From: Thelephora terrestris
Lineage: Eukaryota; Basidiomycota; Agaricomycetes; Thelephorales; Thelephoraceae
Reading direction: 5' to 3'
Length of the DNA stretch: 64,000 nt
NCBI GenBank assembly: GCA_015956445.1
Contig: WIUZ02000016.1
Coordinates: 744,001 to 808,000 of the forward strand
The position numbers and the translations under genes are program-made. How positions within the stretch are numbered: position 1 is the stretch's first letter; each line of letters begins with the position of its first letter. The notes below the pieces were generated by a model. That model did not search any database. It was not told the DNA's origin and worked only from the letters and a program-made list of their open reading frames with translations. This document shows positions 1 to 64,000 of the stretch, piece after piece.

Positions 1-890
1 GATCAACGTCGCCAAAGATCTCGATACTCGGACGTTGACGACGCAGAGGTTTGCATAGTTAACGCAATCGTTAACTTCATCGAGCGACGGAGCGATAAGG
101 CTGAGAAAATCGTCATTTTCTCTTGTGATGGCGTTGCCCATGCGTGTCGATACAGGCGACGGCTCAGCGAGATAAGGATAGCCCCGGCAAAGCCAAGACC
201 GACGACGATGCAATGATCTCCTCACGCTGTTCAAGGCCAGCGGCGCCGACAAGTTGTCACTTTCCGAGCGTCGCCCCTCGCAGGATCATGATGCGATTCT
301 AGGTACCAACTCGACTGCCTGCCACTGTGTGATCTAGGTCGATCAATGTTGAAATACGACGTCCGCGTCCGTAGTGGAATCCTGCTCCTAGGGTTCGCCA
401 TGTGGTTCCACTGGTTCTTTGATGTTTGCTTGTTTCTGATCATCAGCCGATTACCCAAATTGTTCCGATCTCACTCGAAAGCAAGTCAGAATGGTGTCCG
501 CAAAACCTGCACGGCAACTTAGCACGATGTCAAAGCTACCTGGACTTTTGTGGCTTATCCTCGATAATCCTACGATATCCATCGGCGGACTTGATGGGTC
601 TGGGAACTTCAAGTTTGGATAGCCGAAACGGCGTGACCTTCGAGATACCTCCGCGAGAGGTCCGGTTGGTATGACTTTCAGATACTCTGCAGGAGGCCCG
701 GTAAGTACGACTTCGGCGCAATTCTTCCTCGCACATAACCGAACACTATCGTTCGCCGAGAGGCCCGATCCTCTGGTGTAAGAAGGACGTCTTCGAGTAT
801 CCCCTGTGAAGTCTCCGGTCCGTTTTCTTGATCGAAGCCTTCGCGGTCATGTCCGTGTCTGTCGAGACGTTCCCACTGTCCGTTTTTTTT
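1..890. other. No recognisable gene; decayed coding-like sequence
   Basis: I see no complete gene here. Base 1 to about 190 is open in frame 1 and about 550-775 is open on the + strand, with a composition that looks coding, but neither matches a family I know and both are cut by stops. It may be the decayed 5' part of the Munc13-like relic that follows, or another gene fragment. Confidence 0.3.
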
Positions 891-894
891 TTCA

Positions 895-2860
895 CAGAAC
901 CTGAAGTCTCGCTGGGGATACTCACTGAAGCGCACGTTGAACTCATCAACGAGTGTGCGCTGAGGTGGAGGATTGGCCAGCCATATCGAGTGTCGTGTTT
1001 CCTGGAGTTAATTAGGCAATCTTACGAACGGAATGAAGTGCCGATCGAATGCATACCAGAAGCGCTTGGCAACGTGAAGAAAGTGTAACAGGAACTGGAT
1101 CTGGAGAAGTGGCCGATACAAGATGTAGGTGCATCTGACTTTGAATCTCGACCTGCCTCATCTCCTCTTTCTCAGAACGACTACCTTGCGCACGTGTATG
1201 GAAGTTTGTACTCCGTTCTTCTTGGACCGATCTACCAAGCCCTGGAGTCGATCCCTCGACTTGGAGCATCTAAGTTAAAACCATACCTCCGTATACTGGA
1301 GCCTGCCCAAGACCGCCGGCTCCTACAGCGGTTTGATGTGGATATACAAGCTAGAATAATGGACGTCCAAGAGCAGGTCAAGATATCTGCAGAGGCAAGC
1401 TACCATAGGAAGTTCAAGGAGCTGGGGAGTCGGCCAGGGGTCAACAGGGCTTTACGTCTACTGTTGGTCACGGATGAAATCGAAAAGTGGACGAAGCTGA
1501 TGGACAAAGTGTTGGAAGAACCTATCTCAGGGTAATATCCGTGCTTCTCTGGTGTGGCGGTTGCATCTCTGATTTTGATGAGTGCAGGAAGATCGATGTG
1601 GTTGCCTTGGTGGTGGAAGTCGTAGTGCCGTTATTCCTCATGGAACTCGATGCGTCATCAAAACACTTGTGGCAGGATTGGATGAACGGACCAACGCCAG
1701 ACGTTCCCATCGAAGACCCCCTCTCGTTGTATAGGCGGACGAGAGTGATGATGGACATTTACCATGCTTACTGCCCGAAGTCTGTTTGTTTTCTTCCTAC
1801 CCGATTGAACTGCTTAAACCATCCTCGAGCAGAGGTGATGCCGAGTTTGACGTTGGTGCCTTCTTTGGGCCATCTGTCAGGCAATGGTTAGTCAACACGG
1901 ATGATAAGATGACACAGTGGGTCCAAGCGGTAAGTCTTGGACATTTTGTCCGACATATTGCTAAGTATCTAACTCGACGACAGGCCATCGCTGCAGATAA
2001 GGTGATTCCGCTAGACAAGGCACCTGACAAGGCACTGATATCGCGTATTGACGTTAGTTCGGGGCGGAGGGCAATGAAGGCCATATTCTTCGATCGTCGA
2101 TCTGTTCAACTCTCTGCGAAGTCCAATCAACTTTTTGCAAGGTCTTGAGTGGTCCGATGGATATCAAGAAGCCCGGTTCTTTACCGGTTTATCAAAGGTT
2201 TGCCCTCGTAGTTCTATTCACTGTTTCTTCCGAAAGCTCAGCTTTGTGTAGACCATCAGTAAAGCCATTGAAACCTATTGCAGAAGTATCGAGGACCTCT
2301 TCATGGCCGAGATGTTCCCCCGACCAACCGACTACCTCCAACCACAGAGGCCCTCCGCGTGGATTGAGAAGGCCAAACAGCTCACTTCGCAAGGGGAGAA
2401 CAAGAAACTCGAACCGTTCAACTTCTTGCCTGAGACTTGTGTTAAGCTGAACAACGCCGATGCCGCTCGGCGACTCCTGGACAACCATCAGCAAACCGTG
2501 GAAAGTCTGGCGATCGGGGTACTTCCCCGACAAGGGCTTATAACCCATTATAATGCGTTATAACTCGCTATAACTCCTTCCGGCGACCTTTAGCGCCCAC
2601 ACATATAACGGGATACAACGCATTATAACGTCGTGAGCCATTCTCACGGAGTTATAACTAATTCTCAGACTTTCCACAATTTGCTGATGACATGTACAGT
2701 CAGATGGGAGCCGACAAGATCGCAGAGGTTCGGTCAAAGTCACCACCAGTGCCGTATAAGAGCAAGAGTGAAAAGTTCCTCTTCACAGTGAAGGTTTGCC
2801 TGGAGGAAGACTATGCTTGTGATCGCCTTGACACTGATGTTGGACAATGAAGAACACACA
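895..2860 (+). pseudogene. Munc13-like (MUN/DUF810) gene relic, multi-exon
   Basis: Exon-sized pieces match the MUN region of fungal Munc13-like proteins, which bind SNAREs and act in vesicle priming. Readable blocks in order are WRIGQPYRVSCFLELIRQ then VPIECIPEALG (about 958-1075), WPIQD to YGSLYSVLLG (1110-1230), VVPLFLMELDASSKHLWQDW (1625-1685), FDVGAFFGPSVRQWL then TDDKMTQWVQA (1846-1930), AIAADK (1983-2000), VDLFNSLRSPINFLQGLEW (2098-2155), and FNFLPETCVKLNNADAARRL (2420-2475). After 2690 come the linker SPPVP and FLFTVKV, the start of a C2 domain. Introns with GT-AG ends remain, for example GTAGGTGC to TTTCTCAG near 1110-1160 and GTAAGT to CGACAG at 1930-1982. An in-frame TAA at 1086-1088, a frame change near 2090 and loss of the C2 C-terminus make it a relic. 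The family call is from remembered motifs; the decay is seen directly. Confidence 0.75.
2486..2689. mobile_element. 204-bp MITE inside the MUN relic
   Basis: The ends are 24-bp inverted repeats with 22 matches, starting CATCAGCAAA and ending TTTGCTGATG. The interior repeats TTATAAC-like words. The left neighbour codes LLDN and the right neighbour MYSQMGADKIAEV; removing the insert rejoins them in frame. The target duplication is at most 2 bp (AC). It has no coding capacity. The superfamily is unknown, and the mobilising transposase is not in the window. Confidence 0.75.
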
Positions 2861-3925
2861 AAATTGGTGCGGCTGGAGCGGCTTCTAACCTCTCGATGGC
2901 GCTAACAATCTGTAGGAACCACCGACATCGTCAAAAACAGTTGTATGGTCCCCACCCTCATTGTGCTCCTTGACCATATCGCCGATGCTCACCCCATCCG
3001 TAAATGCGCCGTCACATTGGCATTGTTGGTCCGAACGTTGTCACAGGTGCCAAGCCGGCTGCTCACGCTGTGCAAGAGAGTGGGGTCTTGTAATTAATTC
3101 ACGTCTCCCATTCCCAAGGACGTTGCTCTGGTCCTGATGCAGGCCAACAGAGATCTCAACGACATCGACCCAATGCAAACCAGGATATGATTAGACTGTA
3201 TCTCATACTTAGCTCATTGCATACTTATTTCGCGTAAACAATGAGTCCGATGGTTATTTCGACGCCGATATACCATAAGTCGACAAGTAAATATGCCAAA
3301 ACAAAACAAGTGAACGACTCCATCGCGATCTTGATCCTGTTTCACAATCTTTAATTGACACAAGCAAGACCTCGCGAGTCGTTCGTTGTTTGTGGGTGCC
3401 GATTCCTCGCGCTGTTGGTTCTCGGACGCCTCCCTGGATCATTGGTAAGTTATCATTTCCGTTGCCCAATGTTCGTCGCTCACCCCAAAATCACAGCTGT
3501 CAAGTCTACATGCGAAGCCAATTAGAGATCCACACGGACTGCAAACCGATGCGTATCAAGCCTATTGCAAATCAGATCGGAGGACTTTGAAATTGGAGGC
3601 AAGGTCATAACTTGGGCCGTCGACCAACCCCGTTTGCGATGGCCTTTGTGAGGTTTCCTGTCATATCCATCGGTTCAAATGTATCGCCTCACCCCCCATG
3701 CCTGAACAGCGCCCGTGTCTCCTGGGAAGTTTCCTCAAGCTACTTACTATGGATCTTTCTTACGGTATCGGTTCTGTGTCATCAACACAGTGATGGAACG
3801 CCACGCGACACCAACTATTCGTTTTCTCCGGAGTACTCAACACAGTCGACTCTCCTGCTACCATGTCCCGAGCTGATATCACCCCTGCCAGCTATCGACG
3901 CACACTGCCGAACCGCCTACTTGGG
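2861..3925. other. No gene recognised
   Basis: A short + strand stretch at about 2935-3095 could code a helical segment (MVPTLIVLLDHIAD), and another lies near 3112-3190, but neither is part of a family I recognise. The rest shows no sustained reading frame. I see no repeat ends. Confidence 0.4.
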
Positions 3926-3929
3926 TCTA

Positions 3930-5640
3930 CTTGGGTGGTTAGGACCGTCGGACAATATTTACCTCAGGGGGAACCAGGTGGCTGTGGAGAGCGCGAGGAA
4001 GACCGGAAACACCCAGTTAGTGCATTATCTTCCCTTCTTGATCTACCGTTGACAATTGTGTGAAGGGTGTGGAAGCAGGTACATGCCGCTTGCATTGGGA
4101 AGAAGTAATTTTGACCGGGATGTGTTCTCGTTTGGCCACAAATGCGGCTGGCCAGGACGTCTGTAGGCCCAAATCTGTGGATTTAACATCATCGTTGGTG
4201 CCGTAAATTCTTCGCTCTTTCTGTCCAAATCCACTGAAACCCTCCCGTAGGAGCAACTAAATATCTTGATCTCAACCTACGAACATCGCAGTCGCTTCGA
4301 CGAGATCCTCTCTTTACTTGAGGCTGGTCTTAGCCTTGAGCGGGCACATGTATGCCAAGCCCCATATTTCGAGCGGATACCCAACTCAATTCATTGCAGA
4401 TTCACTGAACTCTCCATCTTCTACAGCAAGTACAGGCCCGAAAAGTGTACGTTACCTGTGCCGGTTTACCTTCCTGAACCCACTGAAATGATATATTGCT
4501 AGTGATGGAGCACCTAAAGCTTTTCGTCACTCGTATCAACATTCCAAGGTCATCAGGGCTGCCGAGAAGGCCCATCTCTGACCCGAGCCCATCTTGCTAT
4601 GCATTAAGGCTTGAATGGTATCATTCAACCTTCCACGGCAAGTCTGCATCTGTGACGGTTACGGGCCCGGATCGAAGCTCGGACATCTCCGACCTCTTCC
4701 GCAAGCAAGAGGAACTAGAGAAGAGCATAGCCGCGTTGAAGTTGCTTCAAGGTCCCACGGCTCAGCTGAGTTCACCGACATCCTCCAAACGATCGGGAGA
4801 ATCGTCAACCACTCGAAGCGAAATCTCTTTGATTAAATTCCCCAATCCACGTCCATAATCCTAGCAAACCGCTGCAAAGCCGAAGTCATGTACCTACTTG
4901 CAACACGAAGCCTCTACACTTGAAGACGCCGGGCAATAGTGTCGAGAATGTTCCTTTCGAGCCGGTTCCTCCTCAAATGCCTGCATCGATATTGGAACGT
5001 AACAGGACTCTGTCGCTCCCGATGTCAGAAACCGCGGACTCTGAGGTGCTTGTATCCGCCCGCACACAGCGACTCGATTCTCAAGGCGCACAATACGACA
5101 TCACTTCTTTCATCGGCAGTAAGTTTTTCAAGTTTCGTCGGTGTTTTCTTTACTCACACTTTGACAGACCTGATCAGCGGTCCGACTGCTGACCCTCCTC
5201 CGCCTGGACACAAGAGAGAGCTCTCCGGATCCTCAGACGATTGCAAGCTTGGGATCGTTGGACCCTGAGCAGACCGCAACGATTGTAACACTGCAGCAGT
5301 CGAAGCAGACTTTCGAAGGCTCTCCGCTGGCTAGAATGCCCGTCATCAGTCCTACGACTACCGGGTTTTTGCCAGTGACCAGGGTTACTTTACCGTCGAG
5401 GCCGAAGCTTAAGATGGATTTGTGAGTCGAACAGAGTTAGGCGGGTGGTCAATGGCTTTCAATTTTTCGAGTGGCAAGTGTCGAAATGTAGGGCCGCCAT
5501 CATGCTGCACGGGAATCGCGCTAACATCTTTTTCTCGAATAGCTACTACAAAGCTATTACATTCTACCTCCAAGAGCAACCGACGCTATTTACCAACCTT
5601 CTGAGCGTGCTGATTCCACATATTCATGTGCACGGACTCG
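3930..5640 (+). pseudogene. CHC1: Clathrin heavy chain relic in separated pieces
   Basis: Pieces of the clathrin heavy chain proximal leg are readable on the + strand: VAVESARKTGNTQ (about 3980-4016), VWKQVHAACI (about 4068-4100), YEHRSRFDEILSLLEAGLSL then ERAH (4278-4345), FTELSIFYSKYRPEK (4402-4445), MEHLKLFVTRINIP (4504-4546), KVIRAAEKAHL (4548-4582), and YYKAITFYLQEQPTLFTNLL then SVLIP (5540-5620). Clathrin heavy chain is the triskelion scaffold of coated vesicles and is about 1,680 residues in fungi; only about 130 residues are left. Introns are retained between pieces. A TGA replaces the conserved Trp after KAHL, and the block normally lying between VKYDEF and the YYKA segment is replaced by unrelated sequence. 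It is non-functional; the true gene must lie elsewhere. Confidence 0.8.
4650..5425 (+). pseudogene. Unknown coding fragment lodged inside the clathrin relic
   Basis: Three coding-like stretches lie in order on the + strand: one with DISDLFRKQEELEKSIAALK (about 4680-4860), one with ENVPFEPVPPQMPASILE (about 4920-5120), and one with TLQQSKQTFEGSPLARMPVI (about 5250-5424). A possible GTAAGT donor follows the second at about 5120. The composition (short coiled segment, then Pro/Ser-rich) suggests a cytoplasmic tail or disordered region, but I do not recognise the protein. It separates clathrin pieces that are adjacent in the normal protein, so it was inserted there or the segment was rearranged. 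Confidence 0.4.
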
Positions 5641-6059
5641 CCAGAAGCCAGGCTGAGTCACTGCTTGGCTGCTCGGGAATAGCCTCCTCCAGTAGACCAC
5701 TCATACTGTCGATGGTCACCAGTGAGGGATGTAGTGCTCGGGACTAACCTCAGTGTTCATTTCCATTTCTAACCCACCGCGAAGCAAACACGAATTTTGA
5801 AGGTCACAAAGTCGTTGTTATCGTCAAAGGGGCAATCAAAATGCGTACAAACCAGCGCCATAACGCTTGGAAGAAAGTGAAAGTCGTGTGCGGTTGCAGG
5901 TTGACGTTAGGGTTGTGCTGGGTATGATTCTACTCATCAACCGCCCTAGCTCGAAGCACACAATGTCAAAACTGCCGCCCGCTCATACTGCATTAGGCTA
6001 CGTCTGGCCAATACACAGATTGACAAAAGGGGCTTATGCCGTATTAAGTCAGCTGTATA

Positions 6060-6590
6060 CTTAGTTCAGCCCAAATTAATAGCGACATAACTTCTTTTGA
6101 CGTCTGGGTATTGGCTACAGATGGCACAGGCAAGGTTCACCTGGAGCGGAACGCTCCCGTTGTCCGGGGTTCAAACTCAGTACTACGTTGGTCAACTACT
6201 CGAGGTGCGTACATATTGCTCGCTTCATCAAAAGTGGGTTTGACCGACTTTCGTCGTCGTCAGCGGGGCGTCCGTATCTTGATTTATCTTGGAACTTATG
6301 ATTGGCAATGCAAAACCGGCTCCAACAAACTCTGGGTGGAGCGTCTGGAATGGAGCGGGCAAAAGGAGTATTTAGCAAACTCTTGGCACAACTGGACTGT
6401 TGGGGGTAAGAAAGTGGGAGAGACCAAGTCCTCTGGGTTGTTGCTGACTGCGGCCACTGTGGATTGCATGGAACATATGATGAGTCGGTTTTTATTCATA
6501 TCCATGGGCTTTGATTGATGGATGTGATTTACGTCCCCCATGACAAGCTGATAGAAGCGTTAGAGCTGATTTCCCGTTGATTGAAGAACA
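6060..6590 (+). pseudogene. Serine carboxypeptidase (S10) C-terminal relic
   Basis: The + frame from 6111 carries GVRILIYLGTYDWQC, which aligns with the S10 block holding the catalytic Asp, then WVERLEWSGQKEY, WTVGGKKVGETKSSGLLL, and a degraded form of the block holding the catalytic His (family GAGHMVPYDKP; here CMEHMM and, in the next frame, VPHDKLIEALELISR to about 6580). The family removes C-terminal residues from peptides in the vacuole or secretory path. Only the last ~150 of about 500 residues are seen, with a frame change near 6500. It is an isolated relic. Confidence 0.75.
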
Positions 6591-6599
6591 AGAATCTCT

Positions 6600-7800
6600 G
6601 ATTGCCTTAGGGGCTGGAATGCCTGCAACCACCTGCCGCAGGCTGGCGATTTCTCGTTTCGACAATTCCAACATCATCGAGACATGTCCCATACATCCTG
6701 CCAACAGTTGACCCCTGTGAGTCGCGATTATCTATTTTTCTATCTCAATCTCAAACGCCTCTGACTACCTGTCGCCAACTGGCGATTTCTCTATATACCT
6801 CGTTGTGTCACTCCCGGCTTTATCAAGCGTCCTGCACCTCTCTTGTATTCAGGTTGCCAGGAAACTGCGATCACGCTTCGGTCGTTGCTCAGGAGGGCGT
6901 GATACCCAGCCCCATGGAGTTTTGGGGCGAATACTGCAAGCCTTTCCAAGGATTCAGCACGCCGATATCGTATGTGCACCATGTACTTACCCTCGGATTG
7001 ATTCCAATGTGTTTTGCAGGCTGTTGCATCCATCGGCCGAAACTGCGATCTCTGTCGGCACGGTCGGGATGACGACATGTCAAGACCTCCTGGACCCGTC
7101 TGGAGCATGTTGTCACGAGTTCAAGTTCCCGATGCAGCCAGCTTAAAATCCGCCTTTCCCTTTCCCTCGTCCAACCGGCCCCCTTTCCACCCCTCAAGAT
7201 TCCATTTGTGCCATCCACGTCCATTGAATGCTGCGCGCCGTATCCACCGCAAATCATCTTGACACTCAGATATGCCCCCATCGCCCAGGACGTAGATCAA
7301 CAAGATCATCCTCCTGCAGCCATCTTGATCATGTAGGCTACTCGTCTTAGCCATTTTCCAGGAAGCTAATCGACGCTTGCTGCCAGAGGTTGAAGTGTTG
7401 CGGAAGTCCAAGTCACGGCGCTGGGTTTTGCTGGATGAGATCTTTCGAGAGGAGACGCTACATTGGTATGACGCCGAATGCCCATGCATACCTACGACCT
7501 ACTGACATGTTTCCAAGATGTAGGTGAGAGCCGGATCGCGTTGTGTCGCTCACAGGCTTGGCCTCTGCCGCGATGGACTTAGGGACAGGGTGTAATCTAC
7601 AACAATCTTATTTTGAATTCATCGATTCCTCCACCGTTATCTCTGCAGCCCCTCTACTAAGGTTCTCAAGCGCGATACCATCAAGGGCATGGGTGCCGAC
7701 CACCTTAGTCAAGTCATCCACGACCACGACCCTTACATCAAGGCTGTGGACAGCAGTATCACCGGCGCCTCGACCGACCCCAAGAAACATCCCTCCACAA
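6600..7800. other. No gene recognised; scattered coding-like scraps
   Basis: Open stretches at 6803-7146, about 7340-7480 and 7676-7800 on the + strand look coding in composition (for example IKGMGADHLSQVIHDHDPYI at about 7680-7740). They do not match families I know, and they change frame repeatedly. They fit the picture of a decayed gene cluster between the carboxypeptidase and ARO1 relics. Confidence 0.3.
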
Positions 7801-7810
7801 TCTACGGCGA

Positions 7811-10535
<2,725 letters not shown>

Positions 10536-10550
10536 TTCACCCGTGCCGAC

Positions 10551-10733
10551 CGAACCCCCTCAACGCCGTCGCTATTGTCTCGCGAAAACCGAGGCTGGCA
10601 TTTTGAACATGCCGGAGAGTTCATCTTATTATTGGTTCCCCAGCCCCACTGCGCAGGGTCCCCATGGTTACAGCGATGCGAACCCCTCAACGCCGTCGCT
10701 ATCGTCTAGCGAAAGCCGAGGCTGGCGTTGACC
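10551..10733 (+). repeat. Direct repeat unit right of the ARO1 relic
   Basis: Second copy of the unit at 7,811-7,997, same orientation, with the same two words and the same spacer. It begins about 15 bp after the last recognisable EPSP-synthase codon, and another partial word follows at about 10,797-10,845. Confidence 0.8.
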
Positions 10734-10939
10734 GAGCCTTCTTCTGGCACAGGGTCCCACAATGTTTGCGAACGGTTGTTCTGGGCAGGAGCGACTCGAC
10801 GCCGTCGTGATCGTCTCGCGAAAACCAAGGCTGGTATCAACCGAACCTCCTTCTGGTACGGCATCCAGGACGGGTCCCTCAGCCCCGCCGCGTAGGGTCT
10901 CTACGGCCAATGGTGTACGGTACGTGAATGTTGGCTCGA

Positions 10940-11110
10940 CACTGGCTCGACACTGACTTCAACCTCAACATCAACCAATCAACGCCAACACAACATCAAC
11001 CCAACCCCAACACAGCCCCAACACAACCCCCAACACAACCCCCAACATCATCAACACAACCCTGACATAACCCCTAACATAACCCCCACTTACAGGCCAA
11101 CAACGACACG
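10940..11110 (+). repeat. CAACAC-rich low-complexity stretch
   Basis: Imperfect runs of CAACAC, CAACCC and ACCCCAACA words with no open frame of interest. It is probably a decayed microsatellite. It sits just left of the sequence that surrounds the Y-A element. Confidence 0.7.
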
Positions 11111-11853
11111 ACCCTAACCTGAACATTGTATTCAAAGTTGTCATCGTGTTGAAATGTTCTCAGCCAGGAGAATTACTGGGAACATTTTGGGAATATTTCG
11201 AACACATCTTAAATGTGTACGAGATGGGGTCAGCCTGGTATCAGAGAATACATTTAGAAAGTTAATCTACTTGAAAATAAAATGTACACATGGTAGAACA
11301 TTGGAAGAGCATCTAAAAGGAAATCACGCTGCTGTCAGTGAGAACATGGAGAGAACATTGGCTGAATACATCTGAAATGTTGTTGGGGTGTGGCTACTGG
11401 GAACATTTCAGACACATCACTCATGTACATTTAGAATGTGATCGTCATGACTCAGGTGGGCACATTTCAGTCACAGGCTCCATGTACATTTGAAATGTAT
11501 TTGAGATGCACTTGGGCCATGGAACTGGAATGGTGGTTGATGATCACATCCCAGATGTAACTTGTGATCAAGGACATGAACATGTCACGAACGCGTGACA
11601 TAGTAACCAAAATCACACAGATAATCCAAGACATTGGTCTTATTCGCAGTAATAGTAATACAAAGACAACTAAACGAAACTACAAGTTCAGACAAGGACA
11701 AAAGGATCTACGTCACAACCACATTCCTGAGCAAACGGACAGCGATGAGCGAAATGGTGAGGGTTGTGTACACTCTGAGGGCAATACGAATAAACTCGAG
11801 TTACCGGATCTTGCCAAAACTCCCTGCATCCTAACACGTCATGAAACAAACTC

Positions 11854-12597
11854 TCATGCATTTCTTGCTTCACGTCCGACAAGGCCTCGCTCACTAAGGC
11901 GAACCCATACCGGTCTTGGAGACCCGCCACTTCCACCTTCAACTTCATCCGTACTTGCCGTGACTTGTCGGAGGGACGACAACGTTGACCAGAATGAGTC
12001 ATCGGATTCTTGCGGGTCCTCTTCTTCTGGGACCTCTCTACCATCTGGCGAACTGGGGCAGGACTCCAGGGAGGGGATGGAGGGAGAGGAACGCCCTGAT
12101 CCTGGCGGAGGCGAAGGGATGACTGGGGACTTGCAAGGGGGGTCGGTGCAGTAAGCCCCGTGACATTGATGTCCGAAATATCGGAAGAGAGATGCCTGGA
12201 AAGGTCCCCAATGTTCCAAAGCGAAGTGAGAGAAGTCATCATTTAAACTGTTCATGATGACGTACATGAGATCCACGCGCTTCTCCAACTTCGCAATCCG
12301 ATCCTCCCGATCCCTCTCCATAATATCCAACAAAAGTACGGCTCCAGGATGAGCCGGTTCAACACGAGGCCTAGAAGACCTGGGGTCTTCATACCCAGCC
12401 TGTTCCCAGAACTCAGTAGGGGCATTGTGGGCGGTAAGGAAGTCGACGGCAACTCGGTTGTCGTGAGCGATGTTGGCGGGAGAGTCATACAGGTGTTGCT
12501 CCACGTTGTAGGGAGCATCCGTCTCGAAGGACGGGACGAAGTCGAAGGGGGTAGCGGCAGCGTTGAGCACGGCGTTGTTGGCAACGAAGGCAGTCAT
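11854..12597 (-). CDS. Y1 protein of Y-A (unknown family)
   Basis: The ATG at 12,597 was chosen because it follows the TATA box by about 95 bp and begins the block conserved in all three Y copies (MTAFVANNAVLNAA). The frame gives 247 residues: an N-terminal domain (QHLYDSPANIAHDN, EFWEQAGYEDP), a charged coiled stretch (ERDREDRIAKLEKRVDLMYV), FSHFALEHWGPF, then a Ser/Pro- and acid-rich tail. A second frame reaching 11,688 is also conserved among the three copies and carries a Cys/His block (HNPHHFAHRCPF), so the real C-terminus may lie in that frame; how the frames connect is not resolved. I do not recognise the protein. Convergent neighbours: none; Y2 is divergent. Confidence 0.6.
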   Translation of the reverse strand: MTAFVANNAVLNAAATPFDFVPSFETDAPYNVEQHLYDSPANIAHDNRVAVDFLTAHNAPTEFWEQAGYEDPRSSRPRVEPAHPGAVLLLDIMERDREDRIAKLEKRVDLMYVIMNSLNDDFSHFALEHWGPFQASLFRYFGHQCHGAYCTDPPCKSPVIPSPPPGSGRSSPSIPSLESCPSSPDGREVPEEEDPQESDDSFWSTLSSLRQVTASTDEVEGGSGGSPRPVWVRLSERGLVGREARNA

Positions 12598-12797
12598 AGT
12601 TATCAGAGATGTTTGAGAGGGGATAGTGGTAGTGGTAGTAGTGGGAAGGGAAAGGAGACGATGAGGGGAAAAGACCAATAATCCTCTTGGATTATATACG
12701 ACTGACTCAATAAAGCGACGAAAAGGGAAGACAACGAATCATGATCTATTTACATCCCAATTAGGATAAACAAACCCTCAACCCCAATCGCAATCCC

Positions 12798-12955
12798 ATC
12801 AAATCCAGAGAAATCCCCGTCGATCATGGGAAATCCCCACCATGCTTCTATTGCTACCATTGATCCAGAGAAATCCCCATCGATCATGGGAAATCCCCAC
12901 CGTGATTCTATTGCTACCATGAAACACCAGAAATCCCCAAATGATTCCATCAGCT
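12798..12955. repeat. Short tandem array between Y1 and Y2 (Y-A)
   Basis: Two and a half ~57-bp units built on AGAAATCCCCATCGATCATG and TTCTATTGCTACCATG. The same array is present in Y-B (about 23,050-23,205) and, in 3-4 units, in Y-C (about 28,800-28,978), so it belongs to the element. Its place between two divergent promoters suggests a shared control region; this is inference. Confidence 0.7.
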
Positions 12956-13106
12956 CAAACCGCTATTGTTCCCGTATTAAGTAATTACCATTGATTGTTC
13001 CAAAGTCCCCTCACTCCGACTCATTTACCCTGCCCTAAATTACGCACAGACCATGTTGATCCTAGTTTGGTTCGCGATAGAATAATGACTCCTGTAGAGG
13101 ACGGGG

Positions 13107-13115
13107 TATATAAGG
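13107..13115 (+). promoter_or_regulatory. TATA box of Y2 (Y-A)
   Basis: TATATAAGG followed by a pyrimidine-rich leader (CTCCTTTCTTTTCCCC) about 145 bp before the Y2 ATG. The same layout is kept in Y-B (reverse strand, near 22,895-22,903) and Y-C (about 30,513-30,521). Confidence 0.6.
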
Positions 13116-13260
13116 AAGAGCGTTCGCTCCTTTCTTTTCCCCATTCTCAATCTCTTCTGTACTCCTCTACCCTTAACCTGAATAAACAAAGTAAGCTGAG
13201 GAATCCTCCTCACGCCTTGCTACTTCTGACTCATTCTAGCAGGAATTCTCCTGCCAGTGT

Positions 13261-13884
13261 ATGTTCAGCGCCCCAAATCCCTTCCCTTCTAACAGTCCAG
13301 TCCAACGCCCTATCGTCCCTGACGCCAGGAGATCTATCTGGGAGTATAAACTTATCAGAAGTCTCCAAGTAAACCGAACAGCCGGTTTACTCACCCATTT
13401 CCCTTACTATCGCCCCTTCGCAGCCCTCGACGCCGGAGTTACCACTCCTCCTTTCCTCTTAGGAGCAGATCATCAGTTCCTCTGGAACTCCGACTTTACT
13501 GAGAGCGTCCTAGCGACCGTCTACTTCAGTATAAGTCCAGCTTTTTACTTCCCTAATCCCCGTATTCACCTTACCACTAACATCCACACCCATTCCCCCG
13601 CTATCATTGTTCTTTGGTGGGAAGTACCAACTGAATTACCTTATTCGGTTATAGAATACCTCGTCAACTTCGAACGTCTTAGCGACCAAGACTTTGATCC
13701 GTTCGTACAGCAATTACACCAGTTTTGTCAAGACTACCATTCGCCAGTCCACCCTTATCAGACAGAGTCACCTCTCTCTCTTGATATCCCTCCTCCTCTC
13801 ACCTCTACCCCTGGAACCCCTTTCAAGCCTCGACCCGACACCCCTCACCCGTCCGCTAATCTTCTAGCGCCCCACAAACAGTAA
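13261..13884 (+). CDS. Y2 protein of Y-A (unknown family)
   Basis: 207 residues from ATG 13,261. The sequence is compact and globular-looking, with RRSIWEYKLIRSLQVNR, THFPYYRPFAALD, FLLGADHQFLWNSDF, YFSISPAFYFPNPRIHLTTN and HSPAIIVLWWEVPTELPYS, followed by a Pro/Thr-rich tail. I know no family with this pattern. All three Y copies keep the frame and nearly the same length, and most changes between A and B are conservative. Upstream lie a TATA box and a possible 5' intron (AAAGTAAGC near 13,188). The stop codon lies inside CACAAACAGTAAGCAGG, which also reads as a splice donor (GTAAGC) a few bases from the element's end, so the frame could be the first exon of a longer transcript. Confidence 0.65.
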   Translation: MFSAPNPFPSNSPVQRPIVPDARRSIWEYKLIRSLQVNRTAGLLTHFPYYRPFAALDAGVTTPPFLLGADHQFLWNSDFTESVLATVYFSISPAFYFPNPRIHLTTNIHTHSPAIIVLWWEVPTELPYSVIEYLVNFERLSDQDFDPFVQQLHQFCQDYHSPVHPYQTESPLSLDIPPPLTSTPGTPFKPRPDTPHPSANLLAPHKQ

Positions 13885-14366
13885 GCAGGCCCACAACCCT
13901 GACAGAACACATCTAAGGAACATTTGTAAAGATTACACAATGCATTCAGATCATTCCACCTGGGGAACATTGTGGGTACATGACTGGGGAAAATTCCAAA
14001 TGTAATCAACCTGCAATGCCATGAGCACATGTTTGATTCCATGGGAGCTTTACATTTCATGTACATTTGGAATGTACTTAGATGATGTAACCCTCCCTGT
14101 GATGTAGGGGAACATGTTGGGGAAATTTGAGCTGAGATCAAGATTTGAGGATCAGATATTGGTAAGGGAAATTTTTGGGAAACTGGGAAGGAAAATTTGA
14201 AATGTGATCAGTCTGCAACCACTGATCGCATGCAGATTCCATTGGTTGGGAACATTCTAAATGTATTCAACATGGTTTCGGCGGTTACATTGTGAGAAAA
14301 TTGCACCTGTTTCTGTGATGTTTTCAGGATGTTATCACTTGTTTCCAGGTAACCTCGCCCCCAGTG

Positions 14367-15996
14367 TCGTCCGCTGCCGCTGCTGCAAACGGGGAGGTCG
14401 GCATAGAAGATGGTTACCGAAGACGAACCGGCTGGATCAGCCCCAGCAGCCTGACTGGTAGCTGCAGCAGGAACTGCGGTCGAATCCAACGGCTCATGCA
14501 ATCCTCCAGTGGCTTTCGTGTGCGACCTCGTAGATAGCAATGGACCCGTGTTTTGGAGTGGGTGCAGCATGTTGGTTGCCCTCCTTGTCCTTGTTTGGCA
14601 TACATTCCCCCTTCTTCCGATCGCCGAATCTGTTGTCCCTCTCTCCTTGCGTTTGGATTGCGCACCTTTCTTTCCTTTCTCCTTCTCAACCTGCAACGGT
14701 GTCACCTGTGGCCACACCCCCACCCCAAAATCTTCTCCCTCGAAGGTGCATTTTTTGTTGCTGCGGTGGCAAGCTACACACTTTATCTTTGCACGGTCCT
14801 CACCCGCATACCAGGTGGGAATACACCTCTCCCGAAGTTTCCGTCGTTCTGAACATCATTCACACTTCTGTTGACCTCTTCAGCTTCTCTTCTACGAGAT
14901 GGCGAGCTAAACAATCACCGCTCCCACCACTTGCGGAACAATTTGTGCATCCACTGCGTCTCCTTCCGCCATTGTTAAACCCCCCAGCTTGATCCCCACA
15001 GCGAACAACCCCCTCTCCCTCTCTATCCCAACAGTCGGATTGATTCCCGTGTGCGAAACAGTGGTTGTAGCCGTCCGTAGTCTCTTGGTGGAGGTGGATG
15101 GTCCATCCGGTTTGCTTGGTGAGCTGGAAAGCCCTCGCTTTGCCTTTTTGCTTGGCTTCGCAGGTATGGTTCTGTTTTGCAGCGGCTCGGGCCTCGGTGT
15201 CTGCACTACACCCGGGATCAAGACGGCTTTCTCCTTACCCTTGTGAGAGCTCTCTGCGAGCATCGTCGCATCACCTTCCACCATCTCTACATCTTTGTTG
15301 TATTCTGTGGTTTGCAGTGTCGAAAGTCTAGAGGACATACTCTTGGCCGCTGGCGTGAGCATGTTGTCCGTGTCGCTCAGCTGCGGAGGGTTCTCTAAAT
15401 GTGCATTTCCCTCCTCGGAGCTTTTCACAGCGGGGTCCGCGCCTTCGTCGACGGTTTGAACATTATCCCCACCATCTGGGACTTGAGTAGGCAAAGTCTT
15501 GGACGACTTTGCATTTGAATGGAGGGCTCTGGTATCCTCCACTTTCCCAAAGTCGGGAACCATGTGCGCCTGCAAAAGCTTCTCTTTCACAAACGCATGC
15601 GCCAGTTCGGTAATGAAATCGAATGGCGTGAAGTTGAACAGGCGGCACAAATCCCTGTGCCTAGTCTACTTGCTCGCGCCATGAGATCTTCTTGCGTTTG
15701 CCTCCAGTCATCTCACTCACCAACCAAGCAGACATGTGCTCAGCCCACAGCTTTCTCAGCTCCACTTCTACACGCAAACGAGTTGACATCCTCCTGAGTC
15801 TCCAGATCGCCAGCACAGATCTCCAGACGACTTCAAGCGTACAGGGAGCGTTGGAAACAAGCGCTTTGACGTTCCGCTTTGACCACCTGCTTGGGACGTG
15901 GGGAGCCTCGGCGTCCTCTTCCGCTAAAATTAATTCCTCAAATGGCGCAATCCCATTTTGGCCCTCGGTAGGGCTCCAGCTCAACGAAACGTCCAT
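14367..15996 (-). pseudogene. W1: Cys-rich unknown family, 3' end cut by M0
   Basis: Exon 1 (15,996-15,721) encodes a domain with WSKRNVKALVSNAPC, VVWRSVLAIWRLRRM and WAEHMSAWL. An intron of 60 bp follows (donor GTGAGTGAG, acceptor GACTAG, 15,661-15,720). Exon 2 (from 15,660) begins HRDLCRLFNFTPFDF in aligned form and continues as a low-complexity, Ser/Lys-rich region ending near 14,930. Exon 3 (about 14,850-14,367) carries KIKCVACHRSNKKCTFEGED, a CxxC-x6-C motif, and SVTIFYADLPV. It stops at the CAGTG end of M0, so the helical C-terminus kept by W2 and W3 is missing. The domain order equals W2. Function is unknown; a zinc-binding nuclear protein is possible. Confidence 0.6.
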
Positions 15997-16689
15997 GCGG
16001 AATTGAGGGAGAGTTGAAAAAGGCGACAGATGACGTGGCTAGAAAGACCGTTCGTTGATTCACGTGCACCTCCCCGATTTGGGCGCCGCGTTTGCGGCAC
16101 CGATGTGTTGTTTTACGAGCAGTTCCCTCCTTTTCTCACCAACCGACAGACCGTTCTCTTTTAAATATGTATATATTGTGTGTCCCTCAAGCGACGCCTA
16201 CGGTCTTCGCAACTCATCGTTGATGTGTGGAAGCTGGTAAATTGATCGAGCGCGTGTGACCCTGACACAAGGCTGAAGTCCATGGTCCAAATTTGGTAGT
16301 GGCCAGAGATCAAATCAAATTGTCCGCCTGCAACATCATCACCCCTGGTACTCAACTCTCCTGCAACATGGAACAGGATTCGTCATTGGCGAACAGGAGA
16401 GTCTCCAACATCTTTTATGGATGTTCAGAGGCAGAAATACGTGGGCTGGTGGCTGGGACATCTGGATGGGAAAAAGACCTTTGGGGATCCGGCGTGGTGA
16501 TCCGCTTGCGGAAGAACATGGAGGAGCGTCTATACCAGGAGGAGGGAGTTGGAGAGCTGTGGGCTCACAAGGGACTTGTAGAGCCGTGGGCTCAAAACAC
16601 GTGGGCTTGGGGCATGAGTGGAGTCGTTGTGTTATAGCAGAGACGGAATTGATCAAGTGTGAGATCAGAGCAGGTGTATTGCAAGGAAC

Positions 16690-17208
16690 CGGGAGAATCG
16701 CTCAGCGATGAACAACAACGCGGAGGCGTCTCTACCTCTTCCCGGGTTAGCGGGAGTGACACTGAGCCCTGGTGGTGAAGGCTCTGCGCAGCACGCAACA
16801 ATCTTCCACATTGACCTCACCAGTTTTGCGTTGCCAACGGATCTAGGGGTATCGTTGGCGCAACTGGAGCTCCGGCACACGGAGCTCATGGCTCTCTTGC
16901 ACAAAGAAGTGGAGGATGTTGGGAAGGTTGTCAAAAAACACGCCGAACGAAGGGAAACAATGGAGCTGATTATCGCAAACTTGAGCCGGGCCATCTCGCA
17001 GCGTGAGGTTGCCCTAGCCCACCGCAACCACGAAGCTGAAGATGGAACAGAAATGTTGTGGGGAGAGGGTAGTGATCAGAACATGGGTGTGGAAGATGTT
17101 GAAAGGGATGACAGAGGATTTCAAGATGTAGTGGAGGAAGAGCTGGATCTTGACCCGCTGTTCCAGTGGGGTATCAAGGCAGTGCACGTTGGTGTCTTTG
17201 GAAGCTAG
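16690..17208 (+). pseudogene. W3: C-terminal fragment of the W family
   Basis: An open frame of 166 codons from ATG 16,708, on the opposite strand to W1 and W2. Its middle aligns with the W2 C-terminus: HATIFHIDLTSFALP against the W2 block LYYTDLTPFGVV, then LRHTELMALLHKEVEDVGKV and a long helix ending ISQREVALAHR, followed by an acidic tail. The N-terminal domain and the Cys motif are absent upstream, where only short open frames exist, so this is either a fragment or a shortened gene. It lies between W1 and W2. Confidence 0.45.
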
Positions 17209-17581
17209 CTGGGATCCATAGGCTGGGGTGAATAGATATAAGCAAGAGCCTTTGCGCGGAGTTGCTACCGCGATGAGAGGCATTGACCTTGTGTGAGGGC
17301 AGAGTGGCACAGCAGCAGCGCAACTCAATGTATATCGCCGCCCAACCTTCCTCAATGGACGCGCATTTGAACGGTGCACGAGACGTGTGTAGACCCATTG
17401 CGAGTGTGGGCTTGTTTGTGAGACAGAGTCTCCTCGAGTTACATCCCTTCTCCCACCCTTTCAAAACGCAACGAAGAGGTAAACCAATAGAAATCCAGAA
17501 AATATAGTTCATTTACACGAGACAGCAGATATATAGATATGAACTTGTAATTATTGGCAAAAAAACCTATGTTTCCTTCTC
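17209..17581. other. Intergenic, nothing seen
   Basis: This lies between the W3 fragment and the 3' end of W2. It holds only short open frames in both directions, no repeat ends and no promoter-like run beyond AT-rich sequence near 17,500-17,580. Confidence 0.5.
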
Positions 17582-19615
17582 TCATGTTTGCGGTGGACTG
17601 TTCCCCCCCTGCGGCCCCTCAAAGTCCGGAATGCCCCCTCCTGCAGCGCTCCTAACCATTTGGTCCCTAAACGCATCCGTTTCCAGGTTAATCATGTCAG
17701 CGACGGTGGGCTCAAAGTCAGAGCGCGGAAAGAGAGGTCGACCACCACGTTCGACAATAGCGACGTTCAGCGAGGCGAGAAGCTGCGCTCCAATCTGGCT
17801 ACACTTGGAACCGGTGGCGAGGACCTCGGAGACATCGTTCCACTCCCTTCGCATAATTGTGCAGAGCTGCATACGGTACAGCTGAAGGTTGAGCAGCAAT
17901 TGCTCGGGATCCTGTGCCACCACTCCAAATGGAGTCAGATCAGTGTAGTAGAGGGTGGTACAGTTTGCAGCGCTGGGATCACCGGCAGTGGGTCTAATGG
18001 GAGATGAGGAATGGACCGTAGCCACCGCAGCGGTGGTCTGTGGCGTTACCATCACCTGTCTCATGGAGGGGGGCGCAGTAGATGGGGCTGCATTGCGCAG
18101 TGCATAGCAGGTGGACTTAGCCTTCTTGGACCTCGTGATGGGACCGCTCGCACGTGTTGCGATGCTGGGAACGTCTACCACGCTCTCGGACTCCGTCTGC
18201 AGGGCCTCATCTTTGGGGATCAGGACTGGCCATATTTCGATTCCAAAGTGCTCGGCGCGGAAGCTGCACCCTTGCTTTCGATTCTTGCATTTCTGGCATT
18301 GGATGTTGATTCTCTCCTGGCTGCCACACCATTGTGGCAAGCAACTCTCGCGCGAACCATCCCGAGATTCACAGCCAATGCATACCTAAGGGGGTGTGAG
18401 CAATATGTATATGATTGACCTAAAAGGCTACTCACCCATTGCTTTGCCAACAAAACCATGGTCGTGTCCACCGGAGCTCCCTCATTCACTGTTATCGCCC
18501 CGAGGTCCAGCCCTCCCGCAAGAAATGACCTGGCTTTTCCACCACACCGCTTTTTTGTAGACGTCGAGGGGCCGTCTTCCTTGCTGGGGGAGTTCGACAG
18601 CTCGCGCTTCGTCCCGATGGTGGGTTGGGTGCTGGGGACCTTCTTCTCCATGGGCCTGGGCCTTGTTTTCTTCTTTACCCCTTGTTCCTCACCGGCTCTA
18701 CCCTTGCCTTTGTTAACCTTCCGCGGCACCACCAGCATGCCCTCCTCGTCCATCAGAATGTCCTCCCAGGGGCTGGGGGTTTGGGAAACACTTGACCTCA
18801 TCGGAACGTCCTCCTGGGGAGCAGGGGATTGCAGGATGTTTGTCCTCGGAACGAGTTCCTGAGGGGCGGGGGTATGGGAGAGCCTTGTTGTTATCAGAAA
18901 GACTTCTTGAGGGGCGGAGATTTGTTGAACGCTTGACCTCGTCGGAACATCCATCTGGGGAGCGGCGGATTGGAAGATGTTTGTTCTCGGAACGAGTTCC
19001 TGTAGGGCGGGGGTATGGGAGAGCGTTGTCCTTATCGGAAAGACTTCTTGAGGGGCGGGGGTTTGTAGGACACTTGCCCTAATCGGGATGTCCTCCCGGG
19101 GAACTGGGGTATGAGAGGCGCTTCCCCTCGCAGGGGGAGCGGGTGTGCTTTCGTAGTTGGCGAATTCTGGAAACATGTGTGGAACCATGTGTTCATTCTT
19201 GACGGCCTCTCGTGCATAGTCGAGGATGATTTTGAATGGATTGACATGGAAAGCCCTGCAAAGATCCCTGTGCCTCGACTGCACTCCCACCCTCAGCTCA
19301 GTCATGAATATGAGAGCCGATACTGAGGTCACTTACCAGCCACGCCACCATATGTTCCGCCCACGGCCCTGCAAGTGACTCCTCTCGCTCCAACCGTTCT
19401 TCCATGCTCCGCAAGCGCCAGATTGCCAGCACGCACTTCCACATCACTTCCTCACAGGCAGGGGAGTTTGTAATCAGCGCACGCATCTCCTTCTTGGACC
19501 AGCCAGTTCCAGGGTTGGGAGTTTCATCGTCGTTCTCCACGATTTTGTATTCCTTGAACGGTGCGATCGCGTTGGGACCCTGGTCCAGAGTCCGGGTGGT
19601 AGAGAGGTTGCCCAT
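17582..19615 (-). CDS. W2: Cys-rich unknown protein, three exons
   Basis: Exon 1 runs 19,615-19,337 (start MGNLSTTRTLDQGPN, chosen as the ATG opening the region shared with W1; an upstream in-frame codon exists). Intron about 19,274-19,336 (donor GTAAGT). Exon 2 19,273-18,436; intron 18,386-18,435 (GTGAGT to CTTAG). Exon 3 18,385-17,582. Exon 1 carries WSKKEMRALITNSPACEEVM and LAIWRLRSMEERLE. Exon 2 has six or so ~18-residue repeats around TPAPQELVPRTN (about 18,780-19,090), then a Lys-rich stretch. Exon 3 starts with a cysteine cluster including CIGC, CLPQWC and CQKCKNRKQGC, suggesting zinc binding, then LYYTDLTPFGVV and a helical end. I do not know the function. Frames are open through all three exons, so it may be expressed. 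Confidence 0.55.
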
Positions 19616-20148
19616 GATGGGGAAGGGAGGCGAGTGTTGGGAACAAAGAAGATGGAGATGGCAGGGAAAGAGTTTCATTTGTTTTTGCGCTATTACCGTA
19701 TTTGGACGCTTCGCGCCCTGGATGCCGTGTTGGGAACGAGTTGAAGGCTGGTATCTAGACTAGATATTACAGCTTCATGTCTGCACGCACGGTCACCTCC
19801 CTCCAACAGGCCCTATTCCTGTAGGGAAGTGCACCCTTTTCGCTTTAACTTCCACCAAGCCTAGAGACTAAGGTTGCATGAGGGTATTTGCAAATTACAA
19901 CGCGATAGCTATGAAATAGGGGCTCCACAACGTCTGCGAATATTATAAAGGGAGAGCTCGTTCACAGGACATCCCTGTTCACGTTCTCCAATGTCCGCTT
20001 GCAATCAGGACACACCAGCCTCAACAATGCTTGACAGACTTGCAAGTCAAACTATCGCCAGCCCTGGTAACAGGAGATTCTCTTTGATGTAAGCCACGTG
20101 ACGTTGACCGGCATCACCTGAGAGGAACGCTAATAATAGAATATAAGT
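19616..20148. other. Intergenic with the F-box1 upstream region
   Basis: From about 19,925 the sequence is homologous, in inverted orientation, to the region upstream of F-box2 (40,707-40,930). Shared landmarks are the TATAA-type word, TCACGT, GACACACCAG and GATGTAAG(C/T)CACGTG. An AT-rich TATAAG lies directly at the F-box1 start. The duplicated block therefore includes the promoter. Confidence 0.6.
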
Positions 20149-21552
20149 ATGGGACATGAGGTCGACGAGGTCGATATACGGGAGTTGGAGGGAAAAATCG
20201 AGGAGGGTATGGGAAATGCAGGTCGCTTGAAACGAGCACAAAACACCCTCCTCAACATCTCGATTCGAGTCCCTCCCGAGTTGCTCGGATACATCTTCCT
20301 CTGCATCGTAGGTGACCACAACCGGCTGCGCAGTCTGCACGGCGCCTGCTATCGATTTCTATTCGTTTGCCACCGTTGGTACCACGTCGCACGCAGTACT
20401 CCTGAGTTGTGGACCTTCTGGGGGCACACACTTGCGCACTGGTTGAGTCGTTTCGACCGCTCCGGTGCGCTCCCCATGGACCTCACTCTCAATCTTGATC
20501 AAGTCAGCGGTCCTTCCTCCCCCCTCCATGGTCCCCTACAAGTGGCACTATGGGATCACGCAGAACAGGACATCGTCCGTTCACTTAACCTGCGGAGCGA
20601 GAGGAAGGGTGTTCTCACAGAGGTTCTTGAGGCATTGACTCCAGATGAAAACCAACTTCATGTTTCCAGTTTACAGACGATCACTCTGCATTTTGTAGAC
20701 GCTTCCGCATTTACGGCGCGCACCCACTTTCCCCGCCTCACCTATCTCGAGCTTGCAATGGGTACCCACGTCAGAGATTGGCTCACTATTGGGAACCACA
20801 CCGGGGCCCTCACCACTGTTGTGCTCACGCTCAAGAACGAGGGCATTCCAAGTTTCCCCTGGATCCCTGAGCTGCTCTGCTTTTTGGGCAACAACCCGCA
20901 TCTTCGCGATATCACCATCAGATCTCTAGAGACCGTCGACGTGGATGAGCCCGCTCCACATCACCTTGTTCCTATGCATGCGCTGGAGAGAATCTCCCTC
21001 GAAGGAAGTTGCGGGTCGGTTTACCACCTGCTTCGCCGGCTCCATTGTCCGCAATCAATGGACTTCATGTGCCTCACTATGGCTGAATCTCAACCGTGCG
21101 AGATTCTGGATACCCTTGGCCAGTCACTGCGAAAGCACCTTCTTCATGAGCGGAAGTTCCGCACCGATCTGGGAATCTGGCTCCTGTGCTTTTCAGGTTT
21201 TATTCACTTGCAGGCTAGCGACACCACACATAGCGTGGACAGGATACAACAGAACAGCTTTGCGAGTTTCCAGGCTCGTCTGTCGGAGGCCATGAACTAC
21301 GAAGAATACGCCCAGCTGTGTGAAGACATTGCGGCATGTGTTCCAATGGAGGCGGTGGTATATTTGGGGGGTGAGATGGGGATGGACATCGTCATACGGC
21401 TCGCCTCCATGTTTCCGAATATCACCAAGGTGGATCTCGATTACGTCGAAGTCGAGAGCGGTTTCCTACAATCAAAACAGGGGGGCATCAAGACGAAGCT
21501 CTTCCCATCGCTTCAAAAGCTCCGTTCACAGGTTTCAGCTACTTTTTCCCCA

Positions 21553-22102
21553 TGGGTCATGGGCCATACGGCATGACAAAATCCCATGACCCATGGGCCA
21601 TACGTCGCCATACGACAGGTACAAATCCCCATGACCCATGGACCATACGATGGTGTGTGGGCCCCATGACCCATGGGTTGTATGGTGCTGTATGACAGTA
21701 TGGCCTGTCCATGACCCCATGGGTTGTACGATGCCATACGGTGGTATGCCCTTCCCATGACCCATGGGCCATACGGTGGTCCTGGACAGCCATCCACCCT
21801 GCCCATGACCCATGGGGCGTACAGCGCCGTACGGTGGTATGCCCTACCCATGACCCATGGAGCGTATGGTGCCGTACGGGGGTTTGCCCTACCCATGACC
21901 CATGGATTGTACGGCGCCGTACGGTGGTATGCCCTACCCATGACCCATGGAGCGTACGGTGCTGTACGGGGGTTTGCCCTACCCATGACCCATGGAGCGT
22001 ACGGTGCCGTATGACAGTTTGCTCTACCCATGACCCATGGGGCATATGGTGCCGTACAGTGGTATGCCCTGCCCATGACCCATGGAGCGTACGGCGCCGT
22101 AC
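21553..22102. repeat. Z1 left-arm minisatellite, 45-bp units
   Basis: Units repeat at exactly 45 bp (for example CATGACCCATGG at 21,804, 21,849 and 21,894). Each unit holds the near-palindrome CCATGGGTCATGG and the 14-bp palindrome GTACGGCGCCGTAC or close variants. The array continues after Y-B at 24,423-24,787. Long open frames on both strands here are by-products of a unit length divisible by three. Confidence 0.9.
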
Positions 22103-22122
22103 TGTCAGGGTTGTGGGCCTGC

Positions 22123-22746
22123 TTACTGTTTGTGGGGCGCTAGAGGATTAGCAGATGGGTGAGGGGTGTCGGGTCGAGGCTTGAAAGGAGTACCGGGAGT
22201 AGAGGTGAGAGGCGGAGGAATATCAAGAGAGAGAGGTGACTCCGTTTGATAGGGGTGCACTGGCGAATGGTAGTCCTGGCAGAATTGATGTAGCGTTTGT
22301 ACGAACGGGTCGAAGTCTTGGTCGCTAAGACGTTCGAAGTTGACGAGGTATTCTATGACTGAATAAGGTAATTCAGTTGGTACTTCCCACCAAAGAACGA
22401 TGATAGCAGGGGAATGGGTGTGGATGTTAGTGGTAAGGTGAACGCGTGGATTAGGGAAGTAGAAAGCGGGGCTTATACTGAAGTAGACGGTCGCTAGGAC
22501 GCTCTCAGTAAAGTCGGAGTTCCAAAGGAACTGATGATCGGCGCCTAAGAGAAAAGGAGGAGTGGTGACTCCGGCGTCAAGAGCCGCGAAGGGGCGATAG
22601 TAAGGAAAATGAGTAAGTAAACCGGCTGTTCGGTTTACTTGGAGACTTCTGATAAGTTTATACTCCCAGATAGATCTCCTGGCGTCAGGGATGACGGGGC
22701 GTTGGACTGGACTGGTAGAAGGGAAGGGGTTTGGGGCACTGAACAT
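22123..22746 (-). CDS. Y2 protein of Y-B
   Basis: 207 residues, differing from the Y-A copy at roughly seven positions (for example NPRVHL for NPRIHL, FVQTLHQ for FVQQLHQ). The frame, length, upstream TATA box and the donor-like GTAAGC at the stop codon are all kept. Function is unknown. The conservation of frame with mostly mild replacements suggests the protein was under constraint until these copies spread. Confidence 0.65.
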   Translation of the reverse strand: MFSAPNPFPSTSPVQRPVIPDARRSIWEYKLIRSLQVNRTAGLLTHFPYYRPFAALDAGVTTPPFLLGADHQFLWNSDFTESVLATVYFSISPAFYFPNPRVHLTTNIHTHSPAIIVLWWEVPTELPYSVIEYLVNFERLSDQDFDPFVQTLHQFCQDYHSPVHPYQTESPLSLDIPPPLTSTPGTPFKPRPDTPHPSANPLAPHKQ

Positions 22747-23407
22747 ACACTGGCAGGAGGATTCCTGCTAGAATGAGTCAGAAGTGGTAAGACGGAGGAG
22801 AATTCCTCAGCTTACTGGTTTATTCAAGTTTGTGGGTAGAGGAGTACAGAAGAGATTGAGAATGGGGAAAAGAAAGGAGCGAACGCTCTTCCTTATATAC
22901 CCCGTCCTCTACAGGAGTCATTATTCTATCGCGAACCAAACTAGGATCAACATGGTCTGTGCGTAATTTAGGGCAGGGTAAATGAGTCGGAGTGAGGGGA
23001 CTTTGGAACAATCGATGGTAATTACTAATACGGGAACAATAGCGGTTTGAGCTGATGGAAGCATTTGGGGATTTCTGGTGTTTCATGGTAGCAATAGAAT
23101 CACGGTGGGGATTTCTCATGATCGATGGGGATTTCTCTGGATCAATGGTAGCAATAGAAGCATGGTGGGGATTTCCCATGATCGACGGGGATTTCTCTGG
23201 ATTTGATGGGATTGCGATTGGGGTTGAGGGTTTGTTTATCCTAATTGGGATGTAAATAGATCATGATTCGTTGTCTTCCCTTTTCGTCGCTTTATTGAGT
23301 CAGTCGTATATAATCCAAGAGGATTATTGGTCTTTTCCCCTCATCGTCTCCTTTCCCTTCCCACTACTACCACTACCACTATCCCCTCTCAAACATCTCT
23401 GATAACT

Positions 23408-24151
23408 ATGACTGCCTTCGTTGCCAACAACGCCGTGCTCAACGCTGCCGCTACCCCCTTCGACTTCGTCCCGTCCTTCGAGACGGATGCTCCCTACAAC
23501 GTGGAGCAACACCTGTATGACTCTCCCGCCAACATCGCTCACGACAACCGAGTTGCCGTCGACTTCCTTACCGCCCACAATGCCCCTACTGAGTTCTGGG
23601 AACAGGCTGGGTATGAAGACCCCAGGTCTTCTAGGCCTCGTGTTGAACCGGCTCATCCTGGAGCCGTACTTTTGTTGGATATTATGGAGAGGGATCGGGA
23701 GGATCGGATTGCGAAGTTGGAGAAGCGCGTGGATCTCATGTACGTCATCATGAACAGTTTAAATGATGACTTCTCTCACTTCGCTTTGGAACATTGGGGA
23801 CCTTTCCAGGCATCTCTCTTCCGATATTTCGGACATCAATGTCACGGGGCTTACTGCACCGACCCCCCTTGCAAGTCCCCAGTCATCCCTTCGCCTCCGC
23901 CAGGATCAGGGCGTTCCTCTCCCTCCATCCCCTCCCTGGAGTCCTGCCCCAGTTCGCCAGATGGTAGAGAGGTCCCAGAAGAAGAGGACCCGCAAGAATC
24001 CGATGACTCGTTCTGGTCAACGTTGTCGTCCCTCCGACAAGTCACGGCAAGTACGGATGAAGTTGAAGGTGGAAGTGGCGGGTCTCCAAGACCGGTATGG
24101 GTTCGCCTTAGTGAGCGAGGCCTTGTCGGACGTGAAGCAAGAAATGCATGA
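23408..24151 (+). CDS. Y1 protein of Y-B
   Basis: 247 residues from ATG 23,408, identical in this frame to the Y-A copy. The second conserved frame extends to 24,317 and carries VEVAGLQDRYGFALVSEAL and the Cys/His block PQSVHNPHHFAHRCPFAQ, followed by CGCDVDPF. In that second frame the protein changes between Y-B and Y-C are clearly fewer than in the first frame over the same bases, so the C-terminal coding probably uses it. The family is unknown. Confidence 0.6.
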   Translation: MTAFVANNAVLNAAATPFDFVPSFETDAPYNVEQHLYDSPANIAHDNRVAVDFLTAHNAPTEFWEQAGYEDPRSSRPRVEPAHPGAVLLLDIMERDREDRIAKLEKRVDLMYVIMNSLNDDFSHFALEHWGPFQASLFRYFGHQCHGAYCTDPPCKSPVIPSPPPGSGRSSPSIPSLESCPSSPDGREVPEEEDPQESDDSFWSTLSSLRQVTASTDEVEGGSGGSPRPVWVRLSERGLVGREARNA

Positions 24152-24787
24152 GAGTTTGTTTCATGACGTGTTAGGATGCAGGGAGTTTTGGCAAGATCCG
24201 GTAACTCGAGTTTATTCGTATTGCCCTCAGAGTGTACACAACCCTCACCATTTCGCTCATCGCTGTCCGTTTGCTCAGGAATGTGGTTGTGACGTAGATC
24301 CTTTTGTCCTTGTCTGAACTTGTAGTTTCGTTTAGTTGTCTTTGTATTACTATTACTGCGAATAAGACCAATGTCTTGGATTATCTGTGTGATTTTGGTT
24401 ACTATGTCACGCGTTCGTGACACGTACGACAGTTTGCTCTGTCCATGACCCATGGAGCGTACGGCGCCATACAGTGATATGCCCTGCCCATGACCCATGG
24501 GTCATACAGTGCCGTACGGGGGTTTGCCCTACCCATGACCCATGGAGTGTATGGCGCTGTACGACAGTATGCCTTGCCCATGACCCATGGGTCATACGGC
24601 ACCGTACGGTGGAATGCCTTGTCCATGACCCATGAAGCGTACGGCGCTGTACAGTGGTTTGCTCTGCCCATGACCCATGGAGTGTACGGTGCCGTATGGT
24701 GGTATGCCCTACCCATGACCCATGGAGCGTACGGCGCCGTACAGTGGAATGCCTTGCCCATGACCCATGGGTTGTACGGTGCCGTAC

Positions 24788-26290
24788 GGTGGATTACCTC
24801 GAAAAGAATATTTAATGGATTACCTAAAAAAGAAATATTTAATGAATTGCCTAAAAAGGAAATATTTGATGAATCTCCCCAAAACAAAAATATTTGATGG
24901 ATTACCTAAAAAGAAAAATTTTCTTGACTGCCTAAAAGAGAAATAGTTGATGGATTACCTAAAAAGGAAATATCTGATTGATTCTGGAAAACAGCAACAT
25001 CCTAACCTAACCTCAAGGCACTGCCAGATCAGGAATCCATTCACTTCTTGCATTATTTTTCTGTTTGTAGTCCTGACCAACCCAAAGTGGTTAAGCTAAC
25101 ACCATCCAATCTAACCTAACCTAACCTAACCTAACCTGCAGTGGTCTATCCAACCTGACTATAGCTTTGCCTAAGCTGACCCATGACAAACAAGTCCTAA
25201 CTTAAACTTGACCTTGCCTAGCGCACCAACATGTAACATGGGTTACAGGAATGCAGTGCAAAGTGCATACCCCTTGGGGGACCTCCACCTGTATTTAGCC
25301 ATAGGCTGGCTATCACTTGAACACACCTACTAAGCTGGACCTACCAGTTGGTAGACCTGCAAGCCAACAGGTCCATGGACTATATTCCATAAGCTGTGCC
25401 TGCCACCCAACCATATTCACCTCTCTTGTACCAGATAGTAACTTGATGACAAATAAAGCCAATCCACCTGGCTGAACCTATGACCCAGTGGATTCATTAA
25501 TTCACAAGTCTATAGGTCTGTGGGCCTGTAATGTGGAGGAACACACCCAGCTGGATTCTGGGTCTGGTCAGGTAGGTAAATTTGAGTTGTTGCTGAGTTT
25601 TGGCCTGGGCAAGAGATGTTTTGTGAATGTGGTTGGTGGTAATTGAGTGGCAGGATCTTTTATGGAATACCAGTCCAAGGACCTTTTGGCTTGCAGGTCC
25701 ACCAACTGGTAGGTCCAGCTTAGTAGGTGTGTTCAAGTGATAGCCAGCCTATGGCTAAATACAGGTGGAGGTCCCCCAAGGGGTATGCACTTTGCACTGC
25801 ATTCCTGTAACCCATGTTACATGTTGGTGCGCTAGGCAAGGTCAAGTTTAAGTTAGGACTTGTTTGTCATGGGTCAGCTTAGGCAAAGCTATAGTCAGGT
25901 TGGATAGACCACTGCAGGTTGGGTTAGGTTAGGTTAGGTTAGATTGGATGGTGTTAGCTTAACCACTTTGGGTTGGTCAGGACTACAAACAGAAAAATAA
26001 TGCAAGAGGTGAATGGATTCCTGATCTGGCAGTGCCTTGAGGTTAGGTTAGGATGTTGCTGTTTTCCAGAATCAATCAGATATTTCCTTTTTAGGTAATC
26101 CATCAACTATTTCTCTTTTAGGCAGTCAAGCAAATTTTTCTTTTTAGGTAATGCATCAAATATTTTTTTTATAGGTAATTCATCAAATATTTCCTTTTAG
26201 GCAATTCATCAAATATTTCTTTTTTAGGTAATCCATCATATAGTTCCTTATTAGGTAATCTATTAAATATTCTTTTCGAGGTAATCAACT
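24788..26290. repeat. Z1 core: inverted repeat with AT-rich units and loop
   Basis: The left side has degenerate ~25-bp GGATTACCTAAAAAAGAAAT units (24,788-24,990), then a unique-looking arm (CAGCAACATCCTAACC onward) to about 25,375. The mirror image runs from about 25,690 to 26,290. The arms include a run of CCTAA words (25,110-25,138) and its complement. The loop (25,380-25,690) has no convincing gene. Confidence 0.8.
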
Positions 26291-27857
26291 GTACGGCACT
26301 GTACAACCCATGGGTCATGGGCAAGGCATTCCACTGTACAGTGCCGTATGGTCCATGGGTCATGGGCAGGGCAAACCACCGTACGGCGCCGTACACTACA
26401 TGGGTCATGGGCAGGGCATACTGTCGTACGGCGCTGTACGCTCCATGGGTCATGGGTAGGGCATACCACCGTACGGCATCGTACGCTCCATGGGTCATGG
26501 GCAGGGCATACTGTTGTACGGCACCATACGCTCCATGGGTCATGGGCAGAGCAAACTGTCGTACGGTGCTGTACGACCCATGGGTCATGGGCAGGGCATA
26601 CCACTGGGGACAAACCCCAGTTTCCCGGCCCGGGACATTTTAAATACATTGTAAGGAAATGGAAAATGTGCCTGGCAATGACCCACCTGGTACATTGTAA
26701 ATACATTCAAAATGTCCAGGCCAATTTCCTTAGAGTGTTGCCAGCACAGGAAATGCTCAGTACATTCATGGTGTTCCTGGTCATGTGATCTCAGTGTTCC
26801 CATTAGGTAATCCATGGGAACACCATGAATTTTCCCAAAGAAATACCCATGATGTCCCTGAGTGGCTCATTGAAAGAAAACCCTGAGTGAACCCACAGTT
26901 TCCCAGGTCATGTGACCTTGATGTCCTGATCGGGTAATCTGAGGGTAAACCATGAATTTTCCCAAAGAAAGTAACCATGGTGTTCCTGAGTGGCTCATTC
27001 ACAGTGTTCTTTCCAGTGTTCCCAGTGGTGTGATCACAGTGTTCCGAGTCAGTAAAATTCAAATTGTGCCTTAACAGTGTGCCGGAAGTGTACCACTGTG
27101 GTATATCCTGAAAGTACTAAGGCCTTCGACCATGATGTACCAAAATTTGGCAAACCATCAGGAAACTGTGGGAACACTGAAAGGAAACTGGGGACACTGG
27201 GAACATCATAAACTCATTCAAAATGTTCCCAATTTCTCAGTTTCCTTTCAGTGTTCCCACAGTTTCCTGATGGTTTGCCAAATTTTGGTACATCATGGTC
27301 GAAGGCCTTAGTACTTTCAGGATATACCACAGTGGTACACTTCCGGCACACTGTTAAGGCACAATTTGAATTTTACTGACTCGGAACACTGTGATCACAC
27401 CACTGGGAACACTGGAAAGAACACTGTGAATGAGCCACTCAGGAACACCATGGTTACTTTCTTTGGGAAAATTCATGGTTTACCCTCAGATTACCCGATC
27501 AGGACATCAAGGTCACATGACCTGGGAAACTGTGGGTTCACTCAGGGTTTTCTTTCAATGAGCCACTCAGGGACATCATGGGTTGTCATGAACACGTGAC
27601 ATAGTAGCCAAGATCACACAAGTAATTCAAGACATTGGTCTTATTCGAAGTAATAAAAGTACAAAAGGAAATACTGAAAGAAACTACAAACTCAAACAAG
27701 AACAAACGGATCCACGTCACAAGCACAGTCCTGTGCAAACGGACAACGATGAGCGAAGTGGTGAGGGTTATGTACACTTTGAGGACAATACAAATATACT
27801 CGTGTTACCGGATCTTGCCAGCACTCCCTACACCCCAACACATCATGAAACAAGCTA

Positions 27858-28586
27858 TCATGCATCTCCCGTTTCACGTCCATCAACGCCGCGCTCACTA
27901 ATGCGAACCCATAATGGTCCTGGAGACCCGCTACCTCCACCTTCAACTTCATCCGAACCTGCCGTGACTTGTCGGAGGGACGACAACGTTGTCCAGTACG
28001 AGTCATCGGACTCTTGCGACTCTTCTTCTGGGTTCTCTCCACCAACTGACGACTCGGGACAGGACTCCAGGGAGGGGATTGAGGAAGAGGAACTCCTCGA
28101 TCCTGGAGATGGCGGAGGGACGACGGGGGAGTGAGGAGCTGCATCGGTGCAGTACGCTCCATGGCATCGATGACCGAAGTACCGGAGGAGAGATTCCTGG
28201 AAAGGTTTCCAATGTTCCAAGGCAAAGTGAGAGAAGTCCTCATTGAGGCTGTTAACGACGACATACATGACATCCATCCTCTTCTCCAACTTCAAAATTC
28301 TATCTTCCCTCTCTTGCTCCATAGCGTCCTGCATGGGGGTGACCCCAGGAGCCCACCTTCGAGTCCGGTTGGGGTCTTCGTACCCAGCTTGTTCCCAGAA
28401 CTCGGCAGGAGCATTGTGAACGGTCAAGAAGTCCACCGCCACCTGATTGTCATGGGCAATGTTGGCGGGGGTGTCGTACAAGTGTTGCTCCACGTCGAAG
28501 GGAGCGTCCGTCTCAAAAGATAGAGAGAGATCAAAGGGGGTGGCGGCAGCGTTGAGCAGAGCGTTGTTGGCAGCGTAAGCAGACAT
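27858..28586 (-). CDS. Y1 protein of Y-C
   Basis: 242 residues from ATG 28,586 (MSAYAANNALLNAA). The conserved core matches Y-A/B: QHLYDTPANIAHDNQVAVDF, EFWEQAGYEDP, LKLEKRMDVMYVVVNSLNED, FSHFALEHWKPFQ, RYFGHRCHGAYCTD. The second conserved frame runs to 27,692 and keeps HNPHHFAHRCPFAQ. TATATAAT lies upstream, near 28,679. This divergent copy is the best evidence in the window that both frames carry protein. Confidence 0.6.
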   Translation of the reverse strand: MSAYAANNALLNAAATPFDLSLSFETDAPFDVEQHLYDTPANIAHDNQVAVDFLTVHNAPAEFWEQAGYEDPNRTRRWAPGVTPMQDAMEQEREDRILKLEKRMDVMYVVVNSLNEDFSHFALEHWKPFQESLLRYFGHRCHGAYCTDAAPHSPVVPPPSPGSRSSSSSIPSLESCPESSVGGENPEEESQESDDSYWTTLSSLRQVTAGSDEVEGGGSGSPGPLWVRISERGVDGRETGDA

Positions 28587-28978
28587 AGTAGTAGGTATGA
28601 TTGAAGAGAGGGGAGTAGTGGTAATGGTGGAAGAGGAAAAGAGACGATGAGGGGAAAAGACCAATAATCCCCCTGGATTATATACGACTGACTCAATAGG
28701 GGACCCAAAGGGGGACCCAAAGGGGGAGACAATGAAGCACTATCCATTTAAACCCCAATTAGGATAAAACGAGCCCTTAGCTCCAATCACGATCCCATCA
28801 AATTCAGAGAAATCCCCATCACGCTTCTATTGCTACCATGAAACGAGAGAAATCCCCATCGATCAAGGGAAATCCCCATCACGCTTCTATTACCACCATG
28901 AAACGAGAGAAATCCCCATCGATCAAGGGAAATCCCCATCACGCTTCTATTACCACCATGAAACGAGAGAAATCCCCA

Positions 28979-30344
28979 CACTGGGGGCAGGGGTTGGTTT
29001 ACTGAGTTGGTAAACTGTGAGTAAATCACAAGTAAATGGAAAAAGAACCTAGCAAAATACTTGCCTGGCAAGCGCAAAGCAAATTCACAATTTACTGAGC
29101 CAATTTACCTGCAATTTACTGGGTTCAGTATGTGCTCAGTATGTTTACAGTTTACTGGGTCATGTGACCACAGTTTCCCCGTTCGGTAAACCTCGGAAAA
29201 ATTCACGATTTACTGAATAAATTTACCTGCAATTTACTGAGCCACTTGCCCAATCAGTATGTTTTCAATTTGCTGAGTGGTTTGATCACGGTTTACTGGA
29301 CTCAGTAAACTGGAAAAAAACCAAACTGGTTTACTGACGACGTCCCTGATTGGTCAATTTTAAAAATAACCGAAAATTTACCTGGATGTGTCATTGTCAG
29401 TAAACTGCAAGTTTTCTTTCAGTAAATTGGAAATACACGTCAGGTAAACTGGGAAAACACGTGACGATTTGATCGTGCTTTACTGGACTCAGTAAATCAG
29501 AAAAAAACCTAACCAGTTTACTGACGATGTACCTGATTGGCTAATTTGAAAAATACTCGAAATTTTACCAGGACGTGTCTTTATCAGTAAACTGCAAGTT
29601 TTCTTTCAGTAAATTGCAAATACACATAAAGTAAACCAGAAAACACGTGTAAACTGTAAGTAAATTCAAAGTTTATGTGTTTTCTGGTTTACTTTACGTG
29701 TATTTGCAATTTACTGAAAGAAAACTTGCAGTTTACTGATAAAGACACGTCCTGGTAAAATTTCGAGTATTTTTCAAATTAGCCAATCAGGTACATCGTC
29801 AGTAAACTGGTTAGGTTTTTTTCTGATTTACTGAGTCCAGTAAAGCACGATCAAATCGTCACGTGTTTTCCCAGTTTACCTGACGTGTATTTCCAATTTA
29901 CTGAAAGAAAACTTGCAGTTTACTGACAATGACACATCCAGGTAAATTTTCGGTTATTTTTCAAATTGGCCAATCAGGGACGTCGTCAGTAAACCAGTTT
30001 GGTTTTTTTCCAGTTTACTGAGTCCAGTAAATTGTGATCAAACCACTCAGCAAATTGAAAACATACTGATTGGGCAAGTGGCTCAGTAAACTGCTGGTAA
30101 ATTTGTTCAGTAAATTGTGAATTTTTTCAAGGTTTACCTAATGGGGAAACTGTGGTCACATGACCCAGTAAACTGCAAACATACTGAGCGCATACTGAAC
30201 CCAGTAAATTGCAGGTAAATTGGCTCAGTAAATTGTGAATTTGCTTTGCGCTTGCCAGACAAGTATTTTGCTAGGTTCTTTTTCCATTTACTTGCAATTT
30301 ACTTACAGTTTACTGACTCAGTAAACCAACCCTTGCTCCCAGTG
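28979..30344. mobile_element. M3: 1,366-bp palindromic CACTG MITE
   Basis: It starts CACTGGGGGCAGGGGTTGG and ends CCAACCCTTGCTCCCAGTG, with a perfect 3-bp duplication CCA (28,976-28,978 and 30,345-30,347). The arms are long inverted repeats full of TTTACTG/CAGTAAA words, centred near 29,660. It splits the intergenic array of Y-C and separates its two divergent promoters by an extra 1.4 kb. Confidence 0.9.
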
Positions 30345-30670
30345 CCACCAGGCTCCTAAATGACTCCTTCGCTATTGTTCCCCTATCTTATATTTGGTAT
30401 CGATCATTCTAAGCTCCACTTCTCTGACTCATTTACCCTACCCTAAAGTACGCACAGACCACGTTGACTCTTATTTGGTTCGTTGTAGAATTATGACTCC
30501 TGTAGAGGACTGGGTATATAAGGAGGGGCGTTCGCTCCTTTCTTTTCCCCATTCTCAATCTCTTCTGTACTCCTCTACCAATACTCTCAATAAGAAAAGT
30601 AAGCTGAGGAATCCTCCCCACGTCTTACTCCCTTTCTAACCCATTCAAGCAGGAATCCTCCTGCTAGTGT

Positions 30671-31294
30671 ATGTTCAGCGCCCCCAATCCATTCCCCTCT
30701 ACCAGTCCTATTCAACATCCGGATATACCCGACCCTAGGAGATCTATCTGGGAGTATAAACTCATCAGAAGTCTTCAAGTAAACCGAACTACCGGTCTAC
30801 TAACCCATTTCCCTTATTATCGTCCTTTTGCGGCCCTCGACTCCGGAGTCGTCACTCCCCCTTTCCTCTTAGGAGCTGATCATCAATTCCTTTGGAATTC
30901 TGATTTCACTGGTAGCGTCTTAGCAACTGTTTACTTTAGTATCAGTCCAGCCTTCTATTTTCCCAACCCTCGTATTCATCTTACCACTAACATCCATACC
31001 CACTCCCCTGCCATCATTGTCTTGTGGTGGGAAGTCCCAACTGAATTACCTTATTCGATTTTAGAATACCTCGTCAGCTTCGAACGCCTCAGCGATCAAA
31101 ATTTCGACCCGTTCATTCAGCAGCTGAGTCAGTTCTGCCAAGACTACCACTCGGCCATCTACCCCTATCAAACAGAGTCGCCACTCTCGCTTGATATTCC
31201 TCCTCCTCTTGTTTCCACGCCCGGAACTCCATTCAAGACTCGATCCGACACCCCTCACCCGTCCGCTAATCCTCTAGCGCCCCACAAACAGTAA
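30671..31294 (+). CDS. Y2 protein of Y-C
   Basis: 207 residues, same length as the A and B copies despite more changes (for example DIPDPRRSIWEYKL, ALDSGVVTPPF, FIQQLSQFCQDYHS). A TATA box (TATATAAGG) lies about 150 bp upstream. The stop codon again lies within the donor-like word ACAGTAAGC, 20 bp from the element end. Exact length conservation across diverged copies argues for a real protein. Confidence 0.65.
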   Translation: MFSAPNPFPSTSPIQHPDIPDPRRSIWEYKLIRSLQVNRTTGLLTHFPYYRPFAALDSGVVTPPFLLGADHQFLWNSDFTGSVLATVYFSISPAFYFPNPRIHLTTNIHTHSPAIIVLWWEVPTELPYSILEYLVSFERLSDQNFDPFIQQLSQFCQDYHSAIYPYQTESPLSLDIPPPLVSTPGTPFKTRSDTPHPSANPLAPHKQ

Positions 31295-31999
31295 GCAGGC
31301 CTACAACCCTGACATGGGTATTTCTTTGGGAAAATTCATGGTGTTCCCATGGATTACCTAATGGGAACACTGAGATCACATGACCAGGAACACCATGAAT
31401 GTACTGAGCATTTCCTGTGCTGGCAACACTCTAAGGAAATTGGCCTGGACATTTTGAATGTATTTACAATGTACCAGGTGGGTCATTGCCAGGCACATTT
31501 TCCATTTCCTTACAATGTATTTACAATGTCCTGGGCTGGGAAACTGGGGTCTGTCCCCAGTGTACCACCGTACGGCACTGTACACCCCATGGGTCATGGG
31601 TAGAGCAAACTGTTGTACGGCACCGTACGCTCCATGGGTCATGGGTAGGGCAAACCACCGTACGGCACCGTACGCCCCATGGGTCATGGGCAGGGTGGAT
31701 GGCTGTCCAGCACCACCGTACGGCTCATGGGTCATGGGAAGGGCATACCACCATACGGCATCGTACAACCCATGGGTCATGGACAGGCCATACTGTCATA
31801 CAGCACCGTACAACCCATGGGTCATGGGGCCCACACACCATCGTACGGTCCATGGGTCATGGGGAAAAAGTAGCTGAATGGGCTCGGAGGGCAACAAATA
31901 TCCCTCACCCTTCAAGCGCCCAAAGGGCCACTTTGCAAAGCTTTGTTGGGAGAGATACGTGCCCTCATAAAAGTTCTCGATGTCTGGGATAAAACGTGA

Positions 32000-32531
32000 G
32001 CTTCGTTTCCGCTCATGGAGAATCACGAGCCCCATTACAAAATGCTGTTTAAACAGGCCTAGTTCCAGTTCCGTTCACAGCATCAAAATTTGAACCGTTG
32101 CTCCGGTAGAAATTAGTGCCTCTTCCCTCCATCACACCCAAGCGCTCAATGCTTTCCGTGAGCTCGCCTCCACTATGTCTCACGTTGCTCAACGATAAAG
32201 TACCGTATGTTCCACGCCTTAATAACGATGATCCTTGAGTCCACAACACCACAATTTATATTCGAGCACTTGAAATAGAGTGCTTGACTAGTTCAAAGAT
32301 GTTTTGTTATTGAGGCGTGAAACATATGGCCCAGTTTCAGTTCCATTTGTATCATCAAACGTGGAACCGTTGCTCTGCTATAAATTCCCGACCCTTCCTC
32401 CTATCACACCAACGCGCTCAACCTTTTCCGTGAGCTCACTCAACTATGTCTCATGTTGCTCGGCCATGAAAATACCTGCTACAACGATATTTTACAATCA
32501 GGCTCACTTTTTTTATAAACGCAAATAAAGC
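32000..32531. repeat. Spacer between tail-to-tail F-box genes with a ~130-bp direct repeat
   Basis: About 32,062-32,195 and 32,331-32,465 are diverged direct repeats sharing GAACCGTTGCTC, CGCTCAA, CCGTGAGCTC and ACTATGTCTCA(C/T)GTTGCTC; a TATAAAT lies in the second copy. No gene is visible. The repeats may be remnants of a promoter or small element duplicated with the F-box genes. Confidence 0.55.
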
Positions 32532-34786
32532 TCACGTTCCCTCCAAGACATTGCTCACCTCAAAGACTTTCACGAGCGCATGTATCTCTCGCAACACAGT
32601 TCCGCAAATATGCCCGTGGGGCGCGATAATGGTGAGAGATATTTGCTGCCCTTCGGCCGTCTGCTGCGCGACATATTCCCGCAAAGGTTGCCAGCTGCCT
32701 CGCTCCAGTGGAAACACGTCTTCCAAACAAAGATTTGAAGCGATGGGAAGAGCTTCGTGTTGATGCCCCCCTTGTCTGGTTGCAGGAAGCCGGTCTGCAC
32801 TTCAACGTCAACAAGATGTACGTCGGTGATGTTGGGCAACATAGACGTGAGCTGTTTGACAATGTCCATCGCCATCTCTCCCCCAAAGTATACCACCTCC
32901 TCCGTAGGAACGCAGGCCATAAGGTCTCCGCATAGCTGCACATATTCGTCGTAGTCCATGTCCTCCAACAGATGAGCCTGGAAAGTCGCAAAAGTCCTCC
33001 TTTGCATTCTGTCCGCGCTTTGTGTAGTGTCGCTAGCTTGTAACTGGATATAATCTGACAAGCAGTGGAGTTTGATTCCAAGATCGCTGCGAAATTTCCG
33101 CTCGTAGCAAAGGTGTTGTCGTACCGCCCGACCGAGGGTATCCAGAATTTGGCGCGGTCCGGATTTAGCCGTGGTGAGGAACATGTGGTCAATAGACTGA
33201 GGACAGTGAAGCCGGCGAAGCAGGTGGTATACCAACCGGTGACCTCCTTCAATGGAGATCTTCTTCAGCACATGCATCGGAATGGGACCAATTGGGGAGT
33301 GTTCCTCTATGCGGACGGTCCATAGACAGCTGATAGTGACATCGCAAAGATGTGGATTGCGTCCCAACAAGCACAGCAGCTCAGGAATGGATGGGAGACT
33401 TGGAACACCGTCGTTCTCGAGCGTGAGCGTCAGAGTGGTGAGGGCCATCGTGTGGTTTGCGATAGTGGGCCAATCTGTAACGTGGGTACCCGATGCGAGG
33501 TTGAGGTAGGTGAGGCGGGGAAAGCAGGTGTGCGCCATGAATGCGGAAGTGTCCACGTAACAGAGAGCCATTGTCTGTAGACTGAAAACACGAAGTTGGT
33601 TTTTGTCTGGAGTCAACGCCTCAAGAACCTCTGTGAGGACACCCTTCCTTTCGTTCCAGAGGTTAAGTGAACGGATGATGTCCTGTTCTGCGTGATCTCG
33701 TAGTGCCGCTAGAAGCGGACGGCAGACAGGGAAGGTAGAGCCTGTCAGGGCCACTCTACCCCAACAACTACCAGTGCACTGAGCCGACTCTGCAGAGTAC
33801 TCACTAGTCCAACTAGCTTGTGAGAGAACAGTCACGTCTCTATTCTTCCGGTAGGTTGTCCGAGGTCACTACAAGTCAGGTCGAAATCCTAAAGAGAAAC
33901 CCAACCTAAACCGTACTTCGTTCGGTTTAACAAGCAAGGGTTTATCCCTACAACAGGATTGATGACTCCACCAGGTGATCGACTGGACGCTCGAGGTGTT
34001 CTATAAGGTGAACACTGGGGTTCTATAGTTACGAGGCGCAGTTGACACGCAGAGCGGGAGGGAGAGCAGATGGGAGATGCCTTGTGTTCAAACAAGAAAC
34101 TCTGACTTGTCCTTAACTGCAACTGGGCTGAGAAGGGTAGAGGATTTCCTGAGGTAACAAAACTAAGGTACTACGATACAGCCACAGTTGCTACTTATAC
34201 TAAAGGAGTGGCCATGACGTCAATACCCTAATATACCCTTATCAAGCCAGAACAAAGGGAGATAAGGAGTGTGAGAACGCTAAGTAAGGGAAGCGAACAA
34301 ATATGACGCATGGGAGAATAAAGGACAAAGGGCCTTACTAGCGTGTGAAGAATTGCATAAAAGATAACAAATGTCCGGATGAAACATAGGGGTAAAGATA
34401 GCACTAGTCCTAAAAGAAATAGGGGCATGGGGTCATGAAAGTTCGTACCTGGGGATCACACCCAAGTGTCAGGAACATGGTATTTTTAAACTTTTTATAA
34501 CACGCTCTTTCTTCGAACTCTTCTTACCACTTCTTATGTTTTGAATGCTTCACTTTCCTTATCTTTCACACCCATCATTCAAAACACACAAACGCGCATA
34601 CATTCACGGCAATACGGAACAACTGGCTATACAATGCTTATACAACGTCCTCAAAAGTCGACTCTATCTACGGCAGGCCTTGTGATCATCACCCTTCCAT
34701 CCCGGAGATCGTAGTGCAGGCCCCTCCTCGCAAGGACCTCCCCGAACATGGCGTCACCATCTTCGGCACTCAGCTGAACGACTAGT

Positions 34787-36391
34787 TCAAGCCGATAGGA
34801 AGAGACTCCTTCGAGCGGACCGATCAGCCGCCCAGATGTCACCGAACTCTGGAACACCTGGTCCCACATCTCCATCACCGGGTGACTGCTCGGCAGCACT
34901 ATCGACGTAGTCGAAGAGCGACCCTCCGTCTCCCTCGTCACACCCCTGGGTGGGATCCTCTCTTGCGAGTCGAAGCTCGTGGCGAAGCTGGATCTCCGAC
35001 TCGACCTGTCGGAAGGGACGGTTGACCCGATAGCGGAACTCTCGTCCCCTATCTCGACCAGACTGGTCACCATCCGACTCAACTGGACGCGGATATGGGT
35101 TAGCCGAAGGAGCCATGCGATGAGCAACACGGCGCCGAGAGCGTTTGCAACGCTGCCCTGTTGTCACCGGACGTACCTCTATGGCCCTCGGAGTATCTTC
35201 GGCCCGGTCTACTTCCATGACCTCATCCTCGATCTTGACCAGCTGACTGATCGGCTGCAACGGGCAACGCCGACAGTTCTCCTTGTCGGACTCGGCCAAC
35301 GTAGAAGCCGGAGCCGGAGTCGGAACGGGAACCGCGTTCTCGATCGGAGGCGTCGCATAGGACGACGGGTTAGGCGATGGGAGTACCACCTCGTCGGCGT
35401 ACTCCAGCTCGAACGGAACGTCGGCAGTCCCCTCACCAACCAACTTCGGACCCTCCTTGCAGTTGCAGGTCTTATCCTGCAAGGACGCGACCTGAGCCGT
35501 CAAAACAGCCACTACGTCCTCGAGCTGTTCGGTCTAGGAAATGTCAGCTTCCATCATTCTAAACAAATGATGAAAGCGGCATTACCTTTTCATCCCTCCT
35601 GGCCAACGCCCCCTTAATGTTGTTGTCCCTGACCTTCAGCCCGGCGACCAACTCTTGATGGTTGGCGACCATAGCCTCCAACGCCTCGTTTGTCCCCTGC
35701 TGGAAGGCGGCCAGAGTCTCCTTCATCAGAAGACCCTCCGCCGACAGACGAAGGACGTCTGCCTTCGCCTCCTTCACCTCGCGCTCCAAACGTTCAACCT
35801 AGGCAGTTTGATTAGTCGAGAGTCATACTCGAATATTCAAACGGAGAACCTACTTTGTTCTCCCCCTCCCGAACGAGCGACCACAACAACGAGGTGGCGG
35901 CAGTGGCATGGCGGACGGCTCGAGGAACGGTTGCCCCGTGCTCCAACAGATCCTGGTCGTAGATCCCCCTCTGAAGGGTGTACCAGAGCTCCTTCTTGAT
36001 TGGATGCTCCAACTCTCCGAACCTACCCCTCATCCGGAAGGCCACCTTCTCGGCGATCATGGTACGGACCCAGAGCTCATCGTCCCAGGTCAATCCCATC
36101 AAATGAGGGATCGTCTCCCTGAGCCGTTCGGCATCCACTTCTGTGACGACCGCCAAGATCTAGAAGCCGTTAGCTGGACATCAACGCCCAAAAGAACGTA
36201 ACCTCTACCTAGAGGAAGGCGTTAGTGCAAAAACACGAAGCTCTAGGTCTCCCCCATACCTGGTCATCCGTGGTATAGGGAGTCCCAGCTGCACAGGCGT
36301 AGGACTTGCGGGCAGCGACACGACGGTCGATACGGGAGATGGTGGAGATACCATTGGCGACTTTGTAGGTATGGTTGTTGGGGAAAGACAT
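34787..36391 (-). CDS. E protein gene of E2 (unknown, coiled-coil, four exons)
   Basis: The ATG at 36,391 opens MSFPNNHTYKVANGISTISR, the start shared by all copies. Exon 2 (about 36,165-35,855) begins after a GT-AG intron and contains LRETIPHLMGLTWDDELWVR and RGRFGELEHPIKKELWYTL. Exon 3 (about 35,800-35,590) is a predicted coiled coil (LEREVKEAKADVLRLSAEGL). Exon 4 ends at 34,787 and holds DKTCNCKEGP, FELEYADEVVLPSPNPSSYA, SDKENCRRCPLQPISQLVKI and an acidic, Arg-rich C-terminus. Introns are 50-60 bp, at the same places in all copies. The order is a globular N-terminus, a coiled coil, then a disordered region with paired cysteines. I know no family with this make-up; a structural or nucleic-acid-binding protein is possible. 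Confidence 0.55.
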
Positions 36392-37311
36392 GTTTTGGTA
36401 AGATGATGGGGAAGTTGCTGGTGTTGCTGATCAAGGATGGCTCCAAGAAGACGTCCTTCTTATAGCCTAGATCGGTGATCCTTCACGTGACCTACCTCGA
36501 CGAACCTCATTGGTCCGGGTCACATCAACTTCCGCCCCTGTACCATCATCATTGGCTTACTACATCAAGCTGACACCTCGGCCCGCGGGACGGCCTTGGA
36601 AGAACTTCGTTCCGGAACGCCTAGAACGCGCGCGCACTAAAAATAGGTCTCAAGACCCTGATGACCCCTTTATGACATCACGAACCCCTTTTACGACCCC
36701 TCATGACTTTACGATTACGATCAACCCTGGACCCTGATCACACACGTGGACAGTCACATCACAGTCTCCTAACCGGAGGAAGGACTCGCCGCTATTCGGA
36801 AGCATCGCCCTAGGATTCTTCTGGTTAGCCCAGCGCATGTGGAGTAGCCGTTAGCGTGAAACGCCGGCGAATCTGTAATCCCTTATGTCCCATGAGTCTA
36901 GGCCCTCGCTCCTCATGTTCGGACGCACGATAAGGTTGCCACTAGTCCGTGATGCTGTTACCGCCTACAGACAACAAGGGATGCTGCATGGTCTCTATCT
37001 TTGGCCTCTCCAAAGGAAGCATCCAAGAAGATTCTCACCTAGCCCTTGGGTGTGATCCCCAGGTACGAACTTTCATGACCCCATGCCCCTCTTTCTTTTA
37101 GGACTAGTGTTATCTTTACCCCTATGTTTCATGCGGACATTTCTTATCTTTTATGCAATCCTTCACACGCTAGTAAGGCCCTTTGTCCTTTATCTTCCCA
37201 CGCGTCATTCTTGTTCGCTTCCCTTACTTAGCGTTCTCACACTCCTTATCTCCCTTTGTTCGGACTTGATAAGGGTATATTAGGGTATTGACGTCATGGC
37301 CACTCCTTTAG

Positions 37312-37320
37312 TATAAGTAG
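37312..37320 (+). promoter_or_regulatory. Outward TATA promoter of E2
   Basis: TATAAGTAG preceded by TGACGTCA, a palindromic CRE/ATF-type word (about 37,290), both repeated in E1 (reverse strand near 34,190-34,217) and E3 (TATAAGTAG at 52,697, with TGACGTCA just before). Transcription would run about 450 bp to the element edge and on into the flanking host sequence. Confidence 0.55.
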
Positions 37321-38424
37321 CAACTGTGGCTGTATCGTAGTACCTTAGTTTTGTTACCTCAGGAAATCCTCTGCCCTTCTCAGCCCAGTTGCAGTTAAGG
37401 ACAAGTCAGAGTTTCTTGTTTGATCCAAGACATCCCCCATCTGCTCTCCCTCCCGCTCTGCGCATCAACTGCGCCTCGTAACTATAGAACCTCCGCGTTC
37501 ACATTAGAACACCTCGAGCGTCCAGTCGATCACCTGGTGGAGTCATCAAATCCTGTTGTAGGGATAAACCCTTGTCTGTTAAACCGAACGAAGTACGGTT
37601 TAGGTTGGGTTTCTCTTTAGGATTTCGACCTGACTTGTAGTGACCTCGGACAACCTACCGGAAGAATAGAGACGTGATCGTTCTCTCACAAGCTAGTTGG
37701 ACTAGTGAGTACTCTGCGGAGTCGGCTCAGTGCACTGGTAGTTGTTGGGGTAGAGTGGCCCTGACACCAAGGGTCAGGTGAGAATCTTCTTGGATGCTTC
37801 CTTTGGAGAGGCCAAAGATAGAGACCATTCATCATCCTTTGTTGTCTGTAGGCGGTAACAGCATCACGGACTAGTGGCAACCTCAATGTACATCCGAACA
37901 TGAGGAGGTTGAGCCTAAACTCATGGGACATGAGGGATTACAGATTCGCCGGTGTTTCACGCTAACGGCTACTTCCACATTCGCTGGGCTAAACAAAAGG
38001 AGTCTAGGGCACTCCTTCCGAATAACGGTGATTCCTTCCTCCGGTTAGGAGACTGTGATGTGACTGTCCACGTGTGTGATCAGAGTCCAGGGTTGGTCAT
38101 TATCGTGATGTCATAAATGAGTCATCAGGGTTGTAAAGGGGTTCGTAAAGGGGTCATCAAGGTCATGAGACCTATTTTTAGTGCGCGCGCATTCTAGGCG
38201 TTCCGGAACAAGGTTCTTCCAAGGCTATCCCACGGGCCGAGGTGTCAGCTTGATGTAGTAAGCCAACAATGATGGTACAGGGGCGGAAGTTGAGGTGACC
38301 CGGACCAATGAGGTTCATCGAGGTAGGTCACGTGAAGGATCACCGATCTAGGCTATAAGAAGGACATCTTCTTGGAGCCATCCTTGATCAGCAACACCAG
38401 CAACTTCCCCATCATCTTACCAAA

Positions 38425-40021
38425 ATGTCTTTCCCAAACAACCACACCTACAAAGTCGCCAATGGTATCTCCACCATCTCCCGCATCGACCGCCGTGCTG
38501 CCGACTGCAAGACCTATGCCAATGAGGCGGGGGTTCCCTACACCACCGATGAACAGGTGGGGGGGAGTTTGAAATAACATTGTTATATTTCTAACTCTTT
38601 CCCAATTAGATCTTGGAGGTCGTCAAGCAGGTGGATGCCAAACGTCTCAGGGAGACGATCCCACATTTGATGGGGTTAACCTGGGACGATGAGCTCTGGG
38701 TCCGATCCATGATTGCCGAGAAGGTGATCTTCCAGATGAGGGGTAGGTTCGGGGAACTGGAGCATTCCATCAAAAAGGAGCTCTGGTACACCCTGCAGAG
38801 GGGGATCTACGATCAGGACCTGTTCGAGCACGGGGCAACTGTTCCTCGGGCCGTTTGTCATGCCACCGCTGCCACTACACTATTGTGGTTGCTTGTTTGA
38901 GAGGGGGAAAGCCGAGTAGGTTTTCCGTTTGGATATTCGAGTATGACTCTCGACTAACCAAACTGCCTAGGTTGAACGATTGGAGCGCGAGGTGAAGGAG
39001 GCAAAGGCTGACGTGCTTTGTCTGTCCGCAGAGGGTCTGTTGATGAAGGAGACCATGACCGACTTCCAAAAGAGGACGAACGAGGCATTGGAAGTGATGG
39101 TGCTTAACCATCAAGAGTTAGTCGCCGGCCTAAAGGTTCAGGACATCAACATCCGGGGTGCCTTGGATGTGAGGGACGATCGCTTGGATAGGCACTCGAA
39201 GAAGATCGGGGCTGAAAGTGTTAAGGTTCTTTCAGCCTTTGCAGGTTTATGCGATAGCTGACAGACTTCTTCTAGATCGAGGAGCTCGAGGATCTGGTGT
39301 CGGTGTTGACGGCGCGGGTCGAGTCCTTGCAGGACAAGACCTGCAACTGCAAGGAAGGTCCTGTGTTGGTTGGACAGGGTACTGTCGACGTTCCGTTCGA
39401 GCTGGAGTACGCCGATGAGGTGGTACTCCCGTCGCCTAACCCGTCGTCCTACGCCACGCCTCCAGTGGAGAACACGGTTCCCGTTCCGACTCCGGCTTCA
39501 GCTTCAACTTTGGCCGAATCCAACAAGGAGAACTGTCGGCGTTGCCCGCTGCAACCGATCAGTCAGTTGGTCAAGATCGAGGATGAGGCCATGGTCGTTG
39601 ACCGGGCCGAAGATGTTCCGAGGGTCGTGGAGGTACATCCAGTGACTAAGGGGCAACGTTGCAAACGCTCTCGATGCCGTCATGCTTATCGCATGGCTCC
39701 TTTGGCTAACCCTTACCCTTGACCAGTTGAGTCGGATGGTGACCAGTCTGGTCAAGGCGAGGGAGGAGGATTCCGATATCGGGTCAACCGTCCCTACCAA
39801 CAGGTCGAGTCGGAGGTCCAGCGTAGGCACCTCACTCGACTCGCAGTACAGGATCCCAGCCAGGCCTCCGATGAGGGAGACGGAGGGTCGCTCTTCGACT
39901 ACATCGACAGCGCTGCCGAGCAGTCACCCGGTGATGTCAATGTGGGACCAGGTGTTCCGCAGTTCGGTGACATCTGGGAGGCTGATCGGTCCGCTCGAAG
40001 GTATCTCTTCCTATCGGCTTG
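38425..40021 (+). pseudogene. E protein gene of E1
   Basis: Same exon layout as in E2: exon 1 38,425-38,556, exon 2 about 38,610-38,915, exon 3 about 38,972-39,225, exon 4 about 39,276-40,021, with GT-AG introns in the same positions. Conserved blocks include LRETIPHLMGLTWDDELWVR, KAKADVL-type coiled sequence, DKTCNCKEGP and ENCRRCPLQPISQLVKIEDE. The copy looks broken in about two or three places, consistent with E1 being older than the E2 that landed in it. Confidence 0.6.
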
Positions 40022-40706
40022 AACTAGAGGTTCAGTTGAGCGCGGAGGATGGGGACGCCATGTTCAGAGAGATCCTCGCGAGGAGGGGCCGGTTCTTCGA
40101 TCTCCGGGATGGAACGCTGATGACCATGAGGCCTGCTGTAGATCGAGTCGACTTTTGAATGGACTTATATAAGCATCGTATAACCTTGTAGTTCCGTTTT
40201 GCCGTGAATGTATGCGCGTTGTGTGTTTTGAATGATTGGTGTAAGGGATAAGGAGTGTAAAGCATTCAAAACATAAGGAATGGTAAGAAGAGTTTTGAAG
40301 AAAGAGCATGTTATAAAAAGTTTAAAAATACCATGTTCCTGACAGAGCCGCCCCGAAAGCCACTGAGGGTCAGGTCCATGGGGAGCGCACCGGAGCGGTC
40401 GAAACAACTCAACCAGTGCGCAAGTGTGTGCCCCCAGAAGGTCCACAACTCGGGAGTACTGCGCGCAATGTGGTACCAACGGTGGCAAATGAATAGAAAT
40501 CGGTAGCAGGCACCATGCGGACTGCGCAGCCGGTTGTGGTCGCCTACGATGCAGAGGAAGATGTATCCGAGCAACTCGGGAGGGACTCGAATTGAGATGT
40601 TGAGGAGGGCGTTTCGCGCTCGTTTCAAGCAACCTGCATTTCCCATACCCTCCTCAATTTTTTTCTCCAATTCCCGTATATCGACCTCGTTGACCTCACG
40701 TCCCAT

Positions 40707-41515
40707 GCTTATAAGTTATACTCTGTTAGTGTTCCCCTAAAATGGTGCCAGTCAAGGCCACGTGACTTACATCGAAGAGATTGCCCTGTAACTATTAGTG
40801 TTATCAGGGCAAGCGAAAGTTCCACCCGCAAGCCCATAAGTTATTGGAGACCCTGGTGTGTCCCGATTGTAGGCGAACATCTTAGGACGTGAACGGGGGA
40901 TGTTGTATGCATGAGCTCCCACTTTATAACATCAGCGGGCGTCGTGCAGCCCCTGTTTCACAGCCATCGCAGTGTGATTCGTAAACACCTGTGCGCTAGC
41001 TAGCTCTCCCGGCTTGGCAGAAAGCCAAGCGGAAAGAGTTCGACACCGCAGAAATCACACCTGTCGGAGAGAGCTAGGCGTATGTGCAAATATGAAGCCG
41101 GATTTTCTTTCACACTTAAGATACCAGCCTTTGATCACCGACACGGCGTACACGGCGCGAGGCGTCTAAATACGGTAACACTCTGCTTGTCGGTGACAGC
41201 CCTTTTACTCCAAGCTTCGTGTGCACCGTTGGTTTCAGCCCCAAATACATGTAGATTAGAGGTAACGTCAGGGCGGAGTTTTATTTTCGACACTACAAAG
41301 CACCAACAGGAAGCCACCAACTGTATACATTCATACTCGCCAACACTTTCGACCGTTGCGCGGCACACTTACAACCCCCCCTTCCCTGAGCCACTCAGCT
41401 CACCTTTTTGCACCACATTGTAAAACTTGGCTTCTTTCCCCACGCGATTGGCCTTGCTCAAAACCTGTCCAGCCATCTTACGTGCGATGTCCTTTTGAAT
41501 ACGTTAGCCCACTGT
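40707..41515. other. F-box2 upstream region and intergenic
   Basis: 40,707-40,930 is the inverted homologue of the F-box1 upstream region, including the CACGTG word and a TATAAG next to the start. Beyond that, to 41,515, I see no convincing gene; short open frames on both strands have no recognisable product. Confidence 0.5.
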
Positions 41516-42348
41516 TTACAACACTGTAGCACACACAATGCCTACCATACTAAGGCCACTGTCAATAACATATATCCCTCTCAAGAGCTCGCGGAAGATG
41601 AAGGAATCGTTCGGCTGCTTGAGCAAGCGGAGAGCCATTATCACTTGAATGATCTGCCCGGGGCGGATTTTGTTGGGAAGAATCTCACGACGAATGATAT
41701 CCCTGTAGTGCTGTTTGTGAAATGCTCCTGAAAAATATGGAAACAAATACCCAGTGGCCGTCGTTCCATTGCCAAAAAAGAAGACCTCGTTGTCCTTGGA
41801 AAAAACAAATTTGCCATGGCCGGCCTGAATTGCGGCTTCGAATGGGTCAGGGTTCTCAAGCGTAGGAATGGGCACTGCAGCTGCTCCAGGCGTTATCTGC
41901 AAGGAGGTCAACATCGCAGCGGACGGACGGAAGCAATTGGCGCCCGAAGCGAGGAATTGGGGAGGGGGGACGGCATTGTCGACACACAAGCCCATAAAGC
42001 TGCACAAGAGTTTGCTCGCCTCCACAGCTGCGTCAAAGGAGGGATTGGCAATCGCGGTAACTTTGATCCATCGGCGGAAAAATGGAAATTTGGATCTGAG
42101 CATGATGAGCAAAGAGACGTTGGGCAGCGCATGTTTACACTTACTTGGCATATCCGGGGGGAGGTTCCAGGCACGAGTCAACTACCACGGCGATGACATC
42201 AAATACCGCCTCTTCTCCGTTTGCCATCTGAAGCACAACGTCCCCGTTGGAAAGCGGATTTGTTTTCATGTCGTCCGGAACTGTTTGAAAATCGCACAGA
42301 GGGTTCAGCTCATCGGAATATAATGCGTAGTAGCACCCAAGTTCTAAA
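41516..42348 (-). pseudogene. U1: unknown family, 5' end cut by M5
   Basis: Exon a (42,348-42,146) reads LYSDELNPLCDFQTV then LSNGDVVLQMANGEEAVFDV; a 50-bp intron follows (42,096-42,145, GTAAGTG to GCTCAG). Exon b (42,095-41,516) reads SKFPFFRRWIKVTAIANPSF, ASKLLCSFMGLCVDNA, GHGKFVFSKDNEVFFFGNGT and ends IVCATVL. It is clearly homologous to U2 (GHGQFVFSADNQIFFFGDD). The function is unknown to me. M5 sits exactly where further 5' exons should begin, so the gene is probably disabled. Confidence 0.5.
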
Positions 42349-42787
42349 CACTGGGGGCAGGGGCACCTGGAATTGGTGATTACATCTTGATTACATGGTG
42401 AGTTCATGTGCACTTTTCAATAATTGTAATCGCCGATTCCAGGTTGATTACATTTCAAATGTTACCTTGACATGTAATTCAACTGTTGCCACTAACTCCA
42501 TTTGAAATTTCCTCAAGATGTTCCCAAGTAATGTTTCCTGAATGTGCCCAGTGGACACATTGTGAAAACATCTCATGTTTTTGAGCACATTTAGATTACA
42601 TCTCGGACGATTGAAGAATGTGCTGATTACATTGCAGTATCATTTTCGCCGACAGGTCAAAAACATCCCAGAAACATTTGAAATGTAATCAACCTGGAAT
42701 TGGCGATTACAATTATTGAAAAGTGCACATGAACTCACCATGTAATCAAGATGTAATCACCAATTCCAGGTGCCACTGCCCCCAGTG
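42349..42787. mobile_element. M5: 439-bp palindromic CACTG MITE
   Basis: It starts CACTGGGGGCAGGGGCACC and ends GGTGCCACTGCCCCCAGTG, with a perfect 3-bp duplication AAA (42,346-42,348 and 42,788-42,790). Arms of about 200 bp carry TGATTACAT words. It is the same family as M6 at 53,726, and it lies in the U1 gene. Confidence 0.9.
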
Positions 42788-42790
42788 AAA

Positions 42791-43728
42791 TCTAAACAGT
42801 TGCGACAATTAAAACCCACAGTGCACTGTTCGTTGGTTACATACCGGCGTCACAAATGAGGTTGATGATGCTGTCTTCCCCAACCTTTCTAGATAGGGAA
42901 CGCTGGGTACGAAACGGCGCCATGCTGCGAACGAACAGAGGAAACAAGGTTCACGTGAGGGGACCACAGCGCCAATATTTAGACAATTTCAACCCATGGG
43001 GTGACGGAACAAGCAACGGCAGATCTGCAAGGGGTGGGAGTTACCCCGCGGAGTGGCCCCCATTGCGGAGGCGCCGGTTGACCGCGTGTGCAACGGATCA
43101 CGGAACACGGCTACGGATCGGAGACCCGTGATAGGGTGTTCCCAAGATGTTCCCATGCAGGAGTGTCGGGGTGGGGCTGGGTTTGACTCTGGTGTAATAT
43201 CCCCCGTATGTTTCCGCGCAGAATTCGCGCAGTCTCCCTCTAACCGCACCATTGTCTTTTGCGAATGGCATCCATCCCAGACACACCTCCAGAGCCTGCC
43301 CCAGAGCAGATAAGTTTGATGTGAGCAGTTGTCTGCTTGCGGGGGACCTCCTTGTTGAACCGGAGGTCTGTGCCCGGCAACGGGTCAACCGGCTCCACCG
43401 CTTCGAGCGAGAGCCGATGCCGGAGAGCGCTGTATAAGCGACCCGAAGGGACGGTGTCACATGAGTGATCCAATCTATTGGTATGACGTGTGTGTGCCTT
43501 AAGCCGCGCACGGACCCTGCATCAGTCACACTATACAGTTGTGACGCCAATAGAATAGATAGATATATATACCCCTCATGTGTAGATAGATCAATCAATC
43601 GCTTCTCTCTCTCTCTCCCCCACTAGCAACTATAAGCCTCTCCCCTTCAGGTAAGACTTAGAGTACCCATGTAGTAGTATAGCATTATACTCTACCTGCT
43701 CAACACTCCTCTCATCACATCACACAGC
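42791..43728. other. Intergenic; F-box3 promoter region
   Basis: No gene is recognised from 42,791 to 43,560. A TATATATA run at about 43,565-43,571, a pyrimidine-rich CTCTCTCTCTCTC tract (43,604-43,617) and a possible leader intron starting CAGGTAAG (about 43,649) precede the F-box3 ATG. This is a plausible promoter and 5' leader. Confidence 0.5.
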
Positions 43729-45333
43729 ATGGGAACCGAGATCAACCAGCATCGCATCCGTCATTTGGAGTTGCAGATACGGTCTGCCGGTGGGGACACA
43801 ATCAAACTCAAAAGGGCGCGCAACTCTCTGTTAAACATATCAATCTGCATTCCTCCTGAGATTCTTGGACACGTCTTCTATTGGACTGTCCTTGAGCGCC
43901 GCATACTACCCCGACTTCGAGGAGGCTCCCTCCAGGTACTCTTGGTCTGCTATTATTGGCAAGAAGTCGCTTCCCAGACTCCTCAACTGTGGAGCTTTTG
44001 GGGACACCTATTGGTACACTGGTACCAGAGATTCAAGCTATCGCGCTCCGTCCCTGCTGATCTTGTACTCAATGGGTACATTGTCGGTGAGCGGTCTCCT
44101 CCCGTCCGTGAAGCCTTGCGCCTTGCGCTCCGAGAACACGCCCAAACAGATATCATCAACTCCGTGCAACTGTGGAACGAGAGAAGACCCATCCTAGAGC
44201 AAGTCCTCACAGCGCTGACCCCTGACAAAGGAGAGGTTTGCACATCAAGCATCCACATAATCAACCTTCGTCTGGTCAACGCCTCCAGGTTCATGGCCCA
44301 TTTGTGCTTCCCTCAATTGACGTACCTCTGTCTCTCAACGGGAACACAGGTTGTGGACCTGCGACATCTGGGGGAGCATACGGGGGCATTGTCGACCCTC
44401 GTGCTCACCTTGGAGAACCACAGCGCCTTGGCCTTACCCACCATCTCTGAGCTGTTGCTCTTGTTTCTATATAATCCCCGACTCGAAGACATTACCTTGC
44501 ACAGGTTGCTGAGCAGGATTATCCCACCCGGTTTCCCCATCATTTGCGTGCCATTGCGCAATCTCAAAAGGCTCACCATTGACGGTGAAGCTCAATCGAT
44601 CTTCCAGCTGATGAAACACTTGGCGTATCCTGCGGACCTCGAAGCTATCTCACTCATGGTAGCTGACTATGGACCCAGCTCCATCTGCAATACATTAGGA
44701 GAAGTGGCGCTGGATTACTTTCAGCTTCAGAGTGGACGTCGGGTAGAAGTTGGGATTGATGTTCGGACTTTCCGCAAGTCGATCTCTGTCCAGGCAGACA
44801 GTATTTTGGAAGGCGCAGACGGAAACGTGATGGGAACCTCCGCAAGGTTCATCGTGTATGTACCTCTTTTCACCGGCCGGCGCCAATACGTCCAGTTGTG
44901 CTTGGATCTCGTGGGTTGTGTACCCCCACTGGAGGTGACTGCCTTTAGAGGGGAGCTGAGCGCCCGAATCGTCCAAAGAGTCATCAAGACCATGCCCAAT
45001 ATACTGGATCTTCACCTCGTCCACGCGGAGCTAGAGCCTGGATTCTTGCGACACATCCCCACCACTCCCAACGTCCATCTTCTTCCAAGTTTGCGTTGGC
45101 TGTGTTTGGAAGAGTCGAGCGCTCATGAGGGCAGTTGGCAGCCCCTTGTTGAATTTTTGGCGGAGCTTTCCGCAGATGGTAATGATATATCGCTCACCAT
45201 GCTAGAACCGCAAGAGCACATTTGCCGCCATGTATTACGGAACATAGAGCTGCTAGTTGCGGCTTTTGATGTGGATGGGAGCGTGGACACGGATTGTCCA
45301 TTCGATTGGTGCGGAGTGACGGAGGAAGGGTAG
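43729..45333 (+). CDS. F-box3: intact F-box/LRR-like protein, 534 aa
   Basis: A single open frame of 534 codons from ATG 43,729, which follows a TATA run by about 160 bp. Residues 1-35 form a helix, then the F-box LLNISICIPPEILGHVFYW (about 37-55) with the downstream LLVCYYWQEVASQTPQLWSF typical of basidiomycete F-box proteins. The rest (from about 100) is an irregular leucine-rich region, including the motif GSWQPLVEFLAEL near the C-terminus. F-box proteins bind Skp1 and bring substrates to SCF ubiquitin ligases; the substrate is unknown. It is the only one of the three paralogues in the window without an insertion and serves as the reference for the two broken ones. Confidence 0.85.
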   Translation: MGTEINQHRIRHLELQIRSAGGDTIKLKRARNSLLNISICIPPEILGHVFYWTVLERRILPRLRGGSLQVLLVCYYWQEVASQTPQLWSFWGHLLVHWYQRFKLSRSVPADLVLNGYIVGERSPPVREALRLALREHAQTDIINSVQLWNERRPILEQVLTALTPDKGEVCTSSIHIINLRLVNASRFMAHLCFPQLTYLCLSTGTQVVDLRHLGEHTGALSTLVLTLENHSALALPTISELLLLFLYNPRLEDITLHRLLSRIIPPGFPIICVPLRNLKRLTIDGEAQSIFQLMKHLAYPADLEAISLMVADYGPSSICNTLGEVALDYFQLQSGRRVEVGIDVRTFRKSISVQADSILEGADGNVMGTSARFIVYVPLFTGRRQYVQLCLDLVGCVPPLEVTAFRGELSARIVQRVIKTMPNILDLHLVHAELEPGFLRHIPTTPNVHLLPSLRWLCLEESSAHEGSWQPLVEFLAELSADGNDISLTMLEPQEHICRHVLRNIELLVAAFDVDGSVDTDCPFDWCGVTEEG

Positions 45334-45539
45334 GGAGGATAAGATGTACATTGAGCCGTACCACATGTGGAATGTGAAATTGTTTGCGATGTCCTGTGGC
45401 ATAGCCCGATATGTGCGGAGCTGGTTGCACAACCTTGGCGACCACACCGTCCCATGTTGCGCAACTGTCTCCCATTGAGGGACAGACACCAAAACATGTT
45501 CCCCAAGTGCTCCAACTGTCTTTCGGCAATTCGTTTGAA

Positions 45540-45670
45540 AGGAGGTCTGGGAGCACCTTCATAATTTTCAAGGGCGTTGCCATCGATACCATCAGACACG
45601 GAGGATCAGTCCCCCTACGCGTTTTCATAAGCAAGCTAGAAACACTTTGAAGAATTCTACGAATACAAGG
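45540..45670 (-). pseudogene. Helitron helicase C-terminal scrap
   Basis: The - strand reads RRGTDPPCLMVSMATPLKIM then KVLPDL, a degraded form of the Pif1/Helitron helicase motif VI block (RGTEPPYVMVSRATSLNAIK in the Helitron at 54.7 kb). Nothing else of the helicase is present. It lies convergent to F-box3, about 200 bp past its stop. Confidence 0.6.
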
Positions 45671-47018
45671 AATGGTACAGAGACTGTGCGTAGCGTCTCC
45701 GCCATGTGCTGCATTTTGGGGACCCATTGGACGGCTGAGCAACCTATTAATCCTCGCAGGGAAGGAGCTCCCCTTGCGCACCCCCTGCCGCAACAGGAGG
45801 GGGCAAACATGCCATAGTCAACTCTTCGTGAATGAGATGGATACTCAGCAGCTGGCATTGAACTGCCACTATCCGGGTGGAGTCGGGACACGACCAGAAT
45901 AGCAGAAGTGGGGGTGAGGGGTTGCCGGTTGTGCAGAGGTCGGGCAGGGGAGAGAAGCTAGATAGAGGAGAGGGAACCACGGTAGGTCGCGACGTTGTCG
46001 GGACGAGAGGGGAGAACTCTGTACTAGCAAACTCCTGCTAGACAATGATGATGGGCTAGGGGGCTAGTGGACGATGGGCTAGTAGGCTAGGGGGCTATTG
46101 GAACTATGGGGCTAGTGGAATCGATGTCAGAGCGAGGAGCTGGAGGTTTTCGATGATCAGGTCGTTCAGGCAGAAGGGAGAAGAGGTGTGAAGAGGCCCT
46201 GGGGGTTTCTTGTTCGTTCAACTAGCTAGTACAGGGTATTTTATAGGTAAAGATGGTGCGATCTACACAAAAGAGATGGGAAAAGTAGCGAACAAATGGA
46301 GAAACAGTGGGAGAATAAGAACAGGTAGATAGAAGGGGATAAACAAGAGTCCGACGCAGGGTAGGGAGACGAGCGGTCCATCGGGAGGCCGGAACGAGGC
46401 TGGGACAGGTCTTACCGAGAGGATGGAGTGGTCGTGGGAAACAGGACCGAAAGGGGAAGTCTACGGGTTCGAGATCAAAAGATCGTAACCGGGCGGGAGA
46501 GCAGGAGCAGTTGAAGATGATTGGCGAGCGAGGGGGAACAGGTCGACACGGGTCTAGACTGAAGGGAACCGGACCAGGGGAGGGAACACGTCATCGCGGC
46601 GAGATAAGTGATCGGGAGGCATCGGCCGATCAACACGTCACGTGCCGTTCGGGGAGGGCAGACACGGAGGCAGAGATAGCAAAAAGGGGCACGTGTCGAT
46701 GGGATCGCGGGAGTGGTTCGGTGATCGGGACGTTGAACGGATGTGACACTCCTGTGACCGATCGAGGGGTTGTCGGCTTGCGTAGTCAGTAGCTAGTGGG
46801 GTAGGGAGTTAGGGACTGGGGACTAGCACTAGATTCGAAGGTCGTGCAAATAGACGGCGGGTCAGCGTGCTCGGAAGGAACCATCTGGCTGGAGGATAAG
46901 GCGTGGCGACATAGAGATGCATGCCACCCTTGCCTCCTTCACGGACGCCGGACGTATGTAACGCCTAACAATCTCCCTGTGATGATGTCAGCGTGTGAAT
47001 ACAGCACTATACACCACC
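45671..47018. other. Gene-free, purine-rich spacer
   Basis: I see no credible gene. 46,020-46,130 has short GGGCTAGTGG-type tandem words; 46,200-46,800 is G/A-rich on the + strand. No element ends or duplications are recognised. Confidence 0.5.
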
Positions 47019-47937
47019 TTACCCGTTGCGCAGCACGTCATCGCCGAAAAAGAAAATCTGGTTGTCGGCGGAGAAAACGAATTGCCCATGGCCGTTGCAA
47101 ATGGCGGCCTGAATAGGGACTTCGTTGTCCAAAGGCGCAATGTCCACAGGCTCAGCGGTGGGGCATTGAATCAAGGGAGTCAACATTGAGGCCGAAGCAC
47201 ACACGTGGTTCAGCTGAGCAACTACCGAGAGAGTCGCCGAAAAATCCCCCCCCGCAGTGGTGGCCATGAAGGTATACAGCTGGTTTCTTGCAGCCAAACA
47301 TTCCGCAAACAACGGATCATTTATGCCTTCCAGCCTCACCGATCGTCGAAAGTCAGGAATGTCATCCCTGGATTGGCTAAGAATGGTGTACCCGCGATGA
47401 AAACGAAAGTACCTTGGAAGCCCATGAGGAGCAAGACAACAAGCCTCCGTGATCACGCTGATGACATCAAAAGTGGCCTCAACGCCGTCCATGCGCCTCA
47501 AAATGATATCTCCATTTGGGAGCACCTTGTTATGAAGCGCATGCTGTACTGTGTTGAATTTGAACAGAGGGTTGAGGTCCTCAGAGAACGCCTTGTAAAG
47601 ATAGCTCAAGTTGAGAGCTTGAGTGTAGGGCGTTGAGAGGAAATAAGCCAGTTGTTTGCGGGGTGTGTATCCTTTACGCACAAGGTGTAGGTAGTACGGG
47701 GCAGTCGTCTGCCATAGTTGCGGAATTCTTGTGAAGCTGCACGGGAGTCTCGATGCAAAGTGGGACACTGGGAGCGCTTGGCGCAGTTGAAAAGGGCGTC
47801 GGCACTGTAGGTCGAGGGGTGTCTGACGGATAATATCCAATCAATGTACCATCCCCCCGCGATGTATTTGGAACAATATCGCAGGGGAGGCAGAACGAGT
47901 TGAGCACTGATGGTACCCAACCCCTCTCATCTCTCAC
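47019..47937 (-). CDS. U2: unknown family, three exons, short C-terminus
   Basis: Exon 1 starts at or before 47,937 (MRDERGWVPSVLNSFCLPCD) and runs to a probable donor GTAAAGG near 47,675. Exon 2 carries LSYLYKAFSEDLNPLFKFNT, LPNGDIILRRMDGVEATFDV and ends LAPHGLP at a GTACTTTC donor. Exon 3 (about 47,378-47,019) carries DDIPDFRRSVRLEG, AARNQLYTFMATTAGG and GHGQFVFSADNQIFFFGDDV, ending with a stop right after VLRNG. U1 continues another ~75 residues beyond that point, so U2 is either truncated or a short form. The function is unknown. Intron assignments are by eye. Confidence 0.45.
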
Positions 47938-49120
47938 ATACGCGGACTCAAGCGGATTGGTTAGGGGGGTCTCTGTGAAACAGGGTATTGCATGCGCAAT
48001 GGGGCTGCGGAGCTCTCAGGGGGAAGTCAGAGGACGATCAATGTCCGGTTCGTCGATTGAAACGCTAAAAAGGAGTTTGAAATATGTTCGATCACACATC
48101 AAGAGGATTGCGACAATGGATATTGGTGGCTAAAAGTGTCCGAGGCTCCGCAAAGGATTGAGGGTAGTGATAGAGAAGAGGAAGGAATCAAGGGGGGTAA
48201 TCCCCAAACATCCGCGCATGCAGGCTATGTGCGCACCTGCTCGGATTCGGAGAATACCACTGCTCGCAGTCCACCACATCTCATCATACCTTTTGCCCAG
48301 GAAAGACCCAAAGCTCCGCATACACTGAACTGTTCCGCAATGATTGACGCCTTAGTGGGAGAGGATCCAGCATATGGGGTACAGTCTTCAGTTGGCTTCG
48401 GCAATAGCACTGCTGCCGATCGAATCCTTACATAATTCAAATTTCATTGGATATTTATCGGCAGAGAGCGCCCCCACCAATGAGTCCGATCCCCCAACTG
48501 AGCAATACGCAAATCCCTTCTCACATGATTGATGCCTCTGCGGAAGATGGTCCCGTGTATGAGGCGGAGCTGCACAGCTTCTGGGGGTGAGCTTGATGAA
48601 GATCGATGTCAAATTCGTCACTCCAGAACTTAGAAGAAAATTAGATGTTTTTTCCATCAGACGTTGGTGCCCGGCGGCGTCCAGACCCGTGGGTTCACAC
48701 AGTTTGTGACCCAAACAAGCGCAGGGGAAGGGGAAGAAATCGAGGGGAGGTAATCCCCAAACTTCCACGCATGGAAATCATACCCAGATCGGTTCCAAAG
48801 CGGGTAACACCCCTGGAGATGGAACACTTGTCGAACATTCCACGCAGAAGAAACCAGAAGGTGGAGTAGATGTGATCTGCGCACACAATAGCGGGGCCCC
48901 AATGCGAGGAGGCGCTGGGAACAGGGCGGAAGCAACAAATTGCAACTTAAAGGGGTGCGGAAAGGCCACTCTGGGATGGACCTCTTTTCCGGAGAGTCGG
49001 CCATGTATTTCAGATTATGGAGTGTTCGTGCGCGCAAGGGCTTTCAACTGTATTCTGTGATAACGGATTGCTTGCTCCTTTGATTGCTCATTACGGCTGT
49101 GCCTCGTATACACCTGTAGC
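47938..49120. repeat. Spacer with two ~50-bp direct repeats
   Basis: AGGAATCAAGGGGGGTAATC (about 48,181) and its relative GAAATCGAGGGGAGGTAATC (about 48,736), each followed by CCCAAAC and GCGCATG or CACGCATG, lie about 555 bp apart. The segment between and around them has no convincing gene, so this may be a diverged tandem duplication. Confidence 0.4.
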
Positions 49121-49872
49121 CTACAAGAACTCCTCATCCAATTCAATACTAGTGACCTCCACATCGTCATCCTTTTCCTCTGGCTTCGGAATCTCTGGCT
49201 CTTTGTACTCAAGTATCTCGTTGACACCAAACATCGCAGGGGGAGCTGAGGAAGGGTCAGATGGAGGACAATCCACAAGATCTGCCAGGACAACGATTCC
49301 GAGTATGTTGGGGTAGAACACGAATGAAATGCCCTTGGGCAAATGCCAAAGGTCTTTTATGGAGCCGGAGAGCGCACCCTTGCGGAGCGAGAAGAGGACC
49401 ATGACTGTGCTTCCCTTTGGGATATTGGAGTCATAAGAGTGTTCCCAATATTTGCCCAGCTGGAACCCATGACGTCCGTCGTATACGGGTACTACAAGAA
49501 CGTTAGCTTTGTCTGTAGTCAGTGGAGACTCGAAGTACGCACTGTCATTGTTTTTTGGAATGAGCGATCCAGCGATTGGGGCGCTCAGTACGCCCTTAGC
49601 CACAGTAGGAGTGGGTACGCCAACCCCTCGGAACCTGCTCACGGCGAAAGAAATTCCACCCTGGAAAGATGGTACGAACACGGATCGGACGCTGCACATC
49701 TGAGCTAGGACTGCCGCAAAGCGGAGCCACCCGTGAGCAAAGGGGGTAACGCAGATCTGGCAAATACCGGAGGTTGAATAGTAGGTGCTAAGGCCGGTGA
49801 GGGAGGTCAATACCCATGAGTTCGTCACCTTTGACCACAGGTATCCTTTGTCGTTGAAAGAGAACATGGAGG

Positions 49873-52800
49873 TGTCAGGAACATGGTATTTTTAAACTTT
49901 TTATAACATGCTCTTTCTTCGAACTCTTCTTACCATTTCTTATGTTTGAATGCTTCACACTCCTTATCCTTCACACCAATCATTCAAAACACACAAACGC
50001 GCGTACCATTCCCAGCGAATCGTAACAACATGGCTATATACGGTGCTATCAACATCCTGTCAAAAGTCAATCCTATCTACGGCAGGCCTCATTGTCATCA
50101 GTGTTCCATCCCGGAGATCGAAGAACCGGCCCCTCCTTGCAAGGATCTCTCCGAACATGGCGTCACCATCTTCCGCGCTCAACTGAACGTCTAGTTCAGG
50201 CCGATAGGAAGAGACTCCTTCGAGCGGACCAATCAGCCTCCCAGATGTCACCGAACTGCGGAATACCTGGTCCCACATCTCCATCACCAGGTGACTGCTC
50301 GGCAGCGCTGTCGACATAGTCGAAGAGAGACCCTCCGTCTCCCTCATCGGAGGCCTGGGCAGGATCCTGTATTGCGAGTCGAGTGAGGTGCCTACGCTGG
50401 ACCTCCGACTCGACCTGTTGGTTGGGATGGTTGACCCGATATCGGAATCCTCCTCCCTCTCCTTGACCAGACTGGTCACCATCCGACTCAACTGGTTGAG
50501 GGTAAGGGTTAGCCAAAGGAGCCATGCGATGAGCATGACGGCGTCGAGAGTGTTTGCAACGTTGCCCCTTAGTCACCGGACGTACCTCCACGACCCTCGG
50601 AACACTTTCGGCTCGGTCAACGTCCATGACCTCATCCTCGATCTTCACCAGTTGACTGATCGGCTGTAGCAGGCAACGCCGACAGTTCTCCTTGTCGGAC
50701 TCGGCCAAAGTGGAAGCCGGAGCCGGAGTCGGAACGGGAACCACGTTCTCAATTGGAGGCGTGGCATAAGACGACGGGTTAGGCGACGGGAATACCACCT
50801 CGTCGGCGTACTCCAACTCAAACGGGACGTCGGCTGTTCCCTGTCCAACCAACACAGGACCTTCCTTGCAGTTGCAGGTCTTGTCCTGTAAAGACTCGAC
50901 CTGCGCTGTCAACATGGACACCAGATCCTCGAGTTCCTCGATCTAGAAGAAAGTCTTTCAGTGTTTGCACACAAAACCTGCAAAGGCTGAAAGACACCTT
51001 AGCACTTTCACCCCTGATCTTCTTCGAGTGCTTATCTAGGCGATCGTCCCTTGTGTCCAAGGCCTTCCTGATGTTGACATCCCGAACCTTTAGGCCGGCG
51101 ACTAGCTCCTGATGGTTGGCAACCATTGCCTCCAACGCCTCGTCCGTCCCCTGCTGAAAGGCAGCCATGGTCTCCTTCATCAAGAGACCCTCTGCGGACA
51201 GACGAAGCACGTCTGCCTTCGCCTCCTTCACCTCGCGCTCCAACCGTTCAACCTAGGCAGTTTGGTTAGTCGAGAGTCATACTTGAATATCCAAACAAAA
51301 AACCTACTCGGCTTTCCCCCTCTCGAACGAGCAACCACAAAAGCGTGGTGGAAGCGGTGGCATGGCGGACGGCTCGAGGAACAGTAGCCCCGTGCTCGAA
51401 CAGGTCCTGATCGTAGATCCCTCGCACAAGGGTGTACCAGAGCTCCTTCTTGGTCGGATGCTCCAACTCCCCGAACCTACCCCTCATTTTATGGATCACC
51501 TTCTCGGCGATCATGGACCGGACCCAGAGTTCATCGTCCCAGGTTAACCCCATCAAATGTGGGATCGTCTCCCTGAGACGTTCGGCGTCCACCTGCTTGA
51601 CGACCTCCAAGATCTAAGGACAAAGTTAGGACTAATACAACCAAAGTTCTAGCTCCCCCCACCTGGTCTTTGGTGGGGTAGGGAACCCCCGCCTCATTGG
51701 CATAGGTCTTGCGGCCGGCAGCACGACGATCGATATGGGAGATGGTGGAGATCCCCTGGGCGACTTTGTAGGTGTGGTTGTTTGGGAAAGACATTTTGGT
51801 AAGATGATGGGGAAGTTGCTGGTGTTGCTGATCAAGGATGGCTCCAAGAAGACGTCCTTCTTATAGCCTAGATCGGTGATCCTTCACGTGACCTACCTCG
51901 ACGAACCTCATTGGTCCGGGTCACATCAACTTCCACCACTGTACCATCATCGTTGGCTTACTACATCAAGCTGACACCTCGGCCCGCGGGACGGCCTTGG
52001 AAGAACTTCGTTCCGGAACGCCTAGAACACACGTGCACTAAAAATAGGTCTCATGACCTTGACGACCCCTTTACGACCCCTGATGACTCATTCATGACAT
52101 CACGATAACGACCAACCCTGGACCCTGATCACACACGTGGACAGTCACATCACAGTCTCCTAACCGGAGGAAGGAATCGCCGCTATTCGGAAGCATTGCC
52201 TTAGGATCCTGCTCAGCGAATGTGGAAGTAGCTGTTAGCGTGAAACACTGGCGAATCTGTAATCCCTCATGTCCCATGAGTCTAGGCCCGACCTCCTCAT
52301 GTTCGGACGTACGTTGAGGTTGCCACTAGTCCGTGATGCTGTTACCGCCTACAGACAACAAGGGATGATGAATGGTCTCTATCTTTGGCCTCTCCAAAGG
52401 AAGCATCCAAGAAGATTCTCACCTGACCCTTGGGTGTGATCCCCAGGTACGAACTTTCATGACCCCATGCCCCTATTTCTTTTAGGACTAGTGTTATCTT
52501 TACCCCTATGTTTCATGCAGACATTTGTTATCTTTTATGCAATCCTTCACACGCTAGTAAGGCCCTTTGTCCTGTATTCTCCCACGTGTCATAATTGCTC
52601 GCTTCCCTTACTTAGCATTCACACACTCCTTATCTCCCTTTGTTCTGGCTTGATAAGGGTATATTAGGGTTACTGACGTCATGGCCACTCTTGTAGTATA
52701 AGTAGCAACTGTGGCTGTATGGTAGTACCTTAGTTTTGTTACCTCAGGAAATCCTCTGCCCTTCTCAGCCCAGTTGCAGTTAAAGACAAGTCAGAGTTTC

Positions 52801-53152
52801 TTGTTTGAACACAAGGCATCCCCCATCTGCTCTCCCTCCCGCTCTGCGCGTCAACTGCGCCTTGTAACTATAGAACCCCAGCGTTCACCTTATAGAATAC
52901 CTCAAGCGTCCAGTCAATCACCTGGTGGAGTCATCAAACCTGTTGTAGGGATAAACCCTTGCTTGTTAAACCGAACAAAGTACGGTTTAGGTTGGGTTTC
53001 CCTTTAGGATTTCGACCTGACTTGTAGTGACCTCGGACAACCTACCGGAAGAATAGAGAAGTGATCTTTCTCTCACAGCTAGTTGGACTAGTGAGTACTC
53101 TGCGGAGTCGGCTCAGTGCACTGGTAGTTGTTGGGGTAGAGTGGCCCTGACA
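49873..53152 (-). mobile_element. E3: 3,280-bp TGTCA element, looks whole
   Basis: It starts TGTCAGGAACATGGTA and ends GTAGAGTGGCCCTGACA with a perfect 5-bp duplication GGAGG (49,868-49,872 and 53,153-53,157), inside the V gene. Single uninterrupted copy, so it defines the family: left end, spliced E gene on the - strand, a ~600-bp upstream region with CACGTGACC words, an outward TATAAGTAG promoter at 52,697, then about 450 bp to the right end. There are no direct terminal repeats. TG...CA ends with a 5-bp duplication would also suit a very long solo LTR. Confidence 0.9.
50196..51794 (-). CDS. E protein gene of E3 (unknown, four exons)
   Basis: Exon 1 51,794-about 51,661 (MSFPNNHTYKVAQGISTISH); intron with GTGGGG to CTTAG ends. 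Exon 2 about 51,615-51,308 (LRETIPHLMGLTWDDELWVR, ELWYTLVRGIYDQDLFEHGA); intron GTAGGTT to GCCTAG. Exon 3 about 51,252-50,995, a coiled coil (LEREVKEAKADVLRLSAEGL) ending DKHSKKIRGESAK. Exon 4 about 50,943-50,196 opens IEELEDLVSMLTAQVESLQD, carries KTCNCKEGP and ENCRRCLLQPISQLVKIEDE, and ends RSLFLSA. The intron sites are the same as in E1 and E2. A multi-intron gene inside a small mobile unit is unusual for both DNA transposons and LTRs. Function is unknown. Confidence 0.6.
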
Positions 53153-53725
53153 GGAGGGATCTGCCAATGACATGTTTACAATTCCACCGATTGGGGCCTT
53201 GATGGCGACACTGTCAGCGTGTGCTGCGCACGCAAGTAGACGTCTATAGCAAGGGTCAGAAAAGAGCGCAAACTCAAGGTGGCCACCCACGCTGCATTCC
53301 TCTCATCATGGATTTGAAGAGCGTTCACAGTAGCAACGCCACTGAACTGATACGCTTTGTCATACTTCGAAGATGTGACGGCCAGTGCACCTTGCAGAAC
53401 CTTTTTTTTCGTTGGGAACAGGGACCTGCAACAGACGGTGAGCATGGCGGCCATCACCCATGAGTTGAGCTTGCGTACGAGTATGCATTGTTGCTATTAG
53501 AGTAGATGTCAGTGGGCGATGGAGCTATCAAAGACTTCGCACTCACTGGTGAACGTCATCAACAGCTTCCGCCGACTCAACAACTTCTGGAACGCTCTCA
53601 GAAGGAAGGGCAACTTCAACAGAAACAACAGGGTCGGCGTGAGCCATGGGCGTAGGATCTGTCAGCTGAAGTCAAATCCCAAGGCGCTGTTTGGTTGTCG
53701 GTCGAAGCTGTTTCCTCAGTACTCT

Positions 53726-54226
53726 CACTGGGGGCAGGGGCACCTGGAATCAGTGATTGCATCTTGACTATATGGTGAGTTCATGTGCACTTTTCAATGA
53801 TTGTAATTGCTGATTCCAGGTTGATTACATTTCAAATGTTACCTTGACATGTAACTCAACTGTTGCCACCAACTCCATTTGAAATTTCCTCAAGATGTTC
53901 CCAAGCAATGTTTCCTGAATGTGCCCAGTGGGTACATTGTGAAAACATCTCATGTTTTTGAGCGCATTTAGATTACATCTTGGATGATTGAAGAACATGC
54001 TGATTACATTGCAGTATCATTCTTGCCAACAGGTCAAAAGCATCCCAGAAACATTTGTTGAGAACATTTCAAATGGAATTGGTGGACATTGGTTGGATTA
54101 CATGTCAGGGTAACATTTGAAATCTAATCAACCTGGAATTGGTGATTACAATCATTGAAAAGTGCACATGAACTCACCATGTAATCAAGATGTAATCACC
54201 AATTCCAGGTGCCCTTGCCCCCAGTG
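53726..54226. mobile_element. M6: 501-bp palindromic CACTG MITE
   Basis: It starts CACTGGGGGCAGGGGCACC and ends GGTGCCCTTGCCCCCAGTG with a perfect 3-bp duplication TCT (53,723-53,725 and 54,227-54,229). It is the same family as M5 but about 60 bp longer in the middle. It lies within the 5' coding part of V. Confidence 0.9.
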
Positions 54227-54737
54227 TCTGGGTGGGGTCTACCCCACCCTCGGCAGCCTGCTCACCATCCACAACTGCGCGCAAATTGTCGGGGGTGGTG
54301 GGAGTGCTCCCACCCCCATCCGCACCTTCTACATTGTTTACACCCACATCGTCTACGCGTTGGGAGGACTTGGAGCTGCAGGTGTTGCGAGCGGGGCTTT
54401 CACACTTGCGCTTGTTGACCATGCTGAGTTGGGGGAGAAAACGTCTCCCACCCCTGTTGGGCGCGCTTGGCTTTATAGGTGTGGAAAAGCCTATTTTGAA
54501 TAAAAGGGGATAGCTCCTACTTTCCGCAAAATGCCGTAGATCTTCCCGCAACTTGCCGCAAGCTAATCCCACTGATACAGTAGGCCTCTGGCCAGCACGT
54601 CCTGTGCGTAGCCCAATGTGAATCTCTCCAGCGCTTAGTATGGGGACATCGCTCCACATCTACATCGTTCCCCGCAAAGCTTCCGCACAAGCATTTTCCG
54701 CACGCATTTTCGGTGGTATGCTCCGCACGCTGTATGT

Positions 54738-57553
54738 CTATCGCGAGGTGTTCCCAACCTTTGATCTCTTGTCGCGTGTGCCATAGGCATTGGGATTCTT
54801 GCGTCTCTTTGTTCCGCAGACTGCGGTTGCTCGATGTTTGGCCACAGTCCTCGTTGCGTCTCCAACGTCAGACCCACCCCCATGCTGCGCCATCGTCTTC
54901 CATTTGAGAGCCATCAAATGGCGGAATTTGTCCCTCAGTTGCTCTGATCGCCTCTTGGTGATTTGCTTGAAATCAAAGTCTCGGAGAACTTTTATAGCGT
55001 TCAAGGATGTTGCCCTTGAAACCATCACATATGGAGGCTCAGTCCCCCTACAGCCCGCAAGGTCCATAATGACCCTGTCCATCGTACGTCCTTGCGCCTT
55101 GTGCACTGTCATAGCAAACCCGGGCTCTATTGGAACCTGTAGCCGTTTGATGGTACAGCGTTTATGGGGCGCAGGATTTTCAAACCTAAGATCAACAACG
55201 TCGGGCAGGATAGGGAAATGGTGCGGAGCCAGTCCCAGCATAGCAACATCATCGGAGCCCAAGATCTCCACCACACACGACTTCAAGATGCGCAGCCCCT
55301 GATCGTTCATGTAGTATCTTATTCTCTTTAAAATGCCATGGCTGCCATTAACCATCCCTGCAGCAACGTCAAAATTCCGGTTAACCGCCACAGGCATTCC
55401 AATTGCAAGAGGGATTCGTCGAAGTCTGTGCTTTGTCTGACCGGAGTTCTGTTCTTCCAGTCTTTGGATTAACGATTCATCCACAATAACCTTCTTCTGA
55501 TGAGTGTCAACCGCATGGTACCAATGTAGGTCAGCGCCGTGTTGTTCCGCAAATGCTTGCGCACACCGCCGGTTTATTACCACTGGGGGCAAGGGGTCAA
55601 ATACCCAGTGGGTACATGCTGAACACATTGTGATCACAGTCAACAAGTGATCACAATGTGCCCAGTGGGGGAAATTTGAATACATTCAAAATGTGCCTGG
55701 CCATGTGAGTCCAATGTGCCCAGTAGGCACATTTTGATTGTGATCACAATGTACCCATCAATGTGATCTCAATGTGCCCACTGGGGACATTTTGATTGCG
55801 ATCACAATGTACACATCAATGTGATCTCAATGTGCCTGCTGTGCACATTTTAATTTCTTTCACAATGTTCCCATCAAGGTGTTCCCAATGTACCCAGCTC
55901 ATTACATAATAGTTTCTTTCACAATGTTGTCCACAATGTGTCCAGCATGTGGCTGAGCCACTCATTCAAAATTCTTTCGAAGATTATCCAGTGATGTGTC
56001 CATAATGTCCCCAGGGGGTTCTTTTTGAAGTAATCACAAAGTAATCACAATATTGTTCAATTTCACCATGAACTTTCAAAGAAATCACTATGTGTATGGC
56101 TGTATACATTCTAGACACATCACTGGATACTTTGTGGAAGAAGTTTGAATGAGTGGCTCAGCCACATGCTGGACACATTGTGAACAACATTGTGAAAGAA
56201 ACTATTATGTAATGAGCTGGGTACATTGGGAACACATTGATGGGAACATTGTGAAAGAAATTACAATGTGCACAGCAGGCACATTGAGATCACATTGATG
56301 TGTACATTGTGATCGCAATCAAAATGTCCCCAGTGGGCACATTGAGATCACATTGATGGGTACATTGTGATCACAATCAAAATGTGCCTACTGGGCACAT
56401 TGGACTCACATGGCCAGGCATATTTTGAATGTATTCAAATTTCCCCCACTGGGCACATTGTGATCACTTGTTGACTGTGATCACAATGTGTTCAGCATGT
56501 ACCCACTGGGTATTTGACCCCTTGTCCCCAGTGCATGTCCCTGGATGCGTTGTTGGTCACGATGATAGGCGCAAACCTCCAATACGCGGGGTCGGTGGGT
56601 TGTCCCTGCAGCTTTATACTACGCGCTGTGAGCAAATCATAATCTGCGATCGTGCATACCCCATTTCTAAGCCATCCCAAAAGTTCGACAAACTGTGCAT
56701 TGTCCGTGCCACTCTGACGCATTGTCTCTTCAAGTATCACAACCGTCTCAAATGACAGCCATAATAGCTTCCCCAAAGTCTTGGCTTGTGCGCAATTTGT
56801 AGCCACAGACGCAGGTGATGTGATGTTTACGTTCGCGTAGAGTTGAGCATCACCAATGGGGGGCAGTTGAGCAAAATCACCCGCCAATATAACATTCACG
56901 CCTCCGAAAGGTTTTGTGTTGCCTTTCGCCTCTGTCAAAGCGTAACTGATATTGTGCAGCATCTCACAGCCAATCATGGAGACCTCATCCACAAAAAGGT
57001 AATCCACACCGTCCCACATCGCCCCCAAGTCCCTGATCCCCTTCATGCTTTTTTCACGGCCAGATTCATTCATCTGCAACAGCGCATGCAGTGTGGCACC
57101 CCCAATATTCCTTGCTGCAACACCTGTGAAAGCTGCAAGCCGGAATCGGCAAGTCTGCTTCCATAGGCCAAAGAAGTCGCGCAAAGTGTTTACCACTCTG
57201 GACTTTCCCGTTCCCCCGGTGCCACCAAGATACATAAAAAGCTGCTCCAGCCTTTCGACAACAGTGTGTTTTGCCACTATATCAAACACGTGTTGTTGCT
57301 CTTTATTCAGCATCCACATATCACCTACGCGGCACAGGAGGGTTTCAGGGGTGACGGAATCCTCAGCCAGGCCCACAGCAGTCATCTCGCTGACAACAGG
57401 CAGAGCGACTGACAGCTGTTCAATCATTGCGGCATCTGTTATGGACGTACTCTCCGCAACGACCGGCTCTTCGCATTGGTTTGCCTGGTGCTTCCACTCT
57501 GCTTTTCTTCGGTCATATGCATCCCTCCATAGGTCTTCGACCAGATCGTCGTT
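54738..57553 (-). pseudogene. Helitron RepHel, helicase part, interrupted by M4
   Basis: Pif1-family (SF1B) helicase in two pieces. 57,553-56,534 has Walker A GGTGGTGKSR, Walker B YLFVDEVSMIG, GDFAQLPPIGD and the conserved ETMRQSG. After M4, 55,580-54,738 has INRRCAQAFAEQHG, LAIGMPVAVNRNFDVAAGMV, GFAMTVHKAQGRTMDRVIMD and PPYVMVSRATSLNAIKVLRD. This unwinds the strand displaced by the Rep nickase during rolling-circle transposition. It is in the same frame as the Rep part upstream; a single TAG at 57,554-57,556 separates them. Apart from that and M4, all motifs look sound, so the element was active recently. Confidence 0.9.
55581..56533. mobile_element. M4: 953-bp palindromic CACTG MITE in the helicase
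   Basis: It starts CACTGGGGGCAAGGGGTC and ends GACCCCTTGTCCCCAGTG; the arms mirror around about 56,060. Same family and same length (953 bp) as M1. The flanking triplets are TAC (left) and CAT (right), so the expected 3-bp duplication is not visible, unlike the other five. It interrupts the helicase between NNASRDM and VINRRCAQ. Confidence 0.9.
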
Positions 57554-60500
57554 CTATTCGGCTGTTGGCATGTCCTGTTGTTCAGACCCTGCCAACCCCT
57601 CGTTTTGGATCGTAGTGAAAAACCCCGCATTTGTCAGCTCATCGACACACTGTTGCGCATCTCGTGCACTCTCCAAGAGCTTACAGGAATACATGCAATC
57701 CATCTCGTCCAGATGATCTATAAAATCACCCATAGTAACATCTTCTATCCCATTGTCGCCAACGTCCTTTGTAGTATGAGAATCAATGTCCCCTCTGGAT
57801 CGCTGTCGAGACCTGGTTTGCATGTGATCATTACGGCTGTCTCGGCACTCATTCAGGACATGCATATTCTCGAGAACGGCTCGATGATGACCGTCCATCG
57901 CGTCAACAAGGGTGTTGAAGGTTGTCTCCCACGAGGACCCTTTGCTTCGTAGCCCAGCAATTGTACGCCAAGGCTTGAAAAGTATGACAATTAAACGACA
58001 GTAACGCACATACGAATCGGGCACATCTCGATGTGACATAGCAGGTCCAATAGGTATGGGTACAACTTGTTCGCTGCGCAGGCGAATGTGTTTTGTTTCG
58101 CTTTCACTGTGTCCCGGCAAGAACTTGTAGTTAGGGATTTTCCTTCGCCCACGTTTTGGAGGACCCATGTCTTGAACGTCGACATTGACAGCCTCTTCGG
58201 ATCCATCCGCGTCATGCTCAGCGGGTTCATTGTCGTCTGCTGCGTCAATTTCATCGTCTTCCGAAGTACTTGCCTTTTTGGCTCTTTGATACGCCTTTTC
58301 AGTCTTGGCCACAAAATCCCACAGGCACATTGCGTCCTGCTCTATTGGACAGAGATGATAGTCAGCGACCTGGTCCGACAACTGAGAAACATTCCCAGCT
58401 TCATCAACACGGATACCCACCTCCTCCTCGCCGTCCTCTGCTTCTGGAGCCGCAGAATGATCGACCTCATCCGTTGGCAGCGCAGCGAGATTCACAGGCT
58501 CCCCGTCGACATCTCCATCTTCCCCTCCAGGTTGGGAGTCCATCGCCTCAACCGAGGGCTTACGGAAAAGTTTCTCGTGATCATTTCGCTCAACAAAACA
58601 TTCAAATGACGCCCAGTACAAGTACCCAAAGTTGTGAGAGGTGAAATGATCCTCGTATCCCATCAAGTAAGATGCCACCTGTTGCGCAAACATCTCCTGA
58701 TGAGATATCAAAGCATAGGCGCATTTCTGCAACAGCCGTTTAGACTTGATGGCAAAGTCATCGTCCTCGGATACAACATCCTCACACTTCTTCACAGCCA
58801 ACTGCAACGCGGCGTACGCAACGTGAGTCTTCAACTGCGACTTGGTGATGTAGTCTGTGATGTAGTATATCATTGCTTTCGCAGACTCACCGGACCCAAT
58901 GAATTGATTATCCATATTGCATCTGACAGCCTCTAGAATTGTCATGTTGAAGTTGTTCACGAGCCCATCGAGACAGCGCAAACATATGAGGCCAGTGTCG
59001 GGATCAATACAACTGTTTTCGCGAAAGTTTTCTTGGTCAAATCGACAACTTCTTGTCTCTCCGGGACAGTAGTGCTTGTAGCAAGTAAAATTATGCCGGT
59101 GGTGCTGTACACAAGCAGCCAATCGATGAACATCTTTCATCCTCAATGCAAGCCGTTCCGCAACGTCAGTGTTTCTGAGGTCAGTACCCCGCAGCATACA
59201 TGGATCGATTTCATCCCAAGACGTGGATTGTTGTGGCAGAGGGTCTTCGGGAACAACATTTGTTATCGTATCATCAAGGTATTTCAACAGCTGTTTCCCC
59301 CAGTTCGGGTCGCTCAGCACCTTGTCTCTGATCTCATTTGGGTTTAGCGCGCCCTCAACCCAGACCAGCATGTGGCAATGAAGACTGCCGCGACCCTGCG
59401 CCTCCACACAGCCATAATGGGCTTTTACCATACCCAGTATGCCACCGTTGTTATCCACGGTGTTCTTATTGTAGCCCAGTACAGTACTCATGAAAGCCCT
59501 CAAGTAAAGGTTAAAGTACTTTGCGCCTATGGCGTGATTTGATGAGATCAGTAGAGACTTTTCCCAATAGTTCGGAATGTCATGTTGCATCATGTTGTCG
59601 AGGTTGATCTCTGCTCCTGCCAAAAACTTTACGATTGGGTTGTGGGTGTCCGCCGGATTTATGGTGAGGTAGAAACTGGGCATACCATGCGTTATTTTGA
59701 GCGCCCTTATCTCGTTGTGCATAGCAACGCGTGAAGCCGAAGACCTGGGAACCTTGGCAGCCACAAGATTGACCTCTTCCATCAACCTCAGCACTTTACG
59801 CTCTTCATTGGTGTGCGCAACCGCTCCTTCTCCCTTCTCGATCCTTTCTAACACCGTGCTCACAGCTGCGGATGATACGCTGGAAAATGTCCGTGCAAAC
59901 TGAGTGAATGATGCCCTTTTCACTTTCAGCGCGCTGCCCAACAACAGAGCTCGTCGCTGCAAGATATTGAACACTATGAACAGAAATGAATAGTGCGTTT
60001 GAAACCTCTTATCACCCAAGGAGAAAAAATACTTAGCTTGTTCTTTCATCAATATAGCCTTACTCCTGGTTCGATCGTCAAAACCGCCACATCCGTACGG
60101 GAAGAGCTTGGGGTACAATGTGGGGAACAAGTCCACGTTGTTGAACTTGTTCACTGGTGAAGGCCCATGCGCTACCTGTACAAAAGGTTTACGATTGGTC
60201 TTGGCGTGATGAACGGCAGCCGCCTGTAGCTGTCTCGCCGGTGTGTGAACATCGACATCTGCAACGACCACTGTCTCAAAATGCGTGGAGGAGGGGGTAG
60301 AGACACGCTCGGACGTGTTGTTGTACCCTGACGTCAAAGACTCCTGCGCATCATCACTCGGTACACATTCAACGTGATACGGCAGGACGTTATGAACAAG
60401 CAATGAGTTCACGTTAGCGTCGGATATCTCCACATTTTGGTATAGCGGGTTGTTATCCTTTAGCCATCGCAAGGTGTTCCTCACCTTCTCACGACAAACA

Positions 60501-61669
60501 ATTAGCGGCTTGGCTTTTTCTCGTAACCATTCACCCGTCAGTTGAGAGCTCCCTACAAAAATGATGCAAATGAAGGTCAGGGTTTCGCCGACTGGGGGCG
60601 GGAGCAATGTGGCAAGCTTGTCAGGCTGTTGAGGATAAATAATTGTATGCCCTTTCAATCCCCTCTGGGATGTAGGAGAAGCCACCTCCGCATTGTTCTC
60701 TTGCAATTTAACGATCCACGATTTTGCGCGCGCACGGGCGATCATGGATTCCTCCACCATGGTCAGATCGTCCAACTCACGCGGAACCGGACCAACATAC
60801 AACTTGTTAGCGAGCACATGTTTTGGTAAACTGTTTTTTCTCAAGCATTGCGAACAAGAGTTGCACAGATCCAAAGAGGTCGCCTCCCCAGCACCTGTGA
60901 CACCTCGCTCATCTACAAGTACATCTTTCAGCGGACCCGCCGAGAAGGGAGTAGGGGGGGGGGGGCGGAAAGGACGCATCGATGAGGGCCCCTCCAACAA
61001 CTTCAAGTTCACCTCTTCGAGCGATTTTCGGATACGCTCTTGGATGGGTTGCTGGCATCTGCAGCAGGCGCATACGAAAGTCGCCAATGCCTCCGACAAT
61101 GTCGCAGCGTGAAACTCTCTCACCACCTTCTCCTTCATTTCCATAGGAACTAGTTTAGGCCAAGATTTCCGAATACCGTCGAGCCGGCGCAACCTCTCCA
61201 TAACGGCATCTTCAGCTTTCGCTTCTTTCACTTTACCTCGCTCAATGGTGGATATGTACCTCTTCAGTTTGCCGCGCAGTTTCTTGACAGTTTCCGCAGG
61301 GTCATAAGCAATCTCATGCAAATCCAGAACAACCTGCAGCTGCTTCCTCGAAGCGACTTCCAAGACGTGTTGAAGCACCGCCACTTGTAGATAAACTGCA
61401 CGCTGCGCGTTTATAGTAGGGTCACCTTGCACATTAACACAGCCCGGGCGTTCTCGACCAGAATTCACGCATCTGCCCTCCGTAATGTGAGCTGAGATTT
61501 TCGCTGTATTATCCTCCTTTGAAGCCTCCTCTGAAACTTCAATGCCATGTGCATCACAAATAGCTCTGAGCGGTTTAGCAGCAGATTGACAGTCCAATTT
61601 TGCAAAAAGGTCTACCAACTGTAGGGCGGCGGCGTCTGACATATCAAGGAGTTTTTGCCGACGTTCCAC
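57554..61669 (-). CDS. Helitron RepHel, N-terminal and Rep part, 1,371 aa
   Basis: The ATG at 61,669 opens MERRQKLLDMSDAAALQLVD. Cysteine-rich motifs (CACCRCQQ near residue 200, CNSCSQC near 270) precede the region typical of Helitron N-termini. The Rep HUH nuclease motifs follow: SFYLTINPADTHNP (about 660), GRGSLHCHMLVW (about 758, the His-u-His metal site) and YYITDYITKSQ (about 930, the two catalytic tyrosines). An acidic linker leads toward the helicase, but a TAG at 57,554-57,556 ends the frame after DMPTAE; reading continues in the same frame to the helicase. A run of 12 G (about 60,954-60,965, coding PPPP) is a slippage-prone spot. Helitron ends (5' TC, 3' CTRR with hairpin) could not be fixed by eye. 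Confidence 0.9.
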   Translation of the reverse strand: MERRQKLLDMSDAAALQLVDLFAKLDCQSAAKPLRAICDAHGIEVSEEASKEDNTAKISAHITEGRCVNSGRERPGCVNVQGDPTINAQRAVYLQVAVLQHVLEVASRKQLQVVLDLHEIAYDPAETVKKLRGKLKRYISTIERGKVKEAKAEDAVMERLRRLDGIRKSWPKLVPMEMKEKVVREFHAATLSEALATFVCACCRCQQPIQERIRKSLEEVNLKLLEGPSSMRPFRPPPPTPFSAGPLKDVLVDERGVTGAGEATSLDLCNSCSQCLRKNSLPKHVLANKLYVGPVPRELDDLTMVEESMIARARAKSWIVKLQENNAEVASPTSQRGLKGHTIIYPQQPDKLATLLPPPVGETLTFICIIFVGSSQLTGEWLREKAKPLIVCREKVRNTLRWLKDNNPLYQNVEISDANVNSLLVHNVLPYHVECVPSDDAQESLTSGYNNTSERVSTPSSTHFETVVVADVDVHTPARQLQAAAVHHAKTNRKPFVQVAHGPSPVNKFNNVDLFPTLYPKLFPYGCGGFDDRTRSKAILMKEQAKYFFSLGDKRFQTHYSFLFIVFNILQRRALLLGSALKVKRASFTQFARTFSSVSSAAVSTVLERIEKGEGAVAHTNEERKVLRLMEEVNLVAAKVPRSSASRVAMHNEIRALKITHGMPSFYLTINPADTHNPIVKFLAGAEINLDNMMQHDIPNYWEKSLLISSNHAIGAKYFNLYLRAFMSTVLGYNKNTVDNNGGILGMVKAHYGCVEAQGRGSLHCHMLVWVEGALNPNEIRDKVLSDPNWGKQLLKYLDDTITNVVPEDPLPQQSTSWDEIDPCMLRGTDLRNTDVAERLALRMKDVHRLAACVQHHRHNFTCYKHYCPGETRSCRFDQENFRENSCIDPDTGLICLRCLDGLVNNFNMTILEAVRCNMDNQFIGSGESAKAMIYYITDYITKSQLKTHVAYAALQLAVKKCEDVVSEDDDFAIKSKRLLQKCAYALISHQEMFAQQVASYLMGYEDHFTSHNFGYLYWASFECFVERNDHEKLFRKPSVEAMDSQPGGEDGDVDGEPVNLAALPTDEVDHSAAPEAEDGEEEVGIRVDEAGNVSQLSDQVADYHLCPIEQDAMCLWDFVAKTEKAYQRAKKASTSEDDEIDAADDNEPAEHDADGSEEAVNVDVQDMGPPKRGRRKIPNYKFLPGHSESETKHIRLRSEQVVPIPIGPAMSHRDVPDSYVRYCRLIVILFKPWRTIAGLRSKGSSWETTFNTLVDAMDGHHRAVLENMHVLNECRDSRNDHMQTRSRQRSRGDIDSHTTKDVGDNGIEDVTMGDFIDHLDEMDCMYSCKLLESARDAQQCVDELTNAGFFTTIQNEGLAGSEQQDMPTAE

Positions 61670-62130
61670 AATGTCGGAAAAACCCCAGAAGGGTTATTAC
61701 GCATTATAATGCAATAATTTAAAAACCGAGTTGTAATTAAAACGTCTCATTGCTATTTAAATTGCCATTCAGCACTCTCAAATTTTTATTTGGACTATTA
61801 TTTAAATTGCCGTTCGGCACACTCAAATTGTTATTTGAACTTCTATCAAACTGCCATTCAGCGCGCCCGAATTACTAATTAAGATATCAATTCCCTCATG
61901 TAGTTGCTAACAGGTGGGCGCATTTTAAATGGGGGGCAAGAGTTGTTATTGACCATTACTTAATCAGAATGCTAGATACTAGTAGTAAGCAAGAGAGGGG
62001 ATTGGACGGTATCATTCGTAATCGTGGTTGTAACCCTGTCTGCAATGGTGGGGCGCAATCTACGGAGGTGGTCATGGCGAGCGGCGCAGGCGTTTTTCAG
62101 GGAACCAGGGGCGGAATAGTCGACCTGCGT
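61670..62130. other. AT-rich spacer upstream of the Helitron gene
   Basis: 61,680-61,960 is AT-rich with repeated words (TATTTAAATTGCC, CATTCAGC, ACTCAAATT in three spaced copies, about 61,755-61,865). The Helitron 5' end and promoter should lie here but I cannot place them. An open frame continues from the ATP2 relic through 61,972-62,130 with no recognisable sequence. Confidence 0.4.
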
Positions 62131-62134
62131 GAGG

Positions 62135-63095
<961 letters not shown>

Positions 63096-63224
63096 CTATC
63101 TTTTGTCCATGGGTCATGGACCATACATCGTGACAATTCTCCATGGGTCATGGGCCATGCAATGTTGTACAACACGTTGTACAACCCATGACCCATGGGT
63201 AATGGAATAGTATCCGTTGCCCAT

Positions 63225-63828
63225 GCCCCATGGGTTGTACAACACTATCCCTTCCCCATGCCTCATGGGTTGTACAATGCTATCCTTTCCCCATGGGGCA
63301 TGGGTTGTGCAACGCTATCCAATTCCCATGCCCCATGGGTTGTACAACGCTATCTGTTCCCCATGGGTCATGGGTTGTACAACGCTATCCGTTCTCCATG
63401 GGGCATGGGTTGTACAACGCTATCCAATTCCCATGCCCCATGGGTTGTACAACGCTATCCAATTCCCATGCCCCATGGGTTGTACAACACTATCCTTTCT
63501 CCATGGGGCATGGGTTGTACAACACTATCCATTTCTCATGGGTCATGGGTTGTACAACACTATCTATTTCCCATGCCCCATGGGTTGTACAATGCTATCC
63601 GATTCCCATGCCCCATGGGTTGTACAAAGCTATCCGTTCCCCATGGGTCATGGGTTGTACAACGCTATTCTTTCTCCATGGGGCATGGGTTGTACAACAC
63701 TATCCATTCTCCATGCCCCATGGGTTGTACAACACTATCTATTTCCCATGCCCCATGGGTTGTACAACACTATCTATTTCCCATGCCCCATGGGTTGTAC
63801 AATGCTATCCGATTCCCATGCCCCATGG
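63225..63828. repeat. Z2 minisatellite, 35-bp units
   Basis: About 17 units of 35 bp, each with CCCATGCCCCATGGGTTGTA then CAACNCTATCC and small variants (CATGGGGCATGG, CATGGGTCATGG). Three overlapping open frames on the + strand are by-products of the repeat. Confidence 0.9.
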
Positions 63829-64000
63829 TGTCAGGGCCACTCTACCCCAACAACTACCAGTGCACTGAGCCGACTCCGCAGAGTACTCACTAGTCCAACT
63901 AGCTTGTGAGAGAACGATCACGTCTCTATTCTTCCGGTAGGTTGTCCGAGGTCACTACAAGTCAGGTCGAAATCCTAAAGAGAAACCCAACCTAAACCGT
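63829..64000 (+). mobile_element. E4: start of a fourth E element
   Basis: It begins TGTCAGGGCCACTCTACC and matches the left end of E1 (33,743 onward) base for base over almost all of the 172 bp visible. The expected 5-bp duplication copy on this side is CATGG (63,824-63,828), in the Z2 minisatellite. The rest lies beyond the window. Confidence 0.9.

What the first reader, a model, noticed from the sequence alone, without database searches (positions are those of the whole stretch)
11583..53152. Two gene-bearing element families (E, Y) share ends, target duplication length and layout
Y (2.3 kb, three copies) and E (3.3 kb, three copies plus one partial) encode unrelated proteins. Both start TGTCA-N-GAAC, both end CCCTGACA, all six complete copies have perfect 5-bp duplications, and both carry one gene reading toward the TGTCANGAAC end and a TATA promoter firing out of the other end. 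There is no transposase and there are no direct terminal repeats. Two readings fit: very long solo LTRs that each carry a gene, or cargo elements mobilised by a shared integrase-like enzyme (Ginger-type ends also follow TGTNR). Neither is standard, and gene-carrying units this small appear undescribed to me.
Basis: partly seen in the sequence, partly recalled or inferred. Interest (0 to 1): 0.88.

Follow-up and report, generated by a model that had tools for sequence, protein, structure and literature searches.

The report
Retrotransposon end-repeats that carry genes
Two families of mobile DNA in what looks like a fungal genome appear to be leftover single end-repeats of retrotransposons, and unusually these end-repeats each contain conserved protein genes, so the genes could outlive the element that carried them.

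Summary
Six complete units (three E, three Y) have TGTCA...TGACA ends and perfect 5-bp target duplications, and all six fit a published chromovirus (Ty3/Gypsy, Sushi clade) integrase motif. The fourth E copy is cut by the window edge. Empty-site comparisons support four of the six insertions well.

Best reading: solo LTRs with protein genes inside the LTR. Y1 and Y2 are almost identical up to nt 1590 (4 differences in 1589 sites), then diverge (67 in 731). The switch lies strictly within nt 1411-1590, best fit 1569-1590, between a TATA box (1525) and AATAAA (1599). That is where template switching between co-packaged retroelement RNAs is expected. The E copies do not show this clearly.

The antisense U3 genes are conserved too (about 0.22). 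None of the proteins had a credible relative in the libraries searched.

Paired LTRs, PBS, PPT and pol could not be tested, as no genome is held; membership is inferred. Protein-coding LTRs are known (MMTV sag); my searches listed no fungal LTR with genes.

The parts
11583..13904 (+). Y1, complete unit (solo LTR); TSD GAACA at 11578-11582 and 13905-13909
11688..12597 (-). Y1 gene A, antisense in U3: 211 codons from ATG 12597, then a 92-codon tail in the +1 frame (11966-11691) to the stop; how the frames join is unresolved
   Evidence: ORFs; phase counts; positions; dN/dS 0.23 (first frame) and 0.06 (tail) Y1 vs Y3
13107..13115 (+). Y1 sense TATA box TATATAAGG (element nt 1525); AATAAA follows at element nt 1599
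13151..13172 (+). Best-fit Y1/Y2 breakpoint interval (element nt 1569-1590); strictly the breakpoint may lie anywhere in element nt 1411-1590
   Evidence: change point 1590, 4/1589 vs 67/731 differences, 0 of 1000 permutations as extreme; single differences listed
13261..13884 (+). Y1 gene B, sense, 207 aa, in the R-U5 part; stop codon ends 20 nt before the unit's end
   Evidence: dN/dS 0.037-0.062; alignment A1
22103..24422 (-). Y2, complete unit; TSD CGTAC; sits in a 45-bp tandem repeat array that resumes in register
22123..22746 (-). Y2 gene B, 207 aa
23408..24317 (+). Y2 gene A (antisense to the unit)
27584..31314 (+). Y3, complete unit interrupted by a foldback insertion 28979-30344; TSD TGGGT
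27692..28586 (-). Y3 gene A
30671..31294 (+). Y3 gene B, 207 aa
33743..40344 (-). E2, complete unit split by E1; TSD GAGCC; lies in a gene with an uninterrupted paralog at 19923-21108; its own gene has two in-frame stops
34467..37766 (+). E1, complete unit nested in E2; TSD CCAAG
34651..36391 (-). E1 gene, antisense in U3, 5 proposed exons, 494 aa, open
   Evidence: dN/dS
37312..37317 (+). E1 sense TATA box (within AGTATAAGTAGC, element nt 2844-2855)
38425..40158 (+). E2 gene, same exon layout, two in-frame stops
49873..53152 (+). E3, complete unit; TSD GGAGG; with it left out, an adjoining ORF runs on for 48 more codons
50060..51794 (-). E3 gene, antisense in U3, 5 proposed exons, 508 aa, open
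63829..64000 (-). E4, last 172 nt of an E unit, cut by the window edge; 100% identical to E1 there

Best explanation
E and Y are solo LTRs of two Ty3/Gypsy (probably chromovirus-type) retrotransposon families whose LTRs carry protein genes. In both families a gene lies antisense in U3: E has a five-exon gene for 494-508 aa, Y has gene A. In Y a second, sense gene (B, 207 aa) lies downstream of the LTR promoter, in R-U5. Genomic RNA would start just after the LTR TATA box, carry B once at its 5' end and the antisense gene once at its 3' end, and reverse transcription would copy both into each new LTR. Because the E gene is antisense to genomic RNA, its introns would survive each round. Recombination between the two long LTRs then removes the interior and leaves one LTR with its genes and promoters. 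Shown: ends, TSDs, insertion of whole units, gene layout, purifying selection between copies, a sharp Y1/Y2 breakpoint next to the promoter. Inferred: that two-LTR parents with gag-pol exist, the family, transcription, and the role, which from position and conservation I guess to be an accessory or regulatory protein of the retroelement.
For: Ends fit the Sushi chromovirus integrase motif on 6 of 6 units (motif: PMC3601003 Table 3, passages seen; test). Perfect 5-bp TSDs on 6 of 6. Empty sites: E2 flanks match an uninterrupted paralog across the junction, 79.6% over 1203 nt; E1 flanks match E3 at 93.1% and E1's own interior at 92.1%, each over 1201 nt; Y3 flanks match the other palindrome arm, 97.4% over 844 nt. 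Y2 lies in a 45-bp array whose spacing across the unit (2460) less the unit and one TSD (2325) is three units exactly. Breakpoint: Y1 vs Y2 differ at 4 of 1589 then 67 of 731 sites, change point 1590, 2-lnL interval 1569-1590, 0 of 1000 permutations as extreme; TATA at 1525 and AATAAA at 1599. Constraint cannot explain it: the diverged side holds the most conserved gene, with Y1-Y2 dS 0.40 in B against 0.007 in A. Template switching between heterologous RNAs is put forward as one route to recombinant LTRs of the fungal element crapaud (PMC10787394 section 8). The intron-bearing E gene is antisense to the predicted genomic RNA, gene B, in sense, is one open ORF in 3 of 3 copies.
Against: No paired LTRs, PBS, PPT, gag, RT or integrase was seen in what was searched; all six complete copies are single. 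A U5 of about 700 nt carrying a gene is very unusual and would need a very long strong-stop DNA. E has no AATAAA on the sense strand, and Y3 has AATAAG in that place; Y1 and Y2 have two further AATAAA at 207 and 1127. By single differences the Y breakpoint can lie anywhere in 1411-1590, so it may be in the end of U3 rather than R, and a DNA-level crossover or gene conversion would fall in such an interval by chance about 8% of the time. The crapaud authors also name gene conversion, and there U3 is the diverged part, the reverse of Y. E shows no clear R breakpoint: E2 and E3 group together in 6 of 7 U3 bins, R-U5 counts are 11, 7, 8. The integrase motif is loose and was looked up after the ends were known.
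Confidence: 0.8

Rival explanations
1. Cargo DNA elements: each unit is a complete non-autonomous element carrying one or two outward-reading genes, moved in trans by an integrase-like DDE transposase encoded elsewhere (Ginger-like).
For: No direct repeats of whole units around retroelement genes in the window. Y's two genes read outward from a central promoter region as compact cargo would. TGT..ACA ends with short TSDs also occur in Ginger elements (recalled, not from a call).
Against: Inverted identity at the ends is only 5 bp (Y) or 7 bp (E), little for a transposase that must bind both ends. The Y1/Y2 breakpoint beside the promoter and the TATA-AATAAA order have no reason under this model. 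The ends fit a published chromovirus LTR motif.
Confidence: 0.09
2. Ordinary solo LTRs in which the ORFs are captured host gene pieces or non-functional passengers.
For: E2's gene has two stops. No credible relative of the proteins in the libraries searched. The Y gene A frame change is unexplained.
Against: dN/dS 0.04-0.06 for B, 0.22 for E, 0.23 and 0.06 for the two parts of A, at synonymous distances up to about 1.1 (own counting script, three copies per family). Frames are open in 3 of 3 Y copies and 2 of 3 E copies. The proposed E introns keep their positions in 3 of 3 copies.
Confidence: 0.08
3. Non-autonomous LTR elements that move by an unusual one-LTR route, for example integration of a single-LTR circle, so that the single unit is the mobile form.
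For: 6 of 6 complete copies are single units, including two with almost identical U3 (Y1 and Y2).
Against: LTR-LTR recombination is well known, and the ratio of solo to complete elements is reported to correlate with LTR length (Du et al. 2012, as cited in a passage of PMC7251063). Single-LTR integration is not an established route (recalled).
Confidence: 0.03

Closest known systems
MMTV LTR and its sag gene
   Same: A protein encoded inside a retroviral LTR; endogenous copies protect mice against related virus (PMC11998498, passages seen)
   Different: Vertebrate retrovirus with one LTR gene, sense in U3 (orientation recalled). Here U3 genes are antisense, one with introns, and Y has another gene in R-U5; no sequence comparison was made
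Antisense additional ORFs of LTR retrotransposons (maize Grande gene23, rice RIRE2, Silene Retand; fungal Boty/BcGypsy1 brtn)
   Same: Conserved antisense extra gene of unknown function near the 3' LTR, in Grande with its own promoter (PMC7264820, parts 1 and 2 of 3 read; brtn passages in PMC8365987)
   Different: Those are described between pol and the 3' LTR, not inside the LTR, so a solo LTR would not keep them
crapaud of Podospora anserina
   Same: Fungal LTR retrotransposon with many solo LTRs and recombinant LTRs, template switching named as one route (PMC10787394, section 8 and passages)
   Different: Short LTR (U3 under 200 bp) in the passages seen, without genes; U3 is the diverged part there, R-U5 in Y1/Y2
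Cassandra, Helenus and Ajax (TRIMs with small-RNA-like sequence in the LTR)
   Same: A gene-derived sequence sits inside an LTR; fungal Helenus makes 5-bp TSDs (PMC10886601, abstract)
   Different: RNA-gene promoters, no protein genes, short elements
Sushi-clade chromoviruses (Ty3/Gypsy)
   Same: Integrase motifs at both LTR ends (PMC3601003, passages with Table 3)
   Different: Training length of the modelled LTRs is 572; no pol sequence is available here to place E and Y

Membership tests
LTR of a Ty3/Gypsy retrotransposon | TG...CA ends with short inverted repeats matching an integrase motif | tested here: met
   TGTYANR...CNTNACA on 6 of 6 units
LTR of a Ty3/Gypsy retrotransposon | Fixed short target duplication | tested here: met
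   Perfect 5 bp on 6 of 6
LTR of a Ty3/Gypsy retrotransposon | U3-R-U5 order: promoter, then polyadenylation signal | tested here: inconclusive
   Y1 and Y2: TATA 1525 or 1524, AATAAA 1599; Y3 has AATAAG; E has a TATA box but no AATAAA; no RNA data
LTR of a Ty3/Gypsy retrotransposon | Recombination signature at R from strand transfer (supporting, not strictly defining) | tested here: inconclusive
   Seen for Y1/Y2 (best fit 1569-1590, strict 1411-1590); not clear among E copies
LTR of a Ty3/Gypsy retrotransposon | Two direct copies flank an interior with PBS, gag, pol and PPT | not testable with these tools
   No genome held; none seen in the window
Cargo DNA transposon (Ginger-like) | DDE transposase in the element or an autonomous relative | not testable with these tools
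   None in the 37 window ORFs and 3 typed proteins scanned; genome not held
Cargo DNA transposon (Ginger-like) | Extended terminal inverted repeats (recalled as typical) | tested here: not met
   Inverted identity of 5 bp in Y and 7 bp in E
LTR retrotransposon with antisense additional ORF (Grande/Boty type) | Antisense ORF between pol and the 3' LTR | tested here: not met
   The antisense gene lies inside the TSD-bounded unit in both families

The most novel reading that the evidence does not exclude
LTR-borne genes are a strategy: by lying inside the LTR, a retroelement gene is doubled in each full copy and outlives self-deletion, so every solo LTR stays a small stand-alone expression unit, for example for a repressor that bars new copies of the same family, as endogenous MMTV Sag bars related virus. 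Two unrelated families in one stretch, and in Y genes at both U3 and U5, would mean it arose more than once.
Probability: 0.2. Interest if true: 0.85.

Novelty: new variant of a known kind. Interest (0 to 1): 0.62.

Why it matters
If right, LTRs in this organism are not just promoters: they are mobile gene units that stay complete after the retrotransposon has deleted itself. Annotation that masks LTRs, or calls these ORFs host genes, would miss them. It would also give a concrete case of how an accessory gene comes to lie in U3 or U5, through a shift of the polypurine tract or primer site, and would make the function of antisense retroelement genes testable with solo copies.

Tried and rejected
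Relatives elsewhere: gene B in viral contigs and genome contigs, an E3 exon ORF in viral contigs, two neighbouring ORFs in viral contigs: patterns matched, none confirmed.

Structure: AlphaFold2 of gene B with 3 sequences gave mean pLDDT 37; not used, no fold search made.

Domains: Pfam, PHROGs, NCBIfam, PDB sequences. For E, A and B only sub-threshold Pfam matches came up: DUF16 E 0.85 for E, DUF7500 E 0.098 for the gene A tail ORF. For E the PHROGs, NCBIfam and PDB queries used one exon ORF; the spliced protein went to Pfam only. The gene A tail was not sent to the PDB search.

Joining the two frames of Y gene A: many GT..AG candidates keep the frame open, none of those listed has a CTRAY branch site. 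By eye in the sequences, the frame change falls in a stretch of about 36 nt without differences between Y1 and Y3. Frameshift or an unusual intron stays open. A parallel break in E was resolved by a proposed fourth intron of 49 nt in 3 of 3 copies.

Retroelement motifs by pattern: no RT pattern; seven loose HHCC-like, one protease-like and eight GPY/F matches, which I judge chance. Pfam saw 37 window ORFs; 31 of these are among the 161 ORFs of 80 aa or more outside the units, repeats and Helitron region, so 130 were not scanned.

E topology test for an R breakpoint: not decisive.

Literature: searches (one search found 0 papers). Passages also seen in PMC1560396, PMC9674265, PMC5408684, without bearing. 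Only open-licence PMC papers are searched, and most hits were seen as listings.
Full report
OBSERVATION. The six complete units exist as described: Y1 11583-13904, Y2 22103-24422 (minus), Y3 27584-31314, E1 34467-37766, E2 33743-40344 (minus), E3 49873-53152. All six have perfect 5-bp duplications. E1 is nested in E2, and Y3 carries a foldback insertion of about 1.37 kb. A fourth E copy runs off the window end at 64000, so 'partial' reflects the window, not the element. A scan of all TGTCA/TGACA pairs 100-8000 bp apart gave 571 pairs, 0.56 expected with equal 5-bp flanks, and 8 found: the six units and two chance pairs sharing one start.

INSERTIONS. Four of the six are well supported. The joined E2 flanks match an uninterrupted paralog at 19923-21108 across the junction (79.6% over 1203 nt; the paralog ORF has only a sub-threshold F-box-like match, E 0.013). 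The joined E1 flanks match E3 (93.1%) and E1's own interior (92.1%). The joined Y3 flanks match the other arm of the surrounding palindrome (97.4% over 844 nt) (all). Y2 interrupts a 45-bp tandem array: the spacing across the unit is 2460, and less the unit and one TSD copy (2325) this leaves 135, three array units exactly. For E3 the support is weak: with E3 left out, the adjoining ORF runs on for 48 more codons. For Y1 nothing comparable was found. These are insertions of whole units at new sites.

ENDS. A published analysis of LTR ends gives the integrase motif of Sushi-clade chromoviruses as 5' TGTYANR and 3' CNTNACA (PMC3601003, Table 3 in passages seen). All six units fit at both ends. 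Of 382 plus-strand and 410 minus-strand pairs, 0.37 and 0.40 are expected with equal 5-bp flanks, and the same six units are all that appear. The motif was looked up after the ends were known and is loose, so it supports rather than proves the family.

GENES. E: an antisense gene with four proposed introns in the same positions in 3 of 3 copies: 100, 55, 52 and 49 nt in E1; 53, 55, 50, 49 in E2; 49, 55, 55, 49 in E3, all GT..AG. The product is 494 aa in E1 and 508 aa in E3; E2 has two in-frame stops. dN/dS is 0.225, 0.217 and 0.217 for the three pairs, dS 0.29-0.46. Y gene A is also antisense: a first frame of 211 codons (dN/dS 0.23, Y1-Y3) and a 92-codon tail in the +1 frame (0.06). How they join is unresolved. 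It is open in 3 of 3 copies, with dN/dS 0.037, 0.062 and 0.054 at dS 0.40, 1.00 and 1.14. With three copies and my own counting script these are rough figures, but the third-position pattern is plain in the alignment and the phase counts. The distances reflect the history of the source elements; they do not show selection after insertion. None of the proteins has a credible match in Pfam, PHROGs, NCBIfam or PDB sequences; E was sent to the last three as one exon only.

THE BREAKPOINT. Y1 and Y2 differ at 4 of 1589 sites and then at 67 of 731. The best change point is nt 1590, 2-lnL interval 1569-1590, and none of 1000 permutations reaches the observed likelihood gain. By single differences (1410 and 1591) it may lie anywhere in 1411-1590. 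The TATA box starts at 1525 and an AATAAA at 1599, so with a start site about 30 nt after the TATA box (recalled rule) the best-fit interval lies inside R, the strict one spans the end of U3 and R. Different constraint cannot cause this, because the diverged part holds the most conserved gene: dS is 0.007 in gene A and 0.40 in gene B for the same pair. When two different RNAs are packaged together, minus-strand strong-stop DNA (R-U5) from one can jump to the 3' R of the other and yield an LTR with U3 of one parent and R-U5 of the other. Template switching of this kind is put forward for the fungal element crapaud as one possibility beside gene conversion and selection (PMC10787394, section 8); there U3 is the diverged part, here R-U5. 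A DNA-level crossover would fall in the strict interval by chance about 8% of the time (180 of 2322 nt). E gives no clear second case: E2 and E3 group together in 6 of 7 U3 bins, E1 and E3 in one, and R-U5 has counts 11, 7 and 8.

MECHANISM. I read the units as solo LTRs with genes. Genomic RNA starting in R would hold B at its 5' end and the antisense gene at its 3' end; each new copy gets both genes in both LTRs, and LTR-LTR recombination leaves one. A passage of PMC7251063 cites Du et al. 2012 for a correlation of the solo-to-complete ratio with LTR length, which would make single copies the common form here. Antisense placement explains why the E gene may keep introns while gene B is a single open ORF. 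A possible origin is a shift of the polypurine tract upstream of an antisense extra ORF like those of Grande or Boty (PMC7264820), which would turn it into part of U3; likewise a shift of the primer site downstream would turn a 5' ORF into part of U5. This is inference. Function is a guess: accessory or regulatory.

LIMITS. No genome is held, so paired LTRs, PBS, PPT and pol could not be sought outside the window, and metagenome contigs were not open to scans. 130 of 161 ORFs of 80 aa or more outside the units, repeats and Helitron region were not sent to Pfam. Host identity is inferred from F-box-like matches below threshold, a Helitron and short introns, probably an agaricomycete fungus (recalled traits, not tested).

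COMPARISON AND NOVELTY. MMTV Sag is an LTR-encoded protein (PMC11998498, passages), so the kind is known. Antisense genes in plant and fungal elements are described outside the LTR. RNA-gene sequences inside LTRs are known (PMC10886601, abstract). Searches listed no fungal LTR with protein genes, within open-licence papers and mostly from listings. I rate it a new variant of a known kind.

Noticed in passing
9339-10300 and 55576-56533: Two foldback elements with 58-bp subrepeats and arms about 97% complementary, about 90% alike to each other; the second lies between two parts of a Helitron helicase reading frame.
   Followed up: partly
24878-26175, 26602-27583 with 31315-31562, 28979-30344: Several large, nearly perfect palindromes (arms 97-100% complementary); Y3 lies inside one and holds another.
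   Followed up: partly
54738-61693 (-): Helitron with DUF6570, Helitron_like_N and PIF1 helicase parts.
   Followed up: no
21663-22102, 24443-24792, 26308-26604, 31564-31828, 63185-63828: Tandem arrays of 45-bp and 35-bp units whose consensus units hold short CCATGG- or CATGGG-type palindromes.
   Followed up: no
20140-21576 (+) and 32570-40713 (-): Two copies of a gene with a sub-threshold F-box-like match (E 0.013); one is open, the other is interrupted by E2. Another such ORF at 43678-45333 (E 0.004).
   Followed up: yes
41516-42181, 47019-47840, 49121-49891 (all -): ORFs of unknown kind without credible hits in Pfam, PHROGs or NCBIfam; by eye the first two share a motif, and the third adjoins the E3 insertion.
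   Followed up: partly
61972-63018 (-): ORF with an ATP synthase alpha/beta nucleotide-binding domain, E 7.1e-44.
   Followed up: no
13191-13239 in Y1, same place in Y2 and Y3: Conserved GTAAGCTGAGG donor-like site after the AATAAA and a possible 49-nt leader intron (Y1) with CTGAC or CTAAC branch-like site before gene B, seen by eye in the sequences; could let a downstream gag be reached by splicing.
   Followed up: no
14208-15665 and 17582-19332 (-): Two ORF groups that by eye look alike, with cysteine-rich stretches, no credible Pfam match.
   Followed up: no
6048-6515 (+): ORF with part of a serine carboxypeptidase (Peptidase_S10) domain, E 7.4e-08.
   Followed up: no
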